A DNA stretch of 64,000 nucleotides from Fluviicola sp. (GTDB taxonomy: Bacteria > Bacteroidota > Bacteroidia > Flavobacteriales_D > Crocinitomicaceae). Positions 1-64,000 of this stretch are shown piece after piece. The position numbers and the translations under genes were made by a program. Numbering within the stretch: the first letter of the stretch is position 1; each line of letters opens with the position of its first letter. The notes beneath the pieces are model-generated. The model worked only from the letters and a program-made list of their open reading frames with translations, was not told where the DNA came from and ran no database searches. The DNA is taken from positions 1 to 64,000 of the forward strand of contig NVXU02000016.1 in NCBI GenBank assembly GCA_002734065.2. Direction: 5' to 3'.

Positions 1-10
1 TAACGGGAGT

Positions 11-1678
11 CTGCGCACAAACCCTCATTTTCCTTAAAAGTATCTTTTATTTTTCATTTACACCATCTCTAAGGGCATAATTTTTCACCTACCGCCTCTA
101 ACTTTTATTTCCTTTTGAGCGAAAAAAGTGGCTAAAACAGCTTGATTTAGTCCAAATATCTTGAAAAAATCAAAAGCAAGCTCTCTTAGCTTGTTTTTCA
201 ACTCATCTACTGAAAAAATGGACATAAGTCTTCTAAGATTGTAAACAGTCATCATCAAATTCACCTCAGAGAGAACATTTTCTTTTCCTTTCATTAGCGT
301 AAAAGTAAATCCCCACTGCCTTTTTAGAGTACCAAATTGATGTTCAGTTATTTGTTGCCTCAAACGATAATAATCGGGATTCTCTTCTACACGTTTTTGG
401 TTTTCTTCCAATGCTTCTTGATAAATAGAACGCTCTATGAAACGACCATTCTTGTTTTTTGTGCATTGCTCTGAAAGCGTACATGTTTTACATGCCTGTC
501 TGTTTTTGTAGTGCTTAACTTTGTGTTTTCCTTTATTGTAAACGGCTCCATTGGTTGCTAGAATTTCATTTGCAGGACAGGTGTAATCATCTTTTTCTTT
601 GTTGTATTTAAAGATTTGCATGTCAAAAAGACCATTATGTTGTGAAGAATGATCTTTTGGAGAAGAGTAGGTTGTAATGCCATTTTTTGAGCAAATATCA
701 ATGTGTTTTCCTGTGGTATAACCTTTATCAGTGATGACATTCATTGTCTCTAAACCCAACAACTTTTTTGCATCCAGAGCCATTGGAGAAAGTGCATGCG
801 TATCGTTTACTGTTCCTGTATCATTGTTGATGAAAAGATTATGTTTTCCATCGCAACCTGCTTGCACGCAGTAACCAACATTGACAACATTTCGATGCAG
901 AATTACGCTTCTTGCATCAGGATCATTGAGGGATACTTGAGATTGTCCAGTATCTTTGAGTTCTTTTTCTATACTTTGATATTTCTGCTTTTTTGTGTTC
1001 TGGTATTCGATTTTGGTATTTATTTTTTCGAGCTCATCAATATCATCCTCTTGTTCTAATTGCTGTTGGTAGCCATTGATTTTATTGTCGATGTAGTCAA
1101 TGTGTCGATCAATTTTCTTTTGGTTAAAGTTATTTTTTAAAGAATTTTGTGCTCTTATTTTAAACGAATCTATGGCGATGGTTTCTCCATCTATAAGGTC
1201 CATATCTTTTAGAAGAACTACAAAGTAGCGAAATGCTTGTTTAAAAGCTTTGGCATTATCTTTTCTAAAATAGGCAATCTTTCTAGCCGAAGGACTTAAT
1301 CCTTTTAAAAGCCATATAACTTCGATATTTACCTGAGTAGCATGGGCAAGTTTACGAGAAGAACGCAGCTGACTTTTATACCCATAAAGATAAAGCTTCA
1401 ACATGTCTGATGGGTGAAATGGAGGGCGGCCTTCACTTGCAGGGACGTCTTTGAAACCTAAATCTTTTAAAGGAAGAATCTCGACAAATAAATCGACAAT
1501 TCTAGCCCAAGAATCTTGTTTAACCATTGTGTCAAATGATAATATTTGAAGTTGATCTCTGTTAAATCCTTGAATGAAATCCATGTTTTTTTAGTTTGAA
1601 TTTATTCCTTCAAGATACGAAAAATAAAAGGGAAACTAAAAGATAGTTATCAAAAAATGAATGTTAGTTTTTGCGCAG
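11..1678 (-). mobile_element. IS1182-family insertion sequence, apparently complete
   Basis: One transposase gene lies between imperfect terminal inverted repeats. The left end reads CTGCGCACAAAC from position 11 and the right end, read inward from 1678, gives CTGCGCAAAAAC, a match at 11 of 12 positions; similarity fades further in. The assignment rests on the transposase family. I do not see an obvious target-site duplication: the flanks are taacgggagt on the left and cctgacggtt on the right. The element sits against an attC-like repeat, so it may have inserted into it. Exact ends are inferred from the repeats. Confidence 0.75.
85..1584 (-). CDS. IS1182 family transposase
   Basis: This 499-residue DDE transposase moves the surrounding insertion sequence. 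The N-terminal part has the PPFHPSDMLKLYLYGY stretch (about residues 53-68) typical of the DUF772 transposase N-terminus. A charged, probably coiled-coil region covers about residues 160-215. Candidate catalytic acidic residues are D in AIDSFKIRAQ (about 138), D in VITDKGYTTG (about 287) and E in ITEHQFGTLK near residue 415. A Cys cluster (CKTC...C) lies at about 365-375. The frame is intact and full length for the family, so the element could be active. The ATG start has a short leader to the right inverted repeat. Family-level call is firm; activity is not shown. Confidence 0.9.
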   Translation of the reverse strand: MDFIQGFNRDQLQILSFDTMVKQDSWARIVDLFVEILPLKDLGFKDVPASEGRPPFHPSDMLKLYLYGYKSQLRSSRKLAHATQVNIEVIWLLKGLSPSARKIAYFRKDNAKAFKQAFRYFVVLLKDMDLIDGETIAIDSFKIRAQNSLKNNFNQKKIDRHIDYIDNKINGYQQQLEQEDDIDELEKINTKIEYQNTKKQKYQSIEKELKDTGQSQVSLNDPDARSVILHRNVVNVGYCVQAGCDGKHNLFINNDTGTVNDTHALSPMALDAKKLLGLETMNVITDKGYTTGKHIDICSKNGITTYSSPKDHSSQHNGLFDMQIFKYNKEKDDYTCPANEILATNGAVYNKGKHKVKHYKNRQACKTCTLSEQCTKNKNGRFIERSIYQEALEENQKRVEENPDYYRLRQQITEHQFGTLKRQWGFTFTLMKGKENVLSEVNLMMTVYNLRRLMSIFSVDELKNKLRELAFDFFKIFGLNQAVLATFFAQKEIKVRGGR

Positions 1679-1690
1679 CCTGACGGTTTG

Positions 1691-1811
1691 AATATGGTGC
1701 GTTTGGCATTTCAACGCTCCAATTTCTCAATTTACTTCTATGCTTGTTTATTGCTATTACCTTCATTTTTAGTACTACCTGCCAAATGCACTATATTTTT
1801 TGTTAGTAGCC
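1691..1811 (-). repeat. attC-like imperfect stem-loop at the 3' end of the ABC gene pair
   Basis: Two arms, 1691-1708 and 1780-1797, are inverted copies matching at 16 of 18 positions (AATATrGTGCrTTTGGCA on one strand). They enclose about 71 bases. Just outside the right arm is GTTAGTAGCC (1802-1811), and its exact reverse complement GGCTACTAAC occurs at 2774-2783 just upstream of the gene pair. A cassette bounded by matching core sites with a long imperfect stem at the gene's 3' end is the layout of integron gene cassettes. No integrase gene is visible and the core does not fully match the classical consensus, so this is a tentative reading. Confidence 0.4.
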
Positions 1812-2467
1812 GTAATTCTTGCATATCCAAGTTTTTCAATCTCACCTATGTCCTTTACTAAAATTGTTGTACCATCATTGATAACATAAATCTCATCGCA
1901 AATATCAATTATGTGTTCAAACATATGGTCGGTAATTATTATTCCTTTTCTTTCTTTTTCGCTAACAATAATTTCCTTAATTGTATCAATATGTTTTGGC
2001 ATTACTTGTGAAAATGGTTCATCCAACATACAAAATTTTGTGTCAGAAACAAGAATTGCATATATCTCGATTATTCTTTGCTCTCCACCTGATAATAGTT
2101 TAATTTTTGTTTTGTAATATTTTTCAAATTCAGGAAAATAAATTAAAAAACTATTAAAATCAATTCTATAATCTTTAAATATTCGCTCAATAGTCAAGGG
2201 TTTCGGAATAAAATTAAATTGTGGCAAATAAGTCAGTGTTTCTTTTGAGAAGTATTTCTTTGAATTGTATTTATTATTCAGTCTTACAGATTTTTCAGTA
2301 GGAATTAGTTTTCCGTATATGATATTCATCAAACAAGATTTTCCACTTCCATTTCGACCAAGTAATCCTGTGATATTACCTGTTTCAGTTTTTAAGTACA
2401 CATCTTGTAGAATTCTTTTACTACCAAATTCTAAAATAACGCTATCAATCTCAAGTATATTTTTCAT
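1775..2467 (-). CDS. ABC transporter ATP-binding protein
   Basis: This 230-residue cytoplasmic ATPase should energise a transporter with the neighbouring membrane protein. It shows Walker A GRNGSGKS (37-44), the signature LSGGEQ (125-130), Walker B FCMLDE (145-150) and the switch histidine in ITDHMFEH (about 181). The overall form resembles LptB/LivG-type ATPases. Its start overlaps the end of the upstream gene by ATGA, so the two are translationally coupled. The last 12 codons or so (from about residue 219) lie inside the flanking repeat, so the C-terminus may be an accident of insertion. The gene is very AT-rich compared with neighbours. The substrate is unknown. Confidence 0.85.
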   Translation of the reverse strand: MKNILEIDSVILEFGSKRILQDVYLKTETGNITGLLGRNGSGKSCLMNIIYGKLIPTEKSVRLNNKYNSKKYFSKETLTYLPQFNFIPKPLTIERIFKDYRIDFNSFLIYFPEFEKYYKTKIKLLSGGEQRIIEIYAILVSDTKFCMLDEPFSQVMPKHIDTIKEIIVSEKERKGIIITDHMFEHIIDICDEIYVINDGTTILVKDIGEIEKLGYARITATNKKYSAFGR

Positions 2468-2763
2468 TTGATTTGTAGCATTGCGGTTAATGAAATTACA
2501 AATAATGAAACATCAATTAATATTGTTGAAAACCATAAAAACAATTTTGATAGTCCTAAACTTTGGTAATAATAAAATTCGTTCTTTTTGTAAGAATTTA
2601 TATAGTAAACGATTATTCCTAATGTAATAAGTTTAAACCAAAAAAGAACAGAAATTATATTAATTCCGCCCATATAAATCAATTGCATACAACTAATAGT
2701 TATGATACTACTTGCTATCAAATATGATTTATAAAAAGTTCCTATTAATCTTAATGTTCTCAT
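2464..2763 (-). CDS. small multi-pass membrane protein, partner of the ABC ATPase
   Basis: The product has 99 residues and is nearly all hydrophobic, with about three transmembrane segments (roughly 10-30, 35-55 and 70-95) separated by short charged loops such as NSYKKNEFYYYQ. I do not recognise a family. It is too short for a normal ABC permease, but it overlaps the ATPase gene by four bases, so it is probably part of the same small transport or envelope module. The ATG at 2763 lies 26 bases from a 24-bp palindrome that could control it. Coding status is supported by the coupling and the composition; function is inference. Confidence 0.65.
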   Translation of the reverse strand: MRTLRLIGTFYKSYLIASSIITISCMQLIYMGGINIISVLFWFKLITLGIIVYYINSYKKNEFYYYQSLGLSKLFLWFSTILIDVSLFVISLTAMLQIK

Positions 2764-2788
2764 TTTTTCTTATGGCTACTAACAACCA

Positions 2789-2812
2789 GATATGTGTACC
2801 GGTACACATATC
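2789..2812. promoter_or_regulatory. 24-bp perfect palindrome upstream of the ABC gene pair
   Basis: GATATGTGTACC is followed at once by its exact reverse complement, with no spacer. It lies 26 bases before the start codon at 2763 and 35 bases after the TonB receptor stop. There is no T-run beside it, so it does not look like a terminator. A dimeric repressor site, or the folded arm of a recombination site, would both fit. Confidence 0.45.
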
Positions 2813-2846
2813 CAACATATATTTTTCTTAAAAATACACTTTTTCA

Positions 2847-5240
2847 TCAATTCTTATCCAAATTAAACGTGTATTGCAACATAATCGTTCTTGGTTGCTC
2901 AATTTTTAACGGGCGAAGCGAATAAATTCTATTCGTAAGGTTCGCACTTATTAAGGCAATTTTGTGAATTTTTGAAATGTTCCATGAAATTCTTGCGTCA
3001 AAAATCCAATTACCGAAACGATGCGCTGCATAATAATCCATGTAGCGAATATCTTGCACAAAAGGACCTGTGGTGCTGTTTTCAAATTCTTCGATGACCC
3101 CATCCATGTTGGTGATTTTACTGAAATATTTTGCGCTAAAACCAATGCTGAACTTCTTGTAGAAAGTCAATTCAATGTCACCTTTCACATTGTGTAAGAA
3201 GCGATATTTTAGAATGCCATCCGTAGAATCTAAAGAAGTTGTATTATAACTGTATTCACGACCAATTTCGTCCGTTGCATAGACCAAATCGGGATTCAAG
3301 GTCGTTGGGAGGATGTAATTATACCCTGTTACGAAGGTCATGTCGATTTTCTTGCCCAATTTAGCCTTTCCGGAGAATGATGCATCAATTCCAAGCACTC
3401 TCGATGCTCCAGTATTGACAAAACGAAAGCCAAAAATAGAAGTTGGATCAACCGCAGGGTCTCCCCAAAAACCGAAGAGGTATTCTATGGTGTTTTCATA
3501 TTCTTGCCAGAATGCAGCCACATCGATATAGGCATATAATTTTCCAAATTTAAGTCCTTGCTTAATTCCGACCTCAGCATTCCAACTAGATTCTGGGAGC
3601 AATGTCGGGTTGGGGAAAACACCGAAATTACCAACTCCCGTTTTGATAAAACGCTCGGTAATTGTTGGAAAACGATAACCTTGACCATAAGATGCGCGCA
3701 AATAGGTCTCTTGATAGATTTTAATGCTTGCTCCTGCCCTAAAAATGGGTTTTAGAGCAGTAATTGAATCGTTTAATGCAAAATATTCTAATCGACCACC
3801 GGCAGAAAGATTCAAGGTGTTCTTAATCTTTTTTTCCAGTTGTGTGTAGGCAGAAACGTTGAGTATGATGTTCGTTGGACTACCAGAACCGACATACAAT
3901 TGCGCATAAGAATTGGTGTGTGTCGCCGTCATTCCTCCAACAAAATCAAGGTTGGATAAATTCTTAAACGTCTTGCGGTAGTTGTAATTCCCGTAATAGG
4001 TTATCGCCTCGTTGGACTGCCCTGCTGTCATGTCATTATTGGCATACAACATTCTCATTCTAAAGCTATGCTTACCATCTGTCTGGGTAAAGAAATTAAG
4101 GTAAGGGTCAATGTTGAAAATTGTTTGCTTGCGCAGGAAAACCGCTCCAGGATAGGCGCGGAACAAACCCGTTGTGTCGTCGAGCCATGCAAAAGTAAGG
4201 TTGGATTCCGAGTACATAAAGTTCCCATTGATTCCGTAATTCAGTCCTTTGTATTTCTTAGAACGGTACCTTGTATTAAAATTAATCCTCGCTCTTGTTG
4301 ATGCCATTTGCGCCTCCGAGAAGTTAGAAATCGTGTCTTCAAACACAAATTCTCCCGTAACTGGCGGTCCAATATAGCCGTGATCATAATTAACGTTTCC
4401 TCCAATGACTAAATCGAAGTTTTTAATCATTCGAGAATGCAAAAAGTTAACGCCAGTGATTAAAGGAGCATTGTTCCACCATGTTGCACTGTCAACGGAA
4501 GAATAAAAACCGCCATAAACATTGATTTTCGTTTTCGGTTTCGCTTTTGGGTAGGCCGTTCTTATGTGAATCGAACCCGACAAAGCTGAACTTCCAGAAA
4601 GAACAGACGCTGCACCTTTTACCACCTCAATTTGGTGAATATTTTCTACCGGAATAAAACTCCATTCTGGACGACCTGCATCTCCAGAAAGCATAGGCAT
4701 ATCATCAACGATGACGGCAACTTTAGAGCCTACCCCAAAGGTAAAACCAGATCCTCCTCTAATTTGAGGTTCTCCGTCGAGGATATTCAATCCTGGAGTT
4801 TGATCCAGTATCGTTTCAATGCTTCGTGTGTTTTTATTCTCAATAATTTCAGGACGGATAATTTCCATGGAGACTGTTTGGTCTTCCAAAGGTTTATCAA
4901 ACTTACCCACTCTCACTTCTACTCCTTCAATCTCTTGTACGATTGCTTTTAGCACAATATCGTGGGACAATGTTCTATTTTCGATAATTGTAATCGAAAA
5001 AGTATCGGTTTTCATGGAGGTATATCGGCAGAATATTCTTCTTTCTCCGACAGGCAATTCTAGGATGTAATTTCCGTCAATATCAGTCACTGCTCCAATA
5101 GTCACATCTTTTCTATAGATTACAGATGCACCTGGGATGCCTTCTCCGCTTTCATCAACGACTTTTCCAGTCACTTTCCCCGTCTGAGAAAAAGAAGTCA
5201 ATGCACTCAATAAAAATACTATGTGTAAAATTAGTTTCAT
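2847..5240 (-). CDS. TonB-dependent outer membrane receptor with carboxypeptidase-like N-terminal domain
   Basis: This 797-residue protein is an outer membrane importer. It has a signal peptide (about 1-19, ending ALTSFSQ), a carboxypeptidase-D regulatory-like beta-sandwich (about 20-105, with GKVVDESGEGIPGASV), a plug domain (about 115-235, with QIRGGSGFTFGVG and VEVVKGAASVLSGSSALSG-like sequence), then a 22-strand-type barrel to the C-terminus. It lacks a TonB-box-preceding sigma-interaction domain, so it is not a FecA-type signalling receptor. The ligand cannot be read from sequence. It follows the gene at 5301-6272 in the same direction, but a terminator and a -7 box lie between them, so it can be transcribed alone. 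Confidence 0.9.
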   Translation of the reverse strand: MKLILHIVFLLSALTSFSQTGKVTGKVVDESGEGIPGASVIYRKDVTIGAVTDIDGNYILELPVGERRIFCRYTSMKTDTFSITIIENRTLSHDIVLKAIVQEIEGVEVRVGKFDKPLEDQTVSMEIIRPEIIENKNTRSIETILDQTPGLNILDGEPQIRGGSGFTFGVGSKVAVIVDDMPMLSGDAGRPEWSFIPVENIHQIEVVKGAASVLSGSSALSGSIHIRTAYPKAKPKTKINVYGGFYSSVDSATWWNNAPLITGVNFLHSRMIKNFDLVIGGNVNYDHGYIGPPVTGEFVFEDTISNFSEAQMASTRARINFNTRYRSKKYKGLNYGINGNFMYSESNLTFAWLDDTTGLFRAYPGAVFLRKQTIFNIDPYLNFFTQTDGKHSFRMRMLYANNDMTAGQSNEAITYYGNYNYRKTFKNLSNLDFVGGMTATHTNSYAQLYVGSGSPTNIILNVSAYTQLEKKIKNTLNLSAGGRLEYFALNDSITALKPIFRAGASIKIYQETYLRASYGQGYRFPTITERFIKTGVGNFGVFPNPTLLPESSWNAEVGIKQGLKFGKLYAYIDVAAFWQEYENTIEYLFGFWGDPAVDPTSIFGFRFVNTGASRVLGIDASFSGKAKLGKKIDMTFVTGYNYILPTTLNPDLVYATDEIGREYSYNTTSLDSTDGILKYRFLHNVKGDIELTFYKKFSIGFSAKYFSKITNMDGVIEEFENSTTGPFVQDIRYMDYYAAHRFGNWIFDARISWNISKIHKIALISANLTNRIYSLRPLKIEQPRTIMLQYTFNLDKN

Positions 5241-5282
5241 AAAAAATAGGCTGTTTCAATGGTTTGAAACAGCCCAAAAATA
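5241..5282 (-). terminator. terminator hairpin overlapping a promoter, directly before the TonB receptor start
   Basis: GGCTGTTTCA and TGAAACAGCC (5249-5274) form a perfect 10-bp stem with a 6-base loop, followed on the minus strand by TATTTTTT and then at once by the ATG at 5240. A -7 box, TATTTTTG on the minus strand (5275-5282), adjoins the other side. RNA from the upstream gene would carry the whole hairpin and stop; RNA started at this box would begin inside the first arm and lack the full stem. Confidence 0.65.
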
Positions 5283-5300
5283 ATTTAATAAATTGAAATA

Positions 5301-6272
5301 CTACTGCTTCATTATTTTGAAGTTGTATTTTTTATTGTCTGCTGTAAGAATCACAATGTACATGCCTGCATTCTTCTCAAATGAGAATTCCTTTGCTATG
5401 GCACCCGATTGAACAACCTTTCCTTGCATGTCATAAACCTCATATTCTCCTGTTATCGCCTCTTTAGAGTGAATTCGGACAACATTTTTGTCGTTATCCA
5501 TAGAAACAGTTGCAAATTCTTTTGTTGTTTCATCAATGCTAGCAGAATTGTAAATTAACTCTACATCATCAATCAACAATTCGTCACCGTCAGCACCACC
5601 ACCAGCAATTTCATTGGTTGTGAAAGTAACTAAGATGTTCGTATTCACAGTTGCAGGTCCAGAATAATTGTAAGGAACTGCAATTCTCGTCCAAGCGCCA
5701 CCTGTTGATGGGAAGTTAATCACCGCCGTAGCAACAACATAACTTGCAGAAGCGGCATCTTCTGGATCTCTGTAATCATTTGCATCGTGAAGTGTTGATT
5801 TCATTCTTGCGTTATCATTTCCATTAATTGGTGTAAATTTCGCCCAAAAAACGATTGAATCTGGTGTATCTGTCATCACTTCAGAGAAATTTGGATCAGC
5901 CGTGATAGAATAATTGTAATTCGCAGGATCAGTTGGAGTCGTACTTCCCATTTCAATTTTACCCAATGTAACGTTACCATTTGCGATGATACCTAAAGCA
6001 CTTCTTGACCATATTCGGCAACTTGTTGTACCTGCAGAACCAGTCCGAGCATCTGTAGAAGATGCTATTTGATTCGCTGCTGCCCAAGCCCATGTGCCAC
6101 CAGCAGATAAAAAACTGTTCCAATTAACAGGTTCTTGGTCAGATGCAACGGTTTCCCATTGTTCCATGTCACCGTTTCCTATTTGCATTTGAGCAAATGA
6201 GATGCTAGATAACGCACTAATTGCTGTAATAAGTAATATTCTACTTGTATTGAGCTTTGTCGAAATATTCAT
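5301..6272 (-). CDS. secreted PCMD-type protein with T9SS C-terminal sorting domain
   Basis: This 323-residue protein is exported and probably anchored on the cell surface. It has a signal peptide (about 1-28, ending SSISFAQ), a jelly-roll-like region opening with IGNGDMEQWE, typical of PCMD (putative carbohydrate metabolism) domains, and a C-terminal T9SS type A sorting domain of about 75 residues ending NKKYNFKIMKQ. The open frame extends upstream, but the -7 box at 6296-6303 lies inside that extension, so the ATG at 6272, followed by the signal peptide, is chosen. It is followed by its own terminator. The binding target is unknown. Confidence 0.85.
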   Translation of the reverse strand: MNISTKLNTSRILLITAISALSSISFAQMQIGNGDMEQWETVASDQEPVNWNSFLSAGGTWAWAAANQIASSTDARTGSAGTTSCRIWSRSALGIIANGNVTLGKIEMGSTTPTDPANYNYSITADPNFSEVMTDTPDSIVFWAKFTPINGNDNARMKSTLHDANDYRDPEDAASASYVVATAVINFPSTGGAWTRIAVPYNYSGPATVNTNILVTFTTNEIAGGGADGDELLIDDVELIYNSASIDETTKEFATVSMDNDKNVVRIHSKEAITGEYEVYDMQGKVVQSGAIAKEFSFEKNAGMYIVILTADNKKYNFKIMKQ

Positions 6273-6295
6273 CGTAGTTTCTTTAATGTTTGATA

Positions 6296-6303
6296 CAAAT
6301 ATA
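6296..6303 (-). promoter_or_regulatory. -7 box TATATTTG for the PCMD protein gene
   Basis: TATATTTG on the minus strand is an exact match to the Bacteroidota -7 consensus TAnnTTTG. It ends 23 bases before the ATG at 6272. It decides the start of that gene, because any upstream start would lie before the transcription start. Confidence 0.7.
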
Positions 6304-6436
6304 AAGAAAAGTTTCCTCATTCATATCCTTATTTTGATAATTGGTAGCCCTTATTTGTTCATTTAGACCCAATTCTATCCAACGTCCAACCGAATCTATA
6401 CGTTTTAATAGTAGAAGAACATTAAAGTTAAAAGTC

Positions 6437-6799
6437 ATGTTGAACTTTCAAGAAATAAACAGATTAAATGAAGCGAACCTAGTTTTGCGTCATTTTGTTG
6501 ATTTGAGTGCTAAGTTGTTGCCTTTCTTAGATGAATTAATTCGTAAGAATGAACTTTCTGACATAGAAGAATTGAGCAAATCTAAAATAATGTCCGTTTT
6601 TGAAAGCTATCAATTTGATACAAAAACAAGTGAAATGCTTATCAACTCGAATATTCTGGAGTTAATTAAGAAAACGTACACAAAAATTGCTCAAACGAAT
6701 CAGCGAAGCGATAGAAGACATCACATAAGAACATTACGACAGTTTCTATTCGAACATCAACGATTAGTTGATTCATGGAATTACGTCGATTCTAATTAA
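6437..6799 (+). CDS. hypothetical protein, all-helical
   Basis: I do not recognise this 120-residue protein. It is rich in Leu, Glu, Lys and Arg and looks all-helical, with no signal peptide or membrane segment, so it should be cytoplasmic. The central part (ELIRKNELSDIEELSKSKIM) may form a helical hairpin, and the C-terminal third is basic (NQRSDRRHHIRTLRQFLFEH), which could bind nucleic acid. The frame is open from 6341, but the ATG at 6437 follows an A-rich leader typical here and gives a well-formed N-terminus. It is a stand-alone gene between a divergent neighbour and queE. Confidence 0.6.
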   Translation: MLNFQEINRLNEANLVLRHFVDLSAKLLPFLDELIRKNELSDIEELSKSKIMSVFESYQFDTKTSEMLINSNILELIKKTYTKIAQTNQRSDRRHHIRTLRQFLFEHQRLVDSWNYVDSN

Positions 6800-6892
6800 A
6801 TTTTTAACTACTCTACGTTAAAACTAGAAGGCACTCATTGAAAGATGGGTGTTTTTTTTGTTCTCAGAAATCAACATTCATCGGAATTCTGT

Positions 6893-6900
6893 TATTTTTG
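6893..6900 (+). promoter_or_regulatory. -7 box TATTTTTG for queE
   Basis: TATTTTTG matches TAnnTTTG and ends only five bases before the queE ATG at 6906. The transcription start must therefore fall at or next to the start codon, so the queE message is probably leaderless. Confidence 0.6.
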
Positions 6901-6905
6901 TCATC

Positions 6906-7529
6906 ATGTCGTCCAATAACCATAAATCATTAGACCAACTTCCAATAATGGAACACTTCTACACTATACAAGGTGAAGGTTATCATACAGGTCGTGCGGC
7001 ATATTTTATCAGAATTGCAGGTTGTGATGTTGGTTGCGTTTGGTGCGATGTGAAAGAAAGTTGGGATGCAAATGCACACGAAATGATGTCCATTGATTTT
7101 CTTGTTGAAGTTGTCACGAATGCAAACAGTGATTTTTGCGTAATCACAGGTGGAGAACCTTGTATGTATGACTTAGAAGAGTTAACAAGTAAGTTGAAAA
7201 ATGCAAATATAGAGCTCGCCATCGAAACTTCTGGTTGCTACGAACTGAAAGGCAACATTGATTGGTATTGTTTTTCTCCTAAGAAATTCAAAAAACCTGT
7301 TAATCAGGCCTATTCTTTGGCAAATGAACTAAAAGTAATCATCAGTCATCCTTCTGATTTTGAATTTGCAGAGGAGCATGCAAAAAAGCTTAATTCTGAC
7401 TGCAAACTCTATCTTCAAGTAGAATGGTCAAAAAAGGAACGCTTTTTGCCTTTAGTGATTGATTATGTTAAAAAGAATCCGCAATGGAAAATTTCCACGC
7501 AGACACATAAAATAATGAATATACCATAG
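6906..7529 (+). CDS. queE: 7-carboxy-7-deazaguanine synthase
   Basis: QueE is a radical SAM enzyme that converts 6-carboxy-tetrahydropterin to 7-carboxy-7-deazaguanine in the route to queuosine and other 7-deazaguanine bases. The N-terminus has HFYTIQGEGYHTGRAAYFIR, in which QGEG and the following Arg bind substrate, and the iron-sulfur motif C-x3-C-x2-C in GCDVGCVWCDV. VITGGEPCMY is the GGE motif that contacts SAM. At 207 residues it has normal length. The ATG at 6906 is chosen because a -7 box lies just before it. The next gene follows after two bases, so they are probably co-transcribed. Confidence 0.93.
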   Translation: MSSNNHKSLDQLPIMEHFYTIQGEGYHTGRAAYFIRIAGCDVGCVWCDVKESWDANAHEMMSIDFLVEVVTNANSDFCVITGGEPCMYDLEELTSKLKNANIELAIETSGCYELKGNIDWYCFSPKKFKKPVNQAYSLANELKVIISHPSDFEFAEEHAKKLNSDCKLYLQVEWSKKERFLPLVIDYVKKNPQWKISTQTHKIMNIP

Positions 7530-7531
7530 AT

Positions 7532-9550
7532 ATGAAGTACCTCGTTTTCATTTTGAGTTTATTAATTTTCGCGTCTTGCTCAACGGCACAGCACTATTCT
7601 ACGAAGAGTAAAAAAGCAATCAAACTGTTTGAACAAGGAAAAGACGCTCCTCGAAATTCTATTGATAGAGAAAGAAACACGCCTAACTTCAGATTGGGAC
7701 TAAAATACCTTAGCCAAGCGATAGAAAAAGATCCTAATTTTTGGGAAGCACACATGGTTGCTGGAGAGTTTGCCGAAACTATTGGCGATTATGAATTGGC
7801 AATCGATCATTTTGAAAAAGCATTGGCAATCAATCCGCAACGGCAATCGACGGGTAGCACTTATTTCTACCTCGCCAACTTGCAACAAGCTGTAGGGCAA
7901 TATGACAAAGCGATACAAAACATTGACTTATTCCAACAGTTCCGAAATGCGAACCAAGAATTGATCAGACAATCGCATCAAATTAGAGCAAGTTCTGTCT
8001 TTGCAAAAGAAGCAATGACCAATCCATTGGAATTCAACCCTATCAATATTGGTCCTGGAATTAATACTGCTCAACCTGAATATTTCCCAACAATAACGGT
8101 TGATGGAAAAACCATTCTTTTCACCCGAAGAGTAAAAGATGGACGAGTGAGGGGTGAGTTCCAAGAACAAGAGGACTTTTTTGTATCGCAACTCAGTAAT
8201 AAAAATATTTGGCAAACGGCAATCGCAATGCCAAGCAATATCAATACAATCAACAATGAAGGTGCCCCAACCATCGCTGCGGATGGAAGGTCTTTGGTGT
8301 TTGTTGCCTGTCCTGATAGAACCGGAACCAACTATGGAGAAAACAGAAACGGTCGAGGTAGTTGTGATCTGTTTTACACCAAGAAATTAGGCTCTCGTTG
8401 GACAAATCCGATTAATTTGCCCGGAAAAGTGAACACTTACGATTGGGAAACACAACCTTCTCTTTCTTCTGATGGAAAAACAATGTATTTCATTCGTGGA
8501 GTAAAGAAACGAGGTCAGACTAATAATTCTGACATCTATGTAACAAGACTCCAAGAAGACGGTACTTGGGGAGTTGCAAAACGTTTGCCCGATTACATCA
8601 ATACACCCAATGAAGAAGAATCAGTACTCATTCACCCAGACGGTAAAACACTCTACTTTGCTTCTCGAGGCCATGTTGGAATGGGAGGTTCTGATTTATT
8701 CGTCACAAGAATGGATAACAATGGAAACTGGTCAAAACCCGAAAATTTAGGTTACCCCATCAATACTAAATTTGACGAAAACTCGCTCATGGTTGCTGCG
8801 GATGGTGAAATAGCCTTTTTTGCGTCCAATAGAGAAGGTGGTTTTGGAGATTTAGACATTTATTATTTCGTAATGCCAGAACATTTGCGACCTACGAAAA
8901 CTTTGTATTTTGAAGGTTTGGTGTATGACATTAACACAAGAAAACCAGTACCTGGTAAGTTTCAGCTCATTGATTTAGCCACTGGAAAAGAGGTTGTTTA
9001 TTCTGAAGCAGATAAAATTACGGGAGAATTTATGGTTTCATTGCCTGTTAACAAAGAATATGCACTGAATGTATCTTATCCAGGCTATGCTTTCTTCTCG
9101 CAGAATTTCAACATGACCAATCCTGAAGGCTTGGAAGCAATTCACATGGATGTTCCACTCGTTCCGTTAAAAGATGGAGGTCAGTCTATCATTCTTGCGA
9201 ACATATTCTTTGACTTGAATAAATCAATTTTGCGAAAAGAATCCTACGTAGAGTTAGACAAATTAGTCTCTTTCTTAAAGGAGAATGCAGAAATTAAAGT
9301 TGAAATTGGAGGGCATACAGATTCTCGCGGTGACAAGCAAAAGAACCTTACTTTATCCAACAACCGAGCAAAATCCGTTTACGATTACGCCATCGAAAAA
9401 GGCATAGACAAATCAAGGTTATCGTTTAAAGGTTATGGTTCTTCCGTGCCTGTTAATTCTGACGTTGCAATCACGAAGATGGCTTCTAAAGAAGAAAAAG
9501 AGGTTGCACATCAAGCAAATCGAAGAACGGAATATAGGATTGTGAAGTAG
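7532..9550 (+). CDS. PorE-like T9SS lipoprotein: TPR, beta-propeller, CPD-like and OmpA domains
   Basis: This 672-residue lipoprotein is probably a periplasmic structural part of type IX secretion. It has a lipobox (LLIFASC, Cys about 16), TPR motifs (about 60-150, with PNFWEAHMVAGEFAETIGDY), a WD40-like PD40 propeller (about 175-450, with repeats such as SSDGKTMYF), a carboxypeptidase-regulatory-like domain (about 465-545) and a C-terminal OmpA domain (about 555-672, with GGHTDSRGD and NRRTEYR). This domain order is that of PorE, which binds peptidoglycan through the OmpA domain. Paralogues with the same order exist in Bacteroidota, so PorE itself is not certain. It is two bases downstream of queE. 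Confidence 0.8.
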   Translation: MKYLVFILSLLIFASCSTAQHYSTKSKKAIKLFEQGKDAPRNSIDRERNTPNFRLGLKYLSQAIEKDPNFWEAHMVAGEFAETIGDYELAIDHFEKALAINPQRQSTGSTYFYLANLQQAVGQYDKAIQNIDLFQQFRNANQELIRQSHQIRASSVFAKEAMTNPLEFNPINIGPGINTAQPEYFPTITVDGKTILFTRRVKDGRVRGEFQEQEDFFVSQLSNKNIWQTAIAMPSNINTINNEGAPTIAADGRSLVFVACPDRTGTNYGENRNGRGSCDLFYTKKLGSRWTNPINLPGKVNTYDWETQPSLSSDGKTMYFIRGVKKRGQTNNSDIYVTRLQEDGTWGVAKRLPDYINTPNEEESVLIHPDGKTLYFASRGHVGMGGSDLFVTRMDNNGNWSKPENLGYPINTKFDENSLMVAADGEIAFFASNREGGFGDLDIYYFVMPEHLRPTKTLYFEGLVYDINTRKPVPGKFQLIDLATGKEVVYSEADKITGEFMVSLPVNKEYALNVSYPGYAFFSQNFNMTNPEGLEAIHMDVPLVPLKDGGQSIILANIFFDLNKSILRKESYVELDKLVSFLKENAEIKVEIGGHTDSRGDKQKNLTLSNNRAKSVYDYAIEKGIDKSRLSFKGYGSSVPVNSDVAITKMASKEEKEVAHQANRRTEYRIVK

Positions 9551-9739
9551 TTTTGAGTGTGGAGTGTGCCTCGACTGACGCTCGGCAACCAGTGAGGAGT
9601 GATGAGTGTGGAGTGCGGAGTGTGGAGATTGAAAATCATTACTTTTCAGTGAAATCGTTCTCTGTGAAATGAGCTAATTACTAATTATTAATTGCCAATT
9701 ACTAATTATTAATTGCTAATTATCACTACTTTCGATGCA
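9551..9739. repeat. low-complexity intergenic repeats
   Basis: The stretch holds near-tandem GAGTGTGGAGTG-type units (about 9553-9630) and TAATTACTAATTATTAATTG-type units (about 9672-9722). Both are simple slippage-type repeats of a kind common in Bacteroidota spacers. The segment 9568-9590 resembles a CTCGACTGACGCTCGGCAAC motif related to one seen in the bTHX gene. A -7-like TACTTTCG precedes the next gene. Confidence 0.6.
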
Positions 9740-10693
9740 ATGTATTTTATCAAACTCATTCGACCGTTAAATTTGCTCATTGTTGCGCTAACAATGTACG
9801 GTTTGGGTTGGTTTTTTGAATCTATATATGGAAAATCTGAAACGCATGGTTTGTTCTCTCTCCCCTATTCTCTTCTCGTTTTTTCGACATTGATTATTGC
9901 GGCAGCCGGGAACATCATCAACGATTATTTTGACATTAAAGCCGATAGAATTAACAAACCCAAACGTTTAATCATCGGAAAACACATCAAACGTAGAGTT
10001 GCCATTGTTTCTCACTGGGGATTGAATTTCGTTGCGTTTTGCATTGCAGCTTATCTCAGTTATGTTATGGATTCTTTTTGGTATGTTTTCATCCATCTAT
10101 TAACCATCAATGTTCTCTGGTTTTATTCCATGCGTGGCAAACGATTATTCTTTACAGGCAACCTCTTAATCGCAGCACTCACGGCATTGGTTCCAATTCT
10201 TGTTGGTTTTTACTTCCACCAGATCTATTTTTCTACAGAAATAACGTTCAATTCTGATTATTATCCATTTTTAGGAGAATTAAAGGAGAATTACATCTTC
10301 TACATCTCACTCGGGTTGGCTTGCTTTGCTTTTGTTCTCAATTTAGCAAGAGAAATTGTCAAAGACATGGAAGACGTTGAAGGCGATAAAAAATTACCAG
10401 CAAAAACGCTTCCTATTGTGCTCGGCTATAGAAAAACGAAAATCATTGCAGCCATCATTTTATCAGCAACGGTTGTTGGTACTTTCATCATCTGGTTAGC
10501 AACCAATAGTCTTGATTTTGTAGCAATTGCACCGATATTATTTGCGGCATTAATGATTGTGCTTTGTTTCATCCTTCTTCCAAAAGCAACTACAATAAAA
10601 GAATACCGAAGAATCAATCGTTTGATTAAATTAGCCATGGTTGCCGGAATGTTCACCCCCATTTATTGGAATTTATTGGTGATTTATGGATAA
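9740..10693 (+). CDS. UbiA-family prenyltransferase (geranylgeranylglycerol-phosphate geranylgeranyltransferase-like)
   Basis: This integral membrane protein of 317 residues should transfer a polyprenyl chain to an aromatic or glycerol-phosphate acceptor. It has about eight or nine transmembrane helices and two Asp-rich motifs that bind Mg-diphosphate: NDYFDIKADRINKP (about 74-87) and a second one, EIVKDMEDVEGDKK, near residue 215. Bacteroidota members beside maf are usually named after the archaeal-type lipid enzyme, but the acceptor cannot be read here. The ATG at 9740 is chosen over an upstream TTG because a TACTTTCG -7-like box precedes it. It overlaps maf by eight bases. Confidence 0.85.
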   Translation: MYFIKLIRPLNLLIVALTMYGLGWFFESIYGKSETHGLFSLPYSLLVFSTLIIAAAGNIINDYFDIKADRINKPKRLIIGKHIKRRVAIVSHWGLNFVAFCIAAYLSYVMDSFWYVFIHLLTINVLWFYSMRGKRLFFTGNLLIAALTALVPILVGFYFHQIYFSTEITFNSDYYPFLGELKENYIFYISLGLACFAFVLNLAREIVKDMEDVEGDKKLPAKTLPIVLGYRKTKIIAAIILSATVVGTFIIWLATNSLDFVAIAPILFAALMIVLCFILLPKATTIKEYRRINRLIKLAMVAGMFTPIYWNLLVIYG

Positions 10694-11282
10694 GATGTGC
10701 ATCGTTCTTGGATCAAAGTCCCCTCGGCGGCAAGAGTTGATTAAATTACTCGGGCTTCCTTTTAAAATCAGAACAAAAGAAGTCGAAGAGAACTACCCAG
10801 AATCACTAGATTCAAAAGATGTTGCTCCTTATTTAGCGCAGTTAAAAACAGTCCCGCTCTTAGCAGATTTATCGGAGAATGAAGTCCTTTTAACCTCTGA
10901 CACAGTGGTTGTTCTTGAAAACGAAGTACTCGGAAAACCTCAAAATTCTGAAGAGGCTTTTAGCATGTTGCGAAGTCTGTCAGGCAGAATGCACAAAGTA
11001 ATTACAGGAGTCGATTTATCGAGCAAAGACAAGAATTTCACGTTTGCAACGACGACAAAGGTCTTTTTTTCAAAATTAACAGATGAAGAAATAAACTATT
11101 ACATTACTGAATATCAGCCATTTGACAAAGCAGGTTCTTACGGCATTCAAGAATGGATAGGAATGATTGGCGTCGAAAAAATTGAAGGATGCTTCTACAA
11201 CGTGATGGGCTTGCCTGTGCATGATGTGTATAAAGCATTAATCAAAGAATTTGATTTTCCGCACTGCAAAACCAATGCTTGA
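10686..11282 (+). CDS. maf: Maf-family nucleoside triphosphate pyrophosphatase
   Basis: Maf hydrolyses non-canonical or modified nucleoside triphosphates to monophosphates, a house-cleaning role in the cytoplasm. The 198-residue protein has the N-terminal LGSKSPRRQELIKLLG motif (about 8-23), the catalytic Asp in LTSDTVV (about 70-76), GKPQNSEEAFSMLRSLSG (about 85-102) and GSYGIQE near 148. These mark the YhdE/dTTPase-UTPase branch more than YceF. It overlaps the prenyltransferase gene by eight bases, so the two form one transcript. Confidence 0.93.
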   Translation: MDKMCIVLGSKSPRRQELIKLLGLPFKIRTKEVEENYPESLDSKDVAPYLAQLKTVPLLADLSENEVLLTSDTVVVLENEVLGKPQNSEEAFSMLRSLSGRMHKVITGVDLSSKDKNFTFATTTKVFFSKLTDEEINYYITEYQPFDKAGSYGIQEWIGMIGVEKIEGCFYNVMGLPVHDVYKALIKEFDFPHCKTNA

Positions 11283-11324
11283 CAGAGCAATAAATAGCTA
11301 AACAATTCGATTCTCATAGAAGCA

Positions 11325-12785
11325 ATGCAAAAAAAATTCTTCACCAACTTAGTCCTCGTGCTTGTGCTCAACGCACTGGTGAAGCCGTTTTATATCATTG
11401 GCATTGACGCGGAAGTCTTGAAGCAAGTAGAAGCCAGCAATCCAGGTTCGTACGGAGAATACTTTTCTTTATTAGGTTTCACCTTCATTCTCAACATCTT
11501 TCTCGACTTAGGAATCACCAATTACAACACCCGAAACATTGCGCAGAATAGTCAATTGCTGAAGAAGCATTTCTCGGGAATTATCACCCTTAGAGCATTA
11601 CTTTCTATTGGGTACATGCTCTTAATATTTATCACTGGGTTCTTTCTAGGCTACTCAGGGCAACAGTTTGAGCTCTTAGCAATTTTGGGGGTTAATCAAA
11701 TATTGGTTGCATTTATTCTTTATTTCCGATCCAACCTTGCGGGCTTATTGCTTTTTAAGCAAGACAGTTTCATTTCCATTCTTGACCGCTTTTTGCTCAT
11801 CATAATTTGTTCCGTTCTACTTTGGGGAAATGTCACGGAGCAAGCTTTTAAAATAGAATGGTTCATTTATGCGCAAACCTTTGCATACGGAGTAACGGCA
11901 ATCATTTCTTGCTTTCTCGTGCTGCGAAAAACAGGAAAGTTGAAAATCAGCTTTAATTACCGTTTTTCATGGGTTATCATTCGAAAAAGTATTCCCTTTG
12001 CCATTCTAATTCTGCTCACAATGACCAGCTACAAGACGGACGGCATTATGCTCGAAAGAATGCTGCCCGATGGCAAAGAAGAAGCTGCCATTTATGCACG
12101 TGGCTATCGTTTTTTTGAAGCTTTTAACATGGTTGGCTATTTATTTGCAGGTTTACTCCTCCCGATTTTCGCTCGCTTGCTTAAAAAGAAAGAAGACGTT
12201 TCCGAGATTCTACATTTTTCTTTTAAATTAATTTTAACCTTTGCGATTAGCGTTGGAGTGCTCTCGTTTTTCTTTCAAGAAGAAATAATCGCTTGGCGTT
12301 TTGACTCTTTAGGAGAAGAACTGATTCAAGCCTCTAAATCCTTCGGAATGTTGATGATTTCCTTTGTTTTTATGTGCATTACCTACATTTTCGGAACTTT
12401 ACTTACTGCCCACGGAAGTCTAAAAGCATTGAACATCGTCGCATTGATCGCTGTTGGATTAAACATCATTCTCAACTACCTTATCATTCCAGAATACGGT
12501 GCTTACGGAGCCTCCATGACTAGTTTAGTCACACAATCACTCACAGCTATTTTCCAAATTTTCTTGGTGTTTAAAATACTTCGTCTAAAATTTGAGAGCA
12601 AGAAAATTTTCTCCATTTTAACCTTTTCACTCACCGTTATCGTTCTTGGTTATTACGCACAACAATTGAATTATCACTGGGCATTAAAATACTTTTCGGC
12701 TTTGCTAATCGCTGGAGTTATTGCGCTGACAAGTGGCATGGTGAGTATCAAAGGGATTTTAGGAATATTGAAGGAGAAAGAGTGA
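11325..12785 (+). CDS. polysaccharide flippase family membrane protein
   Basis: The 486-residue protein has about 12-14 transmembrane helices and belongs to the MOP exporter superfamily (Wzx/RfbX-like oligosaccharide flippases). It keeps the family layout of two six-helix bundles, with NYNTRNIAQN after helix 2 and a TSYKTDGIMLERM segment opening the second half (about residue 230). Such proteins flip lipid-linked sugars across the inner membrane. No glycosyltransferase genes are adjacent, so the substrate is unknown. It follows maf by 42 bases and is likely in the same operon. Confidence 0.8.
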   Translation: MQKKFFTNLVLVLVLNALVKPFYIIGIDAEVLKQVEASNPGSYGEYFSLLGFTFILNIFLDLGITNYNTRNIAQNSQLLKKHFSGIITLRALLSIGYMLLIFITGFFLGYSGQQFELLAILGVNQILVAFILYFRSNLAGLLLFKQDSFISILDRFLLIIICSVLLWGNVTEQAFKIEWFIYAQTFAYGVTAIISCFLVLRKTGKLKISFNYRFSWVIIRKSIPFAILILLTMTSYKTDGIMLERMLPDGKEEAAIYARGYRFFEAFNMVGYLFAGLLLPIFARLLKKKEDVSEILHFSFKLILTFAISVGVLSFFFQEEIIAWRFDSLGEELIQASKSFGMLMISFVFMCITYIFGTLLTAHGSLKALNIVALIAVGLNIILNYLIIPEYGAYGASMTSLVTQSLTAIFQIFLVFKILRLKFESKKIFSILTFSLTVIVLGYYAQQLNYHWALKYFSALLIAGVIALTSGMVSIKGILGILKEKE

Positions 12786-12869
12786 AATGATAATCACAGG
12801 GGTCTTGCTAAGCCTATGTGCGACTCGCTTACAGGCGTTTGCAAATATAAATTTAACTTGCAACGTTTA

Positions 12870-13382
12870 TTACCTTCGCCTTCTCATCTTTGTTTTTTGA
12901 GTCAACTTAGGACTGAAATTTGTAATTTCCTTATTAATTAAAGGTGCAATTTCGCCTATGTACCTTTCTGCTCTTATTCGTGTATCAAGTTTCTTAATTA
13001 AAACTCTTTTTCTATGTGAACTGGTTAAAAGATAAACACCAAAAGAATCATCTATTAATGTATTAGATCGGTTTGTTTGACTATACATTACCGTGCCTTC
13101 CCTAACTTTTAAAATTGCAACAAAAGGAAATTTTTCTAAGCTAAACCATTGACCTCTTCTTATTCCGATAATGCTAACATATTCTCTATAGGTTGAATCC
13201 TTCGAGTTAATTTCAAATCCGTATGACCCTGACCAAATTATAGAACTAATGGAAATCAAAGCAAGACCTATTAGCGGTATTTCGATAGCTGAGACGATTC
13301 CTGCAAGGGCAAAAAGACCTGCTATTAATAATATTGGAACAGGGAAAGAAAAACCAATTCGATTACGGATAAAAGGTTTCAT
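12870..13382 (-). CDS. hypothetical membrane protein with two N-terminal helices
   Basis: This 170-residue protein has two adjacent hydrophobic helices (about 10-50), a beta-rich domain (about 60-135) and a basic tail ending KMRRRR. The layout resembles short PH-like membrane proteins of Bacteroidota, but I cannot name a family. The ATG at 13382 (MKPFIRNRIG) is used in preference to a TTG six bases upstream. It lies downstream of argS in the same direction, with a 42-base gap, and may be read through from it. Confidence 0.65.
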   Translation of the reverse strand: MKPFIRNRIGFSFPVPILLIAGLFALAGIVSAIEIPLIGLALISISSIIWSGSYGFEINSKDSTYREYVSIIGIRRGQWFSLEKFPFVAILKVREGTVMYSQTNRSNTLIDDSFGVYLLTSSHRKRVLIKKLDTRIRAERYIGEIAPLINKEITNFSPKLTQKTKMRRRR

Positions 13383-13424
13383 AATCAAGTAGTTAAAAAT
13401 TAAGATTATTTTGCATGCACCAAT

Positions 13425-15341
13425 TTACATTTTTTCTGGAACATCAACCCCCAATAAATTCATTGCAGAACTAATTACCTTCGCTACATTGCGACTTAGC
13501 ATCAAGCGCATTGCTCTCAAATCTTGATTTTCTTCGTTCAGAATGTAAATAGATTGATAGAAATGATTGTACAACTTCACCAATTCATAGGTGTAGTTTG
13601 CTAATAACGCCGGTGAAAGGTTCTTTCCTGCTTCGTTAAGAACTGTTGGATATTGCGTTAAATGCTTTAAGATTTCTGTTTCCTCTAGTTTTAAATCAAC
13701 TTGATTGAAAGAAGCAACTTCTCCTGCTTTGGCAAGCAATGACTTAATTCTTGCATGCGTGTATTGAATAAAAGGCCCTGTGTTGCCATTCAGTTCTATC
13801 GACTCATTTGGATTAAAAACAATCCTCTTTTTAGGATCAACTTTCAATAAGTAATATTTCAAACCGCCCATTCCAATTAGGTTGTAGAGCTTGTTTTTCT
13901 CATCCTCACTCATTCCGTCAATGTGACCTCGTTCTTGGGTCATTTCTTTGGCAGATTCAACGATTTCTGTCATCAAATCATCGGCATCTACAACTGTTCC
14001 TTCACGGGACTTCATTCTTCCCATTCCTTTTGGTAATTCAACCATTCCATAAGAAAGATGCGAGCAATTATCTGCCCAATCATATCCTAATTTCTGAAGA
14101 ATTAAAAATAGAACTTTGAAATGATAATCTTGCTCATTACCAACAGTGTAGATGATTCCACTTAAATCATTGAAGTCATTATATCTATCCACAGCTGTTC
14201 CTAAATCTTGCGTCATGTAAACGGCTGTTCCATCAGAACGAAGAACCAGTTTTTCATCCAAGCCGTCTTCTGTTAAATCGATCCAAACTGAACCATCTTC
14301 TTTCTTAAAAAAGATGCCTTTTTGCAAACCATCAAGAACCAAGTCGCGACCAATTAAAAACGTTTCTGACTCGTAATATAGCTTGTCAAAATCAACGCCC
14401 ATTGCTTTGTAGGTCACATCAAATCCAGCATAGCACCAATTATTCATTGTTGTCCATAACAAATATGTCTCCGGATCTCTTGCCTCCCATTTTATTAGCA
14501 TTTCTTTGGCATCACGCATTAAACCTGTTTGATTCTTTGCCAGAGCTTTAATTTTGTCGTTAATGCCTTTAATTGCTCCTTCAGAATCACTCGAATCAGC
14601 TTTCTCTGCCTTGAGGGCTATCAGCTTCTGAACCTCAGTAATTGCTTCGTCAGAAAAGCCGTCAAAGTTGTTATTCTCCCAATCGGAGATGATTTCTGCT
14701 GTTTCCACGTTGTTCTGCTTGTCAAACTCAACGTAGTATTTACCAACGAGTTTGTCGCCTTTTATTCCCGTGTTCTCTGGTGTTTCACGTTCTCCATTTG
14801 CATCCGTAGGAGAAAAACGCTCCCATGCCAACATACTTTTGCAAATATGAATACCTCTGTCGTTGACAATTTGCGTTTTAACCACTTTATGGCCGTTTGC
14901 TTTCAGAATTTCAGCGACAGAATAACCCAAAAAGTTATTTCGAAGATGTCCTAAATGCAGTGGCTTGTTGGTGTTTGGTGAAGAATACTCTACCATCACA
15001 GTAGGCTTTGAATCCCTTTTTACATAACCGAAGCAGGAGTTTGCATCCATTTCTCCAAGCTGCTGTAACCAGTACGTATCTGTAATTACAAAGTTCAAAA
15101 AACCACTGACAACACTGTAAGACGCAATGAAATTTAATTGCTCAGTTAAAACTAAGCCGATTTTCTCTCCAGCCTCTATTGGCGAACATTTTAGCATCTT
15201 CACAAAAGGGAAAATCACTAAGGTTAAGTCGCCCTCAACATCTTTTCTCGTTTTTTGAAATTGAATTATTTTTTCATCTATCTGATTTCCAAATAACTCT
15301 ATCGAATTTTCGAGTAGGATTGCTTTTATTTGATTCTCCAT
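13425..15341 (-). CDS. argS: arginine--tRNA ligase
   Basis: ArgRS charges tRNA-Arg with arginine at the cost of ATP. The 638-residue protein has an N-terminal Add-1 domain (about 1-100), the class I HIGH motif as LHLGHLRNN (about 129-137) after SSPNTNKP, the KMSK-equivalent in GRMKSREGTV, and a C-terminal DALR anticodon-binding domain (about 515-638, with NTGPFIQYTHAR at its start). It is longer than many ArgRS because of an insertion around residues 180-280, typical of Bacteroidota. Its ATG shares bases with the stop of the upstream arginase-family gene (TAATG). Confidence 0.96.
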   Translation of the reverse strand: MENQIKAILLENSIELFGNQIDEKIIQFQKTRKDVEGDLTLVIFPFVKMLKCSPIEAGEKIGLVLTEQLNFIASYSVVSGFLNFVITDTYWLQQLGEMDANSCFGYVKRDSKPTVMVEYSSPNTNKPLHLGHLRNNFLGYSVAEILKANGHKVVKTQIVNDRGIHICKSMLAWERFSPTDANGERETPENTGIKGDKLVGKYYVEFDKQNNVETAEIISDWENNNFDGFSDEAITEVQKLIALKAEKADSSDSEGAIKGINDKIKALAKNQTGLMRDAKEMLIKWEARDPETYLLWTTMNNWCYAGFDVTYKAMGVDFDKLYYESETFLIGRDLVLDGLQKGIFFKKEDGSVWIDLTEDGLDEKLVLRSDGTAVYMTQDLGTAVDRYNDFNDLSGIIYTVGNEQDYHFKVLFLILQKLGYDWADNCSHLSYGMVELPKGMGRMKSREGTVVDADDLMTEIVESAKEMTQERGHIDGMSEDEKNKLYNLIGMGGLKYYLLKVDPKKRIVFNPNESIELNGNTGPFIQYTHARIKSLLAKAGEVASFNQVDLKLEETEILKHLTQYPTVLNEAGKNLSPALLANYTYELVKLYNHFYQSIYILNEENQDLRAMRLMLSRNVAKVISSAMNLLGVDVPEKM

Positions 15342-16297
15342 TAATTCTTTTCTAATTGGTTGATTGTTTTTTCTAAAAGGTCAAATGCAACCTCTGCCAT
15401 CTTGTTTACTTTCTCGTCTAAGCAAGGATTCACCTCAACAAATTCGATGCAAACCGTTTTTTTATTCTTCGCTAATTCTGTGAGAAAAAATTCTGCCTCC
15501 TCAGGATGCAATCCATTTTCAACAGGAGTTCCCGTTCCGTGAGAAGTATGTTTAGGGTCCATAGAATCAACATCAAAAGAGACATAAATGATGTCACATT
15601 CATTCAATTGACTTAGAATTTCATTCATAATCGCTTTCTTCCCTTTACTTCTGACCTGATCGACTGTATGATTTGTAATCTGTAGACGTTCAATCAGTGC
15701 ATCTTCTTGCTCTTCGGTGTCTCTAACAGCAATAAAAACCAAATCTTCTGATTTTAGCCGAGGACCATTTGCATGCATTGTTTTCAACTCATTCCACAAT
15801 TCTGTTTCTTCTTTAGAAAGCTTGTTTTTTTGTTCTTGCTTGTTATCATCAGCAATTGCTGTTGCCAATGGCATTCCGTGCATGTTACCAGAAGGCGTTG
15901 TGTAAGGTGTATGCAAATCTCCATGAGCATCAATCCATACGACACCTAATCTTTTGTTAGGATACGCCGCTTTGATTCCAGTAATTGTGCCTCCAGCAGA
16001 TCCATGATCACCAGAAATAACAAAAGGGAAGTTTTTTTCATCCAAAACGGTCTTCACTTCTTTGGAAACCGCTTCAAAAACTTGAACCAATCCCTCAATT
16101 CGTTTTGCAAAGGGATATTTCACCTCCATATCAAGCAAATGGTTGGAGTCAGGAATGGTTACCGTTGAATATTCACCAAACAGGAGGTTGCCATTTTTTC
16201 TTGCAGCAGTCATTATAGCTTCAGGCCCAAGAGAAGCACCTCTTGTTCCTGCCGTAATTTCAGACTTATTGATTAAAAATTTAATTTGTTTTTTCAT
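15341..16297 (-). CDS. arginase/agmatinase-family ureohydrolase
   Basis: The 318-residue enzyme should hydrolyse arginine or a related guanidino compound with two Mn2+ ions. Metal ligands are visible in SGDHGSAGG, DAHGDLHTP and SFDVDSMDP, and the C-terminal half keeps EFVEVNPCLD. The form is closer to true arginase than agmatinase, but the substrate is not proved. The ATG at 16297 is used because a -7 box at 16314-16321 rules out the upstream start. Its stop overlaps the argS start, a pairing that links arginine breakdown and charging. Confidence 0.85.
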   Translation of the reverse strand: MKKQIKFLINKSEITAGTRGASLGPEAIMTAARKNGNLLFGEYSTVTIPDSNHLLDMEVKYPFAKRIEGLVQVFEAVSKEVKTVLDEKNFPFVISGDHGSAGGTITGIKAAYPNKRLGVVWIDAHGDLHTPYTTPSGNMHGMPLATAIADDNKQEQKNKLSKEETELWNELKTMHANGPRLKSEDLVFIAVRDTEEQEDALIERLQITNHTVDQVRSKGKKAIMNEILSQLNECDIIYVSFDVDSMDPKHTSHGTGTPVENGLHPEEAEFFLTELAKNKKTVCIEFVEVNPCLDEKVNKMAEVAFDLLEKTINQLEKN

Positions 16298-16313
16298 ACG
16301 AATTATTGGTAGG

Positions 16314-16321
16314 CAAAGATA
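16314..16321 (-). promoter_or_regulatory. -7 box TATCTTTG for the arginase-argS operon
   Basis: TATCTTTG on the minus strand matches TAnnTTTG and ends 16 bases before the ATG at 16297. It sets the start of the arginase-family gene and probably drives argS too. Confidence 0.65.
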
Positions 16322-16463
16322 ACTGTAATTATCAATTAACAATTTGTAATTAACAATTTATGATGAGGCCTTAGCAATCCAATTTCTTAACCTAGATTAA
16401 CTTTTTATTGCTCCTATTCTCCGTTACTTTGCCATGAATAATAAATTTAAACATAAAATTAAG

Positions 16464-17126
16464 ATGAAAAAAGTAATCGTATCCTTATTTTTAATTGGAG
16501 CAATGTTGAGTTCATGTTCTGACAGAACACAGGTTGAAGCAACAGATGCAGAGAATGTAGAATTAGTAGAAACAGCAGAAACAATTGAATACACAATCGT
16601 GAAGGATGGCAGTAAATTGGACTGGAGAGCAACACATTTGGGCGGTATTTCAGAAAGATATGGTATTATCAGTTTGAATAATGCTTCATTTTTAGTGAAT
16701 AATGGAGAATTGACAAATGCAAAAGTAGAAGTTGACATGAACTCTTTTACTGTTGATAATTTTGGAGAAGGTGGAGAAGAAGATGCAAAGGATTTAAAGG
16801 ACCACCTTTTGAGTGCTGATTTTTTTGACGTTGAAAACAACCCAACGACCACTTTTGAGTTGACAGGGACTGAAAAAATCGTAGATGGTTTATACAATTC
16901 TCGTTTAACTGGTAATTTAACTATCATGGAAATCACAAAAAGCATTACTTTCAATGCAAATGTGACTGTTTCTGAGGATGCAGTGTCCATGAAATCAGAG
17001 AAATTCATTCTTGACAGAACTGATTGGGAGCTGAAATACCATGTTGAAGGTTCTGAAGGAGTGCCTGTTGATTACATCATTTCTGATGATTTAGAATTCA
17101 CAATTGATGTGACGATTGAGAAGTAG
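16464..17126 (+). CDS. YceI-family lipoprotein
   Basis: The 220-residue product is a lipoprotein (MKKVIVSLFLIGAMLSSC, Cys at about 18) with a YceI domain from about residue 45 to the end. YceI folds as a lipocalin-like barrel that binds isoprenoid or other lipid chains. Family landmarks are KLDWRATHLGG, DLKDHLLSADFFDVENNPTT and the LTGNLTIMEITKSI segment. The frame is open from an ATG at 16434, but that codon lies within three bases of a TTACTTTG -7-like box, so 16464, just before the signal peptide, is preferred. A strong terminator follows. Confidence 0.85.
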   Translation: MKKVIVSLFLIGAMLSSCSDRTQVEATDAENVELVETAETIEYTIVKDGSKLDWRATHLGGISERYGIISLNNASFLVNNGELTNAKVEVDMNSFTVDNFGEGGEEDAKDLKDHLLSADFFDVENNPTTTFELTGTEKIVDGLYNSRLTGNLTIMEITKSITFNANVTVSEDAVSMKSEKFILDRTDWELKYHVEGSEGVPVDYIISDDLEFTIDVTIEK

Positions 17127-17142
17127 AACAACTATTTTTTAA

Positions 17143-17184
17143 TATATTTAGACGAGTAAAGAACAATCTTTACTCGTTTTTTTA
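17143..17184 (+). terminator. terminator with adjoining -7-like box, directly before the YHS gene
   Basis: ACGAGTAAAG and CTTTACTCGT (17152-17161 and 17168-17177) form a perfect 10-bp stem with loop AACAAT, followed by a T-run. The next ATG is at 17189, four bases after the run. A TATATTTA box (17143-17150) adjoins the upstream arm, the same order as before the TonB receptor. Confidence 0.7.
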
Positions 17185-17188
17185 TGCT

Positions 17189-17623
17189 ATGAAAAATATA
17201 TTTCTCATTTTCAGTATTTGTTGTATTTCTGTATCCTATTCTCAAAAAGACGTAAACATACAAAAAGGTTATGGTGTAAAAGGTTACGACCTTGTACATT
17301 ACCGAACAAACGAAGCAAAAAAGGGTAAACGAAAATTTACTTTTGTTTTCGAAGGCGTTAAATACAAATTCATTTCTAAACAGAATTTGAATATTTTTGA
17401 AAGCAATCCGTCTTCTTACCTCCCAGAATATGGAGGGTGGTGTGCGTATGCCATGGCTTTGAATGGTTCCAAGGTCAAAATCAACCCAAAGACTTTTCAG
17501 CTATTCAATGGAAAATTATATTTGTTTTACAATGCTTTTTTCAATAACACACTGGATACGTGGAATGAAGATGGGGAGAAAGTGATGAGAAAGAAAGCAG
17601 ATGAGGAGTGGGAAAAATTATAA
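17189..17623 (+). CDS. secreted YHS-domain protein
   Basis: The 144-residue protein has a signal peptide (about 1-18, ending SVSYSQ) and a YHS domain (about 25-120), with GYGVKGYDLVHY near the start and SNPSSYLPEYGGWCAYAMA in the middle. YHS domains in exported proteins are thought to bind metals; here the GGWCAYA cysteine is kept. It is common in Bacteroidota beside YceI-like genes. It follows a terminator, so it is probably transcribed on its own. Confidence 0.85.
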   Translation: MKNIFLIFSICCISVSYSQKDVNIQKGYGVKGYDLVHYRTNEAKKGKRKFTFVFEGVKYKFISKQNLNIFESNPSSYLPEYGGWCAYAMALNGSKVKINPKTFQLFNGKLYLFYNAFFNNTLDTWNEDGEKVMRKKADEEWEKL

Positions 17624-17637
17624 TTTCTCTTTTATGT

Positions 17638-17645
17638 TACATTTG
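17638..17645 (+). promoter_or_regulatory. -7 box TACATTTG for the hut operon
   Basis: TACATTTG matches the consensus and ends 15 bases before the hutG ATG at 17661. It probably drives hutG, hutF and hutD as one unit. Confidence 0.65.
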
Positions 17646-17660
17646 TAAAAACAACATTCT

Positions 17661-18467
17661 ATGTCAGAACCTTTTGTCATCATTGAACCCAAAGTAGCCA
17701 AAGTTCCTTTTATTTTGAGTGTTCCTCATTGCGGGACGGAATTCCCGAAAGAATTACAGAATGACTACGTTCCAGAGATGATGCAAGCGCCTGATGATAC
17801 GGATTGGTTTGTGCATGAATTATACAATTTCGCGAGTGAAATTGGCATCACTATTATTCATGCGAAATACAGTCGTTGGGTGATTGATTTGAACAGAGAT
17901 CCCAAAAGTGCTCCCTTGTACAATGACGGAAGAATTATCACCGGACTGACAACTACAACTGACTTTTTCGGGAAGGGCATCTATCTTTCTGAAAATAAAA
18001 TTCCCAATCAAGAAGAAATTGAGAGAAGATTAGAAAAGTATTACTGGCCGTATTATGAGAAGGTAAATTCTTTGCTGGAAGAACGAAAAAGCCAATTTGG
18101 AAAGGTTCTTTTATGGGATGCGCATTCTATCCGAAGAAGTGTACCAACCATTCAGAAAGAATTCTTTCCAGATATGATCCTCGGAAACAACAATAGTCAA
18201 ACTGCTGATATACAGATAATTAACACTGCATTTGAAAACCTTTGCTCCGGAGAATTTCAAATAAATCATAACACCCCCTTCAAAGGAGGACACATCACAC
18301 GTTACTTTGGAAAGCCCGAAAATGAGGTTCACGCCTTGCAACTAGAGATGAATAAAATTCTCTATATGAATGATGAAGAAATGGAATTTGATGAAAATAG
18401 AGCAGAAAAAGTGAGGGTTTTGTTGAGGAGAACGTTTGACGCCTTAATAAAACAATTGCACCAGTAA
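17661..18467 (+). CDS. hutG: N-formylglutamate amidohydrolase
   Basis: HutG hydrolyses N-formylglutamate to glutamate and formate, the last step of the five-step histidine route. The 268-residue protein has LSVPHCGTEFPKEL (about 20-33, with a zinc-binding His), DTDWFVHELY, SRWVIDLNRDP and VLLWDAHSIRR (about 150-160), and GGHITRYFG near 212, all typical of the FGase family. It is the first gene of a tight run with hutF and hutD. Confidence 0.9.
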   Translation: MSEPFVIIEPKVAKVPFILSVPHCGTEFPKELQNDYVPEMMQAPDDTDWFVHELYNFASEIGITIIHAKYSRWVIDLNRDPKSAPLYNDGRIITGLTTTTDFFGKGIYLSENKIPNQEEIERRLEKYYWPYYEKVNSLLEERKSQFGKVLLWDAHSIRRSVPTIQKEFFPDMILGNNNSQTADIQIINTAFENLCSGEFQINHNTPFKGGHITRYFGKPENEVHALQLEMNKILYMNDEEMEFDENRAEKVRVLLRRTFDALIKQLHQ

Positions 18468-18478
18468 AACAAATACGA

Positions 18479-19885
18479 ATGAACAAATTCCTTTTCAATA
18501 AACTCTTACAAAATCAAGGTTGGAATGACAACGTTCTCATTTCTACCGATGAAAATGGCATTATTACTTCCATTGAGAATAACAGCGATGATTCTGCCGC
18601 TACAAAAATCAATGGTTTTGCATTGCCTGGTTTTCAGAATGCACATTCTCACGCTTTTCAATATGCAATGGCTGGCTTGGCAGAAGTGCATGACATTTCG
18701 CACACTTCGGATGATTTTTGGTCGTGGAGAAAGGCAATGTACGACCTAGCATTGAGTGTTTCTCCTGACCAAATGGAGGCGATTGCGGCTATGCTTTATT
18801 CTGAAATGGTCAGACACGGTTACACCAACGTTGCTGAATTTCACTACGTGCATCACGATAAAAACGGGCAAAAATACGGCAATCTCGCTGAAATGGGCAC
18901 ACGTATGATTGCAGCCGCAGAAAAAGCGGGAATTAATATCACTTTGACCCCCATTTTTTATCAAAAAGGTGGATTTGGAAAAGCACCAACCGAGGGACAG
19001 AGACGATTTATTTCTCCAACAATCGACGACTACTTAAAACTCTTGGAGGCGAGCAAAGAAGCATGCGAAAATTATGATGGAGCCAACATTGCTATTGGCA
19101 TACACTCCATGCGAGGTGTTGCCCCAATTGACATAGCGGAGATTGCAAAGAATGGACCGCAAGATATTCCTTTTCATATTCACATTTCAGAACAACTCAA
19201 AGAAATTGAAGATTCCCTCGGTTATCTTGATAAACGACCGGTAGAATGGTTGCTAGAGAACGTTGAATTATCCGATAGATTTCACTTGGTTCATGCAACT
19301 CATTTGACAGAACAAGAAACTGTCGGCATTGCAAAAAGCGAAGCAAATGTTGTTCTTTGTCCAAGTACAGAAGGCAATTTAGGCGATGGCCTCTTCCCTC
19401 TTGCTAACTTCCAAAACGCAGGCGGAAAATGGAGCATAGGAACGGATTCTCACATAGGAATTAACCCTTTGGAAGAGTTAAAACTGCTCGATTATGGACA
19501 GCGATTGATTTCTCACAAGCGAAACATTTTCAATTCTACCACAGAAGGAAATTCGGGCAGTTTTGCCATAGAAATGGCAACAATTGCTGGCCGGAAAGCC
19601 ATGAACAACTTTGAAACGGACTATTTTAAAGTCGGAGAACCCTTAAATGCCTCCATTTTAGATGCAAATGCACCTTTATTAGCAACTAGTTCGAATGATA
19701 AATTGAGTTCTGCAATTGTTTACACGGCTGATGCGACCAATCAATTGGGAACGATTGTAAAGGGAAGGTTGAGTTTAGCACCTCGACATGCTTCGGCAAC
19801 CAAGCAAGAGTTTGGAGGATTGAGAAATAGACAAGAGGTTCTTCGTGATTTTAAAAAAGTTATTGCAGAATTAGGAAATCGATAA
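18479..19885 (+). CDS. hutF: formimidoylglutamate deiminase
   Basis: HutF removes ammonia from N-formimidoyl-L-glutamate to give N-formylglutamate. The 468-residue amidohydrolase has the metal site GFQNAHSHAFQYAM (about 50-63; HxH), the zinc-binding His residues in IGIHSMRG and FHIHISEQ, FHLVHATHL, and the metal Asp in SIGTDSHIGINP (about 320). The HAF rather than a hydantoinase-like motif supports HutF over other deaminases. It starts 11 bases after hutG and ends six bases before hutD. Confidence 0.92.
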   Translation: MNKFLFNKLLQNQGWNDNVLISTDENGIITSIENNSDDSAATKINGFALPGFQNAHSHAFQYAMAGLAEVHDISHTSDDFWSWRKAMYDLALSVSPDQMEAIAAMLYSEMVRHGYTNVAEFHYVHHDKNGQKYGNLAEMGTRMIAAAEKAGINITLTPIFYQKGGFGKAPTEGQRRFISPTIDDYLKLLEASKEACENYDGANIAIGIHSMRGVAPIDIAEIAKNGPQDIPFHIHISEQLKEIEDSLGYLDKRPVEWLLENVELSDRFHLVHATHLTEQETVGIAKSEANVVLCPSTEGNLGDGLFPLANFQNAGGKWSIGTDSHIGINPLEELKLLDYGQRLISHKRNIFNSTTEGNSGSFAIEMATIAGRKAMNNFETDYFKVGEPLNASILDANAPLLATSSNDKLSSAIVYTADATNQLGTIVKGRLSLAPRHASATKQEFGGLRNRQEVLRDFKKVIAELGNR

Positions 19886-19891
19886 TCTATC

Positions 19892-20434
19892 ATGAAAAAA
19901 GAAAACATCATTTCCCCTTCAAGCTGGAAAATAAGTTCTTGGTCTGGTGGTACAACTTCAGAGTTGCTCATTTTACCGGAAGATGCAGAATTTAAGAAAG
20001 GAAATTACGACCTTAGAATTAGCATCGCCACTGTTGAAGTAGAGAAGTCAACTTTCACTCCTTTGCCAGGTGTTAATCGCATCTTGACCATTCTGAACGG
20101 AGAATTGCAACTTATTCACGAAGGACATCATTCTACAACTCTAAAGCAATACCAGCAAGACTCTTTTCTAGGTGATTGGCAAACGAAAAGTATTGGAAAA
20201 GTGAGAGATTTTAATGTAATGACTAGAAATTATCTTGCAGAAGTTACAATCCATCATCTATCTACAGATGAAACGATTCATTTACTTTCGAATGATTTTT
20301 TCTTTCTTGCAGAAGGTAAAGCAACAATCAATAAGCAAAAAATAGAAGCGAATGATTCTCTTCTATGCGAAGATACAACCGTCGTATCGATAATTGAGCA
20401 ATCTGTTATAATTCGCGTTCGGATTAAAAAGTAA
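19892..20434 (+). CDS. hutD: HutD-family cupin-like protein
   Basis: The 180-residue protein keeps the HutD signature: NIISPSSWKISSWSGGTTSE at the start and DLRISIATVEVEKSTFTPLPG (shown only in part: RISIATVEVE), with FxxxPGV N RILTIL-type core of a bicupin. HutD limits the level of histidine breakdown in pseudomonads, probably by binding urocanate or formylglutamate. It is co-transcribed with hutG and hutF. Its 3' end overlaps the convergent gene by 11 bases. Confidence 0.85.
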   Translation: MKKENIISPSSWKISSWSGGTTSELLILPEDAEFKKGNYDLRISIATVEVEKSTFTPLPGVNRILTILNGELQLIHEGHHSTTLKQYQQDSFLGDWQTKSIGKVRDFNVMTRNYLAEVTIHHLSTDETIHLLSNDFFFLAEGKATINKQKIEANDSLLCEDTTVVSIIEQSVIIRVRIKK

Positions 20435-21272
20435 CCGTCAATAAATCCATTAAATCATCTGTTTCCGACGCTGAAATAGCAAAGCTAAGGCGATCGTCAG
20501 AATCATTTGAAGACGCTGCTTCAAGCTTCTTATCTTCAGCAAACACACCATCTGGATGATCGAAGAAATCATTCGAAACACTACCGGAAGCAGCCATTGG
20601 AGTTGGTGTACCCTCAAGACCCATAGAAATTCGATTTTCATCCAATAAAATAGGCGAGTTGTCTTTGCGACTTCTATCATTACCAGAAGGCTCCAAAGTT
20701 AAGGTGAAAGGAAAAGAATTTTCCGCTAAACTTGTTCTCGTATCTGCCGGACTTACAATATCCGATTCTTCATCTTGGACAATAGTCTCCAATTGATTCA
20801 CATCGAGTTGATCGTTTGCCATATCCTTTGTGAGCTCATTCTCTTTTACCTTATCAGTTGCTTTATCATTCGTTTCAATATTCTCATTCTTGGCTAATTT
20901 TGTCGGCTCTTGTACAATATCATTCGAAAACATTGGCACCGCTAACAAAAACAACAAAGCAACAGCTGCCACTTGTAAAATCGGTTGTCTATAGATTGGC
21001 TTATCTTTTGGAACAATCACGGCAAAAACAGAATTGTACCAAATCGGCGCTACTCTCGGGTGCGTTTGTGCAAATAAAGCATCTAAATCTCTCTTTGTTT
21101 CCGCCTTTGGACTCGGAGTATCAATAGGCATAGCACTCACACTTGCAAACACAGCCTTCAATTGATTGTACTCCTCCTCCGTTTTGCAAAATTCATGCAA
21201 TTCCGATTTTTCACTCGCTGTTAATTGAATGAATTCTTTTTCTGTTACGATATCTATTATGTCTTTTTCCAT
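20424..21272 (-). CDS. single-pass membrane protein, likely anti-sigma factor
   Basis: The 282-residue protein follows the sigma gene by two bases. It has an N-terminal cytoplasmic helical part (about 1-90), one transmembrane helix (about 97-116, QVAAVALLFLLAVPMF) and a long, low-complexity, acidic periplasmic part. This is the topology of anti-sigma factors. It has no HxxxCxxC zinc motif, so it is not of the ZAS type. The C-terminal part (LDENRISMGLEG onward) shows no known domain. The role is inferred from position and topology. Confidence 0.65.
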   Translation of the reverse strand: MEKDIIDIVTEKEFIQLTASEKSELHEFCKTEEEYNQLKAVFASVSAMPIDTPSPKAETKRDLDALFAQTHPRVAPIWYNSVFAVIVPKDKPIYRQPILQVAAVALLFLLAVPMFSNDIVQEPTKLAKNENIETNDKATDKVKENELTKDMANDQLDVNQLETIVQDEESDIVSPADTRTSLAENSFPFTLTLEPSGNDRSRKDNSPILLDENRISMGLEGTPTPMAASGSVSNDFFDHPDGVFAEDKKLEAASSNDSDDRLSFAISASETDDLMDLLTVTF

Positions 21273-21274
21273 CT

Positions 21275-21865
21275 TTATCTATTTAAAACGGGATTAAAAT
21301 CTTTTAAACTCTCTGCCAAATATTTTGCCGCATAAAACAACCTTGACTTCACTGTTCCGTCGCTTAATTCTAGTACCTCTGCTATTTCTTTTATCGACAA
21401 GCCACTTATATGCCTCAGTCTGAAAGCCTCTTTGTGCTTGTCGTCCAGTGCATCCATTGATTCTTCAAACTGTTCTCTAAATTGCATGTCCTGTACTTCT
21501 TCGAGTACATTGGAATTACTATCCGACAACGCATAATGACCGTCCAAGCCCGTCGATGTATTCTTCCGAACTTCTTGTTTTTTGTACTCATTCTTGCACA
21601 TGTTATTAGCCACAGAATACAACCAGGTCTTAAATTTCCGCGTTGGGTCAAAGGATTCTGGTTTTCGGATAATTTTCGCAAAAATATCATGCACAAAATC
21701 CTCTGCTTTCTCCCTGTCTCGCCACAACATTCTCATAAAATAGCCCAACAAAGGTCCAGAATAGCGCACATAAATCTCATCAAATGCTCTCTTTTCCCCT
21801 TTGGAGATAGAAATCATTAGTGACTCGTCAGTCATTGATTTATATTGCGGTTTTATCAGTCGCAT
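21275..21865 (-). CDS. ECF-type RNA polymerase sigma factor
   Basis: The 196-residue sigma-70 family protein has region 2 (about 20-90, with DEIYVRYSGPLLGYFMRML and KTWLYSVANNMCKNEYKKQE-like core) and region 4 (about 130-190, with FRLRHISGLSIKEIAEVLEL and GTVKSRLFYA). A 40-residue Ser/Asn-rich linker separates them. It directs RNA polymerase to a small regulon, probably under control of the next gene. Its start overlaps the stop of the upstream gene as TAATG. The signal is unknown. Confidence 0.92.
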   Translation of the reverse strand: MRLIKPQYKSMTDESLMISISKGEKRAFDEIYVRYSGPLLGYFMRMLWRDREKAEDFVHDIFAKIIRKPESFDPTRKFKTWLYSVANNMCKNEYKKQEVRKNTSTGLDGHYALSDSNSNVLEEVQDMQFREQFEESMDALDDKHKEAFRLRHISGLSIKEIAEVLELSDGTVKSRLFYAAKYLAESLKDFNPVLNR

Positions 21866-23004
21866 TAATAGCTCGCCTTCAATTTTTGTGCCTTTTCATA
21901 TTTTCGTGACTGGACACTGATTGCGTCAATGACCTTGTCTATTTCCTTTACTTTTTTCTTTGCTCCTATAGAATTGTACCCTTTCCGAAGAATGAATAAC
22001 ATGGGTAAATAATTCGCAGAAAGTTGTTTTGATTTCTCATTTACAGCATTCTCAACAAGGTGTTTTTTCAAATCAAAATTCCATAAATGCTCGTTTCTAT
22101 TGAAATTTTCTTTCGGAGAATTAGAATACATCATCACTAATCCTGATAAAAACAATTTCTTCGCAATTGGACGTAAATATTCTTTTGGCGTTGTGACAGA
22201 AACAGAAATTTCCTTAGAAGAATTCTCACTGCATAGCTTTTTAAAGAATTGAATATCAACTATTTTACTGCTCGGAATTTGATAACCTTTCTTTTTTAAA
22301 TTCTTGCGATAGGTCTCGCTTTGCAATAATTCTAATGATATTATTTTGACATCTGGTCGTGTTTTATTGACGGACTGTGCATAGTAAGTTCCATAAAAAT
22401 CATCAAATCCGTGTGTGATTAAAGTTCCATTCTTCGGAACAGAAAACAGAATGTCTTCCGCGTAATTCACTACGCTTTTAGACAATTTTCCTGAAGAATA
22501 AATTCGTTTGAGGTAACTTATTGCTGTCACCTTGTTGTCGATAATGATATTGTACGCTGTCTTCTGAATCAGCACATCTATGTTTCGAGGTCGCAATTTC
22601 TCTGCCTCATTCAAGTCAGCGACTAACTCCGTATTGTAATTACCTGCTGCGTATTTAAAATAGTGATACTCAAAAGAATTCGGCGCTACCTCTTCTAGGT
22701 TTGTCACTGCCTCATTCATCTTAGATTGTTGTGCAACACTTGGCGAACGTTGTGTCCGTTGCACGGTAGAAGCTGATTTATACGACTTAAATTTTTGGGT
22801 CTCAGAAGCTGATGTAGAATACCCTTTCTTCAATTCTACTTTTTGCTTCTTGGCAGACCTAGATTCTTTTTTTGCTTTCGTTGTTATTTTAACAGACTCA
22901 GTGTCCAATTCTGATTCTTCGATGGAATCTTCAATTGGCGTCTGATTTTGGGCATAAATGAATCCACCCATCAGCAAGAAAACTATTATTAGTGCGTTGC
23001 GCAT
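21865..23004 (-). CDS. exported protein of unknown function, first gene of the sigma operon
   Basis: The 379-residue protein has a signal peptide (MRNALIIVFLLMGGFIYAQ), a Ser/Lys/Thr-rich segment (about 20-95) and a folded part to the end. NGTLITHGFDDFYGTYYAQ and the following RPDVKIISLELL resemble the C-terminal segment of DUF2723-type membrane proteins, where a similar stretch reads as a lumenal domain. A KxLKxxY tail follows. I do not know a function. The ATG at 23004 is preferred to a TTG nine bases upstream. Coupling to the sigma gene suggests it senses or belongs to the same envelope pathway. Confidence 0.7.
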   Translation of the reverse strand: MRNALIIVFLLMGGFIYAQNQTPIEDSIEESELDTESVKITTKAKKESRSAKKQKVELKKGYSTSASETQKFKSYKSASTVQRTQRSPSVAQQSKMNEAVTNLEEVAPNSFEYHYFKYAAGNYNTELVADLNEAEKLRPRNIDVLIQKTAYNIIIDNKVTAISYLKRIYSSGKLSKSVVNYAEDILFSVPKNGTLITHGFDDFYGTYYAQSVNKTRPDVKIISLELLQSETYRKNLKKKGYQIPSSKIVDIQFFKKLCSENSSKEISVSVTTPKEYLRPIAKKLFLSGLVMMYSNSPKENFNRNEHLWNFDLKKHLVENAVNEKSKQLSANYLPMLFILRKGYNSIGAKKKVKEIDKVIDAISVQSRKYEKAQKLKASY

Positions 23005-23084
23005 ATCTTTCAATTTTAATTCTGTACAGCTACAGTTAGAATTGGTTCAATTTACGGAAAAAAAATGAAAAATCACTTAAATTA

Positions 23085-23252
23085 GTCCCATAGGGACGAA
23101 ACCTTTGTAATAAAAAAACTGTACAACTATAGCTCCGTAGGTGCGAAACCCAACCTCCTATTGTACGCAATACACACAAATAGTATCGCTCCTAACGGAG
23201 CTAAGCTATTGTTTGATTGACTATTTTACAAAGGTTTTACTCCTACGGAGCT
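23085..23252. repeat. cluster of REP-like palindromes
   Basis: The spacer 23005-23345 contains GTCCCATAGGGAC (23085-23097), AGCTCCGTAGGTGCGAAACC (23131-23150), a GCTCCTAACGGAGCT palindrome (23188-23202) and CTCCTACGGAGCT (23240-23252). AAACCTTTGTAA (23099-23110) and its exact reverse complement (23226-23237) bracket the inner part, so the cluster folds as a nested hairpin. These CUCCxxxGGAG-type units are a recurring Bacteroidota spacer repeat. No REP-associated transposase is in the window. Confidence 0.65.
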
Positions 23253-23345
23253 AAAAAAACTAATGGAGACGTACTTTCAGAAGTTTCAGAAAGTTTTGAA
23301 ATAGTTATTTTGGCAATAACAGAAAGCTGTTAGCTTTCTACTAAA

Positions 23346-24020
23346 TCAATTACTTGCCGTAAAAAGAAATTTATTAGGGGAAACTAGGTTCGATTTTACT
23401 GCATACATCACAATTCCAGCGGTATTTTTAACGCCTAATTTTGCCATGATGTTTTTTCTGTGAGAATTCACTGTGTGATTGCTTAAAAACAATTTTTCTG
23501 CTATTTGCGCATTCGTCAGACCTTCAGAAATATGCACAATGATTTCACTTTCTCGTTTGGATATCAAAATAGCATCGCAAGAAAAAGCATCGTAATTAAT
23601 ATCCTCTACGTTGAGGTTTGCTTGCTGAATCGTCTCTACAATTCTGCCGCAGAAAAACTTAGTACCCTTGGCCGTTTCAATTACTGCATCTTGAATCTCT
23701 GGAATAGAGCAATCTTTCTTAACATAACTAGTTACTCCCTGTTTTAAGGCATCCACAAGAACTTGCGCAGATTGAAGCGGTGTAATCGCCAGCATATAAA
23801 CATTCGGAAAGTTGTTTTTGATATTCGATAAAACATCAATGTTAAAACCGTCTGAGGTGTAATCTATCATGACAACATCTGTTTCAAAAAGATGTAACAT
23901 GTCAAATAATTCTTCCTTAGATTTTGCTTCACCGACAATTTCAACCTCTTTATTCAAAGACAAGATTGATCTCATCCCTGCTCTTACTAAATCGTTGCTA
24001 TCGGCTATAATTAATCTCAT
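23346..24020 (-). CDS. LuxR/NarL-type response regulator
   Basis: The 224-residue protein has a receiver domain (about 1-120, with IIADSNDLVRAG and phospho-acceptor Asp in VVMIDYTSDG at about 54) and a LuxR-type helix-turn-helix (about 155-215, with SKRESEIIVHISEGLTNAQI and SNHTVNSHRKNIMAKLG). It should bind DNA when phosphorylated. No histidine kinase is adjacent, so it is an orphan regulator whose input is elsewhere. The target is unknown. Confidence 0.9.
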   Translation of the reverse strand: MRLIIADSNDLVRAGMRSILSLNKEVEIVGEAKSKEELFDMLHLFETDVVMIDYTSDGFNIDVLSNIKNNFPNVYMLAITPLQSAQVLVDALKQGVTSYVKKDCSIPEIQDAVIETAKGTKFFCGRIVETIQQANLNVEDINYDAFSCDAILISKRESEIIVHISEGLTNAQIAEKLFLSNHTVNSHRKNIMAKLGVKNTAGIVMYAVKSNLVSPNKFLFTASN

Positions 24021-24127
24021 TATTTAGAATCATTTTAAATAGTATAGCAAATATATTGAATTATTGCAAACGGGAGTTAAAAATATAAGAATAATTATGC
24101 AAAGAACAAATTGTCTTTCATAGCCAA

Positions 24128-25195
24128 TTAAACACGCACCAACCAGTTGAAAGAATCTTCAATTCTCCCTGCTTTCAAATCGTCTAAATGCGCCTTGATT
24201 CTAGTAGAAGAAGTTCTTGGTTGCAATGGAATTTCAAATAACTCCCCTCTGAAACCAATCTTTGCAATTGGCGCAATCGTAGCAGCAGTACCAGCTCCGA
24301 AAGCATCAGTGACTCTCCCTTCTTTCAAAGCAGTGACCACTTCTTCCACGGTTATCTTTCTTTCTTCTATTGGAATATTAAGGCTATTTGCGACTTCAAC
24401 CACAGACCTTTTAGTAATTCCACATAGAATTGTATCCGAATCTTCTGCAGGCGTAATTAGTTTTCCATCTATCTCAAAAACAACATTCATTGTTCCTGAT
24501 TCTTCGATGTATTTATGCTCAATTCCATCTGTCCAAATCAACTGATCGAAACCTTCTTCTTTTCCTTTTTTTGCAGGATATAAAGATGCGGCATAATTCC
24601 CAGCTGTCTTCGCTTTTCCAACTCCACCTTGTGATGCACGTGTGTAAAATTCCTCAATTTTCACATTCACAGGATTGGAATAATAAACGCCAACTGGGCA
24701 AGTGAAAATTAAAAACTTGTACGTATCTGAAGGTTTGATTCCTATAAATTCATCTGTTGCGAAAAGAAAAGGTCTGATGTACAATGAATATCCTTTCTTT
24801 CGAGGCACCCATTCTGCATCAATTTCAACTATTTTTCGCACTAAATCGACAAATACATCCTCTGGAATAATAGGCATACACATTCTCTCACAGGATTCTG
24901 CAAAACGTTTGGCATTCATATCTGGGCGGAACAAAAAGATATTTCCATCGTCAGATCTATTTGCTTTCATTCCTTCAAAGATGGACTGACCGTAATGAAT
25001 TGCTGAAGTCGCTGGGTGCATTTGCAAATCAGCAAAAGGCTTAATTTCTGGGTCTTGCCATTTGCCATCTGCATAGTTCATTTCCAACATGTGATCGGAG
25101 AATTCTCTACCGAAAGGAAGATTGTCCCAATCAATATCGTTGATTCTTGATTGACTAATTTTATTGACTTTAATAGAAATTGTATCGTTGATCAT
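24128..25195 (-). CDS. ilvE: branched-chain amino acid aminotransferase
   Basis: IlvE transfers the amino group between glutamate and Leu, Ile or Val, using PLP. The 355-residue class IV enzyme has HYGQSIFEGMKA (about 60-71), IRPFLFATDE, the PLP lysine in GNYAASLYPAKKGKEEGFDQ-type context (GGVGKAKTAGNYAAS), and EESGTMNVVF. The longest frame starts at 25225, but the -7 box at 25213-25220 lies within it, so the ATG at 25195 (MINDTISIKV) is the start. It is a large-type (about 355-residue) IlvE common in Bacteroidota. Confidence 0.93.
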   Translation of the reverse strand: MINDTISIKVNKISQSRINDIDWDNLPFGREFSDHMLEMNYADGKWQDPEIKPFADLQMHPATSAIHYGQSIFEGMKANRSDDGNIFLFRPDMNAKRFAESCERMCMPIIPEDVFVDLVRKIVEIDAEWVPRKKGYSLYIRPFLFATDEFIGIKPSDTYKFLIFTCPVGVYYSNPVNVKIEEFYTRASQGGVGKAKTAGNYAASLYPAKKGKEEGFDQLIWTDGIEHKYIEESGTMNVVFEIDGKLITPAEDSDTILCGITKRSVVEVANSLNIPIEERKITVEEVVTALKEGRVTDAFGAGTAATIAPIAKIGFRGELFEIPLQPRTSSTRIKAHLDDLKAGRIEDSFNWLVRV

Positions 25196-25212
25196 AGCTC
25201 TTTTCTTGGGTG

Positions 25213-25220
25213 CAAATGTA
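25213..25220 (-). promoter_or_regulatory. -7 box TACATTTG for ilvE
   Basis: TACATTTG on the minus strand matches TAnnTTTG and ends 17 bases before the ATG at 25195. It excludes the ATG at 25225 as a start. Confidence 0.7.
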
Positions 25221-25248
25221 CGCATTTAATCGCGCATTTCAAAGGACT

Positions 25249-25548
25249 TAGACTCATTCGCTTTGCTCATTGTTAGATACGGAAGCAAGCTTCCTTTAGA
25301 CCGCTTCGCTTCGCTCTCTGTTAGACACGCCTTCGGCTCTTAGACTCGCTTTTCTTTAAAATTTTAATTGTTGCTTTTCTTTCTCAGTTTTGTAAAAGTG
25401 AACAATCAAAATAATGATTACTCTCCTCGAAGCAAGATTAAGTCTAAAAGCCGAAGGCGTGTCTAAGAATGAATTCGCGTAGCGAATGAATGTATCTAAA
25501 AAGTTCGTTTGCGAACGCATCTAACAATGAGCAAAGCGAATGAGTCTA
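25249..25548. repeat. modular inverted-arm element, copy 1
   Basis: The outer arms, 25249-25278 and 25519-25548, are perfect 30-bp inverted copies. Inner arms 25321-25346 and 25441-25466 match at 25 of 26 positions. Between them lie modules of about 10-27 bases, each bounded by TTAGA (left) or TCTAA (right); examples are ACGCCTTCGGCTC, CGCTTCGCTTCGCTCTCTG and GTTCGTTTGCGAACGC. A 94-bp AT-rich core (25347-25440) contains GAACAATCAAAATAATGATT and CTCGAAGCAAGAT. It lies between divergent ilvE and recQ. The rest of the spacer (25549-25611) holds only a TTACTTTCG -7-like box for recQ. Confidence 0.85.
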
Positions 25549-25611
25549 TACGAAAACGAACGATTAGTCTCCAATAAGTTTTTTGCTTACTTTCGTGATT
25601 CAGATTAAGAA

Positions 25612-27489
25612 TTGGAGAAATCACAGGAAATATTAAAACAATATTGGGGCTACTCATCTTTTCGCCCGATGCAAGAAGAAATTGTTGACAGTGTCATCTA
25701 TGGACACGATACGCTTGCTATTTTGCCAACAGGCGGAGGAAAATCGATCTGTTTTCAAGTGCCGGGAATTGCTCTGGAAGGACTGACCATCGTTGTTTCA
25801 CCACTTATCGCCTTGATGGAGGATCAAGTAAACAACCTTCAATCCAGGGGAATAAACGCAGGACTCATTGTCAGTTCTATGAGTTACCGCGAAATCGATA
25901 TTACACTTGATAATGCGCGATTCGGCAATATGAAATTTCTTTACACTTCTCCCGAACGACTAAAAAGCGACCTCTTCATTGAGCGTTGCAAAGCCATGAA
26001 AGTCGGACTGATAGTGATTGACGAAGCACACTGTATTTCTGAATGGGGACATGATTTTCGTCCTGCTTATCGAGACATTGCTCAATTAAGAACCTTGCAC
26101 CCAAGCGTTCCGTTTATTGCTGTTACTGCTTCTGCGACAAAACGCGTGCAGGATGACATCGTTGAACTTTTAGAGCTTAAAAAGCCAAATTTATTCATCG
26201 GAAATCTAGAACGGAAGAATATTTCGTATCAGGTGAGACATACGGAGAATAAATTGCAGAAAATCATTGATCACTGCCAAGAGAATTCTGCCGTTACAGG
26301 CATTATTTACTGTCAGACGAGAAGAAGTGTAAAATTCGTTGTGACGCAACTTCGGGCCTTGAATATCAACGCTGGTTTTTACCACGGAGGATTGAAGCCG
26401 GAAGATAGAAAATACATGCTTGAACACTGGATGCAAGGCAAAATTAAAGTAATGGTTGCCACCAATGCTTTTGGTATGGGAATCGATAAACCAGACGTTC
26501 GATTTGTACTACACTATGAAATTCCTGCCAATTTGGAAAGTTACTACCAAGAAGCTGGTCGCGCTGGCAGAGACGAAAAGGAAGCCGTTGCCATTGCTTT
26601 TTGGGAGCAGAAAGACATCGACCTGATGAAGCAACAATTGCAGATGAAATATCCGTCTATCGAACGGGTGAAAATCATCTACAATAGTCTTTGCAACTTC
26701 TTGAAAGTCGCAATTGGCGCTGGAAACGGAGAGTCCTATGATTTTGATATGCAGCTATTCAATCAATCTTTTTCTGTGCCAATTTCTGAGACATTTTACG
26801 CGCTAAAATTACTACAGCTCAATGAAACTTTGAATTTTTCTGAGAATAATTTTCATGCTACTCGTTTAAAAATCGCCATTGGAAATTCTGCTCTCTACAA
26901 GTTCCAGGTTGGTTATCCATCTATCAATGAGTTGGTTTTGACATTGACCAGAAGTTATCCTGGAATTTTTGACCGTTTTATCAACATCAATGAGAGTGAA
27001 ATTGCAAAACGCTTGAAAATAAGTCGTGCTGGGTTGACGAAGCAGCTAAAACATTTGGAACAATACGGAGTGATTGACATCACTTTTCAATCTTCATTGC
27101 CGAGAATTACTTTTCTAACAGAGCGTTTTCCAGAAGACTACCTTGACATTAAGAATGAAATTTATTTAAACAGAAAAAAGATTGAAGAGGATAAATTAGC
27201 GGCTATAATTCATTTCGTAACAGGTTCTGACTGCCGATCTAGCGCAATTAGCGCCTACTTTGATTCTACATCAGAAGATTGTGGTAAATGTGATGTCTGT
27301 CTTGAAAAATTAAAGAGCGACAAGAATATTCACGAAATTGTCGTGTTAATTCCCAAGCTTCTCCCAGCAAGGAAAGAAGAATTGGCGCTTAAAATCAACG
27401 TTTCGGAGGACCTTGTTGAACAGTCTTTACGCGCATTAATTCTCGAAGAAAAAATTATAGAAAACGACGGACTTTTCTCTAATTCTTAA
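25612..27489 (+). CDS. recQ: ATP-dependent DNA helicase RecQ
   Basis: RecQ unwinds DNA 3' to 5' in recombination and replication-fork repair. The 625-residue protein has the RecQ motif 0 (YWGYSSFRPMQEEIV), Walker A LPTGGGKSICFQVP (about 37-50), the DEAH box VIDEAHCISEWGHDFRP, motif VI in YYQEAGRAGRDEKEA, an RQC/winged-helix part and a zinc-binding cluster SEDCGKCDVC (about 557-566). It lacks a HRDC domain, as usual for the short type. The start is TTG at 25612; no ATG is near, and the family N-terminus begins here. Its 3' end overlaps the next gene by 11 bases. Confidence 0.94.
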   Translation: MEKSQEILKQYWGYSSFRPMQEEIVDSVIYGHDTLAILPTGGGKSICFQVPGIALEGLTIVVSPLIALMEDQVNNLQSRGINAGLIVSSMSYREIDITLDNARFGNMKFLYTSPERLKSDLFIERCKAMKVGLIVIDEAHCISEWGHDFRPAYRDIAQLRTLHPSVPFIAVTASATKRVQDDIVELLELKKPNLFIGNLERKNISYQVRHTENKLQKIIDHCQENSAVTGIIYCQTRRSVKFVVTQLRALNINAGFYHGGLKPEDRKYMLEHWMQGKIKVMVATNAFGMGIDKPDVRFVLHYEIPANLESYYQEAGRAGRDEKEAVAIAFWEQKDIDLMKQQLQMKYPSIERVKIIYNSLCNFLKVAIGAGNGESYDFDMQLFNQSFSVPISETFYALKLLQLNETLNFSENNFHATRLKIAIGNSALYKFQVGYPSINELVLTLTRSYPGIFDRFININESEIAKRLKISRAGLTKQLKHLEQYGVIDITFQSSLPRITFLTERFPEDYLDIKNEIYLNRKKIEEDKLAAIIHFVTGSDCRSSAISAYFDSTSEDCGKCDVCLEKLKSDKNIHEIVVLIPKLLPARKEELALKINVSEDLVEQSLRALILEEKIIENDGLFSNS

Positions 27490-28279
27490 TCATTTCCTTT
27501 AATTCATGCACTTCTTTTTGCAAATTCTGCAATGATTTTGACAATCCGTTGTCGTCTAATTTCAATTCTGGCAATTCTGGGGAAATATAATTGACGAATT
27601 TCCACATTTCGATGATGTCATTAGCATGTACAAGATAAGGGGAATAAAATGTATTGGTAGAGCAAAGTTGAAACGACTGCTCCGAATCGAGCAGATTGTG
27701 CACTACTTTAAAAACAATGCCATCGTCTTTCGTTACGACGATGCAAGGCGTTCCGTCACGAATTGACATCCAGTTTTGGACAAATTCTCCGACAACAAAG
27801 GAACCATGAACAACAGGCGGCATCGAATCTCCTTTAATCGGGAAGGTTCTGTATTTCCTATCGCGCGATAGAAATGGCAAGTGAAAAGTTGGCAATACTT
27901 TCAAATAATCCGGGTCGGCATAACCAGCCGTATAGCCCGCACTTGCCTTCACGGGAACTAATTCTATCAATTCTTCATTGTTTTCATCGACCATAGACGT
28001 TAAAATGCGCAATTTTGTCCCTTTCACGTCAGAATAGACACCTTTATCAATTTTCTCCCAATCCGAGTCTTTGAATTTCGAAAAATCTTTGCGAATTAAA
28101 TCATCCACGGATACTTTGTAGAAATCACTAAACAAAACCAAACTTTCGATGTTCGGTTGTGCAACTTCGTTCTCATAACCAGAATATGAACTACGCGTCA
28201 ACCCAAGCTCTTGAGCCACTTCTTCTTGAGAAAGCTTCTTTCTCTTTCTTAGTAATTTTAGGTTCCCTCCTACTTCCAT
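27479..28279 (-). CDS. XRE-family regulator with LexA-like S24 domain
   Basis: The 266-residue protein has an N-terminal helix-turn-helix (about 5-60, with RKKLSQEEVAQELGLTRSSY) and a C-terminal S24 peptidase fold (about 120-230). The catalytic Ser is in FPIKGDSMPPVVHGSFV (about 151-167) and the Lys in IVFKVVHNL. A possible Ala-Gly cleavage site lies in KASAGYTAGYADP (about 110-122), as in LexA/CI-type repressors. It is convergent with recQ and overlaps it by 11 bases. The signal and targets are unknown; a role in DNA damage is inference. Confidence 0.88.
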   Translation of the reverse strand: MEVGGNLKLLRKRKKLSQEEVAQELGLTRSSYSGYENEVAQPNIESLVLFSDFYKVSVDDLIRKDFSKFKDSDWEKIDKGVYSDVKGTKLRILTSMVDENNEELIELVPVKASAGYTAGYADPDYLKVLPTFHLPFLSRDRKYRTFPIKGDSMPPVVHGSFVVGEFVQNWMSIRDGTPCIVVTKDDGIVFKVVHNLLDSEQSFQLCSTNTFYSPYLVHANDIIEMWKFVNYISPELPELKLDDNGLSKSLQNLQKEVHELKEMIKN

Positions 28280-28351
28280 TCTTAAATTTTAATCAATTAT
28301 TGGTGGAAAATTAATCAAAATAATGGAATTGTGCAAGTTTTTGATTAAATT

Positions 28352-29221
28352 TTAATCACGAAAGACGATTTCGCATCCTCTCATCCTTGACAGGACGGCA
28401 ATGTACTTCGCTCCAAAAAAGATAATTTGCGAAGAATAATAGACCCAAACAAGGATGACGAGCATTGCTCCAGCCACTCCTCCACTTGCTCCAAAAAAGA
28501 AATTCGTCAGGTAGTATTTAATGATTAATTGCCCGAAATAAAGTAGAATACTAGTCAATAAACCACCTCTAAAAGCATTTCTCCATTCTACATGCCCATC
28601 GTGCAAGTATTTAAAAATAAAACTGAATACCAGCATATTTGTAATGATTGGGACGCCGTGACGAATGAGTTTTGAGACAACAGAATGAAGTACATCAATA
28701 CTTTCAAAAAGTTTGTGCGCCAATGACAAAAAAAGAGGTTCTGCAAAATAAAGCAGAATAATAAACAAGGTTATTCCTATAATAAATCCCAAAGAAATCA
28801 ATCTTGACAGAAGAGAGCGAACAATCTTTTTCTTACGAGCAATTTTACTTTTTTTAATGTTATAAAACACATTTAAACTTCCTTTTAAAGAGTTAAAAAT
28901 CACTGTACAAGAGAACATTAACGCAAGAATACCAAAAGTTTCCATTAAAACACTTCCGCTTAAAAAGTCAATCTCTCCTAAAAAGCTTAAAATTCCACTG
29001 GGATCTTCCAAGCCTACATTCTCTTTAAGCATCTTTCCGATGGCATCAATTACCTTCTCTTCTCCGACAAAGCGACCGACATAAGTTACCGTTAGATACA
29101 ATATAGGAACGAGGGCAAGCATGGCATAATAAGCCAAAGCCGCACCGTGCAATAGTGATTTCTCTTGAAAAAATTCCAAAAAAGTCGTTTTAGTCAGTTC
29201 TTTTCGTTCTTGCCAAGTCAT
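28352..29221 (-). CDS. YihY/BrkB-family inner membrane protein
   Basis: The 289-residue protein has about six transmembrane helices and the family landmarks GAALAYYAMLALVPILYL (about 26-43), WRNAFRGGLLTSILLYFGQ and GASGGVAGAMLVILVWVYYSSQI. Members are broadly conserved in bacteria but have no agreed biochemical role; the old RNase BN name is wrong. Its start overlaps the stop of the upstream gene (ATGA), so the two are coupled. Confidence 0.9.
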   Translation of the reverse strand: MTWQERKELTKTTFLEFFQEKSLLHGAALAYYAMLALVPILYLTVTYVGRFVGEEKVIDAIGKMLKENVGLEDPSGILSFLGEIDFLSGSVLMETFGILALMFSCTVIFNSLKGSLNVFYNIKKSKIARKKKIVRSLLSRLISLGFIIGITLFIILLYFAEPLFLSLAHKLFESIDVLHSVVSKLIRHGVPIITNMLVFSFIFKYLHDGHVEWRNAFRGGLLTSILLYFGQLIIKYYLTNFFFGASGGVAGAMLVILVWVYYSSQIIFFGAKYIAVLSRMRGCEIVFRD

Positions 29222-29643
29222 TCTCCAATCAATTCTTTAGGAAATTCTTGCGTCGCAATAAAAATTCCAGGTACGGGATTAGACATCGGCTCAAAGTCTT
29301 TGATGTAAATTTTCAAGTCAAAATCATCCCCATTCTTAGACAATTCACAAGACTCCATGATTGATTCTGAACAGCCAACTGTTACTGGAGTGTCTTCTGT
29401 AAGAACATCAAACAGTCGCATATCGGCAACATCGTAAGAGAATGCTTTGCCATCGGCGAGACTCCCTTGCAAGGGATAATTTGCTTTCTCTTGCTCCACA
29501 ATATCCAAAACATTGTTGATGAGTAATTCATCTTCCCATTCATATTTGCGGTTCATATCCGACTCTTCACCGTTGTGATTCGCTTCGGCATGTTCTTCGG
29601 AAAAATGCTCGTTCAATAAATAAAAATGGATGCTACACTTCAT
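29218..29643 (-). CDS. hypothetical protein, coupled to the BrkB-family gene
   Basis: I do not recognise this 141-residue acidic protein. It has no signal peptide or membrane segment. It has a His/Glu-rich segment (NEHFSEEHAEANHNGEESD) and an alpha/beta pattern after it. The frame is open upstream to 29715, but that part runs into the inverted-arm element, and a TACTTTTATCC -7-like box lies before the ATG at 29643. It overlaps the membrane protein gene by four bases, so it may act with it. Confidence 0.6.
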   Translation of the reverse strand: MKCSIHFYLLNEHFSEEHAEANHNGEESDMNRKYEWEDELLINNVLDIVEQEKANYPLQGSLADGKAFSYDVADMRLFDVLTEDTPVTVGCSESIMESCELSKNGDDFDLKIYIKDFEPMSNPVPGIFIATQEFPKELIGE

Positions 29644-29661
29644 AATTTTTACTTTGGAGGA

Positions 29662-30032
29662 TAAAAGTAGTGATTTTAGAGCGTTCGCTGCGTTTTTAGA
29701 CACATTCATTCGCACATTTCGACTTCGCTCGATGACCGCGCGAATTCATTCTTAGACCGCTACGCTTTTAGAAACGCTCGCTTCGCTCTCTGTTAGACAC
29801 GCTCCTTCGTCGCTCTTAGACTTATTCCTCGGTGAAATTTTAGTTTTTGTTGTTTTGATTTTTAGATCTTCTAAAGTTGAGCAACCAAAGCCACAACTAA
29901 TCTTCTCGAAGTAAATCTAAGTCTAAGAGCGACGAAGGAGCGTGTCTAAAGGACGAAGTTCGTATCTAAAAGATCGCTTGCGAACGAATCTAAGAGCAAG
30001 CTTCGCTTGCGTGTCTAAAATCACTACTTTTA
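29662..30032. repeat. modular inverted-arm element, copy 2
   Basis: The outer arms 29662-29680 and 30014-30032 are perfect 19-bp inverted copies, and the inner arms 29793-29824 and 29918-29949 are perfect 32-bp inverted copies. The TTAGA/TCTAA-bounded modules differ in part from copy 1: ACGCTCCTTCGTCGCTC replaces the CCTTCGGC module. The core (29825-29917) aligns with the other copies (AAATTTTAGTT, GAGCAACCAAAG, TCTCGAAGTAAAT). The outer arms carry ACTACTTTTA, so each of the two divergent genes has the same -7-like box at its own edge. This element fills the whole divergent spacer. Confidence 0.85.
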
Positions 30033-30048
30033 CCCCTTTTCAAAGAAA

Positions 30049-31377
30049 ATGTTAGACTACAGTTACAAATCGATATTAAAAATGGCAGTGCCTTTGATGG
30101 CATCTACGTTTATTCAATCGGTTGTACTCATCACTGATTCTGCCTTTTTAAGTCGATACGACACCATTGCTTTTGATGCTGTTGGCAACGGAGGATTGAT
30201 TTACATCACTTTATTTATGACCTTAATCGGCATGAGTGATGGTGCACAAATTGTGATGGCTAGAAGAATTGGAGAAGGAAGATCATCCATGCTTTCGAAA
30301 ATTTTTGGGTCCGCACTCTTTAATAATTTGTTGATTAGCATTGTTCTATTCTCCATCATTTCTTGGGTCATTCCGGACATGCTAAAGTCCTACTCATTGA
30401 ATGCAGAAGTTGCTCAAGGACAGGTTGATTACCTTAATATTAGAGGTTACGGACTGATATTCGCTTTTCTTTCTATCTCCATCAATGCCTATTTTATGGC
30501 AATTGGCAAAACGAAGTTCGTTATGATAGGCGCTTTGTTTGTGGCAAGTTCTAATATTCTTCTGGACTATGCATTAATCAGTGGCAACTTCGGTTTTGAA
30601 GCCATGGGAATTGAAGGAGCTGCCCTTGCCTCTACTTTTGCCGATGGAATTGGTGCTTTATTCTTGGGAATAGCGCTTTATTATTCTTCAGAACAGCGAA
30701 AACACGAATTATTGAAGAATATTTCCATCAGTAAAGAAAGTCTGCTCAACTTGTTTAAAATTAGTTCTCCGATAATGCTGCAAGGATTGGTTGCGCTTAC
30801 AACTTGGACTGTTTTCTTTACATGGATAGAACAAATCGGCACGTATGAATTGACCGTGTCACAAAACATTCGTTCCTTGTATTTTCTCGCTTTCGTTCCC
30901 GTTTGGGGCTTTGGAGCAACGACCAAGACCTACGTCAGCCATTTTATTGGTAAAAAGGACTATGATGCTGTCAAAATCATCATTATGCGTGTACAATTGT
31001 TGTCAATTCTCTTTCTTTTTCTATTCTTTCACGGTGCACTTTTCTACCCTGAGCAAATGATAGGAGTTATCAATCCCAACGAAGAATTCATGGCAGACAG
31101 TGTTGCCATTCTCCGATTTGTTTCTGGGTCAGTGATTATTTATTCTGTCGGAAGTGTCTATTTCCAAGCGATTAATGGCACGGGCAATACACGCATCAAC
31201 TTCTACATCGAAATCGTTTCCGTTTTTATCTATCTCATTGCGGCATTCTTATTAATTAAAGTCTATGTCCTCGATATCTATTGGATTTGGACCGTAGAAT
31301 ACATTTACTTTATTACCTTGGGATTATTATCATTCTTATACCTTCGTTTTTTTAACTGGAGAAAGAAAGAAATTTAA
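30049..31377 (+). CDS. MATE-family efflux transporter
   Basis: The 442-residue inner membrane protein has 12 predicted helices in two similar halves, as in MATE exporters that expel cationic drugs or metabolites with Na+ or H+. Landmarks are VPLMASTFIQSVVLITDSAFL (shown in part: ASTFIQSVVLITDSAF) near the N-terminus and the second-half start SSPIMLQGLVALTTWTVFF-like segment (about 240). It is of the DinF/NorM-like general class; the substrate is unknown. fmt follows after eight bases. Confidence 0.87.
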   Translation: MLDYSYKSILKMAVPLMASTFIQSVVLITDSAFLSRYDTIAFDAVGNGGLIYITLFMTLIGMSDGAQIVMARRIGEGRSSMLSKIFGSALFNNLLISIVLFSIISWVIPDMLKSYSLNAEVAQGQVDYLNIRGYGLIFAFLSISINAYFMAIGKTKFVMIGALFVASSNILLDYALISGNFGFEAMGIEGAALASTFADGIGALFLGIALYYSSEQRKHELLKNISISKESLLNLFKISSPIMLQGLVALTTWTVFFTWIEQIGTYELTVSQNIRSLYFLAFVPVWGFGATTKTYVSHFIGKKDYDAVKIIIMRVQLLSILFLFLFFHGALFYPEQMIGVINPNEEFMADSVAILRFVSGSVIIYSVGSVYFQAINGTGNTRINFYIEIVSVFIYLIAAFLLIKVYVLDIYWIWTVEYIYFITLGLLSFLYLRFFNWRKKEI

Positions 31378-31385
31378 ACAAACGC

Positions 31386-32345
31386 ATGGAGAATTTAAGC
31401 ATCGTATTTATGGGAACTCCCAGTTTCGCAACGACTATTTTAAAGAAGCTGCTGAACGAGGGAGTTGATGTAAAGGCAGTCATCACTGCACCAGATAGGA
31501 AATCAGGTCGAGGGCAGAAAGTAAGCAAGAGCGATGTTAAGATCTATGCCGAAGAACAGGACTTAAAAATTCTGCAACCTAGCAATTTAAAAGGCGAAGA
31601 ATTTATTGCAAAGCTCCACAGTATAGATGCAGACTTGTTTGTAGTGGTTGCATTTAGAATGCTTCCTGAAGTTATTTGGGCGATGCCTCCAAAAGGAACC
31701 ATCAATTTACACGGTTCTTTGTTGCCGAACTACCGTGGAGCTGCCCCTATTAACTGGGCAATAATTAACGGAGAAAAGGAAACGGGAGTTACCTCATTTT
31801 TCATCGAAAAGGAGATCGATACAGGGATGATTATCGAGCAAGAAAGAATTAGCATTTCAGAGAATGAAAGTGCTGGAGAATTGCACGACAGAATGATGCA
31901 TCTTGGCGCTGATGTTATCTATTCTACTTTGCAAAAAATTGCTTCTGATAATCTCTCGCCAATTAATCAAAAAGAGCTTATGAACACTGGGATGCAACCT
32001 GCACCAAAAATCTTTAAACAGGATTGCAAAATAGACTTCTCCAAAGACGTTCAAACGGTGCATAATTTCTGCCGAGGACTGTCGCCATACCCTGCTTCTT
32101 GGTGTACCTTATATAATAAGGACAAAAATGAAGCGAAAACCTACAAGATATTCTCTACAGAAAAAACAGAATCAGAGACTACTGGTAGCAAAGAATTGAA
32201 AGCAACAAAAGAAGGGCTTCTTTTTCCATGTTCGGACAACTACCTTTTGGTCAAAGAAATTCAAGCAGAAGGAAAACGGAAAATGCACTTCAAAGACTTT
32301 TTGGCCGGTAATTCTATTGAAAGCCTTTCTATTGTTAATGAATAG
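31386..32345 (+). CDS. fmt: methionyl-tRNA formyltransferase
   Basis: Fmt formylates initiator Met-tRNA using 10-formyl-THF. The 319-residue protein has the N-terminal VFMGTPSFATTIL, NLHGSLLPNYRGAAPINWAI (about 109-128; the catalytic Asn and His region), FFIEKEIDTGMII and a C-terminal OB-like domain (about 210-319). It is separated by eight bases from the MATE gene and lies before the HU gene, an order often seen in Bacteroidota (recQ region-fmt-HU). Confidence 0.95.
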   Translation: MENLSIVFMGTPSFATTILKKLLNEGVDVKAVITAPDRKSGRGQKVSKSDVKIYAEEQDLKILQPSNLKGEEFIAKLHSIDADLFVVVAFRMLPEVIWAMPPKGTINLHGSLLPNYRGAAPINWAIINGEKETGVTSFFIEKEIDTGMIIEQERISISENESAGELHDRMMHLGADVIYSTLQKIASDNLSPINQKELMNTGMQPAPKIFKQDCKIDFSKDVQTVHNFCRGLSPYPASWCTLYNKDKNEAKTYKIFSTEKTESETTGSKELKATKEGLLFPCSDNYLLVKEIQAEGKRKMHFKDFLAGNSIESLSIVNE

Positions 32346-32410
32346 AAGTATTCTTATTCAGCGACAGAATTCTTCTATTAGTCGAAAACACCTTTAAAAA
32401 CGGGCTTTTT

Positions 32411-32450
32411 GGGGGTACTTATCAACAAAAGGGGGTACTTTTCCACAAAA
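32411..32450 (+). repeat. tandem 20-bp direct repeat with DnaA-box-like ends
   Basis: Two adjacent 20-bp units (32411-32430 and 32431-32450) match at 18 of 20 positions. Each starts GGGGGTACTT and ends in a 9-mer one mismatch from the E. coli DnaA box TTATCCACA: TTATCAACA and TTTTCCACA. They lie about 50 bases upstream of the HU -7 box. They could be a regulator's operator or a DnaA site. Confidence 0.55.
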
Positions 32451-32496
32451 TATGCACTTTTTTTGCTAAAACACTTGCACAGTAAGGAATTCCGTA

Positions 32497-32504
32497 TATA
32501 TTTG
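32497..32504 (+). promoter_or_regulatory. -7 box TATATTTG for the HU gene
   Basis: TATATTTG is an exact consensus match, with a TTG (32475-32477) about 20 bases upstream as a possible -33 element. It lies 41 bases before the ATG at 32546, giving an AT-rich leader. Confidence 0.75.
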
Positions 32505-32545
32505 TAGGGAATTAATTATTTTAATAAACTAAAATTAAACAAACT

Positions 32546-32818
32546 ATGAACAAAGCAGAATTAATTGATGCAATGGCATCAGACGCTGGATTGTCAAAAG
32601 CAGATGCTAAGAGAGCATTGGACGGATTTATCAACGCTACAGGTCAAGCATTGAAAAAAGGTGAAAGAATCGCATTAGTAGGATTCGGATCTTTTTCAGT
32701 ATCTAACCGTGCTGCAAGAGTTGGTCGTAACCCACAAACGGGTAAAGAAATTCAAATCGCTGCTAAAAACGTTGTACGTTTTAAAGCTGGATCTGATTTG
32801 GCTAAGAAGGTTAACTAG
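32546..32818 (+). CDS. HU-family DNA-binding protein
   Basis: HU bends and compacts DNA as a dimer. The 90-residue protein is of normal length, with the N-terminal MNKAELIDAMASDAGLSKAD helix, LVGFGSFSVSNRAARVGRNP (beta-arm; P63-like intercalating Pro in RNPQTG) and KFKAGSDLAKKVN-like C-terminus. It has its own promoter and a following terminator, so it is transcribed alone and probably strongly. Confidence 0.96.
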   Translation: MNKAELIDAMASDAGLSKADAKRALDGFINATGQALKKGERIALVGFGSFSVSNRAARVGRNPQTGKEIQIAAKNVVRFKAGSDLAKKVN

Positions 32819-32837
32819 TATAACCTCAAAAAAAATT

Positions 32838-32866
32838 AAGGGAATCGAAAGGTTCCCTTTTTTTTA
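32838..32866 (+). terminator. terminator of the HU gene
   Basis: AAGGGAA and TTCCCTT (32838-32844 and 32853-32859) form a stem with an 8-base loop, followed by a run of T to about 32865. It lies 20 bases after the HU stop. Confidence 0.75.
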
Positions 32867-32882
32867 TGCTTAATTTTATGTC

Positions 32883-33563
32883 ATGACTACAGACGAGAAA
32901 GTTTTAGCAGAATTCTACAACATCATTACTGAAAGTAAGCAAGATAAATACGATCAAATAGCCGCTGACAGAACAAAGTACCTCACAGTTGTTATGGAGA
33001 GTATTTCCAAAGAACATAATTCTTCCGCTGTTTTAAGAACCTGCGATTGTTTTGGAATACAAGATCTACACACCATAGAAAAAGGGCAGAAAATACACGA
33101 ACCTATGCGCGACATCGCTCTAGGTGCTGGAAACTGGGTAGATTTACACACCTATGACACTGGCGAGAATCCTACTGTTGATTGTTTGCAAGAATTAAAA
33201 AGCAAAGGCTATAAAATTGTTGCCACTACTCCACATACAGATATTGACATCAGTGACATTGCCGTTGATCAACCCATCGCTTTGGTTTTCGGGACAGAAA
33301 AGACAGGTATTTCAAAAGAGGTTGAAGAAATGGCTGACGAATTGGTGAAAATTCCCATGTATGGTTTTACCGAGAGTTTTAACATCAGTGTTTCTGCCGC
33401 CATTGCTTTGAATATTCTCCGCAACAAATTAGAGCATTCTGACGAAGACTGGAAACTACCTCACAATGAACAGGTTAAGCTGAAGATTGAGTGGTGCACA
33501 AGAATCATTCGTGATGGTGGAAAAGTGGAGGATGAGATTCGGAGGAGGATAGAGTCAATGTAG
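32883..33563 (+). CDS. TrmH-family tRNA (guanosine-2'-O-)-methyltransferase
   Basis: The 226-residue SPOUT methyltransferase should methylate a ribose in tRNA, by analogy G18. It has the knot motifs NSSAVLRTCDCFGIQDLH (motif 1; N-x-x-A-x-x-R), IALVFGTEKTGIS (motif 2) and IPMYGFTESFNISVSAAIAL (motif 3, with the catalytic N). The C-terminal extension suits TrmH rather than RlmB. The exact target is inferred. It lies between HU and bTHX. Confidence 0.88.
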   Translation: MTTDEKVLAEFYNIITESKQDKYDQIAADRTKYLTVVMESISKEHNSSAVLRTCDCFGIQDLHTIEKGQKIHEPMRDIALGAGNWVDLHTYDTGENPTVDCLQELKSKGYKIVATTPHTDIDISDIAVDQPIALVFGTEKTGISKEVEEMADELVKIPMYGFTESFNISVSAAIALNILRNKLEHSDEDWKLPHNEQVKLKIEWCTRIIRDGGKVEDEIRRRIESM

Positions 33564-33618
33564 AAATAATAATTAAAACATAATCTACACCACGTACTAA
33601 CAAAAAGAAATATATATT

Positions 33619-33626
33619 TATATTTG
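33619..33626 (+). promoter_or_regulatory. -7 box TATATTTG for the bTHX gene
   Basis: TATATTTG is an exact consensus match that ends 36 bases before the ATG at 33663. Its last three bases are an in-frame TTG, which must therefore not be the start. Confidence 0.7.
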
Positions 33627-33662
33627 TACAAGCGAAAAACAAAAAATAATAAACAACTAATT

Positions 33663-33992
33663 ATGGGTAAAGGAGATAAGAAAACGAAGAAAGGTAAAAG
33701 GTCAATGGGATCTTACGGTGTTTCAAGAAAACGTAATGTTGCAACTCCAACCGCTGCTAAGCCAAAAGCGAAGAAAAATACTTCGACAGGCTCAGCAACC
33801 GCTACTAAAAAAACGGCAACAAAAAAGACGGTTGCTAAAAAAACAGTAGAAAAGAAGACCACTGTTAAAAAAGTAGCAGAAAAGAAACCAGCAGTTAAAA
33901 AGGCTGCTTCGACAGACTCAGCCACCAAAGCAAAAAAACCGGCAGCCAAGAAAGCTCCTGCAAAGAAAACCGCCTCCAAAAAAGAGGATTGA
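33663..33992 (+). CDS. 30S ribosomal protein bTHX with a histone-H1-like C-terminal tail
   Basis: The first 25 or so residues, MGKGDKKTKKGKRSMGSYGV then SRKR, match bTHX, the small basic protein buried in the top of the 30S head, normally about 25-40 residues in all. Here about 80 more residues follow, made of Lys/Ala/Thr-rich KKTxxKK and KKxAxKK units like bacterial histone-H1 (AlgP/Hc1-like) tails. The full protein is 109 residues, so a ribosomal protein and a DNA- or RNA-binding tail are fused. Two short stretches (33781-33800 and 33907-33926) are near-copies of a spacer repeat. The ATG at 33663 is set by the -7 box. Confidence 0.8.
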   Translation: MGKGDKKTKKGKRSMGSYGVSRKRNVATPTAAKPKAKKNTSTGSATATKKTATKKTVAKKTVEKKTTVKKVAEKKPAVKKAASTDSATKAKKPAAKKAPAKKTASKKED

Positions 33993-34000
33993 TTATAAAT

Positions 34001-34028
34001 GTCTCGGTTTTGCCGAGACTTTTTTTTG
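34001..34028 (+). terminator. terminator of the bTHX gene
   Basis: GTCTCGG and CCGAGAC (34001-34007 and 34013-34019) form a perfect stem with loop TTTTG, followed by an eight-base T-run. It lies eight bases after the stop codon. Confidence 0.85.
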
Positions 34029-34044
34029 ATATAAAAACAGTAAC

Positions 34045-35109
34045 ATGAAACATAATTTCGGAGCAGGCCCTTGTATTCTGCCACAAACAGTTTTTAAAGA
34101 AGCAGCAGATGCTGTTTTAGACATTAATGGACTTTCTCTTTTGGAGATTTCTCACAGAAGTCCTGAGTTTGTTCAAATAATGGAAGAAGCACAAGCATTG
34201 GTAAAACAAGCATTGAATGTTCCTGACGGTTACTCCGTTCTGTTTTTGCAAGGTGGTGCGTCCTTAGGATTCACAATCACTGCCCTGAACATGATGCGAG
34301 CAACTAAAAAAGCAGGTTACATCAACACTGGAACTTGGGCAAAAGGTGCAATTACCGAAGCTAAAGCTGTAGGACTAGAAGTCAACGTTTTTGCATCTTC
34401 GGAAGATAAAAATTTCAACTACATTCCGAAGGATTATACTGTTCCTTCGGATGTTGATTTTGTGCATTACACCTCTAACAATACGATCTTCGGAACTCAA
34501 TTCCAGTCTATCGTTCAGACCGACGCACCTCTTGTTTGCGATATGTCTTCTGACATCTTCTCCAAGAAAGTTGATGTTTCTAAATTCGATATTATTTATG
34601 CTGGAGCACAAAAAAACTTAGGTCCTGCCGGAGCAACATTGTACATCATTAAAGATGACATTCTCGGTAAATCTACTTCTGAGTTCATGCCGAAATATTT
34701 AAACCTGAAAAATCATGCAGACAAAGGTTCAATGCTGAACACGCCCCCTGTATTCTCAGTTTATACTTCTATGTTAAACTTGAGACACTTAATTGCCAAT
34801 GGTGGTGTTGACGCAGCCGCAGAAAGAAATCAAGCAAAAGCTGACTTATTGTACAATGAAATTGACAGCAACCCTCTTTTCAAAGCAGCAGTTTCTGGAG
34901 AAGATAGATCTTTGATGAATGTCACCTTTTTACTCAACGATGATGCACACAAAGAAGCATTCGACACTTTATGGAACGACGCCGGAATAGTTGGTTTAAA
35001 AGGTCACCGATCAGTAGGCGGTTACCGAGCATCTATGTACAACGCATTGACGATAGAAAGCGTGCAGGTATTGACGGATATTATGAAAGAATTGGGAAGA
35101 GTTGGGTAG
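34045..35109 (+). CDS. serC: phosphoserine aminotransferase
   Basis: SerC converts 3-phosphohydroxypyruvate to phosphoserine with glutamate, a step of serine synthesis. The 354-residue PLP enzyme starts KHNFGAGPCILPQTVFKEA and has LEISHRSPEF, LFLQGGASL and the Schiff-base lysine in IIYAGAQKNLGPAGATLYII (about 182-201). GHRSVGGYRASMYNA lies near the C-terminus. It precedes serA with a 58-base gap that holds a perfect palindrome. Confidence 0.96.
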   Translation: MKHNFGAGPCILPQTVFKEAADAVLDINGLSLLEISHRSPEFVQIMEEAQALVKQALNVPDGYSVLFLQGGASLGFTITALNMMRATKKAGYINTGTWAKGAITEAKAVGLEVNVFASSEDKNFNYIPKDYTVPSDVDFVHYTSNNTIFGTQFQSIVQTDAPLVCDMSSDIFSKKVDVSKFDIIYAGAQKNLGPAGATLYIIKDDILGKSTSEFMPKYLNLKNHADKGSMLNTPPVFSVYTSMLNLRHLIANGGVDAAAERNQAKADLLYNEIDSNPLFKAAVSGEDRSLMNVTFLLNDDAHKEAFDTLWNDAGIVGLKGHRSVGGYRASMYNALTIESVQVLTDIMKELGRVG

Positions 35110-35114
35110 AATTA

Positions 35115-35154
35115 TATTTAGTAGGGGTTGGTCGCGACCAACCCCTACTAAATA
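35115..35154. repeat. 40-bp perfect palindrome between serC and serA
   Basis: Twenty bases ending GGGGTTGGTCG are followed at once by their exact reverse complement starting CGACCAACCCC. It starts five bases after the serC stop codon. No T-run follows, so it is not a typical terminator; it would act as a strong RNA stem between serC and serA. Similar GTTGGTCGCGACCAAC palindromes are known to me as dispersed spacer repeats. Confidence 0.8.
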
Positions 35155-35167
35155 ATAAACAAACAAA

Positions 35168-36124
35168 ATGAAAGTATTAGCAAACGATGGCGTTTCTGCC
35201 TCAGGAATTGAAGCATTGGAAAATGCAGGTTACACAGTAATCACAGACAAAGTAGAACAAGAAAATTTAGTTGATTACATCAACTCGGAGAACATTGAGG
35301 TTCTTTTGGTAAGAAGTGCAACAACTGCTCGCAAAGAGTTAATTGATGCCTGCCCGAACTTGAAATTAATCGGTCGTGGCGGCGTTGGAATGGACAATAT
35401 TGATGTGCAATACGCAAGAGATATTGGAAGAACAGTCATCAATACGCCGGGTGCATCTTCTCAGTCTGTTGCAGAATTGGTCATGGGACATCTTTTTGCA
35501 ATTTCTCGTTCTCTCAATGATTCTTACAAGAACATGGAGAATGGTGATTTTAAAACACTGAAGAAAAAATACGGAAAAGGCGTTGAATTACGTGGGAAAA
35601 ACATCACCATCATTGGTTTTGGTAGAATCGGGCAAAACTTGGCTAAATATGCCATCGGATGCGGAATGAATGTAACAGCTGTTGATTTATACACCGGGCC
35701 AACTTCTCTAGAAATAGAATTGGGAAATAATGCCTCGGTTACCGTTCAAATTAACCCTGTGAAAACTGTTATCGAAGGAATTAAAGACGCTGATTACATC
35801 TCTTTGCACGTTCCTAAACAAGACGACGGTTCTGCCGTGATTGGTACTGCAGAATTTGATGCAATGAAAGGAAACGTAAGACTAGTCAACGCTGCGAGAG
35901 GTGGTGTGATAGACGAAGATGCGCTGCTTGTTGCTTTGGAGAATGGGAAAGTTGCTGCTTGTGCGTTGGATGTTTATGAAAATGAACCCAACCCAAGAAA
36001 AGATTTATTATGCCATCCAAACATTGCTTGCACGCCACACGTTGGAGCTGCAACGGGAGAAGCGCAAGATCGTATCGGAACAGAATTAGCAGAGACAATT
36101 ATTGCTAAATTTGGCGTTCAGTAA
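35168..36124 (+). CDS. serA: D-3-phosphoglycerate dehydrogenase
   Basis: SerA oxidises 3-phosphoglycerate with NAD+, the first step of serine synthesis. The 318-residue short form has GRGGVGMDNIDV, the Rossmann motif ITIIGFGRIGQNLAKYA (about 140-156), the catalytic Arg in VNAARGGVIDEDALL (about 239-253), and Glu and His in the CALDVYENEP and CTPHVGAATGEA segments. It lacks the C-terminal ACT domain, so it is not expected to be serine-inhibited in the usual way. It is followed by DUF1015 after 13 bases. Confidence 0.94.
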   Translation: MKVLANDGVSASGIEALENAGYTVITDKVEQENLVDYINSENIEVLLVRSATTARKELIDACPNLKLIGRGGVGMDNIDVQYARDIGRTVINTPGASSQSVAELVMGHLFAISRSLNDSYKNMENGDFKTLKKKYGKGVELRGKNITIIGFGRIGQNLAKYAIGCGMNVTAVDLYTGPTSLEIELGNNASVTVQINPVKTVIEGIKDADYISLHVPKQDDGSAVIGTAEFDAMKGNVRLVNAARGGVIDEDALLVALENGKVAACALDVYENEPNPRKDLLCHPNIACTPHVGAATGEAQDRIGTELAETIIAKFGVQ

Positions 36125-36137
36125 TTGAACAAATTCT

Positions 36138-37373
36138 ATGACTAAAATAAGTTCTTTTAAGGCAATTCGCCCTACTAGAGACAAGGTGCATTTAGTGGCT
36201 GCTCTGCCTTATTATGCGTACAAGAAAAATGTGCTCGAAGCAATAATGCAAGCCAATCCGTACTCATTCTTGCATATAATTAACCCAGAATTTGGACCGA
36301 TAGAGACAAAACCTAATTCTGAAGAACGGTTTCAGTTAATTCATGATGCCTATGAGCGATTCAGAACGGAAGGCACGTTTATTCAAGAAGAAAAGGCTAG
36401 AATTTACCTTTACCGACAAACTAAAGGAACGCACGAATACCTCGGAATTATTGCTGGAGCAAGCGTTGAAGAATACAACAAAGGACAAATAAAAGTCCAC
36501 GAAGCAACCATCACAGGTCGTGAAGATATGTTCACCAACTACCTCGACATTGTTGGTTATAATGCAGAACCTGTCCTTCTTACCTATTCTGACAAAGACC
36601 ATAAAATTGATGCTATTCTTGATCATAAAGTAGCAGAACGACCAGAATACGAGTTTTCTACTATTGACAGAATGAAGCACGAATTGTGGGTTCTCTCTGA
36701 CGAGGAAGAAAATGCCATCAAAGCATCCTTCGAGAAATTGAGAAAGATATATATTGCAGATGGTCATCACAGAATAGCTTCTTCAGCAGGATTAAAAAGA
36801 AAAAGGAAGGAATTGGGATTAAAAAGATATCCGAATGAGGACAATTTCTTGGCATTTTTTATCAATGAGAACAGGTTGCACATTTTAGAATTCAATCGCC
36901 TAGTCAGGACATTAAACGGGCATAGCAAAGAACAGTTTTTAGAATTACTCGCTATTAATTTTGAAATAAAAACACTTGCAAACGCTTCAAAGCCTTGTAA
37001 ACACAATGCATTCACGATGTGCATTGATTCTGACTGGTATCAGTTAAGTTGTAAATCGAAAATCATTGACCAGAGTCATCCGGTTCGTTCTTTGGATGCA
37101 GAAATTCTCACGCAGCACATCCTCGATCCTATTCTTGGTATTAAAGATTTGAAAAACGACGACAACATTGATTTCATCAGTGGCGACCGTCCAATTGAAG
37201 GATTTGAAGAAGAAATGCACAACAGAGGATGCAAAATTGGCTTTGTCCTCTACCCTATCAGCATTGACGAAATTAAGCGTGTGGCTGACAATGAAATGAT
37301 TATGCCACCAAAATCAACTTGGATAGAACCTAAGTTGCGCAGCGGTCTCACCATTTACAACCTCAACGAATGA
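36138..37373 (+). CDS. DUF1015 family protein
   Basis: The 411-residue protein belongs to DUF1015, whose members often sit next to serA and serC, as here. Landmarks are FKAIRPTRDKVHLVAALPYY (start), IYLYRQTKGTHEYLGI, TGREDMFTNYLDIVGYN-like context (GREDMFTNYLDIVGYN) and IADGHHRIASS (about 209-219), in which GHHR looks like an active or binding motif. The family is proposed to act as a kinase in serine metabolism in some archaea (serine kinase SerK is different), so the reaction is unknown here. The stop overlaps the next start (ATGA). Confidence 0.85.
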   Translation: MTKISSFKAIRPTRDKVHLVAALPYYAYKKNVLEAIMQANPYSFLHIINPEFGPIETKPNSEERFQLIHDAYERFRTEGTFIQEEKARIYLYRQTKGTHEYLGIIAGASVEEYNKGQIKVHEATITGREDMFTNYLDIVGYNAEPVLLTYSDKDHKIDAILDHKVAERPEYEFSTIDRMKHELWVLSDEEENAIKASFEKLRKIYIADGHHRIASSAGLKRKRKELGLKRYPNEDNFLAFFINENRLHILEFNRLVRTLNGHSKEQFLELLAINFEIKTLANASKPCKHNAFTMCIDSDWYQLSCKSKIIDQSHPVRSLDAEILTQHILDPILGIKDLKNDDNIDFISGDRPIEGFEEEMHNRGCKIGFVLYPISIDEIKRVADNEMIMPPKSTWIEPKLRSGLTIYNLNE

Positions 37374-38029
37374 TTAAGGAGAATCTAAATACTGTTAGCA
37401 CAACGATCCCGTCAGATGTCACCTTGGTTGCCGTTTCTAAAACAAAACCCCATGAGGATATTCTAGAAGCCTACGAAGCTGGACAACGCATTTTTGGAGA
37501 GAATAAAGTGCAAGAACTCGTTGACAAACACGAATCACTTCCAAAAGACATTGAATGGCACATGATTGGTCATCTACAAAGCAATAAAGTGAAGAATATT
37601 GCTCCGTTTGTCTCGTTAATTCATGCCGTTGATAGTTTCAAGTTGCTCAAGGAAATCAACAAGCAAGCAAAAAAAAATGACAGAACGATAGACTGTTTAT
37701 TGCAGTTTCACATCGCACAAGAGGACTCAAAATTTGGACTTTCTTTCGTTGAAGCAAAAGAAATCTTAGAATCCAATGAGTTTGTTGAATTACAAAACAT
37801 TTCCATCTTCGGAATTATGGGCATGGCAACATTCACCCAAAATGAAGAACAAATTCGAGAAGAATTTCAGGCTTTGGAGAATTATTTCAATGTGCTGAAA
37901 AGTCATTATTTTAAGTTTAATAATCACTTCCAACATATCTCAATGGGCATGAGTGGCGATTATCAGATTGCTATTGAAGAAGGCAGTACAATGGTACGCG
38001 TTGGCAGTTTAATTTTTGGTTCAAGATGA
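37370..38029 (+). CDS. YggS-family PLP homeostasis protein
   Basis: The 219-residue protein is the PLP-binding YggS/PROSC type, which keeps pyridoxal phosphate available and has no known catalytic reaction. It has VAVSKTKPHEDI (with the PLP lysine at about 24), FGENKVQELVDKH, WHMIGHLQSNKVK (about 62-74) and SMGMSGDYQIAIEEGSTMVR near the C-terminus (about 190). It overlaps both neighbours by four bases, so the serC-serA-DUF1015-yggS-DUF1684 run is coupled. Confidence 0.93.
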   Translation: MIKENLNTVSTTIPSDVTLVAVSKTKPHEDILEAYEAGQRIFGENKVQELVDKHESLPKDIEWHMIGHLQSNKVKNIAPFVSLIHAVDSFKLLKEINKQAKKNDRTIDCLLQFHIAQEDSKFGLSFVEAKEILESNEFVELQNISIFGIMGMATFTQNEEQIREEFQALENYFNVLKSHYFKFNNHFQHISMGMSGDYQIAIEEGSTMVRVGSLIFGSR

Positions 38030-38625
38030 AATATTTAACTATCTGTTTATCAATTATTTCAATCAACACGTTCTCTTTCTCTCAGAAAACAAAAAACGAA
38101 GTTGATTCATTGAGAATTGAGCATCTAAAAGAATTGAAAAGTCCCGAAGCAAAGGTTTTAGATGAAGAAGAAATTGCTGATTTCAAAGGATTAGACTACT
38201 ATGATTTTGATGCAACTTATCAGCTTGTTGCAACTTTCAAAAAAGACAAGGGCAAGAAGTTTGAGATGCCAACTTCTACAGAAAGAAAACCCGTTTACCG
38301 AAGATATGGTTACGTTTATTTTGAGTTGGCGGGACAGAAATGCACCTTGGAAGTCTATCAGAATTTAGAATTAAAGAAGGATAAGAAATTTAAAGATTAC
38401 CTGTTCATTCCGTTTAGAGATAAAACCTCGACCTTTGCAACTTATGGAGGCGGAAGGTACCTCGATGCGAAGATTACTAAAGGCAAAACGATACTGCTAG
38501 ACTTCAACTTGGCGTACAATCCTTATTGTGCCTATTCTTACCGTTATTCTTGTCCAATACCACCTGTTGTAAACACTTTGAAGGTGAAAATTGAAGCTGG
38601 AGAGAAAACACCAATTGGGCATTGA
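38026..38625 (+). CDS. secreted DUF1684 protein
   Basis: The 199-residue protein has a signal peptide (about 1-19, ending NTFSFSQ) and a DUF1684 domain to the end. Family landmarks are GLDYYDFDATYQL, CTLEVYQNLELKKDK, YLFIPFRDKTS, TYGGGRYLD and FNLAYNPYCAYSYRYSCPIP (about 165-184). DUF1684 has no defined activity. It overlaps yggS by four bases and is the last gene of the serine-region run. Confidence 0.9.
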   Translation: MKYLTICLSIISINTFSFSQKTKNEVDSLRIEHLKELKSPEAKVLDEEEIADFKGLDYYDFDATYQLVATFKKDKGKKFEMPTSTERKPVYRRYGYVYFELAGQKCTLEVYQNLELKKDKKFKDYLFIPFRDKTSTFATYGGGRYLDAKITKGKTILLDFNLAYNPYCAYSYRYSCPIPPVVNTLKVKIEAGEKTPIGH

Positions 38626-38696
38626 GAATAGATACACCTTAAATCTGTACCGTTTCCTCTTTTTTCACTTATATACTCAAAGCACATAGATTTTAG

Positions 38697-38704
38697 TATA
38701 TTTG
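38697..38704 (+). promoter_or_regulatory. -7 box TATATTTG for the outer membrane protein gene
   Basis: TATATTTG is an exact match that ends 20 bases before the ATG at 38725, separating this gene from the DUF1684 operon. Confidence 0.7.
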
Positions 38705-38724
38705 AACTTACATCCCAATTAACT

Positions 38725-39417
38725 ATGAAAAGAATACTGTTCTTACTTTCTTTCGTTTTCTCCCTGAGCTATTCTTATGCTCAGCCCTATAAAACAATTA
38801 AAATTTTCAAGCCTTACAAATGGATGGTTGGTGTAAGTTGGACAGCTATCGACGATGACGGAAGACAATTTGAAGGACTTTTTGACTATGCCAATTGGAA
38901 CTACATGCTCTTCCCTACCAGAATCACTCTGGATCGTTATTTCCGCTATGGATGGAGCGTTGAGGCCGTTGCAAGTTATTCTCAGTACCTTCCAGGCAAG
39001 TTAATTAACGATTCAACCAACATCACAAGCACCTTCTTTTCCTTTGACGTGAATGGCAAGTACAGCTTCTACCAAAAATATGCGCCAAGAGCAAGATGGT
39101 TAGACCCCTATTTTACTTTTGGAGTTGGTTATACATACAGAGACCGTGCAAATGTTTCGCCACACGTCCCCACTGTTAACCTCGGTTTTGGTATTAATTT
39201 CTGGATTATTAAATCGCTCGGCATTCAGTTGCATTCCAACGCTAAAATTGGAGTTTTCCCAGGTTTTTGGGTGACCCACACCAATTATCTGCAACATTCT
39301 GCCGGCATCGTTTTTAGATGGGGAGAAGGCAAAAAAAATAGCAACGGTGATTTCGGTAGAAAGAAGAATAAATGGGCGCATAAGAAGACGAAGTACAAGA
39401 AGAACAAAGGCCATTAA
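38725..39417 (+). CDS. outer membrane beta-barrel protein with basic tail
   Basis: The 230-residue protein has a signal peptide (about 1-19, ending LSYSYAQ) and a small barrel of about eight amphipathic strands, with the OmpA/OprF-like stretch [18 protein letters not shown] and the strand [15 protein letters not shown]. It ends with a strongly basic, Lys/Asn-rich tail ([19 protein letters not shown]) of about 30 residues after the last strand, which could bind LPS or peptidoglycan. I cannot assign a transport role. Confidence 0.8.
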
Positions 39418-39432
39418 ACCCTGCACACAACT

Positions 39433-42210
39433 TTGAAACAAAAATACATCGAGATAAAAGGTGCAAGAATGCACAACCTCAAAAATATTGATGTAAAAAT
39501 TCCGCATGGCAAATTCACAGTGATTACAGGGCTTTCAGGTTCTGGAAAATCATCTTTGGCTTTTGATACACTCTATGCAGAAGGTCAAAGAAGGTACATT
39601 GAAAGTCTATCCTCTTACGCGCGGCAATTCTTGGGAAAGCTCAACAAACCCGAAGCTGATTATATCAAAGGCATTGCTCCTGCCATTGCAATAGAGCAAA
39701 AAGTAACGACCAACAATCCTCGCTCAACTGTCGGGACGAGTACTGAAATTTATGATTACCTCAAAGTGCTCTTCTCCAGAATTGGTAAGACCATCTCCCC
39801 TATTTCTGGCAAGGAAGTGAAGAAAGACAATGTAGCTGATGTCATTGACTTCTTTAGAAAGAAAGAGAAAGGTTCACGGCAAATAATTTTGGCACCACTC
39901 AAAGGATGGAAGAAATATGGCAGCGACAGGCAATTAGACATTCTCAAAAAACAAGGATACGTCCGTTTGTTTTTAAATGAAGAATTCATCCTCATAGATG
40001 ATGTTTTAAAGGACATTCCGAAGAATATTGCAAAAGCAATGCTCGTTATTGACAGAATTGCCATTGATTTTGCCGATGAGGACAATATTTCTCGTTATGG
40101 AGATTCCATTTCACTGGCTTTTGCCGAAGGCGATGGAGCATGTCTTGTTTATTCTGTTGCAGAGAAGAAAAGCAAATCCTTTTCCAATCGTTTTGAGTTG
40201 GACGGTATTGAATTTCAAGAACCGAATGAACATTTTTTCACTTTCAACAATCCTTTTGGTGCTTGTAAAAAGTGTGAAGGTTTCGGAATGGTAATTGGAA
40301 TTGACCCCAACCTCGTTATTCCAAATAAAAACCTCAGTGTTTTTGAAGGTGCTGTGATGCCGTGGAAGGGAGAAAAAATGAGTCGTTACAAAGATAAATT
40401 CATCGACAAGGCAGACAATTTTCCCATACATCGACCGATCAATGAGCTGACAGACGAAGAACTTGATTTACTTTGGAACGGAGCAAAAGGCATCAAGGGA
40501 ATCAATGACTTTTTTAAGTTCGTAGAAAGTAAATCTTACAAGATTCAATACCGCGTAATGCTATCTCGCTACCGTGGGAAAACAGGTTGTAGTGATTGCA
40601 AAGGAACAAGATTGAGAAAAGATGCAAGCTTCGTAAAGATAGGACAGCACTCGATCATGGACGTCGTATTGCTTTCCATCGAAGACGCTTTATCATTCTT
40701 TGAGAATTTAAAACCCAACAAGCACGATTCACAAATCACCAAACGCATTCTGCCTGAAATTACCAGCCGTTTGCAATTCTTAAAAGAGGTTGGCTTGGGT
40801 TATTTAAGCTTAAACAGAGCATCTGGTTCTCTTTCCGGGGGAGAATCTCAACGGATTCACCTCGCCACTTCGATTGGCAGTAGCCTCGTCGGTGCGATGT
40901 ACATTTTAGACGAACCTTCTATTGGTTTGCATCCTCGCGACACCGAAAAATTAATCACTGTCCTTAAATCACTGCGCGACATTGGAAACACAGTCATCGT
41001 GGTTGAACATGAAGAGGACATGATGCAGGCTGCCGATGAAATTTTAGACATTGGTCCGATGGCCGGTGCTTATGGTGGAGAAATAGTATTTCAAGGCGTT
41101 CATAAGAATTTAATCAAGGCGAAAGACAGTCTAACGGCAAAATATTTGACGGGAGAGGAAAAAATCCCCGTTCCTGATAAGCGCAGAAAGTCAAAGAATA
41201 AATTAAGCATCAAAGGAGCGAGACAGCACAACCTCCAAAACGTTAATGTTGACTTTCCTTTGCACAATTTAGTCTGCGTTACCGGCGTAAGTGGCTCTGG
41301 GAAATCAACCTTGGTCAAAGACATTCTTCTGCCAGCAGTTAAGAAAGAATTGGGCATTTATGGCGATAAACAGGGAGAATTCAAGTCATTCTCTGGTGAT
41401 ATGCAACACATTAAGGCGGTAGAATTTGTGAATCAGAATCCCATCGGGAAATCTTCCCGAAGTAACCCGATTACTTATGTGAAAGCCTTTGATGACATCC
41501 GAGATTTGTATTCTCGTTTGCCTTTGTCTAAAGTTCGAGCTTACAAGCCGGGGTTTTTTAGTTTCAATGTTGATGGTGGCCGTTGCGAAGTATGCGAAGG
41601 AGAAGGAGAAATCACTGTTGGAATGCAGTTCATGGCAGATGTTCACCTCACCTGCGAGCAATGTAAGGGTTCTCGTTACAAGGCAGAAACCTTAGAAATA
41701 GAATACCGTGGAAAATCCATTGCTGACTTGTTGCAAATGGATATTGCCAGTGCTTTAGAATTCTTCGGCGAAATCACTGATAGGCTTGAAAGCAAGATTA
41801 CCGCTAAGATTGCGCCCTTAGCAAAGGTTGGCTTGGGTTATTTAAAGTTGGGACAACCTTCCAGCACACTGAGTGGCGGTGAGGCGCAAAGAATCAAATT
41901 GGCATCCTTTTTAGCGAAAGGTTCGGCGAGTCCTTCTACCCTATTTATTTTTGACGAGCCCACAACTGGCTTGCATTTTCACGATGTCAGAAAATTGCTC
42001 ATTGCTTTTGATGAATTGATTAATTCTGGTCATTCTATCATTGTCATTGAGCACAATTTAGACGTGATTAAATACGCCGATTGGATCATAGACATTGGTC
42101 CTGAAGGAGGAAACAAAGGTGGAGAGATTGTATTTACAGGAACACCTGAAGAATGCGTGAAAAGCAAGAAAAGTTTTACAGGGGAGTATTTGAAGGAGAA
42201 ACTGAATTAG
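39433..42210 (+). CDS. uvrA: excinuclease ABC subunit A
   Basis: UvrA finds bulky DNA lesions in nucleotide excision repair and loads UvrB. The 925-residue protein has two ABC modules: Walker [16 protein letters not shown] (about 33-47) and [15 protein letters not shown] (about 620), signatures [11 protein letters not shown] and [12 protein letters not shown], and zinc sites [16 protein letters not shown] and [17 protein letters not shown]. The start is a TTG at 39433; the conserved IEIKGAR segment before the internal ATG at 39469 shows that the TTG is needed. The 3' end (42164-42200) is repeated at 43192-43228. Confidence 0.95.
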
Positions 42211-42325
42211 TGAGTGGTTGGCTCTGAGCGTTTCGCCTTTAGCTAGGTAGCGGTAAAAATATTACTTTTCTCTTTGATTAAAAATAAAAAGGTATATTTA
42301 GCTTGAAATAAAAATTTAAACTTTC

Positions 42326-43150
42326 ATGAAAAATGTACTATTAATTATTTTTACAATCATTTGTACGACAGCTATAGGTCAAGTATTCTATAAGTCAGCT
42401 GGTAAAAAGGACTTCAAATTATTAATGGATAACGGTGTCACCTATATCAAAACTGGCGACCCTGTCAAAGATGGTTATTACATAGATGCAATAGAAAAGT
42501 ACTGGAAAGTTACAAAAGTTAGAATTTTCGATCCATTAGATGAAGATAATGAGGAAAAGTTATCCAATGATGATATTGTTTTTTACAACGCCTCTTTATC
42601 TGGGTCAGGCGATATTTTCTGCTTGATAAAATTGGACTTTTTGATAAAAAAGACAGTCTCAAAATATGCAACAATAGGCTATATTACTATAAATGGTTTT
42701 AGCCAAACATCAAAAAATTTATCTGAAACTCTTTTTATAGATCAACTTATCATTGGCTTAAACAGTACTGTTGATGTTATTAGTGAGGACAATATAAAAG
42801 GAGGCGGAGTAGGTTTATATTCTAAAATATTTGCTAAAACACTCCCAAAAGTGAAGAGTTTAAAGGATAAAACTCTTTTAATCATAGGAAATACTAAAAA
42901 CTATATCAGCACTAAAGCGTTAGAAAAAAACGGTATTAAGTATAAAGAAATTAGTATCGAAGAGTACGAAGAACTTTATCAAGATGACTTAACAGGTTAT
43001 TGTTTATTCTACTTTGCGTATAACACATATACAGAAGTTGCTATATATGACCTTGAAAATAATGAGCTAATTTACACGAGACATTTTGCTTCGGCAAAAT
43101 TAAAATTGACCTTAGTGGATATCGCAAAAATTGCACGCCAATGGAAATAA
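42326..43150 (+). CDS. exported protein of unknown function
   Basis: The 274-residue protein has a signal peptide (about 1-19, ending TTAIGQ) and no other feature I can name. It is a mixed alpha/beta protein with a possible Rossmann-like stretch (KTLLIIGNTKNYISTKALEK, about 190). It has a -7-like TATATTTA box in its 115-base leader. The gene lies between uvrA and a second copy of the uvrA 3' end, so it may be a later insertion. It is more AT-rich than uvrA. Confidence 0.65.
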   Translation: MKNVLLIIFTIICTTAIGQVFYKSAGKKDFKLLMDNGVTYIKTGDPVKDGYYIDAIEKYWKVTKVRIFDPLDEDNEEKLSNDDIVFYNASLSGSGDIFCLIKLDFLIKKTVSKYATIGYITINGFSQTSKNLSETLFIDQLIIGLNSTVDVISEDNIKGGGVGLYSKIFAKTLPKVKSLKDKTLLIIGNTKNYISTKALEKNGIKYKEISIEEYEELYQDDLTGYCLFYFAYNTYTEVAIYDLENNELIYTRHFASAKLKLTLVDIAKIARQWK

Positions 43151-43191
43151 AACAAAGCAATGTGCGAAAGACCTGCCTACTGGACAAACAT

Positions 43192-43228
43192 GCAAGAAGA
43201 GTTTTACGGGGGAGTATTTGAAGGAGAA
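43192..43228 (+). repeat. duplicated 3' end of uvrA
   Basis: This 37-base stretch matches the uvrA 3' end at 42164-42200 at 35 of 37 positions. In the uvrA frame it would encode [12 protein letters not shown], followed by VS and a stop instead of LN and a stop. It lies 41 bases after the stop of the orphan gene, so the orphan gene is bracketed by direct repeats about 1.03 kb apart. Confidence 0.85.
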
Positions 43229-43234
43229 GGTTAG

Positions 43235-43574
43235 TTAGACTGTTCGCTTTGCTCACGTTTAGATACGTTCGCTTCGCTCTCTGTTAGACACATTCATTCG
43301 CTACGCGAATTCATTCTTAGACACGCCTTCGGCTCTTAGACTTGATCTTGCTTCGACGAGATTAATCATTATTTTGATTGTTCATTTCTGGAAGAGTGAT
43401 AAATCGAAGTAACAACTAATATTTTACCAAGAATCAAGTCTAAGAGCCGAAGGCGTGTCTAACAGAGAGCGAAGCGAACGTATCTAAAAATTCGCTCGCG
43501 AATGAGTCTAAAAGCGCAGCGGTCTAAGAGCGACGAAGGAGCGTATCTAAACGTGAGCGAAGCGAACAGTCTAA
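43235..43574. repeat. modular inverted-arm element, copy 3
   Basis: The outer arms 43235-43267 and 43542-43574 match at 32 of 33 positions in inverted orientation, and the inner arms 43317-43346 and 43433-43462 are perfect 30-bp inverted copies. Modules bounded by TTAGA/TCTAA recur as inverted pairs: TGTTCGCTTTGCTCACGT, ACGTTCGCTTCGCTCTCTG and ACGCCTTCGGCTC. The right arm has two extra modules (AAGCGCAGCG, GAGCGACGAAGGAGCGT), the latter also in copy 2. The core (43347-43432) on the minus strand aligns with copies 1 and 2. The last TCTAA supplies the stop codon of the antiporter gene. Confidence 0.87.
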
Positions 43575-44551
43575 AACACGCCCTGCACCTTCAAAACGAT
43601 AATCGTGATGTACGCCACATAGGAAGAAAACAAAATCACTCCTTTCAATCGTCCAATTTTCTTTCCGGTATAGAGAACGAGCAGTAAAAGCAAGGTAATT
43701 CCTATCATCCAAAGCATGTCAAACTCAATCACTGATTGTGATACTTCTATAGGCTTTACCATGGACGTTAAACCAATAACGGCAAAGATGTTAAAGATGT
43801 TAGAACCGATGAGGTTACCGATAGAGATGTCTGTTTCTTTTTTGAAGGCTGCCACGCAAGATGCAACGAGTTCTGGTGCCGAAGTTCCGAAAGCAACAAC
43901 AGTAACACCAATGATTACATCCTTGTTAGGGTTGGTTGCCAGAAGTTCATTGGCAATGGAAACGGCTCCCTTTACAAACCAATCAGCGCCAAAGTAAAGA
44001 CCTACAAAACCGAGCGCTAAAAACAAGCCTGATTTCCAAAAAGCTTCTTCTTTGTATTCTTCAACTTCCTCGTTCGTCTTATTATTCTCTTTTTCCTTGC
44101 TTTTCGTTTCCTTTCTTGATTTTCGAATGACCCATGTAAGAAAAAAGATCAATACAGCGAACATGAACATACCTTCTACCAACGAAAACCATCCATCCAA
44201 AGCAAAAACGGACAATAATAATGTAGCGAATAACATCATCGGATAGTCGATTCTCTTCGTATTTCTATCCACAACAATCGGGAAAATCATCACGGTTACT
44301 CCCAATACCAGCGCAATGTTTGCAATGTTAGAACCGATGACATTTCCGACAGCAATTCCAGGGTTGCCATTCAGTGCACTTTTTAAACTGACCAATAATT
44401 CTGGCGCAGAAGTTCCAAATGCAACGACTGTCATACCAATTACCAGTGAAGAAATCTTCATTTTCTTAGAAAACCCAACGGCACCTCGCACAAGAAACTC
44501 TCCTCCGAGAATAAGCACTGCGAGACCGAGAATAAGAATGAGGTAATCCAT
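43571..44551 (-). CDS. calcium/sodium antiporter (CaCA family)
   Basis: The 326-residue inner membrane protein has about ten transmembrane helices and two inverted alpha-repeats: FGTSAPELLVSLKSALNGNPG with GNVIGSNIANIALVLG (about 45-85), and FGTSAPELVASCVAAFKKE with GNLIGSNIFNIFAVIG (about 210-260). This is the K+-dependent or simple Ca2+/Na+ exchanger fold of the YrbG type. A charged cytoplasmic loop (about 145-165) separates the halves. Its TAG stop codon lies inside the repeat element, so its C-terminus may have been altered. Confidence 0.92.
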   Translation of the reverse strand: MDYLILILGLAVLILGGEFLVRGAVGFSKKMKISSLVIGMTVVAFGTSAPELLVSLKSALNGNPGIAVGNVIGSNIANIALVLGVTVMIFPIVVDRNTKRIDYPMMLFATLLLSVFALDGWFSLVEGMFMFAVLIFFLTWVIRKSRKETKSKEKENNKTNEEVEEYKEEAFWKSGLFLALGFVGLYFGADWFVKGAVSIANELLATNPNKDVIIGVTVVAFGTSAPELVASCVAAFKKETDISIGNLIGSNIFNIFAVIGLTSMVKPIEVSQSVIEFDMLWMIGITLLLLLVLYTGKKIGRLKGVILFSSYVAYITIIVLKVQGVF

Positions 44552-44605
44552 GTAAATCTAGAATTTGAAAGCGAAGATAGTAAGATTTTGGAGATTGACG
44601 TTGAA

Positions 44606-44826
44606 GCTGACTTCTGTTAGGATTATGGATTATGATGCCCATTGGTGTTAGGATTATGGATTATGAATTATGAAGTAGATATGTGTTAGGATTACGGTTG
44701 TCAAGCGCTAGTCGGGATATGGATTATGATGCGCATTGGTGTTAGGATTATGGAACACAATGGGCATCATAATCCATAATTCATAATCCTAACAGGAGTC
44801 AACTTCATAATTCTAACAAGAGTCAG
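44606..44826. repeat. inverted simple-repeat array before the FKBP gene
   Basis: Units of the type GTTAGGATTATGGATTATGA occur several times here, in both orientations. A 22-bp pair is perfect and inverted (44623-44644 and 44758-44779), and an outer pair matches at 19 of 21 positions (44606-44626 and 44783-44803). The array fills the 308-base spacer between the divergent antiporter and FKBP genes, ahead of the FKBP -7 box. No gene is seen in it. Confidence 0.7.
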
Positions 44827-44836
44827 CTTTAATCCC

Positions 44837-44844
44837 TATATTTG
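44837..44844 (+). promoter_or_regulatory. -7 box TATATTTG for the FKBP gene
   Basis: TATATTTG is an exact match ending 15 bases before the ATG at 44860. An upstream in-frame TTG at 44842 is part of the box and cannot be the start. Confidence 0.7.
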
Positions 44845-44859
44845 TGTAAAATCAACACC

Positions 44860-45309
44860 ATGAAGTACTTTTTTGCCATTTTAGTCATTGCCGTTTCGTT
44901 TTCTTGCAAGAAGAAGAAAGTAGAAAAACAAGCAGAAACAGATGAAGCCATCATTGTTCAATACATCAGTGACAATAATTTAACGGCGACAGCCACAGGT
45001 ACAGGTTTATACTATACCATAGATGTGGTTGGCAGTGGAGCAAGTCCAAATGTTAATTCGGATGTGATAGTGGCTTACCAAGGTTATTACACCGACGGAA
45101 CCATTTTTGACGAAAGTTTGCAGACAGGTATTGAATTTAATTTACAAGGAGTCATTCAAGGCTGGACGGAGGGTATTCCTTATTTCAGAGTTGGTGGAAG
45201 CGGCAAGTTGCTGATTCCTTCTGCACTGGCGTATGGAACGCAAGGAAGCGGTTCTGTACCTCCGAACAGTGTATTGATCTTTAACATTGACTTGATAGAG
45301 GTTTTGTAG
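44860..45309 (+). CDS. FKBP-type peptidyl-prolyl isomerase lipoprotein
   Basis: This 149-residue envelope protein should speed proline isomerisation in folding proteins. It has a lipobox (VSFSC, Cys about 16) after a short signal sequence and an FKBP domain (about 60-149, with YQGYYTDGTIFDES, FNLQGVIQGWTEGI and LLIPSALAYGTQGSGSVPPN). A Lys-rich linker (KKKKVEKQ) follows the lipid anchor. The ATG at 44860 is set by the -7 box. It is convergent with the next gene, with a seven-base gap. Confidence 0.92.
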   Translation: MKYFFAILVIAVSFSCKKKKVEKQAETDEAIIVQYISDNNLTATATGTGLYYTIDVVGSGASPNVNSDVIVAYQGYYTDGTIFDESLQTGIEFNLQGVIQGWTEGIPYFRVGGSGKLLIPSALAYGTQGSGSVPPNSVLIFNIDLIEVL

Positions 45310-45316
45310 GGTTACA

Positions 45317-46891
45317 TCACCGAATTAGTATCAACTTACCTGTTTCTGAGTTCAACTCACGATCAAAGACCTTGTAATAATAAACGCCTTGTCCATTCTT
45401 GGATAAATCAATTTTAGAAATGCCTGTTGGTAGAATGCCTGAATGGACTTCTTGCCCCGAACTTGCATATATTCTAACTTGATATTCTGAATTCGATAAA
45501 TTCTCAAAATGAAAAAGACCACTCGAAGAGTTTGGATAGATAGAAACCGAAATTTTATTCTCATTCTCTTCTAAACCGGAGTAAAATGTTACACAACCAC
45601 TCTCTGAAATGTAAATATTTTGGTTTAAAATTTCAATAGCAACGGGTAAGTTCAACACAAAACCGCTATCTATGTAAGAGCTTGAATTAATGACGTGTGG
45701 TTCGGGAAACATTGAGAAGTTTGAGGTGAAATTCTCTACACAACTAAAAGCATTAAAATTAGAATCCATTTTCATAATAGCAAAATGGTCTTGTGGTATG
45801 TGATTGGCTTTAATACCATAAATTGGTCCATTTCCAATAGCATAATAGTTGCTTTTATCAGTAATGAGATTGGCTCCTTGAAAGTACATCATTTTCAAAA
45901 ATTGAGCGTTCCCAGAAGCGTTAAGTTTATATACATAAGATCCAAAATAATCACCCAGCAAGAAGACAATACTACTGTCTTTGTCAATAGAGATAGAATT
46001 GCTCACTTTCCAATTGGGGTTGGTCCATGCCTGTTGTGACGTAAATTGGAATGCACCCATTTGATTCCACAAAACGGTCCATGAGGTATCTGATTTCATT
46101 ACATTCACCCTATACTCACCAAATTTTCTATTCAAGAATACGAGTTGGTCAAATTTCAAGGCAACATCGATTGTAAAAATGCTATCCAGTTCTTGCGCCC
46201 AAACATAATCTCCATTTGCATTTAATTTCAGAATCTCTGTGCCAGTCTCATTGCTAGAAACAGAATAGATATTTCCGTCAGAATCATGCAGGGTCTTGAT
46301 AAGTTCAATAGTCGATGAACTTTGGTATGATTTCGTCCAAAGAGTGTCTCCTGTATTATTCAACTTAACAAAGGAGATAAATCCTAAACCGTTGGTCCAC
46401 GAGAGAATGCTTGTAGAATCAGCGTGTTCACTCACAGAGGTTTTAATAGTAGATGTACCTGAGTTATTCTCAAACGATTTTACCCAAATAGTATCCCCCA
46501 ACTGATTAACCTTCATCCAAACAGGAATTGTGTCAATATTATTGCTATTTCTTACCGAAATGATGTAATTAGAATCTACTGTGTTTATAAAATCATCGGT
46601 GTAAAGTCGAAAAGTAGTATCTGCAGAATTGTCTCTGTAATACTGCTGTGAAAGAACCTCGCCAAGGGAATCAATGTTCAAGAAGACCAAAACCCCATAA
46701 ACATAGTCCCACGAGAGAATATCTGAATTTGCCATTGCAGCGACTCCTTTATTTCTATTTGCTGCCAGATGTGTACCTGTCGAGTTGGTATTTGTGTAGT
46801 AAACTTTAGTGAACAAAGAATCTTGTCCATGAATGAATTGTCCTAAAAAAAGAAATACAAGCAGTAGTAGTAGTAGTTGTCTTGAATTCAT
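45317..46891 (-). CDS. secreted beta-propeller-like protein with T9SS type A sorting domain
   Basis: The 524-residue protein has a signal peptide (about 1-22, ending FLGQFIHGQ) and a long region (about 25-430) with repeated units in which a Trp-Leu or DTLWTKSY segment recurs (VNQLGDTIWVKSFEN, LNNTGDTLWTKSYQS), typical of surface propeller or delta-60-like repeats. A T9SS type A sorting domain (about 445-524; KISVSIYPNSSSGLFHFENL, then SKNGQGVYYYKV) ends it. It should be exported by the T9SS and attached to the surface. A TATATTTA box lies before the ATG. The ligand is unknown. Confidence 0.88.
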   Translation of the reverse strand: MNSRQLLLLLLVFLFLGQFIHGQDSLFTKVYYTNTNSTGTHLAANRNKGVAAMANSDILSWDYVYGVLVFLNIDSLGEVLSQQYYRDNSADTTFRLYTDDFINTVDSNYIISVRNSNNIDTIPVWMKVNQLGDTIWVKSFENNSGTSTIKTSVSEHADSTSILSWTNGLGFISFVKLNNTGDTLWTKSYQSSSTIELIKTLHDSDGNIYSVSSNETGTEILKLNANGDYVWAQELDSIFTIDVALKFDQLVFLNRKFGEYRVNVMKSDTSWTVLWNQMGAFQFTSQQAWTNPNWKVSNSISIDKDSSIVFLLGDYFGSYVYKLNASGNAQFLKMMYFQGANLITDKSNYYAIGNGPIYGIKANHIPQDHFAIMKMDSNFNAFSCVENFTSNFSMFPEPHVINSSSYIDSGFVLNLPVAIEILNQNIYISESGCVTFYSGLEENENKISVSIYPNSSSGLFHFENLSNSEYQVRIYASSGQEVHSGILPTGISKIDLSKNGQGVYYYKVFDRELNSETGKLILIR

Positions 46892-47022
46892 AGCAATTTG
46901 TTTTCTATAAATATAACGAAAATAAGGGAAGTTTGGTTGGGGAAATTGCTGATTCCTTATGCCTTGTCGTGTGGGACGTAAGAAAGTGGTTTCAATGATA
47001 ATTTTAAAAATAATTTTTGCTT

Positions 47023-47056
47023 AAAAAAAATGGCCTCGATTTCTCGAAGCCATTTT
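47023..47056 (-). terminator. terminator of the pnp gene
   Basis: AAAATGGC and GCCATTTT pair, with an inner TCGA/TCGA, to form a long stem (47027-47056). On the minus strand a T-run follows (47023-47030). It lies 22 bases after the pnp stop. Confidence 0.75.
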
Positions 47057-47078
47057 ACTTTATATAAACTAATTAATC

Positions 47079-49211
47079 TTAACCTTCTGTTGTTTCTGGT
47101 TTTGGCAAAAGAACCTTTCTTGAAAGTTTCCACTTTCTTGTCTTAGGATCTCTACTTACTACCTTAAACTTAACAACATCTCCTTCCTTACAAACGTCTT
47201 CCATCTTTGTGATGCGCTCGTGAGCAAATTCAGAAATGTGAATCAATCCGTCTGTTCCTGGAAGAATCTCAACGAACACTCCATAAGCTTGAAGTGACTT
47301 GATTTTTCCTTCGTACTCTGCTCCTTCTTCCACAATTGGAGGGAAAGCAATTTGACGAATAGTCGTAACCGCATTGTTCATGTCATCTGCATTGTTAGAC
47401 ATAATCTGAACGCGTCCTTCACCATTTTCTTGTTCTTCAATAGTGATTGTTGTATTCGTGTCTTTTTGCAACTGTTGGATGATTTTCCCACCAGGTCCGA
47501 TGATTGCTCCAATCATATCATTCGGCACGTTAAATGCTTCGATACGCGGAGTTTGTGGTTTCAATTCTGCATTTGGCTTCGCAAGTGTTTCCGTAATCTT
47601 ATCTAAGATGTGTAAACGTCCAACTTTTGCTTGATCCAATGCTTTTTCCAAAATCTCGTAAGGCAAACCATCTACTTTAATGTCCATTTGACAAGCAGTG
47701 ATTCCTTTTGCAGTTCCAGTTACTTTGAAATCCATATCTCCTAAGTGATCTTCATCTCCAAGAATGTCAGAAAGAACGCAGAAATTACCTTCTCCAGCAA
47801 TTAATCCCATTGCGATACCAGAAACTGGCGCTTTGATTTGGATACCTCCATCCATCAATGCTAAAGTACCTGCACAAACAGTTGCCATAGAAGAAGAACC
47901 ATTCGATTCTAATATCTCAGAAACCAATCTGATTGTGTATGAATTATCGTCTGGAAGAACTGGCTTCAATGCTCTCAATGCCAAGTTACCGTGACCGATT
48001 TCTCTACGAGAAGTACCTCTAATTGGTCTTGCTTCTCCTGTTGAGAATGGAGGGAAATTGTAGTGCAACATGAAAGACTCCTTACCATTGTAGGTAACAT
48101 CATCAATCATTTGCTCGTCCATTTTACCACCCAATGTCAATGACATTAATGATTGTGTTTCTCCACGTGTAAAGATTGCAGAACCGTGAGCTGTTGGCAA
48201 GTAATCAACTTCTGCCCAGATAGGACGAACTTCATCAAACTTACGACCATCCAAACGAATACCGTCTTCTAACATTGTATCTCTAACCGCTTTTTTCATT
48301 GCTGCTTTGAAGTAAACAGAAATGTACTTTCCTGTTTCTGCCAATTCATCTTCAGACAATGAAGCGATGTATTCTTCTTTTACTGCTCCAAAAAGCTCAG
48401 CTCTTTTTGACTTATCAGCCAAACCTTGCTTTGCCACCGCACGACATTTGTCATAAGCGAATGCCATTACTTTCTCACGAACTTCATCGTTGTGCTCTTC
48501 ATGAGAATACTCTCTCTTAGGAGAAGTCGTTGGAATCTCTTTTGCTAAATCCAATTGGAATTGGCATTGTTTCTTAATGGATTCGTGTGCAATTTTAATT
48601 ACATCTACCAATTCACCTTCAGAAACTTCTAACATTTCACCTTCTACCATTACGATATTATCAATCGTACCAGCAATCATGCAATCCATGTCAGAATCTG
48701 CCATTTCCTCCAAAGTTGGATTGATAACAAATTCTCCGTTAACTCTTGCAACTCTTACCTCAGACATTGGTCCTCCAAAAGGGATGTCAGAAACGGCAAT
48801 TGCACAAGATGCTGCGAAACCAGCTAATGCATCAGGACTGTTTACACCATCGTAAGCAATCAATTGCATCATTAACTGAACTTCTGCGTGATAATCACTT
48901 GGAAAAAGAGGTCTTAATGCTCTATCTACAATTCTCATCACTAGGATTTCTCTTTCCGAAGGACGTGCCTCTCTTCTAAAGAAACCACCTGGAATTCTTC
49001 CATCCGCTGCGAATTTTTCTTTGTAATCTACTGTCAAAGGAAGGAAATCTACTCCTTCTCTTGCATCTCTATTAGCAACCACTGTTGCTAAAATCATCGT
49101 GTCGCCCATTCGTAACACTACTGCACCGTCTGCTTGCTTTGCAAGTTTTCCGGTTTCTATGGAGATTTCTTTACCTCCGATAGTGATGGACCTTGTTATT
49201 CCTATATTCAT
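47079..49211 (-). CDS. pnp: polynucleotide phosphorylase
   Basis: PNPase degrades RNA 3' to 5' with phosphate as part of RNA turnover. The 710-residue protein has two RNase PH domains (about 15-145 and 315-545, with [20 protein letters not shown] and [16 protein letters not shown]), an all-helical linker, a KH domain (about 555-615, [16 protein letters not shown]) and an S1 domain (about 620-690, with [22 protein letters not shown]-like core). It has normal length. The upstream gene rpsO is separated by a terminator and a half repeat element, which is unlike the coupled rpsO-pnp of enterobacteria. Confidence 0.97.
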
Positions 49212-49232
49212 ATTTATTTGTTTACTTTTTTG

Positions 49233-49337
49233 TTAGACCGTTCGCGTTGCTCACTTTTTAGATTCGTTTGCTTTGCAAACTCTTTAGACTCGTTCGCTGC
49301 GCTCTCTGTTAGATACGTAAGCAAGCTTGCTTTAAAC
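49233..49337. repeat. half copy of the modular inverted-arm element
   Basis: This stretch has four TTAGA-bounded modules in the left-arm orientation: CGTTCGCGTTGCTCACTTT, TCGTTTGCTTTGCAAACTC, TCGTTCGCTGCGCTCTCTG and ACGTAAGCAAGCTTGCTT. They resemble the left arm of copy 1, but no core and no right arm follow. It lies between pnp and the rpsO terminator. Confidence 0.75.
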
Positions 49338-49372
49338 TAAACCTCGCTTCGGTCATTTGTTTTTATAAAGAA

Positions 49373-49400
49373 GGGCAGTCGAATTATTATTCGATTGCCC
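49373..49400 (-). terminator. terminator of the rpsO gene
   Basis: GGGCAGTCGAAT and ATTCGATTGCCC pair at 11 of 12 positions around TATT. On the minus strand a TTCTTT run follows. It lies 29 bases after the rpsO stop. Confidence 0.75.
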
Positions 49401-49428
49401 CCCAATTTTGTTTATATGTTAAAGAAGA

Positions 49429-49698
49429 TTAACGACGTAATCCTAATTCTTTAACGATTGCTCTGTATCTTTCGATATCTTTCTTTGTCAAGTAATCCAA
49501 TAAGCTTCTACGCTTACCTACTAATAATTGCAGTGCTCTTTGGGTTGCATAATCCTTACGGTTTTTCTTTAAATGCTCCGTTAAGTGATTAATTCTGTAA
49601 GAGAATAATGCAATTTGTCCTTCTGCAGAACCTGTGTTTTCTTTAGAACCTCCGTGTTTCTTGAAGAGATCTGTTTTTGATTTTGAATCTAAGTACAT
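49429..49698 (-). CDS. rpsO: 30S ribosomal protein S15
   Basis: S15 binds 16S rRNA helix 22 and helps form the platform of the 30S subunit. The 89-residue protein has normal length and the family core: TGSAEGQIALFSYRINHLTE (about 22-41), HLKKNRKDYATQRALQLLVG (41-60) and KRRSLLDYLTKKDIERYRAI near the C-terminus. It has its own -7 box and a leader of about 45 bases, which could hold a regulatory fold. Confidence 0.97.
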   Translation of the reverse strand: MYLDSKSKTDLFKKHGGSKENTGSAEGQIALFSYRINHLTEHLKKNRKDYATQRALQLLVGKRRSLLDYLTKKDIERYRAIVKELGLRR

Positions 49699-49746
49699 TC
49701 GAATATTTATTTAAATAATTTTTATGTAGTCGTGTTTCGACGGGGG

Positions 49747-49754
49747 CAAAGATA
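49747..49754 (-). promoter_or_regulatory. -7 box TATCTTTG for rpsO
   Basis: TATCTTTG on the minus strand matches TAnnTTTG. It ends 48 bases before the rpsO ATG at 49698. Confidence 0.65.
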
Positions 49755-49876
49755 GAAAATTAATAATTAATAATTGACAATTAGTAATTATTAATTAATA
49801 GAGCCTTCGAGTATTCGATTGTTGGAGCTTTCGAACGCTCCAAAACTCCAATGCTCTAACGCTCTAACGCTCTAAG
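49755..49876. repeat. simple repeats between rpsO and accD
   Basis: The spacer has an AATTAATAATT-type tandem stretch (about 49760-49800), a TTGGAGC/GCTCCAA hairpin (about 49822-49845) and a GCTCTAAC-type tandem (about 49853-49875). Such units are common low-complexity spacer repeats. It sits just after the accD stop on the minus strand and may serve as its end, though I see no T-run terminator. Confidence 0.5.
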
Positions 49877-50722
49877 TTACGATTTAAACAACTTCAACGA
49901 TAACGCCAACGTTTCCTTCAACTTAGGACGTTCAACGATGTAATCTAAAAATCCGTGCTCAAAAACAAATTCTGAGGTCTGGAATCCGTCTGGTAAGTCG
50001 CGACCAATTGTTTCTCTGACCACTCGAGGACCTGCAAAGGCAATCAATGCGTCTGGTTCTGCGATATTAATGTCTCCCAACATAGCAAAAGAAGCGGTTA
50101 CCCCTCCTGTTGTTGGATCGGTTAAGAAAGAAATGTAAGGCAATCCTGCTTCTGCTAATTGACCGAGTTTTCCTGAAACTTTTGCCATTTGCATTAACGA
50201 AAGTCCTGCTTCCATCATTCTTGCTCCACCAGATTTAGAAATAATCATAAACGGACATTTCTTTTTGATAGAAGCATCAATTGCACGGGCAATTTTCTCT
50301 CCCATTACAGACCCCATTGATCCTCCAATAAATGAAAAATCCATCGCTGCAATGATTAAATCTTCTCCATCAACCTTGCCTTGTGCAGTTCTGATAGCAT
50401 CTTTCAAGCCTGTTTTCTCCTGAGAAGCTTTTACACGGTCTGTGTATTTTTTCGTGTCCTCGAATTTCAGAGGATCCCCAGAAATCAACTTAGGATTCAA
50501 TTCTCTGAACTTTCCTTCATCAAAAATGATGTCGAAATATTCTGCAGAACCTATTCTCTCGTGATGATTGCAACGATCACATACGTAAAAGTTGTTTTTC
50601 AAATCGTCCGATGCAAAAATAGTCTTGCAATTGGAACATTTCTGCCACAAGCCTTCTGGCGTTTCTTTTTTTTCTTTTGTAGAGGTTGTAATTCCCTCTT
50701 TATCTCTTTTAAACCAACTCAT
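49877..50722 (-). CDS. accD: acetyl-CoA carboxylase carboxyltransferase subunit beta
   Basis: AccD with AccA transfers the carboxyl group from biotin to acetyl-CoA, the first committed step of fatty acid synthesis. The 281-residue protein has the N-terminal zinc ribbon (CSNCKTIF...[11 protein letters not shown], Cys pairs at about 28/31 and 48/51), [38 protein letters not shown] (about 163-181) and the oxyanion-hole loop [17 protein letters not shown] (about 202-218). It follows fba by 23 bases and may share its transcript. Confidence 0.96.
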
Positions 50723-50745
50723 TTATTGCTTTATTTAAATCTTTT

Positions 50746-51819
50746 TTATTTTGCTAATGTATTGATGTTATTCAAGTCAGAAAATGCTCTTTCCAATCGT
50801 TTGATGAAAGTCATTTCGCCTTCTCGCAACCATTTTCTTGGGTCATAATACTTCTTATTTGGAAGCTCTTCTCCTTCTGGATTTCCGATTTGCGTTCTCA
50901 AATAAGCAATTTTATCATAAATGTAATCACGACAACCTTCTGTAAAAGCAAACTGTAAATCTGTGTCAATGTTCATTTTTATAACACCGTAACCAATTGC
51001 TTCTCTAATTTCTTCTAGCGTAGAACCTGAACCTCCATGAAAAACAAAATCAACTGGATTTTCACCTGTTGAGAATTTTTCTTCGATGTGTTTTTGAGAA
51101 TTATCCAATATTTTTGGTGTCAATTGCACGTTTCCAGGCTTGTAAACACCGTGAACGTTTCCAAAAGAAGCTGCAATTGTAAATTGCGAACTTACTTTCA
51201 GTAATTCTTCATAAGCATAGGCAACTTCTGAAGGTTGCGTATATAATTTGGAAGAATCAATGTCCGTATTATCAACGCCATCCTCTTCTCCGCCAGTAAT
51301 TCCCAATTCTATTTCCAAGGTCATTCCCATCTTGCTCATTCTTTCTAAATAAGTTTTGCAAGTGGCAATATTCTCTTCCAAAGGTTCTTCAGAAAGGTCT
51401 ATCATGTGCGAAGAATACAATGATTTTCCAGTTTCAGCGAAGAATTTCTCACTGGCATCTAAAAGACCATCTATCCAAGGTAATAACTTTTTTGCGGCAT
51501 GATCTGTGTGAAGAATCACTGTTGCACCGTACAATTCTGCTAAATCGTGAATGTGTTTTGCGCCCGACACTGCTCCTGCAATACTTGCTTCAAAATTGTC
51601 ATTCATCAATCCTTTACCAGCATAATACTGTGCTCCTCCGTTAGAGAATTGAATAATCACTGGAGAATTCATCATGGAAGCTGCTTCCATCACTGCATTG
51701 ACAGTGCTCGTTGTGGTAACATTCACAGCAGGAAGTGCATACCCGTTTTTTTTCGCATGTTGAAAAATTCTCTGAACATCCTCTCCTGTGGCAACGCCTG
51801 ACTTAATTCCGTGACTCAT
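50746..51819 (-). CDS. fbaA: class II fructose-bisphosphate aldolase
   Basis: This zinc-dependent enzyme cleaves fructose 1,6-bisphosphate to dihydroxyacetone phosphate and glyceraldehyde 3-phosphate. The 357-residue protein has the N-terminal ALPAVNVTTTSTVNAVMEAA, zinc ligands in VILHTDHAAKKLLPW (about 106-120) and VFHGGSGST, ELGITGGEEDGVDN (about 174-187) and MNIDTDLQFAFTEG (about 286-299). It is the FbaA (IIA) type. It is transcribed ahead of accD, with the -7 box at 51846-51853. Confidence 0.96.
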   Translation of the reverse strand: MSHGIKSGVATGEDVQRIFQHAKKNGYALPAVNVTTTSTVNAVMEAASMMNSPVIIQFSNGGAQYYAGKGLMNDNFEASIAGAVSGAKHIHDLAELYGATVILHTDHAAKKLLPWIDGLLDASEKFFAETGKSLYSSHMIDLSEEPLEENIATCKTYLERMSKMGMTLEIELGITGGEEDGVDNTDIDSSKLYTQPSEVAYAYEELLKVSSQFTIAASFGNVHGVYKPGNVQLTPKILDNSQKHIEEKFSTGENPVDFVFHGGSGSTLEEIREAIGYGVIKMNIDTDLQFAFTEGCRDYIYDKIAYLRTQIGNPEGEELPNKKYYDPRKWLREGEMTFIKRLERAFSDLNNINTLAK

Positions 51820-51845
51820 TCTTCTAATTTTATAAATTCAGTTGA

Positions 51846-51853
51846 CAAAGATA
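51846..51853 (-). promoter_or_regulatory. -7 box TATCTTTG for fbaA
   Basis: TATCTTTG on the minus strand matches TAnnTTTG and ends 26 bases before the ATG at 51819. Confidence 0.65.
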
Positions 51854-51884
51854 GTTAATTAATGAAGAATTAAAAACCTGTCTG

Positions 51885-52044
51885 CGACAAGCAGGCGAAG
51901 AATGAAAAATTAATAGGTCGGTGTCATAACTCTCATCAACTTGCATGAACATTTTAATCTCCGCATATTTTGCGGTGAATAGAATTGTTGTCTGAATTGG
52001 TAGTGTTTTTTTTTGTATATTTGGGTTGAAATCAAGACCACGCG
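51885..52044 (+). repeat. 160-bp direct repeat with promoter, copy 1
   Basis: This stretch is repeated at 52572-52732 with few changes. It contains a small hairpin CCGCA-TATTT-TGCGG (51961-51975), TTGTCTGAATTGG, a T-rich run and an exact -7 box TATATTTG (52016-52023). It stands 50 bases before the lipoprotein gene at 52094. Confidence 0.85.
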
Positions 52045-52093
52045 AAAGGTTTGTGTGGGAGGTTGGGGCTAAAATTAATCCAAATAGAGAGAA

Positions 52094-52507
52094 ATGAAAT
52101 TAAAACTATTTTTTATAGTTCTGCTGATCTCACTTTTTTCTTGCGAAAAAAACAAAGTGGAGGACTTTCTATCTAGATCTTGGATAATAAAATCAATCAA
52201 TTATAATAATCAAGAGCAAAAATATGGAGGAAGTTTATTTTTAGTTAATATGATTAGTTTTGAAGCTGACCATACCTGTATTTTGCCTAGTATAATAGGG
52301 AATGTGAATTTTAACGACGACTATGGCGAATGGGAGCTATATCAAAAAAATAATAAATACTATTTGAGATTGTTTAATTGCGTTGAGTCCTTTTATAATG
52401 ATATTTTTGAATTGCAAATAATTAATGATTCAACCGTGAAAGAGTTAATAATAGTTTCCGCCAAAAAGAAATTGAAAATTAGGTGTTTAGGGATTGATAT
52501 GATTTAG
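52094..52507 (+). CDS. small lipoprotein of unknown function
   Basis: The 137-residue protein has a lipobox (LLISLFSC, Cys about 17) and a beta-rich body with WIIKSINYNNQEQKY near the start, and GEWELYQKNNKYYLRLF in the middle. The pattern recalls lipocalin-like or META-like lipoproteins of Bacteroidota, but no family is clear. It has its own promoter in the repeated leader. It is AT-rich (about 30% G+C by eye), unlike the flanking core genes. Confidence 0.7.
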   Translation: MKLKLFFIVLLISLFSCEKNKVEDFLSRSWIIKSINYNNQEQKYGGSLFLVNMISFEADHTCILPSIIGNVNFNDDYGEWELYQKNNKYYLRLFNCVESFYNDIFELQIINDSTVKELIIVSAKKKLKIRCLGIDMI

Positions 52508-52571
52508 GCTAGTTTACCCCCCAAGATGCCATGCGAACCTTTCGCCTTGCCTTAAATTTCCAAACACACCC

Positions 52572-52732
52572 CGACAAGCAAACGAAGAATGAAAAATTAA
52601 TAGGTCAGGCACGAAAGTTCTCATCAACTTGCATGAACATTTTAATCTCCGCATATTTTGCGGTGAATAAGGTTATTGTCTGAATTGGTAGTGTTTTTTT
52701 TTGTATATTTGGGTTGGAATCAAGAACACGCG
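52572..52732 (+). repeat. 160-bp direct repeat with promoter, copy 2
   Basis: This copy keeps the hairpin (52649-52663) and the -7 box TATATTTG (52704-52711) of copy 1. After its end at about 52732 the sequence turns into the truncated toxin frame, so the repeat is joined directly to foreign-looking coding sequence. Confidence 0.85.
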
Positions 52733-52980
52733 GAAAATATCTAAAAAAAAGTTATAATAGTGATTTAGATTTTGGAATTTTCCACAAAGGTAAGTCTGTC
52801 ACTAAAAATGGCCATCATAGTTTAATAGAGATAATGCAAGATGGGAAGATATACGTTTATGACAACCTAAATCCTTCAGGAATGTTGAAAACTGATTATA
52901 TACAAACTCTTGAGATTAGTGTTGGGACCAAACTGTATTCTAAGGAAGCAGCTTATGATTTATTTAAAAAATCAGAATGA
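52714..52980 (+). pseudogene. C-terminal fragment of a polymorphic toxin (papain-fold-like)
   Basis: The frame starts at a TTG inside the repeated leader and reads into sequence from about residue 8 on. The end, KNGHHSLIEIMQDGKIYVYD followed by NLNPSGM, resembles the C-terminal half of papain-like polymorphic toxins (the conserved His then DN-x-x-P-x-G). The Cys-bearing N-terminal half of such domains is missing, so it is probably inactive. The next gene overlaps it by four bases (ATGA), as an immunity gene would. Family is inferred from the motif and context, not from a search. Confidence 0.5.
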
Positions 52981-53309
52981 TAAAAACGACAACAATAACA
53001 CCTTTTTACAATCTATTAGATGAGCTTATTAGTAGACCTGAAATGTTTCTTGGCTCAAGAAATTTAAATTTGATTCGAACCTTTATAAATGGTTACAAGA
53101 TAGCATTAACAACTTATAATCATAAGGATTTTGATTTAGAGCATTTTAATTCATTCGATATGTACGTTCAAAATAATTTAAATAATAGAACTACAATTGG
53201 GTGGCCAGAATTAATTGAAAGTCAGTGCGATTCTGAAGATGAAGCATTCAATTTATTTATTTGTTTGTTATCGAAATACAGAGCCTCTGCCCCTGCGCAT
53301 TCCAAATGA
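52977..53309 (+). CDS. likely immunity protein for the adjacent toxin fragment
   Basis: The 110-residue protein has FYNLLDELISRPEMFLGSRN (about 10-29) then RTFINGYKIAL, a pattern (LL-x-x-I-x-x-RPEM-x-x-G ... FI-x-GY) found in small immunity proteins of polymorphic toxin loci. It is acidic and has no signal peptide, so it acts in the cytoplasm. It overlaps the toxin fragment by four bases. The last residues (RASAPAHSK) look like run-out sequence, so the 3' end may be disrupted. The immunity role is inference. Confidence 0.55.
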   Translation: MIKTTTITPFYNLLDELISRPEMFLGSRNLNLIRTFINGYKIALTTYNHKDFDLEHFNSFDMYVQNNLNNRTTIGWPELIESQCDSEDEAFNLFICLLSKYRASAPAHSK

Positions 53310-53377
53310 TTCCGCAACATGAAGAAGGCACTTCTGAAAAGCCAAACGTTAGAGCCAGCCTGTCCCAAAGATGGTTG

Positions 53378-53608
53378 TTAATTCAGTAAAGCGACTTCTT
53401 TTAACAGATTAGAGAGTAAAAGGGAAGCTTGGAGATTGCCAAGATTGGAAGCTGTTTGGAGATGTTGTAAAGCTTCTTTTTTACTATTGAGATGGAAATA
53501 CTGTAAAACTCCAAGATAGTAAAAAGCAGAATCGTTATTGGGTTCTGTTTCTAAAACAGACAGAAAAAGTTTTTGAGCTTGGGTAAAGTCTTTTCTTACA
53601 TCCTCCCC
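53378..53608 (-). pseudogene. C-terminal remnant of a TPR/Sel1-like protein
   Basis: In this frame 76 codons read without a stop from a TAG at 53609-53611 to a TAA at 53378-53380, with no ATG. The peptide has TPR-like helices: FTQAQKLFLSVLETEPNN, SAFYYLGVLQYFHLN and KKEALQHLQTASNLGN. The 5' part of the gene is missing: the TAG and everything beyond it is a CCTCCCCCTAGCCCC repeat unit. So a TPR gene was cut by insertion of the repeat, or a fragment was left after a deletion. Confidence 0.65.
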
Positions 53609-53742
53609 CTAGCCCCCTCCAAAGGGGGAAGCGTTCGATTATTTCAAATCCTAATATACTAATTGATTTTTTGACTTCTTAGTCCATTTTAAAAAATAGT
53701 CCTCGGTGTTACTCCCCCCTTTGGAGGGGGCTAGGGGGAGGA
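53601..53742. repeat. inverted 28-bp GC-rich repeat pair
   Basis: The arms 53601-53628 and 53715-53742 are perfect 28-bp inverted copies (TCCTCCCCCTAGCCCC... and its complement), separated by an 86-base AT-rich loop. The unit contains CCCCCTAGCCCCCTCC, which I know as a dispersed Bacteroidota spacer repeat. The loop has no gene. The rest of the spacer to sucC (53743-53871) shows no other feature apart from an AT-rich leader. Confidence 0.85.
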
Positions 53743-53871
53743 CTAACTATATCAACCTGTGAAATCTTATAATCTCCATGCACTGCCTATTTTCAACTTC
53801 CTCCAAAATTTCATCAAACTCATCGCGAAAAATTAAAAATTACTCTTAATTTTACGCAAAACTTCGAACAA

Positions 53872-55083
53872 ATGAACTTACACGAATATCAAGGGAAATC
53901 AATTTTAAAAAGCTTTGGCGTTTCTATCCAAGAAGGAAGAGTCGTTGACAAAGTAGAGGATGCACTTGCAGCCGGTAAAGAATTAACAGCAGAAACAGGT
54001 ACTGAATGGTACGTGGTTAAAGCTCAAATTCATGCAGGCGGTCGTGGTAAAGGAACGGTTGAAGAAACTGGTTCTCACGGAGTTGTTTTGGCAAAAGGAA
54101 TCGATAAGTTAGAAGAAACCGTCAATGGTATTTTGGGAGGTCACTTAACAACTGCACAAACAAACGGCGTTGGAAAATTGGTCAACAAAGTGTTAATCGC
54201 ACAAGATGTTTATTATCCTGGAGCTTCTGAACCGTCAGAATTCTACATGTCAGTTTTACTCGACAGAGAAAAAGGAAGAAACACCATCATCTACTCTACC
54301 GAGGGCGGAATGGATATTGAATCAGTGGCAGAAAACACGCCGCATTTGATTTACAAAGAAGAAATTAACCCAAAAGTGGGTTTGCAAGGCTTTCAAGCGA
54401 GAAAAATTGCGTTTAATCTTGGCTTATCAGGACAAGCGATGAAGCAAATGACAAAGTTTGTCTTTGCCTTATACGCAGCTTACGAAGGTTGCGATGCTTC
54501 CATGTTTGAAATCAATCCTGTGCTTAAAACATCGGACGATAAAATCATTGCGGTTGATGCAAAAGTAACTTTAGACGGAAACGCACTATACAGACATCCA
54601 GAATACGCAGCAATGAGAGACAAGTCTGAAGAAGACCCAACAGAGGTTGAAGCAGATGAGGTTGGATTAAACTTCGTAAAGTTAGACGGAAACGTTGGCT
54701 GCATGGTCAACGGAGCAGGTTTGGCAATGGCAACCATGGATATTATTAAGTTATCTGGTGGAAATCCAGCTAACTTTTTAGATGTTGGAGGTACTGCAGA
54801 TGCAGAAAGAGTAGAAAAGGCATTCAACATCATTCTTAAAGATAAGAATGTAAAAGCAATCTTAATCAACATCTTTGGTGGCATCGTTCGTTGCGATCGT
54901 GTAGCACAAGGAGTTGTTGATGCTTACAAGAAATTTGGCACATTCCCAGTTCCGTTAATTGTTCGTTTACAAGGAACCAATGCAAAAGAAGCAAGAGATT
55001 TAATCGAAGCTTCTGGATTGGATGTGATTTCTGTAACCTTGTTGCAAGAAGCAGCTGATAAAGTGAAAGAAGTATTGGCTTAG
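53872..55083 (+). CDS. sucC: succinate--CoA ligase subunit beta
   Basis: SucC with SucD interconverts succinyl-CoA and succinate in the TCA cycle, with phosphorylation of ADP or GDP. The 403-residue protein starts [20 protein letters not shown], has the ATP-grasp core (about 1-235, with [13 protein letters not shown] and [20 protein letters not shown]) and the CoA-ligase domain (about 245-403, with [14 protein letters not shown] and [15 protein letters not shown]). No sucD follows in this window; in Bacteroidota the two are often apart. A strong terminator follows. Confidence 0.96.
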
Positions 55084-55103
55084 TTGCTGATTTACTATAT
55101 TTG

Positions 55104-55138
55104 AAAGCCTTTCTTCGTTTGGAGAAAGGCTTTTTTTT
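55104..55138 (+). terminator. terminator of the sucC gene
   Basis: AAAGCCTTTCT and AGAAAGGCTTT (55104-55114 and 55123-55133) form a perfect 11-bp stem with an 8-base loop, followed by a T-run. It lies 20 bases after the stop. Confidence 0.85.
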
Positions 55139-55440
55139 ATTTTATCGTCAACGATACATGATAAAAGTTTAGTTTTAATTTCTATCCACTTTTTTTTGCC
55201 AAAGCAGAAAAAAAAGTTCGCAAAAAAACTGCATTGCGCTGAGATTTCTCCATTCACTCTATCTTCCTCAATATTAAGTTAATGCGTTTGAGCTCCTTTG
55301 TCGCTAACCTTTTAACTAAAAATATTGATTTCGATTTCATTCTTTCCAAAATCAAGGCGCGAATCCCGCTTCGAAAAAACAAGCTACTTTCAAATAAAAG
55401 TCTTTTAACTCAGGAAGCTTATCAATTTCAACTAAAACGA
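55139..55440. other. intergenic stretch, no gene recognised
   Basis: The region contains short runs (CACTTTTTTTTGCC, GAAAAAAAAGTTCGC) and a GCGCGAATCCCGCTTCG-like patch, but no promoter or structured RNA I can support. A frame of 70 codons (55282-55494) crosses the acn terminator and is not credible. It lies between two convergent genes, so it is plain spacer. Confidence 0.5.
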
Positions 55441-55471
55441 AAAAATCCCTCAAGCAATGCTCAAGGGATTT
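55441..55471 (-). terminator. terminator of the acn gene
   Basis: AAATCCCT and AGGGATTT (55443-55470) form the outer stem of a hairpin whose inner part is TGAGC-ATT-GCTTG on the minus strand. A T-run follows on that strand (55439-55445). It lies 20 bases after the acn stop. Confidence 0.7.
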
Positions 55472-55490
55472 CAATTTCTAAAGAATACAA

Positions 55491-57755
55491 CTAAGCATTC
55501 TGAGTTCTAATTAAATTCAATGCCGAACCTGCTCTGTACCAATCAATTTGTTGGTCGTTATAGGTATGATTCAACTTGATTTCTTCTTTTGAACCGTCTG
55601 CGTGAACAATTTCTAAAGTCAATTGCTTTTTAGGAGCAAAATCTTTCAAATCGATGAAGTTAAAGGTGTCATCTTCTCTTATTTTATCGTAATCTGATTC
55701 AACATCAAAGGTTAAACCGAGCATTCCTTGCTTTTTTAAATTCGTTTCGTGAATTCTTGCGAAAGACTTAACAATCACTGCTTTTACTCCCAAGAAACGA
55801 GGTTCCATCGCTGCATGTTCTCTTGAAGAACCTTCTCCGTAATTGTGGTCTCCAACAACAATCGTAGGAACGCCTGCCGCTTTGTATGCGCGACCCGTTG
55901 CAGGAACTTCTCCGACTTCTCCCGTCAATTGATTCACAACAGCATTGGTTGCTTTTCCGAATGCGTTAACCGCACCAATCAAACAGTTGTTAGAAATGTT
56001 ATCCAAATGACCCCTGTATCTCAACCAAGGTCCTGCCATCGAAATATGATCCGTTGTACATTTTCCAAACGCTTTGATTAACAGTTTTGCACCGTTGATG
56101 TTTTCTCCATCCCATTCTGCAAAGGGAGTCAACAGTTGCAACCTCTCAGAGTCAGGATTCACAACAATCTCAATTCCACTTCCGTCTTCTGAAGGAGCTT
56201 GAAATCCATTATTCTCAACGTCAAAACCGTTGATTGGCAATTCATAACCTGTTGGTTCATCCAACCTTACCTCTTCCCCATTCTTATTGGTCAAAGTATC
56301 TGTCATTGGGTTAAAATCTAATTTCCCAGACAATGCGATTGCTGCCACCATTTCTGGCGATGCAACAAATGCGTTGGTATTTGGATTTCCATCGGCTCTT
56401 TTCTTAAAATTTCTATTGAAAGAATGAACGATAGAATTTTTTTCTTCTTTTTCTGCACCCGGTCTCGCCCATTGCCCGATACAAGGTCCACAAGCATTGG
56501 TGAAAATTGTTGCTCCCAATTTCTCGAAAGTATCAATGAATCCATCTCTTGCCGCTGTAAATCGAACTTGTTCAGAACCAGGGTTGATTCCCAAGCTTGC
56601 TTTTGCCTCCACTCCTTTCTCCAAAGCATCCTCTACAATAGAAGCTGCTCTTGATAAATCTTCGTACGAAGAATTGGTGCAAGAACCAATCAATGCCCAT
56701 TCAATATCCGTTGGCCAATCATTTTTAGCTGCTGCTGCTTTCATTTCTGAAACTGGCGTAGCTAAATCTGGTGTAAAAGGTCCGTTTAAGTGAGGTGTCA
56801 ATGTGTCCAAGTTGATTTCAATCACTTGATCGAAATATTGTTCTGGATTTGCATACACTTCTGCATCACCCGTTAAGTGTTCTGCAACTGCATCTGCTGC
56901 GTCCACAACATCTTGACGGCCTGTAGATGCCAAATATCTTCTCATAGAATCATCGTAACCAAATGTTGAAGTTGTTGCGCCAACTTCTGCACCCATGTTA
57001 CAAATAGTTCCTTTACCAGTACAAGAAATGTTCACGGCACCGTCTCCAAAATACTCTACAATTGCACCTGTTCCGCCTTTTACAGTGAGAATTCCTGCGA
57101 CTTTCAGAATAATGTCTTTTGGAGCTGTCCAGCCGTTTAATTTACCCGTTAATTTAACACCTATTAATTTTGGCATTTTCAATTCCCAAGCCATTCCAGC
57201 CATAACATCAACTGCATCTGCACCACCGACACCGATTGCAACCATTCCTAAACCACCAGCATTTACAGTGTGAGAATCTGTTCCAATCATCATTCCTCCA
57301 GGAAATGCATAATTCTCCAAAACAACTTGATGAATGATACCTGCACCCGGTTTCCAAAATCCAATTCCGTATTTATCACAAACAGAACTTAAGAAGTTAA
57401 ATACTTCGTTGTTCTTATTGATGCCTTCTTGTAAATCGACGCTTGCACCCAATTTCGCTTGAATTAAGTGATCAGCATGTGCCGTTGAAGGAACTGCTAC
57501 TCTCTTTTTTCCCGCTTGCATGAATTGCAGAAGTGCCATTTGTGCAGTTGCATCTTGCATGGCTACTCTATCGGGAGCAAAATCAACATACGCATTTCCT
57601 CTTTCGTAGGCAGTTGTTGCTGCACCATCCCAAAGGTGTGTGTATAAGATTTTCTCTGCTAAAGTTAATGGTTTTCCAACCACTTTACGCGCCGCTGCAA
57701 CTCTTTCAGGGTATTTAGCGTACACTTCTTTTATCATTTCTATGTCAAAAGCCAT
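55491..57755 (-). CDS. acn: aconitate hydratase
   Basis: Aconitase interconverts citrate and isocitrate in the TCA cycle. The 754-residue [4Fe-4S] enzyme has [19 protein letters not shown] (about 153-171), [15 protein letters not shown] with the first cluster Cys (about 354), and [20 protein letters not shown] with the other two (about 421 and 424). The C-terminal swivel domain has [19 protein letters not shown] (about 632-650). It is the Bacteroidota mitochondrial-like single-chain type. A leader of about 100 bases precedes it; the promoter is not clear. Confidence 0.95.
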
Positions 57756-57867
57756 GTATTTATGTGTTTTAAATGTGTTTCTAATTTGTCGGGCGAATGT
57801 AATAAGATTTTAATAAATTTAAAAGAAATACGGGAGGCAATTTTAGAAAAAAGCTAACTTTATCGCC

Positions 57868-58365
57868 ATGAAGAAAATTGGACTTCTATCGGATACTCAT
57901 GGGCACATTGACCCTAAAATATACACCTATTTCAAGGATGTTGACGAAATTTGGCATGCTGGAGACATTGGTTCAGTGGAAGTTACTGATGAACTAAAGA
58001 AATTCAAGCCCATCAAAGCCGTTTATGGCAACATTGACGGAGCTGAATTACGTGCTGAATTCAAAGAATTTGAAGAGTTTGAGTGTGAGAATGTAAAGGT
58101 GATGATCACACACATCGCTGGTAAACCAGGCAAATATTATCAAAAAGCACACGAAAGATTAAAGAAAAATTCTCCCGATTTATTTATTTGTGGTCATTCT
58201 CACATCTGTTTGGTGAAAAAAGATACTCATTTTGACATGCTCTGGATGAACCCTGGCGCTTGCGGTTTTAAAGGGTTTCATAAGGTGAAAACATTGCTGC
58301 GTTTTTCCATTACGGAAGATAAAATTCATGATTTAGAGGTGATAGAATTGGGAAAACGAATTTAG
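57868..58365 (+). CDS. YfcE/MJ0936-type metallophosphoesterase
   Basis: The 165-residue calcineurin-like phosphodiesterase has LLSDTHGHIDP (about 5-15), WHAGDIGSVEV (about 30-40), VYGNIDGAELR (about 53-63), MITHIAGKPGKYY and CGHSHICLVKK (about 111-121), which hold the two metal ions. It should cleave phosphodiester or pyrophosphate bonds; the substrate is unknown. A TAACTTTA box ends six bases before the ATG, so the message may be leaderless. porQ follows. Confidence 0.93.
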   Translation: MKKIGLLSDTHGHIDPKIYTYFKDVDEIWHAGDIGSVEVTDELKKFKPIKAVYGNIDGAELRAEFKEFEEFECENVKVMITHIAGKPGKYYQKAHERLKKNSPDLFICGHSHICLVKKDTHFDMLWMNPGACGFKGFHKVKTLLRFSITEDKIHDLEVIELGKRI

Positions 58366-58405
58366 CATATAATTTTTTAAAAAACTTTGCGTTTAAGTGA
58401 TTATA

Positions 58406-59440
58406 ATGAAAACAATACTTCTCATATTTTTTGCATCCATCAGTCTTTTACTTCGTTCTCAAACTGGAGGGACAACTGGTTTTCAACTTCTTGATTTATC
58501 CTTTAATGCACGTTCGATGGCTTTAGCTGGTGATTTTATTTCTGTGATGGACAATGACATTAACATGGGAGTGAGTAATCCTTCGTTATTGAATCCAGAA
58601 ATGGATAAAGTCATTAGCTTTAATTCAGCCTTTCAAGCTGGGGGAATCAATTACGGGATGCTTTCTTATGGTAAGACCACAAAAAACATTGGGACACTCG
58701 CAGGATATATCAAGTATGTCAATTATGGGAGAATGCAAAGAACAAACATTGCAGGAATCAATGAAGGTACGTTTAGACCGATAGAATTAATCGTTGGTGG
58801 CGCAATAGGAAAGCAAATCAATGAACGTCTTTCGCTTGGAGCAAATCTCAACTTTCTTTATTCTCAGTTGGAAACATACAACGCATTTGGCGCTTCTGTT
58901 GATTTCGCAGGAACGTATTATAATAAGGACAAAGAATTTCTAGTGACTTTACTTGCAAAAAACGTAGGTTATCAGTTTAAAAGTTATGTTGATGGCAACA
59001 GAGCATTACTGCCAACAGAAATTCAGATGGCTGTTTCTTATAAGTTAAAACACGCACCTTTTAGGTTTTCTTTATTAGCGCATCACCTAAACAAGTGGGA
59101 CATTACTTATGATGATCCAAATTTGCAACCTACTATTGACCCCCTAACAGGAGATACTATTCCTGTAAAACGAGCAGGCTTTTTTGAGAAGTTGGCGAAT
59201 CATTTCACGTATCAATTGGAAGTTATTGTTACGAAGAACATCGATTTAAGAATTGGTTTTGATTATTACAGAAGAAAGGAATTGGCTCTTGAGCAACGCT
59301 CAGGTCTTGCGGGCTTCTCTTTTGGTGCTGGATTTCACTTCTCAAAATTCAGTTTAGACTATGGATTTGTCATCTATTCTCGTGCTGGGTTTAATAATGT
59401 TATCACTTTATCAACAAATTTATCCAAATGGAAAAAATGA
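58406..59440 (+). CDS. porQ: type IX secretion system protein PorQ
   Basis: PorQ is an outer membrane protein needed for export of T9SS cargo, where it works with PorU, PorV and PorZ. The 344-residue protein has a signal peptide (about 1-19, ending LLLRSQ) and a long beta-barrel, starting GGTTGFQLLDLSFNARSMAL, with GVSNPSLLNPEMDKVISFN and KLANHFTYQLEVIVTKNIDL as landmarks. The start at ATG 58406 is used instead of a GTG at 58397. It lies upstream of cmk, as in many Bacteroidota. Confidence 0.92.
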   Translation: MKTILLIFFASISLLLRSQTGGTTGFQLLDLSFNARSMALAGDFISVMDNDINMGVSNPSLLNPEMDKVISFNSAFQAGGINYGMLSYGKTTKNIGTLAGYIKYVNYGRMQRTNIAGINEGTFRPIELIVGGAIGKQINERLSLGANLNFLYSQLETYNAFGASVDFAGTYYNKDKEFLVTLLAKNVGYQFKSYVDGNRALLPTEIQMAVSYKLKHAPFRFSLLAHHLNKWDITYDDPNLQPTIDPLTGDTIPVKRAGFFEKLANHFTYQLEVIVTKNIDLRIGFDYYRRKELALEQRSGLAGFSFGAGFHFSKFSLDYGFVIYSRAGFNNVITLSTNLSKWKK

Positions 59441-59565
59441 CCTTTCCCTTTACGTTAAAGGGATTGAGGCTAGTTGAATGTTATTAACTATCAAATGTGA
59501 ATACTTTTTTTGAAACCTTTCCAAAAAAGATGAGTATATTTACCTAAACCAAAAATTAAATTTTT

Positions 59566-60507
59566 ATGAAAAAGTCAATTTTAGCAGTAGCAGTAGTACT
59601 AGGAAGTACTTCTTTATTCGCTCAAGATTTAACGTCAAAGAAAGGTGAGTCTTTTTTGCCAGAGGCAGAAGATTGGGCTATTAGCATTGATGCTACACCA
59701 TTTTTAAATTATTTCGGTAATTTCATCGGAGGAAACGGTCTTAACACTGCTCCAACATGGAATTTCCTAACAGCAAATCAAACAATTACTGGGAAGTATT
59801 TTGTTGATGCTAACACAGCGTATCGCGCATCTGTTAGACTTGGATTTGGTGGAAACGGAGAAAAAGTAATGGTCACTGACCGTTCTGTTAATCCTCTTCC
59901 TTCTACTTGGCCTACGAACGCTGCAGAAGTAGAGAACACAGCGAAATACGGTATGACAAATATCGGAATCGGTGTTGGAATAGAAAAGAGAAGAGGTTTT
60001 GGACGTCTTCAAGGTTTCTACGGTGCTGAATTAGGATTCAACATTAACTCAATGAAAAACAAATACACTTATGGTAATGCTTTAACAGCATCTACTTCTG
60101 CTATTGATGTTAACGTTGCTCCTGCTGATGACTTCACTGGAGGTAATGGTGGAACATCTTTAACTGCTGGTACTGATGGTCAAGGTAACCCTACGACAGG
60201 TCGTATCACTGAATGGAAAAGTGGTTTAGGATTTGGAATCGGTGTTAGAGGATTTATCGGTGCTGAGTACTTCGTATTGCCAAGATTGGCTGTAGGTGGT
60301 GAGTTTGGATGGGGATTAGTTTTCTCTAGCCAAGGAGCTTCTACTACAACTTACGAAGTTGAAGGTTTAGCTAACGGTGCAACTGTTGAGCAAATTACTG
60401 AAAGAACAATGGAAGGAAATAAGTCTTCTAGTTTTGGAGTTGATACTGACAATGTGAACAGTGTTTTCGGACCAGCTGGTAGCTTAAGAATTACTTTCCA
60501 CTTCTAA
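59566..60507 (+). CDS. outer membrane beta-barrel protein
   Basis: The 313-residue protein has a signal peptide (about 1-19, ending STSLFAQ) and a barrel of about ten or more strands with Gly- and aromatic-rich alternation: LNYFGNFIGGN, ASVRLGFGGNG, MTNIGIGVGIEKRRGFGRLQ and a terminal strand AGSLRITFHF. Its codons look biased towards a few favoured ones (many GGA/GGT and ACT), which suggests high expression. A TATATTTA box precedes it and a strong terminator follows. The function is unknown; it may be a porin. Confidence 0.82.
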   Translation: MKKSILAVAVVLGSTSLFAQDLTSKKGESFLPEAEDWAISIDATPFLNYFGNFIGGNGLNTAPTWNFLTANQTITGKYFVDANTAYRASVRLGFGGNGEKVMVTDRSVNPLPSTWPTNAAEVENTAKYGMTNIGIGVGIEKRRGFGRLQGFYGAELGFNINSMKNKYTYGNALTASTSAIDVNVAPADDFTGGNGGTSLTAGTDGQGNPTTGRITEWKSGLGFGIGVRGFIGAEYFVLPRLAVGGEFGWGLVFSSQGASTTTYEVEGLANGATVEQITERTMEGNKSSSFGVDTDNVNSVFGPAGSLRITFHF

Positions 60508-60528
60508 GGAGTAGAAAAATAAATTTTA

Positions 60529-60563
60529 AAAGGTGCTACATTTATTTGTAGCACCTTTTTTTG
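60529..60563 (+). terminator. terminator of the outer membrane protein gene
   Basis: AAAGGTGCTACA and its complement TGTAGCACCTTT pair perfectly around a short AT loop (60529-60557), followed by a T-run. It lies 21 bases after the stop. Confidence 0.85.
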
Positions 60564-60578
60564 TTCAAATAAATCCAT

Positions 60579-60586
60579 TATCTTTG
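60579..60586 (+). promoter_or_regulatory. -7 box TATCTTTG for cmk
   Basis: TATCTTTG matches TAnnTTTG and ends four bases before the cmk ATG at 60591, so the cmk message is probably leaderless. Confidence 0.65.
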
Positions 60587-60590
60587 ATTA

Positions 60591-61307
60591 ATGAGTTCGG
60601 ATAAGAAAATAACAATAGCTATTGATGGTTATTCTTCCTGTGGGAAGAGTACTCTCGCAAAAGAACTCGCAAAAGAATTGAATTATCTATTTGTAGATTC
60701 TGGAGCAATGTATAGGGCTGTAACGCTTTTTGCATTGCGCAACAACTACATTTCAAATAACGACTTAGATTCTAGTGGATTAATTTCACAACTCTCTAAA
60801 ATCAACCTACATTTTGAGTTAAATACGGACACCAACACTCCAGAATTAATTCTCAATGGACAAAATGTTGCAGAAGAAATTAGAACCCCGGTTGTGTCAT
60901 CTTACGTTTCCAAAGTGGCAGAATTAAGAGAAGTGCGCGAGAAGTTAGTCTTAGAACAAAGAATAATGGGAGAAAAAGGCGGTGTAATAATGGATGGTCG
61001 AGACATAGGTTCAGTTGTATTTCCAAATGCTGAACTCAAGTTTTTTATTACTGCAGAAGTTGCAACACGTACGCAAAGAAGATATGATGAATTGGTGAAA
61101 AGAGGGTTCGAAACGACACTAGAAGCGGTTCAAAAAAATCTAATCCAACGCGACTACATTGATAGTCATAGAGAAGAAAGTCCACTTATAAAAACCAATG
61201 ATGCCATAGAAATTGACAATACCAATTTGTCAAGAAGTGAGCAATTATCTCTTGCTCTTTCTTTTGTTAAAAAAAAAGTAATTGAACAAAATTACACGCT
61301 AACTTAA
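60591..61307 (+). CDS. cmk: cytidylate kinase
   Basis: Cmk phosphorylates CMP and dCMP with ATP. The 238-residue P-loop kinase has IAIDGYSSCGKSTLAKELAK (about 8-27), YLFVDSGAMYRAVT (about 32-45), GVIMDGRDIGSVVFPNAELK (about 131-150) and a lid segment RTQRRYDEL (about 163). It has normal length. The ATG is only a few bases after the -7 box. Its stop overlaps the convergent small gene by four bases. Confidence 0.95.
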   Translation: MSSDKKITIAIDGYSSCGKSTLAKELAKELNYLFVDSGAMYRAVTLFALRNNYISNNDLDSSGLISQLSKINLHFELNTDTNTPELILNGQNVAEEIRTPVVSSYVSKVAELREVREKLVLEQRIMGEKGGVIMDGRDIGSVVFPNAELKFFITAEVATRTQRRYDELVKRGFETTLEAVQKNLIQRDYIDSHREESPLIKTNDAIEIDNTNLSRSEQLSLALSFVKKKVIEQNYTLT

Positions 61308-61489
61308 TTTTTGCATTGCTCTTCTGGTTTTGCTCCGCAGAGACCACAACTTGCTCCTTCTTCTTGAAGCAATGGATTGTTACTGGCACAAGTTCCTGCA
61401 AATTTACCGTCCTTTTTTGCCCATATTTTTATTGCTATTCCCGCAAATGCGAGAGCAAGTAAACTGATGGAAATAAGAATTAATTTCAT
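61304..61489 (-). CDS. small membrane protein with a Cys-rich tail
   Basis: The 61-residue protein has one N-terminal transmembrane helix (about 3-24, ILISISLLALAFAGIAIKIW) followed by a short tail with four Cys: GTCASNN, SCGLCGAKP and EEQCKN. Small proteins of this plan, with GTCAS and CGLCG-type motifs, are widespread in Flavobacteriia and are often annotated only as membrane proteins. The Cys suggest a metal or disulfide site. The function is unknown. It is convergent with cmk and overlaps its stop. Confidence 0.8.
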   Translation of the reverse strand: MKLILISISLLALAFAGIAIKIWAKKDGKFAGTCASNNPLLQEEGASCGLCGAKPEEQCKN

Positions 61490-61516
61490 AATTCACTGTG
61501 TTTTTTACTAAAGTTA

Positions 61517-62254
61517 CTAATTTTTATCCAAAAGCGTGCCATCTCCATAAGAATTATGCACAATTGAGATTGGACTGCCTTTGTACCAAATATCTCCGCT
61601 TATATTCGTCTCAGAGCGCAAAAAACAGTTGTCTGCGTTTATTTTAATGGTTTCAGAAGAATTTGAGACTACATGAATCGAATCTGCAACACTTAAACCA
61701 TAACTTTCTCCAAAACTATTGTTTCTAGCATTAATCTTTAAGAAATTTACTTGACCATTCAAATTATAATTCCCCCAGCCTTTAGAGACAACTAGATTTA
61801 AGCTGAGTGCATTGATATTAAGGTTAAATTCTCCCGCACCATTAGTAATTGTTAATGTCAGATAATTAGTTTGCATTTGATTGCGAGACTCCACCTTTTC
61901 AGTTCCTTCAAAATCAATGTTAATGACATTAATATAATGTATCTCTACCGTGATGATCTTACTATACGATCTAAAAAAATTACACTTATTATTATTATTA
62001 ATCGTTAATAAGCTTGATTCAACCTTGGTCTCAACGAAGTTAAGGAGGTTCTTTCCCCCAATTAGTACAACTTTATTCACAGAATCTTGCACTAGAACAT
62101 ATTTCAAGTGCGGCCCCATGTACATTTTATTAAAATTACCCAATAAAATCTCTTTAGACGTTATGTCGCCAACTACTTTAAAGCAAGACCTATCTTCTGC
62201 TTTCTTACAAGAAAAAACAACAGCTAATAGCAAGAAGAATACTAATTTTTTCAT
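61517..62254 (-). CDS. DUF2807-type lipoprotein
   Basis: The 245-residue protein has a lipobox (LLAVVFSC, Cys about 16) and a DUF2807-like right-handed beta-helix (about 40-245), with repeated short units such as NLNINALSLNLVVSKGWGNY. The family is called a putative auto-transporter adhesin and is common in Bacteroidota. It starts with the stop of the upstream gene (ATGA overlap), so the two are translated together. The function is unknown. Confidence 0.85.
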   Translation of the reverse strand: MKKLVFFLLLAVVFSCKKAEDRSCFKVVGDITSKEILLGNFNKMYMGPHLKYVLVQDSVNKVVLIGGKNLLNFVETKVESSLLTINNNNKCNFFRSYSKIITVEIHYINVINIDFEGTEKVESRNQMQTNYLTLTITNGAGEFNLNINALSLNLVVSKGWGNYNLNGQVNFLKINARNNSFGESYGLSVADSIHVVSNSSETIKINADNCFLRSETNISGDIWYKGSPISIVHNSYGDGTLLDKN

Positions 62255-63315
62255 CTTTTAAATGTATAACCTATTCCAAATTCTGTATAATCTGCCCTTG
62301 CCCAATGCGATTTTAGCACCAAGTTTAGCTGTATCCCATTATCCATAACGTACCTCATCCCTACTCTATGATAGAACGCATCTTCTGGCTGGTACTTGTC
62401 TTTTATATAAACACCCATGCCAGTGATTAAGTGAAAGCGATCAAAAGGGAGAATGAAACCAACAAACGCACCAATTTGCAAAATTTCTGCTTGTGTTTTT
62501 GGAACGTCATCTTGGTAAATTTTGATTATTTGTTTCGAAATAAAATCCAAAGAGACTTCCATACCCGTTTTCTGTCCAAAAAAACGTCTTCCAAACAAAT
62601 TTACTCCATAAACAGGATATTTTTGAGCTCCCGTAGGAAATGTCTCTTTTACGGAAAGAATACCGAGCACTCCATATTCCCAATATTTCTCTTTTCTAAT
62701 TTCTACTTGAATGGTGTCTATATTTTGCTTAATTCTATACCTATAACCTAGACTAATAAATAGCATATTTATGCCCAAATTAGGCGTTTTTATGGCTGCA
62801 TTAGAAAAATGAGAAGCATCAATTCCAAAGGTATAACTGTGATTACCAAAAGTGAATTGATTATCAATCCCCATCGTTATTCTCGAATTAAAATTGGTAC
62901 TGACAGCAACATTTAGAATGTTCGTCTCAGAATTATACACTTTGTTTGTATAAGCCATTCCTGCAGCAATTTTTGCAGAAAAACAGTAATGTTTTCGCTT
63001 AACTAGAGGTAAATTCATTGAGCCAAAAATACCGACGTAACTTCCTAATATTTCTCGATTTCCAACGGTGCTATAAAATGCAGTGAGACTCATTGTTGGA
63101 TAATTGTATGCCTTGTGCCATTGCTTCTTCCCTTTTGTCTGAAAAGTGACACCTAATTCTGCGCTTTTTGCATGTTGCCTTGCCAAATGTCCCATTACAC
63201 TACTATGTGCAGCAAGAAAACCGAGTTTTGCTCGACCGTCTATCCATACATCATTCTTCGTTTGGGAAAAACAAGAGGAAGCAATAAATAATATGACGAT
63301 TAATAATTTCAACAT
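62251..63315 (-). CDS. acyloxyacyl hydrolase / PagL-like lipid A deacylase
   Basis: The 354-residue protein has a signal peptide (about 1-16, ending IASSCFSQ), an N-terminal strand region and an outer membrane barrel. GIDASHFSNAAIKTPNLGIN (about 180-199) carries the His and Ser of the PagL-type active site, where a lipid A 3-O-acyl chain is removed. The size is larger than enterobacterial PagL, as usual in Bacteroidota. The ATG at 63315 is chosen because an upstream one gives no signal peptide. It overlaps the DUF2807 gene by four bases. The exact lipid target is inference. Confidence 0.82.
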   Translation of the reverse strand: MLKLLIVILFIASSCFSQTKNDVWIDGRAKLGFLAAHSSVMGHLARQHAKSAELGVTFQTKGKKQWHKAYNYPTMSLTAFYSTVGNREILGSYVGIFGSMNLPLVKRKHYCFSAKIAAGMAYTNKVYNSETNILNVAVSTNFNSRITMGIDNQFTFGNHSYTFGIDASHFSNAAIKTPNLGINMLFISLGYRYRIKQNIDTIQVEIRKEKYWEYGVLGILSVKETFPTGAQKYPVYGVNLFGRRFFGQKTGMEVSLDFISKQIIKIYQDDVPKTQAEILQIGAFVGFILPFDRFHLITGMGVYIKDKYQPEDAFYHRVGMRYVMDNGIQLNLVLKSHWARADYTEFGIGYTFKR

Positions 63316-63353
63316 TGTAAAATTAAGAAAAGGAAAGCAAATATGAATAATAT

Positions 63354-63361
63354 TAACTTTG
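63354..63361 (+). promoter_or_regulatory. -7 box TAACTTTG for mazG
   Basis: TAACTTTG matches TAnnTTTG and ends 11 bases before the mazG ATG at 63373, in the divergent spacer of the PagL-like gene. Confidence 0.65.
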
Positions 63362-63372
63362 CAATAAAAAAA

Positions 63373-64000
63373 ATGGATCAACGACTTATAGCTTTCCAAC
63401 GATTATTAGATATAATGGACGATCTCCGTGAGAAATGTCCTTGGGATAAAAAGCAAACCATTGAATCTTTAAGGCATTTAACCATCGAAGAGACCTACGA
63501 ATTAGCTGATGCTATCATAGAAAACGATCTCAAAGGTTTGGAGGGAGAAATTGGGGATTTATTCTTGCACATGGTTTTTTATTGCAAAATTGGCGAAGAA
63601 AAGAAAGCTTTCGATGTGACTTCTGTTCTAAATACTATTTGCGACAAATTAGTCTATCGACATCCTCATATATACAGTGATACAGTTGCAGAAACTGAAG
63701 AAGAAGTGAAATCTAATTGGGAAAAACTCAAATTAAAAGAAGGAAAGAAAACTGTTCTTAGTGGAGTTCCAAAATCATTACCATCTTTAGTAAAAGCCGC
63801 TAGGATTCAAGAAAAAGTCATTGGAATTGGCTTTGAATGGGAGAAAAGAGAAGATGTTTGGGAGAAAGTGAAAGAAGAATTGCAAGAATTAGAAGATGAA
63901 GTTGTTAGCAAAAAATCACAAGAGAAAATTGAAGAGGAATTTGGAGATGTACTTTTTACTTTAATTAATTATGCTCGTTTCATCAACGTCAACCCAGAAA
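63373..64000 (+). CDS. mazG: nucleoside triphosphate pyrophosphohydrolase MazG, 5' part
   Basis: MazG hydrolyses all canonical NTPs to NMPs and pyrophosphate, which limits stress alarmones and misincorporation. The frame is open from the ATG at 63373 to the window end, giving 209 residues; the family has about 260, so the last 50 or so are outside. It has two MazG domains, with MDDLREKCPWDKKQTIESL (about 15-33), TIEETYELADAIIENDLKGL (EExxE-x12-Exx D type; about 38-57) and EEEFGDVLFTLINYARF near the end. The gene is incomplete only because the window ends. Confidence 0.93.
   Translation, partial: MDQRLIAFQRLLDIMDDLREKCPWDKKQTIESLRHLTIEETYELADAIIENDLKGLEGEIGDLFLHMVFYCKIGEEKKAFDVTSVLNTICDKLVYRHPHIYSDTVAETEEEVKSNWEKLKLKEGKKTVLSGVPKSLPSLVKAARIQEKVIGIGFEWEKREDVWEKVKEELQELEDEVVSKKSQEKIEEEFGDVLFTLINYARFINVNPE

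Follow-up and report, generated by a model that had tools for sequence, protein, structure and literature searches.

What are the large inverted-arm structures that recur in the 64,000-nucleotide stretch of Fluviicola sp. DNA analysed here (the window), and what could have built, moved and reshaped them? The original prediction described three loci with a shared plan, in which modules separated by TTAGA or TCTAA flank a conserved core. That plan was present at all three, as the following features show (R1 is a covariance model of the core).

25248–25549, unstranded: element 1, with left modules at 25248–25339, core at 25340–25447 and right modules at 25448–25549
25340–25447, + strand: core of element 1, a 108 bp imperfect palindrome; R1 scores 94.5 bits on + and 39.3 on −
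29661–30032, unstranded: element 2, with modules at 29676–29815, core at 29816–29926 and modules at 29927–30018
29661–29675 and 30019–30032: outermost inverted host flank of element 2
29714–29739, unstranded: a second small repeat, ACATTTCGACTTCGCTCGATGACCGC, within the loop of an element 2 module
29816–29926, + strand: core of element 2, 111 bp (105 bp if an earlier TCTAA is counted as its end); R1 scores 79.3 bits on + and 48.8 on −
43235–43574, unstranded: element 3, with modules at 43235–43335, core at 43336–43443 and modules at 43444–43574
43336–43443, − strand: core of element 3, 108 bp, opposite to cores 1 and 2; R1 scores 107.2 bits on − and 51.7 on +
49233–49330, unstranded: core-less, one-armed module array between rpsO (S15) and pnp

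The array at 49233–49330 is a fourth module locus of the window, beyond the three first noticed. Inserts similar to the ACATTTCGACTTCGCTCGATGACCGC repeat also occur inside modules at four loci elsewhere (L020, L022, L023 and L024).

The three cores aligned in a single register once that of locus 3 was reversed, and the covariance model found core places genome-wide, in agreement with the proposed conserved-core family. The structure of R1 was hand-mapped from one core, and its pair counts lean on that mapping. It gave 18 core places in the genome at E<=0.01, a lower bound with 150 of 4866 candidates scored; with two shortened copies these make a family of 20 core elements, to which core-less arrays are added. 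Elements follow the plan [TTAGA+module]n – core – [module'+TCTAA]n, lie mostly between mechanically called ORFs and carry modules in mirror orientation on either side of the core. The core itself, TTAGAC…GTCTAA, is an imperfect palindrome of 105–111 bp in 16 of the 20 copies. Counting TTAGAC and GTCTAA, the window's cores measure 108, 111 (or 105) and 108 bp rather than the 86–94 bp first given, and the CTCGAAG ascribed to all three reads GTCGAAG in the third. RNAalifold, run on the raw core alignment, returned six terminal pairs only. Modules are swapped between loci, as predicted: L015 and L023 have nearly identical cores and different outer modules. We found no described family with such a build of conserved core and interchangeable mini-hairpins.

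Several of these properties are what would be expected of a MITE. On that view the core of about 108 bp would have arisen by deletion from a DDE-type insertion sequence, in the manner of Correia elements, and a transposase would move it in double-stranded form; the modules would have been added later. The core is nearly constant in length, its alignment ends in terminal inverted repeats (TTAGACTTG...CAAGTCTAA) and its tree, poorly resolved, is star-like. By a hand count, most arms (17 of 20 on the left, 15 of 20 on the right) have an innermost module that belongs to one of just two types, as if core and one module moved together. However, insertion into one-way arrays would leave the modules on both sides in the same orientation, whereas they are mirrored at the 20 core elements, and we consider this origin unlikely.

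The modules were found to be mini-hairpins drawn from a small vocabulary. They were collected through their TTAGA/TCTAA foot, so that units with other feet would escape, and the collecting scripts also pick up some TTAGA pairs that arose by chance, as well as longer forms of one and the same module. Extraordinary stability is described for DNA mini-hairpins whose loop is GNA or GNNA and which have two or more G-C pairs (PMC4686876). Of 130 distinct modules, 91 had a loop of the form cGNAg, cGNNAg or gCNNGc when read towards TCTAA, compared with 20 when read on the opposite strand and 6.4 in shuffles, counts that are non-independent because modules share ancestry; 39 of the 130 fell outside every favoured loop class. 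Tandem G.A pairs had been allowed in the stems only after the modules were viewed, and a rerun restricted to Watson-Crick stems, which omits them, gave 84/130 versus 20/130 (6.3 in shuffles). Dropping extended duplicates gave 81/112 versus 19/112 (5.1 in shuffles). The same polarity was seen in modules of relatives (19/37 versus 1/37, with 1.6 in shuffles), and it was sharpest for the GNA and GNNA classes alone, with 72 modules on the TCTAA-reading strand and 2 on the other in this genome, and 18 versus 0 in relatives. At the loci examined in this genome, 147 of 196 module-like instances had a favoured hairpin loop. A comparison of G.T with A.C in the module stems was too sparse for use.

Could such hairpins act as RNA? 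The original prediction had allowed for a structural RNA, which would here be a series of hairpins separated by UCUAA and serving as a terminator, an attenuator or a stabiliser of mRNA. RNA, too, is known to form CUUG loops, and some arrays between genes that run in the same direction are indeed on the sense strand, as at rpsO–pnp (49233), L048, L049 and L054. Across 14 hand-picked core-less arrays (the mixed arrays L047 and L052 omitted), however, the favoured-loop strand did not track the direction of transcription, agreeing with both neighbouring genes in 4, neither in 4 and one in 5, with 1 lacking an upstream gene in view; the core elements lie in 8 convergent, 7 divergent and 5 tandem contexts, neighbours in both counts being mechanical ORFs. 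Loops of the GNNA class were GNYA rather than GNRA in 9 of 11 modules (12 of 15 counting extended duplicates), which also argues against RNA. No Rfam family reached its gathering score on the elements, the only match in the window being the S15 leader at 49696–49754, and none of 17 cores carried, on either strand, the Bacteroidota promoter pattern TTG-N16-24-TANNTTTG. A role as RNA is thus disfavoured and, although still a rival, appears improbable.

Folding as DNA gave a different picture for whole elements and for their arms. The whole elements at loci 1, 2 and 3 had z-scores of −11.6, −10.1 and −18.3, and none of 100 shuffles equalled the element at any of the three loci, whereas single arms folded about as well as their shuffles (z of −0.58, 0.68, 1.54, 0.21, −0.15 and 1.92). 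The case for DNA hairpins therefore rests on the loop and stem pattern together with whole-element folding.

Arms had been described as near-perfect within a locus, and this held for some module pairs. At locus 1 the outer match was 84% over 49 nt and the inner 96% over 26 nt; at locus 2 the inner was 100% over 32 nt and the outer pair 95% over 22 nt; at locus 3 two stretches, of 34 and 30 nt, matched at 100% and a third, of 36 nt, at 94%. Many middle modules, however, differed between the arms, and these are able to fold on themselves instead. The claim that the two arms evolve together fared similarly. We counted 18 in-order left/right module matches over the 20 elements, compared with 11.2 ± 2.4 when arms were permuted among loci (p=0.006), a moderate excess that fell to 7 versus 4.5 ± 1.7 (p=0.12) once the innermost pair was removed; arms were truncated to 150 bp and only a perfect TTAGA was accepted, so that some outer modules went uncounted (for example, the outer right of locus 1). 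The outer pair at locus 2 is mostly host flank, just beyond TTAGA/TCTAA, and not module sequence. There the left flank looks as if it had been duplicated from the right one, a hint of arm copying.

Apparent flank copying and excess arm matching would also be expected of passive palindromes, in which template switching during replication would enlarge and maintain inverted arrays without the help of a dedicated enzyme. So would the opposite core orientation seen at one orthologous site: at the site that L019 shares with the congener G014, the two cores point in opposite directions. In the poorly resolved core tree the G014 core groups apart from that of L019, and two independent insertions are possible. 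Such passive growth leaves unexplained why 20 sites share one core and one vocabulary, and the inversion of short spacers should mix GNA with TNC loops, contrary to the 72 versus 2 split by strand; we regard it, too, as improbable, at least as much so as a structural RNA.

Comparison with relatives pointed to past mobility. None of the 10 relatives compared at locus 1 had the element at the orthologous site (14 were fetched, and G010, G018, G020 and G028 were scanned for modules only, with none found). At locus 2 the orthologous site was free of modules in 6 of 6 relatives compared, with another stretch present there in G016. The second L022 element was missing in G031, where about 36 bp stand in place of 375; that site is rearranged in G014, which was left out of the count. 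The interval of the first L022 element had no modules in G031 and G014, yet was not shorter and was not counted as a clean empty site. For locus 3, the left gene was not found in 8 relatives searched. Sites free of the element are compatible with a MITE, whereas passive growth leaves unexplained why both tested window sites are empty in relatives. Against a MITE, two G014 cores (C25 and C197) have modules on one side only. The flanks of relatives are too diverged for a target-site duplication to be read, and inspection by eye of BLAST and pattern listings for the draft genome (62 contigs) showed no transposase-sized stretch bounded by two element ends.

Outside this genome the core was found only in G014, in searches of relatives that scored 64 or 9 candidates per genome under stricter filters and may miss weak copies. 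An exact module, TTAGACACGCCTTCGGCT, occurred in 3 contigs of a genome contig collection from which the present genome may have been left out: a Bacteroidetes MAG contig, which is that of G014, and matches in Nitrospira and Campylobacteraceae. A phage link was considered and rejected, the one viral contig match being a chance match inside coding sequence; the ORFs of that contig look like those of a microvirus.

We also searched for a partner enzyme. The genome has one Y1_Tnp match, with no TTAGAC in its 3.3-kb locus and no module array in its 8-kb locus (L055). Y1 genes of module-bearing congeners were unlike it (27% identity in G028 and 32% in G031, over parts, and no hit in G014), G022 bears modules and had no Y1 gene, and the occurrence of Y1_Tnp, seen in 30 of 60 genomes, showed no clear association with modules. 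A RAYT was rejected as the partner, as no modules lie by the single Y1_Tnp gene and it has no conserved counterpart in the module-bearing congeners tested; no partner gene was found. The module-free surroundings of that gene, and the dissimilar or missing Y1 genes of these congeners, weigh against the reading favoured below.

Taking these results together, we favour, with about as much belief as doubt, the view that the elements are non-autonomous, non-coding, REP/BIME-like mobile elements that act as folded single-stranded DNA and are remodelled by template switching. Each module would form a mini-hairpin followed by a TCTAA foot, and because the arrays face each other head to head across the core (about 108 bp), an exposed strand could form one long stem, in which matching left and right modules pair across the arms and differing ones each fold on themselves. 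A single-strand nuclease (HUH/Y1-like) that recognises hairpins may act on the folded strand and insert the element. Arms and core could then be remodelled through template switching, which could homogenise the arms and invert the spacer; both outcomes of template switching have been described in yeast genes (PMC8604942). The elements also provide bacterial examples, on an evolutionary scale, of what look like arm copying and core inversion. More tentatively, and with doubt outweighing belief, we propose a new single-strand-DNA mobile repeat system, in which interchangeable mini-hairpins are chosen for extraordinarily stable loops (GNA, GNNA, CNNG), carry a TCTAA foot, form mirror arrays around a core that fold with any modules in them (pair or fold) and are served by a putative hairpin-recognising enzyme not of the GTAG/RAYT type.

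How do the elements compare with known systems? Correia elements (NEMIS), ERIC and RUP are intergenic, gene-less palindromic elements of about 100–150 bp, a length similar to that of the core; we know of none with interchangeable module arrays outside the core. Terminal inverted repeats, as in a MITE of a DDE transposon, are present. The attC sites of integrons are recombination sites that fold as single strands, with an R'' box (RYYYAAC) upstream and an R' box (GTTRRRY) downstream, and TTAGAC and GTCTAA resemble GTTRRRY and RYYYAAC as these consensus boxes are commonly given. Around the core, however, the box order is reversed, and within arms the boxes are direct repeats, so that the attC arrangement is not found here. 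Among Y1 proteins, subclass 2.6 (group 5) is described as mostly from Bacteroidetes, with 'atypical secondary structures' that have further copies in the host genome, and class 3 with the foot CnGA, so that feet other than GTAG are known (PMC6006769). The present genome likewise has one Y1 gene, but without modules nearby, and this comparison of structures is by description rather than sequence. The closest likeness is to REP/BIME repeats with their TnpA_REP/RAYT (REPtrons), which share with our elements short intergenic hairpins, a conserved foot beside the stem and mosaics of inverted copies, and whose hairpins are described as occurring singly or in mosaics and being recognised strand-specifically as single-stranded DNA (PMC8266576, PMC2817692, PMC3733652). 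Short intergenic palindromes in many copies are found here as well, and loop polarity, though not single-arm energies, fits strand-specific single-strand folding. In contrast to REP/BIME, the foot is TTAGA/TCTAA instead of GTAG/GTGG or CGTC, each arm holds several tandem units, with the two arms mirroring each other across a conserved core (about 108 bp), and no Y1/RAYT gene is flanked by the repeats; for want of the GTAG foot and of a flanking RAYT gene, we did not file the family as REP. Set beside most catalogued REP families, whose foot is GTAG or CGTC (PMC3733652), a family whose foot is different, and which has a conserved core and DNA loops of the most stable type, would test single-stranded DNA folding as a unit of selection in bacterial intergenic repeats.

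The original prediction described three loci in the window (delimited here as 25248-25549, 29661-30032 and 43235-43574; loci 1, 2 and 3) as sharing one plan, a core flanked by units that are spaced by TTAGA on its left side and by TCTAA on its right. This plan is present at all three, and their cores fall into a single alignment register, as had also been proposed, once locus 3 is reversed. When the complete elements were folded as single-stranded DNA, they reached -80.0, -87.9 and -107.2 kcal/mol, respectively (z -11.6, -10.1 and -18.3 against shuffles), and none of 100 shuffles was as good at any locus; the six single arms folded alone were no better than shuffles (z -0.58 to 1.92). The predicted fold of locus 1 places two unmatched modules as side hairpins facing each other, and single unmatched modules self-fold in those predicted for loci 2 and 3, suggesting a pair-or-fold plan.

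We scored a hairpin as favoured if its stem had two or more Watson-Crick pairs (with tandem G.A permitted) and its loop was of the form cGNAg, cGNNAg or gCNNGc. On the strand reading towards TCTAA, 91 of 130 distinct modules carried one, whereas the opposite strand gave 20, including 18 with the CNNG loop, which is self-symmetric, and shuffles gave 6.4; these counts are not independent trials because modules share descent. Disallowing G.A pairs left 84 of 130 (20 on the other strand, 6.3 in shuffles), and dropping extended duplicates left 81 of 112 (19 and 5.1). With perfect stems of at least three pairs and any loop of 3-5 bases, the favoured classes made up 41 of 71 hairpins compared with 2.7% of shuffle hairpins. 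Modules from relatives behaved alike, with favoured loops in 19 of 37 versus 1 of 37 on the other strand. Within the GNNA loops, GNYA outnumbered GNRA by 12 to 3 (9 to 2 without extended duplicates), which are small numbers. A 2002 paper cited in PMC9969394 names d(cGNNAg) and d(gCNNGc) as tetraloop motifs in its title. As DNA, mini-hairpins with such GNA and GNNA loops are reported to be of extraordinary stability (PMC4686876).

Another small repeat, resembling ACATTTCGACTTCGCTCGATGACC, lies inside modules at 29714-29739 of the window and at four further loci (L020, L022, L023 and L024), in several cases exactly at the would-be loop position, as if targeting hairpin loops. At six loci (L044, L047, L048, L049, L051 and L053), some TTAGA (or TCTAA) motifs stand just three bases apart between hairpin modules.

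BLAST with element 1 retrieved 64 matches in its own genome. From 13 cores we built a covariance model, which found 18 core places there at E<=0.01; the core being imperfectly palindromic, 14 of these matched on both strands. With two more, shortened cores (40 and 60 bp), this gives 20 core elements. The core is exactly 108 bp long in 8 of the 20 and 105-111 bp in 16. Further places hold one-armed arrays or arrays without a core, including window 49233-49330.

Among other genomes the core was rarely matched. At E<=0.001 the model matched 2 of 60 genomes, own genome counted, and 2 of 399 order-wide; these sets overlap, and the searches used stricter filters with few candidates scored per genome, so that weak copies may escape. 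The second genome in both was the congener G014, in which BLAST added at least two diverged or shortened cores. A loose module pattern matched 19 of the 60 genomes (69 matches in the own genome, six in G014, none in the reversed control), most others being at about control level; clear arrays occurred in G022, G028 and G031. Sites without the element were also found. The genes flanking locus 1, for a class IV aminotransferase and a RecQ-type helicase, adjoin without it in all 10 relatives compared (8 aligned; modules absent). The site orthologous to locus 2 is a short gap in G031, G014, G033, G029 and G019 and another, module-free stretch of ~1.3 kb in G016, and the second element of L022 is missing from G031 (~36 bp versus 375 in the own genome).

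Left and right modules gave 18 in-order matches over the 20 elements, compared with 11.2 +/- 2.4 when arms were permuted among loci (p=0.006). Innermost pairs matched in 9 of 20 (5.4 permuted, p=0.03), and leaving them out left 7 matches (4.5 permuted, p=0.12); arm matching is thus real but moderate. L015 and L023 differ in their outer modules although their cores are almost the same, so modules change faster than cores. The outer arm match of locus 2 is mostly host flank, and at this locus the left flank is closer to the right flank's reverse complement than the two flanks of relatives are to each other. This likeness would be expected had one arm been copied from the other, but is suggestive only because relatives' flanks have some natural symmetry.

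One G014 element lies between the same genes as L019 of the own genome (79% DNA identity over 2 kb). The flanks are parallel and the cores opposite in orientation (L019, 101.9 bits on - and 44.2 on +; G014, 83.8 on + and 48.2 on -). Spacer inversion through template switching, as described in PMC8604942, would fit this arrangement. Separate insertions are possible too, as a 19-row core tree did not join the two cores, though good support was confined to 1 of the 16 inner branches in it.

A role at the transcript level is disfavoured, albeit on small numbers, because the elements occupy mixed contexts, with 8 in convergent gaps, 7 in divergent and 5 in tandem ones, and the favoured strand does not follow the direction of neighbouring genes: among 14 core-less arrays it agreed with both neighbours in 4, neither in 4 and one in 5, the remaining array having no upstream gene in view. 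In the array at 49233-49330, located between rpsO (S15) and pnp, the favoured loops are those of the sense strand. At window 49696-49754, rpsO is preceded by an S15-Flavobacteria leader of the ribosomal protein (Rfam RF03161), which points to a Flavobacteria-like host.

Two other repeats were seen. One, TTAGGATTATGAATTAT...GAAGTNGAG, lies at about 44600-44694 of the window and in L135 (G014:C259), where copies are tandem-like; 29 were among the matches listed for G014, and its start is also TTAG. The other, a long palindrome around GGTCGCGACC, runs from 3704 in L055, upstream of the own genome's Y1_Tnp gene at 3843, with a similar centre in L129 (G014), and may be the own repeat of the only Y1 gene found in that genome.

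A search of titles and abstract starts, with subscription literature mostly outside it, found no paper on such elements. REP/BIME elements are reported to act as single-stranded DNA that has folded; their foot is GTAG and their enzyme a RAYT (PMC8266576, PMC2817692, PMC3733652, PMC6006769). We do not claim membership, as the present elements have another foot and no module stands next to the only Y1_Tnp gene found in the own genome. For subclass 2.6 of the Y1 genes, from Bacteroidetes, atypical structures with copies in the genome are reported (PMC6006769), and the present modules might be such structures.
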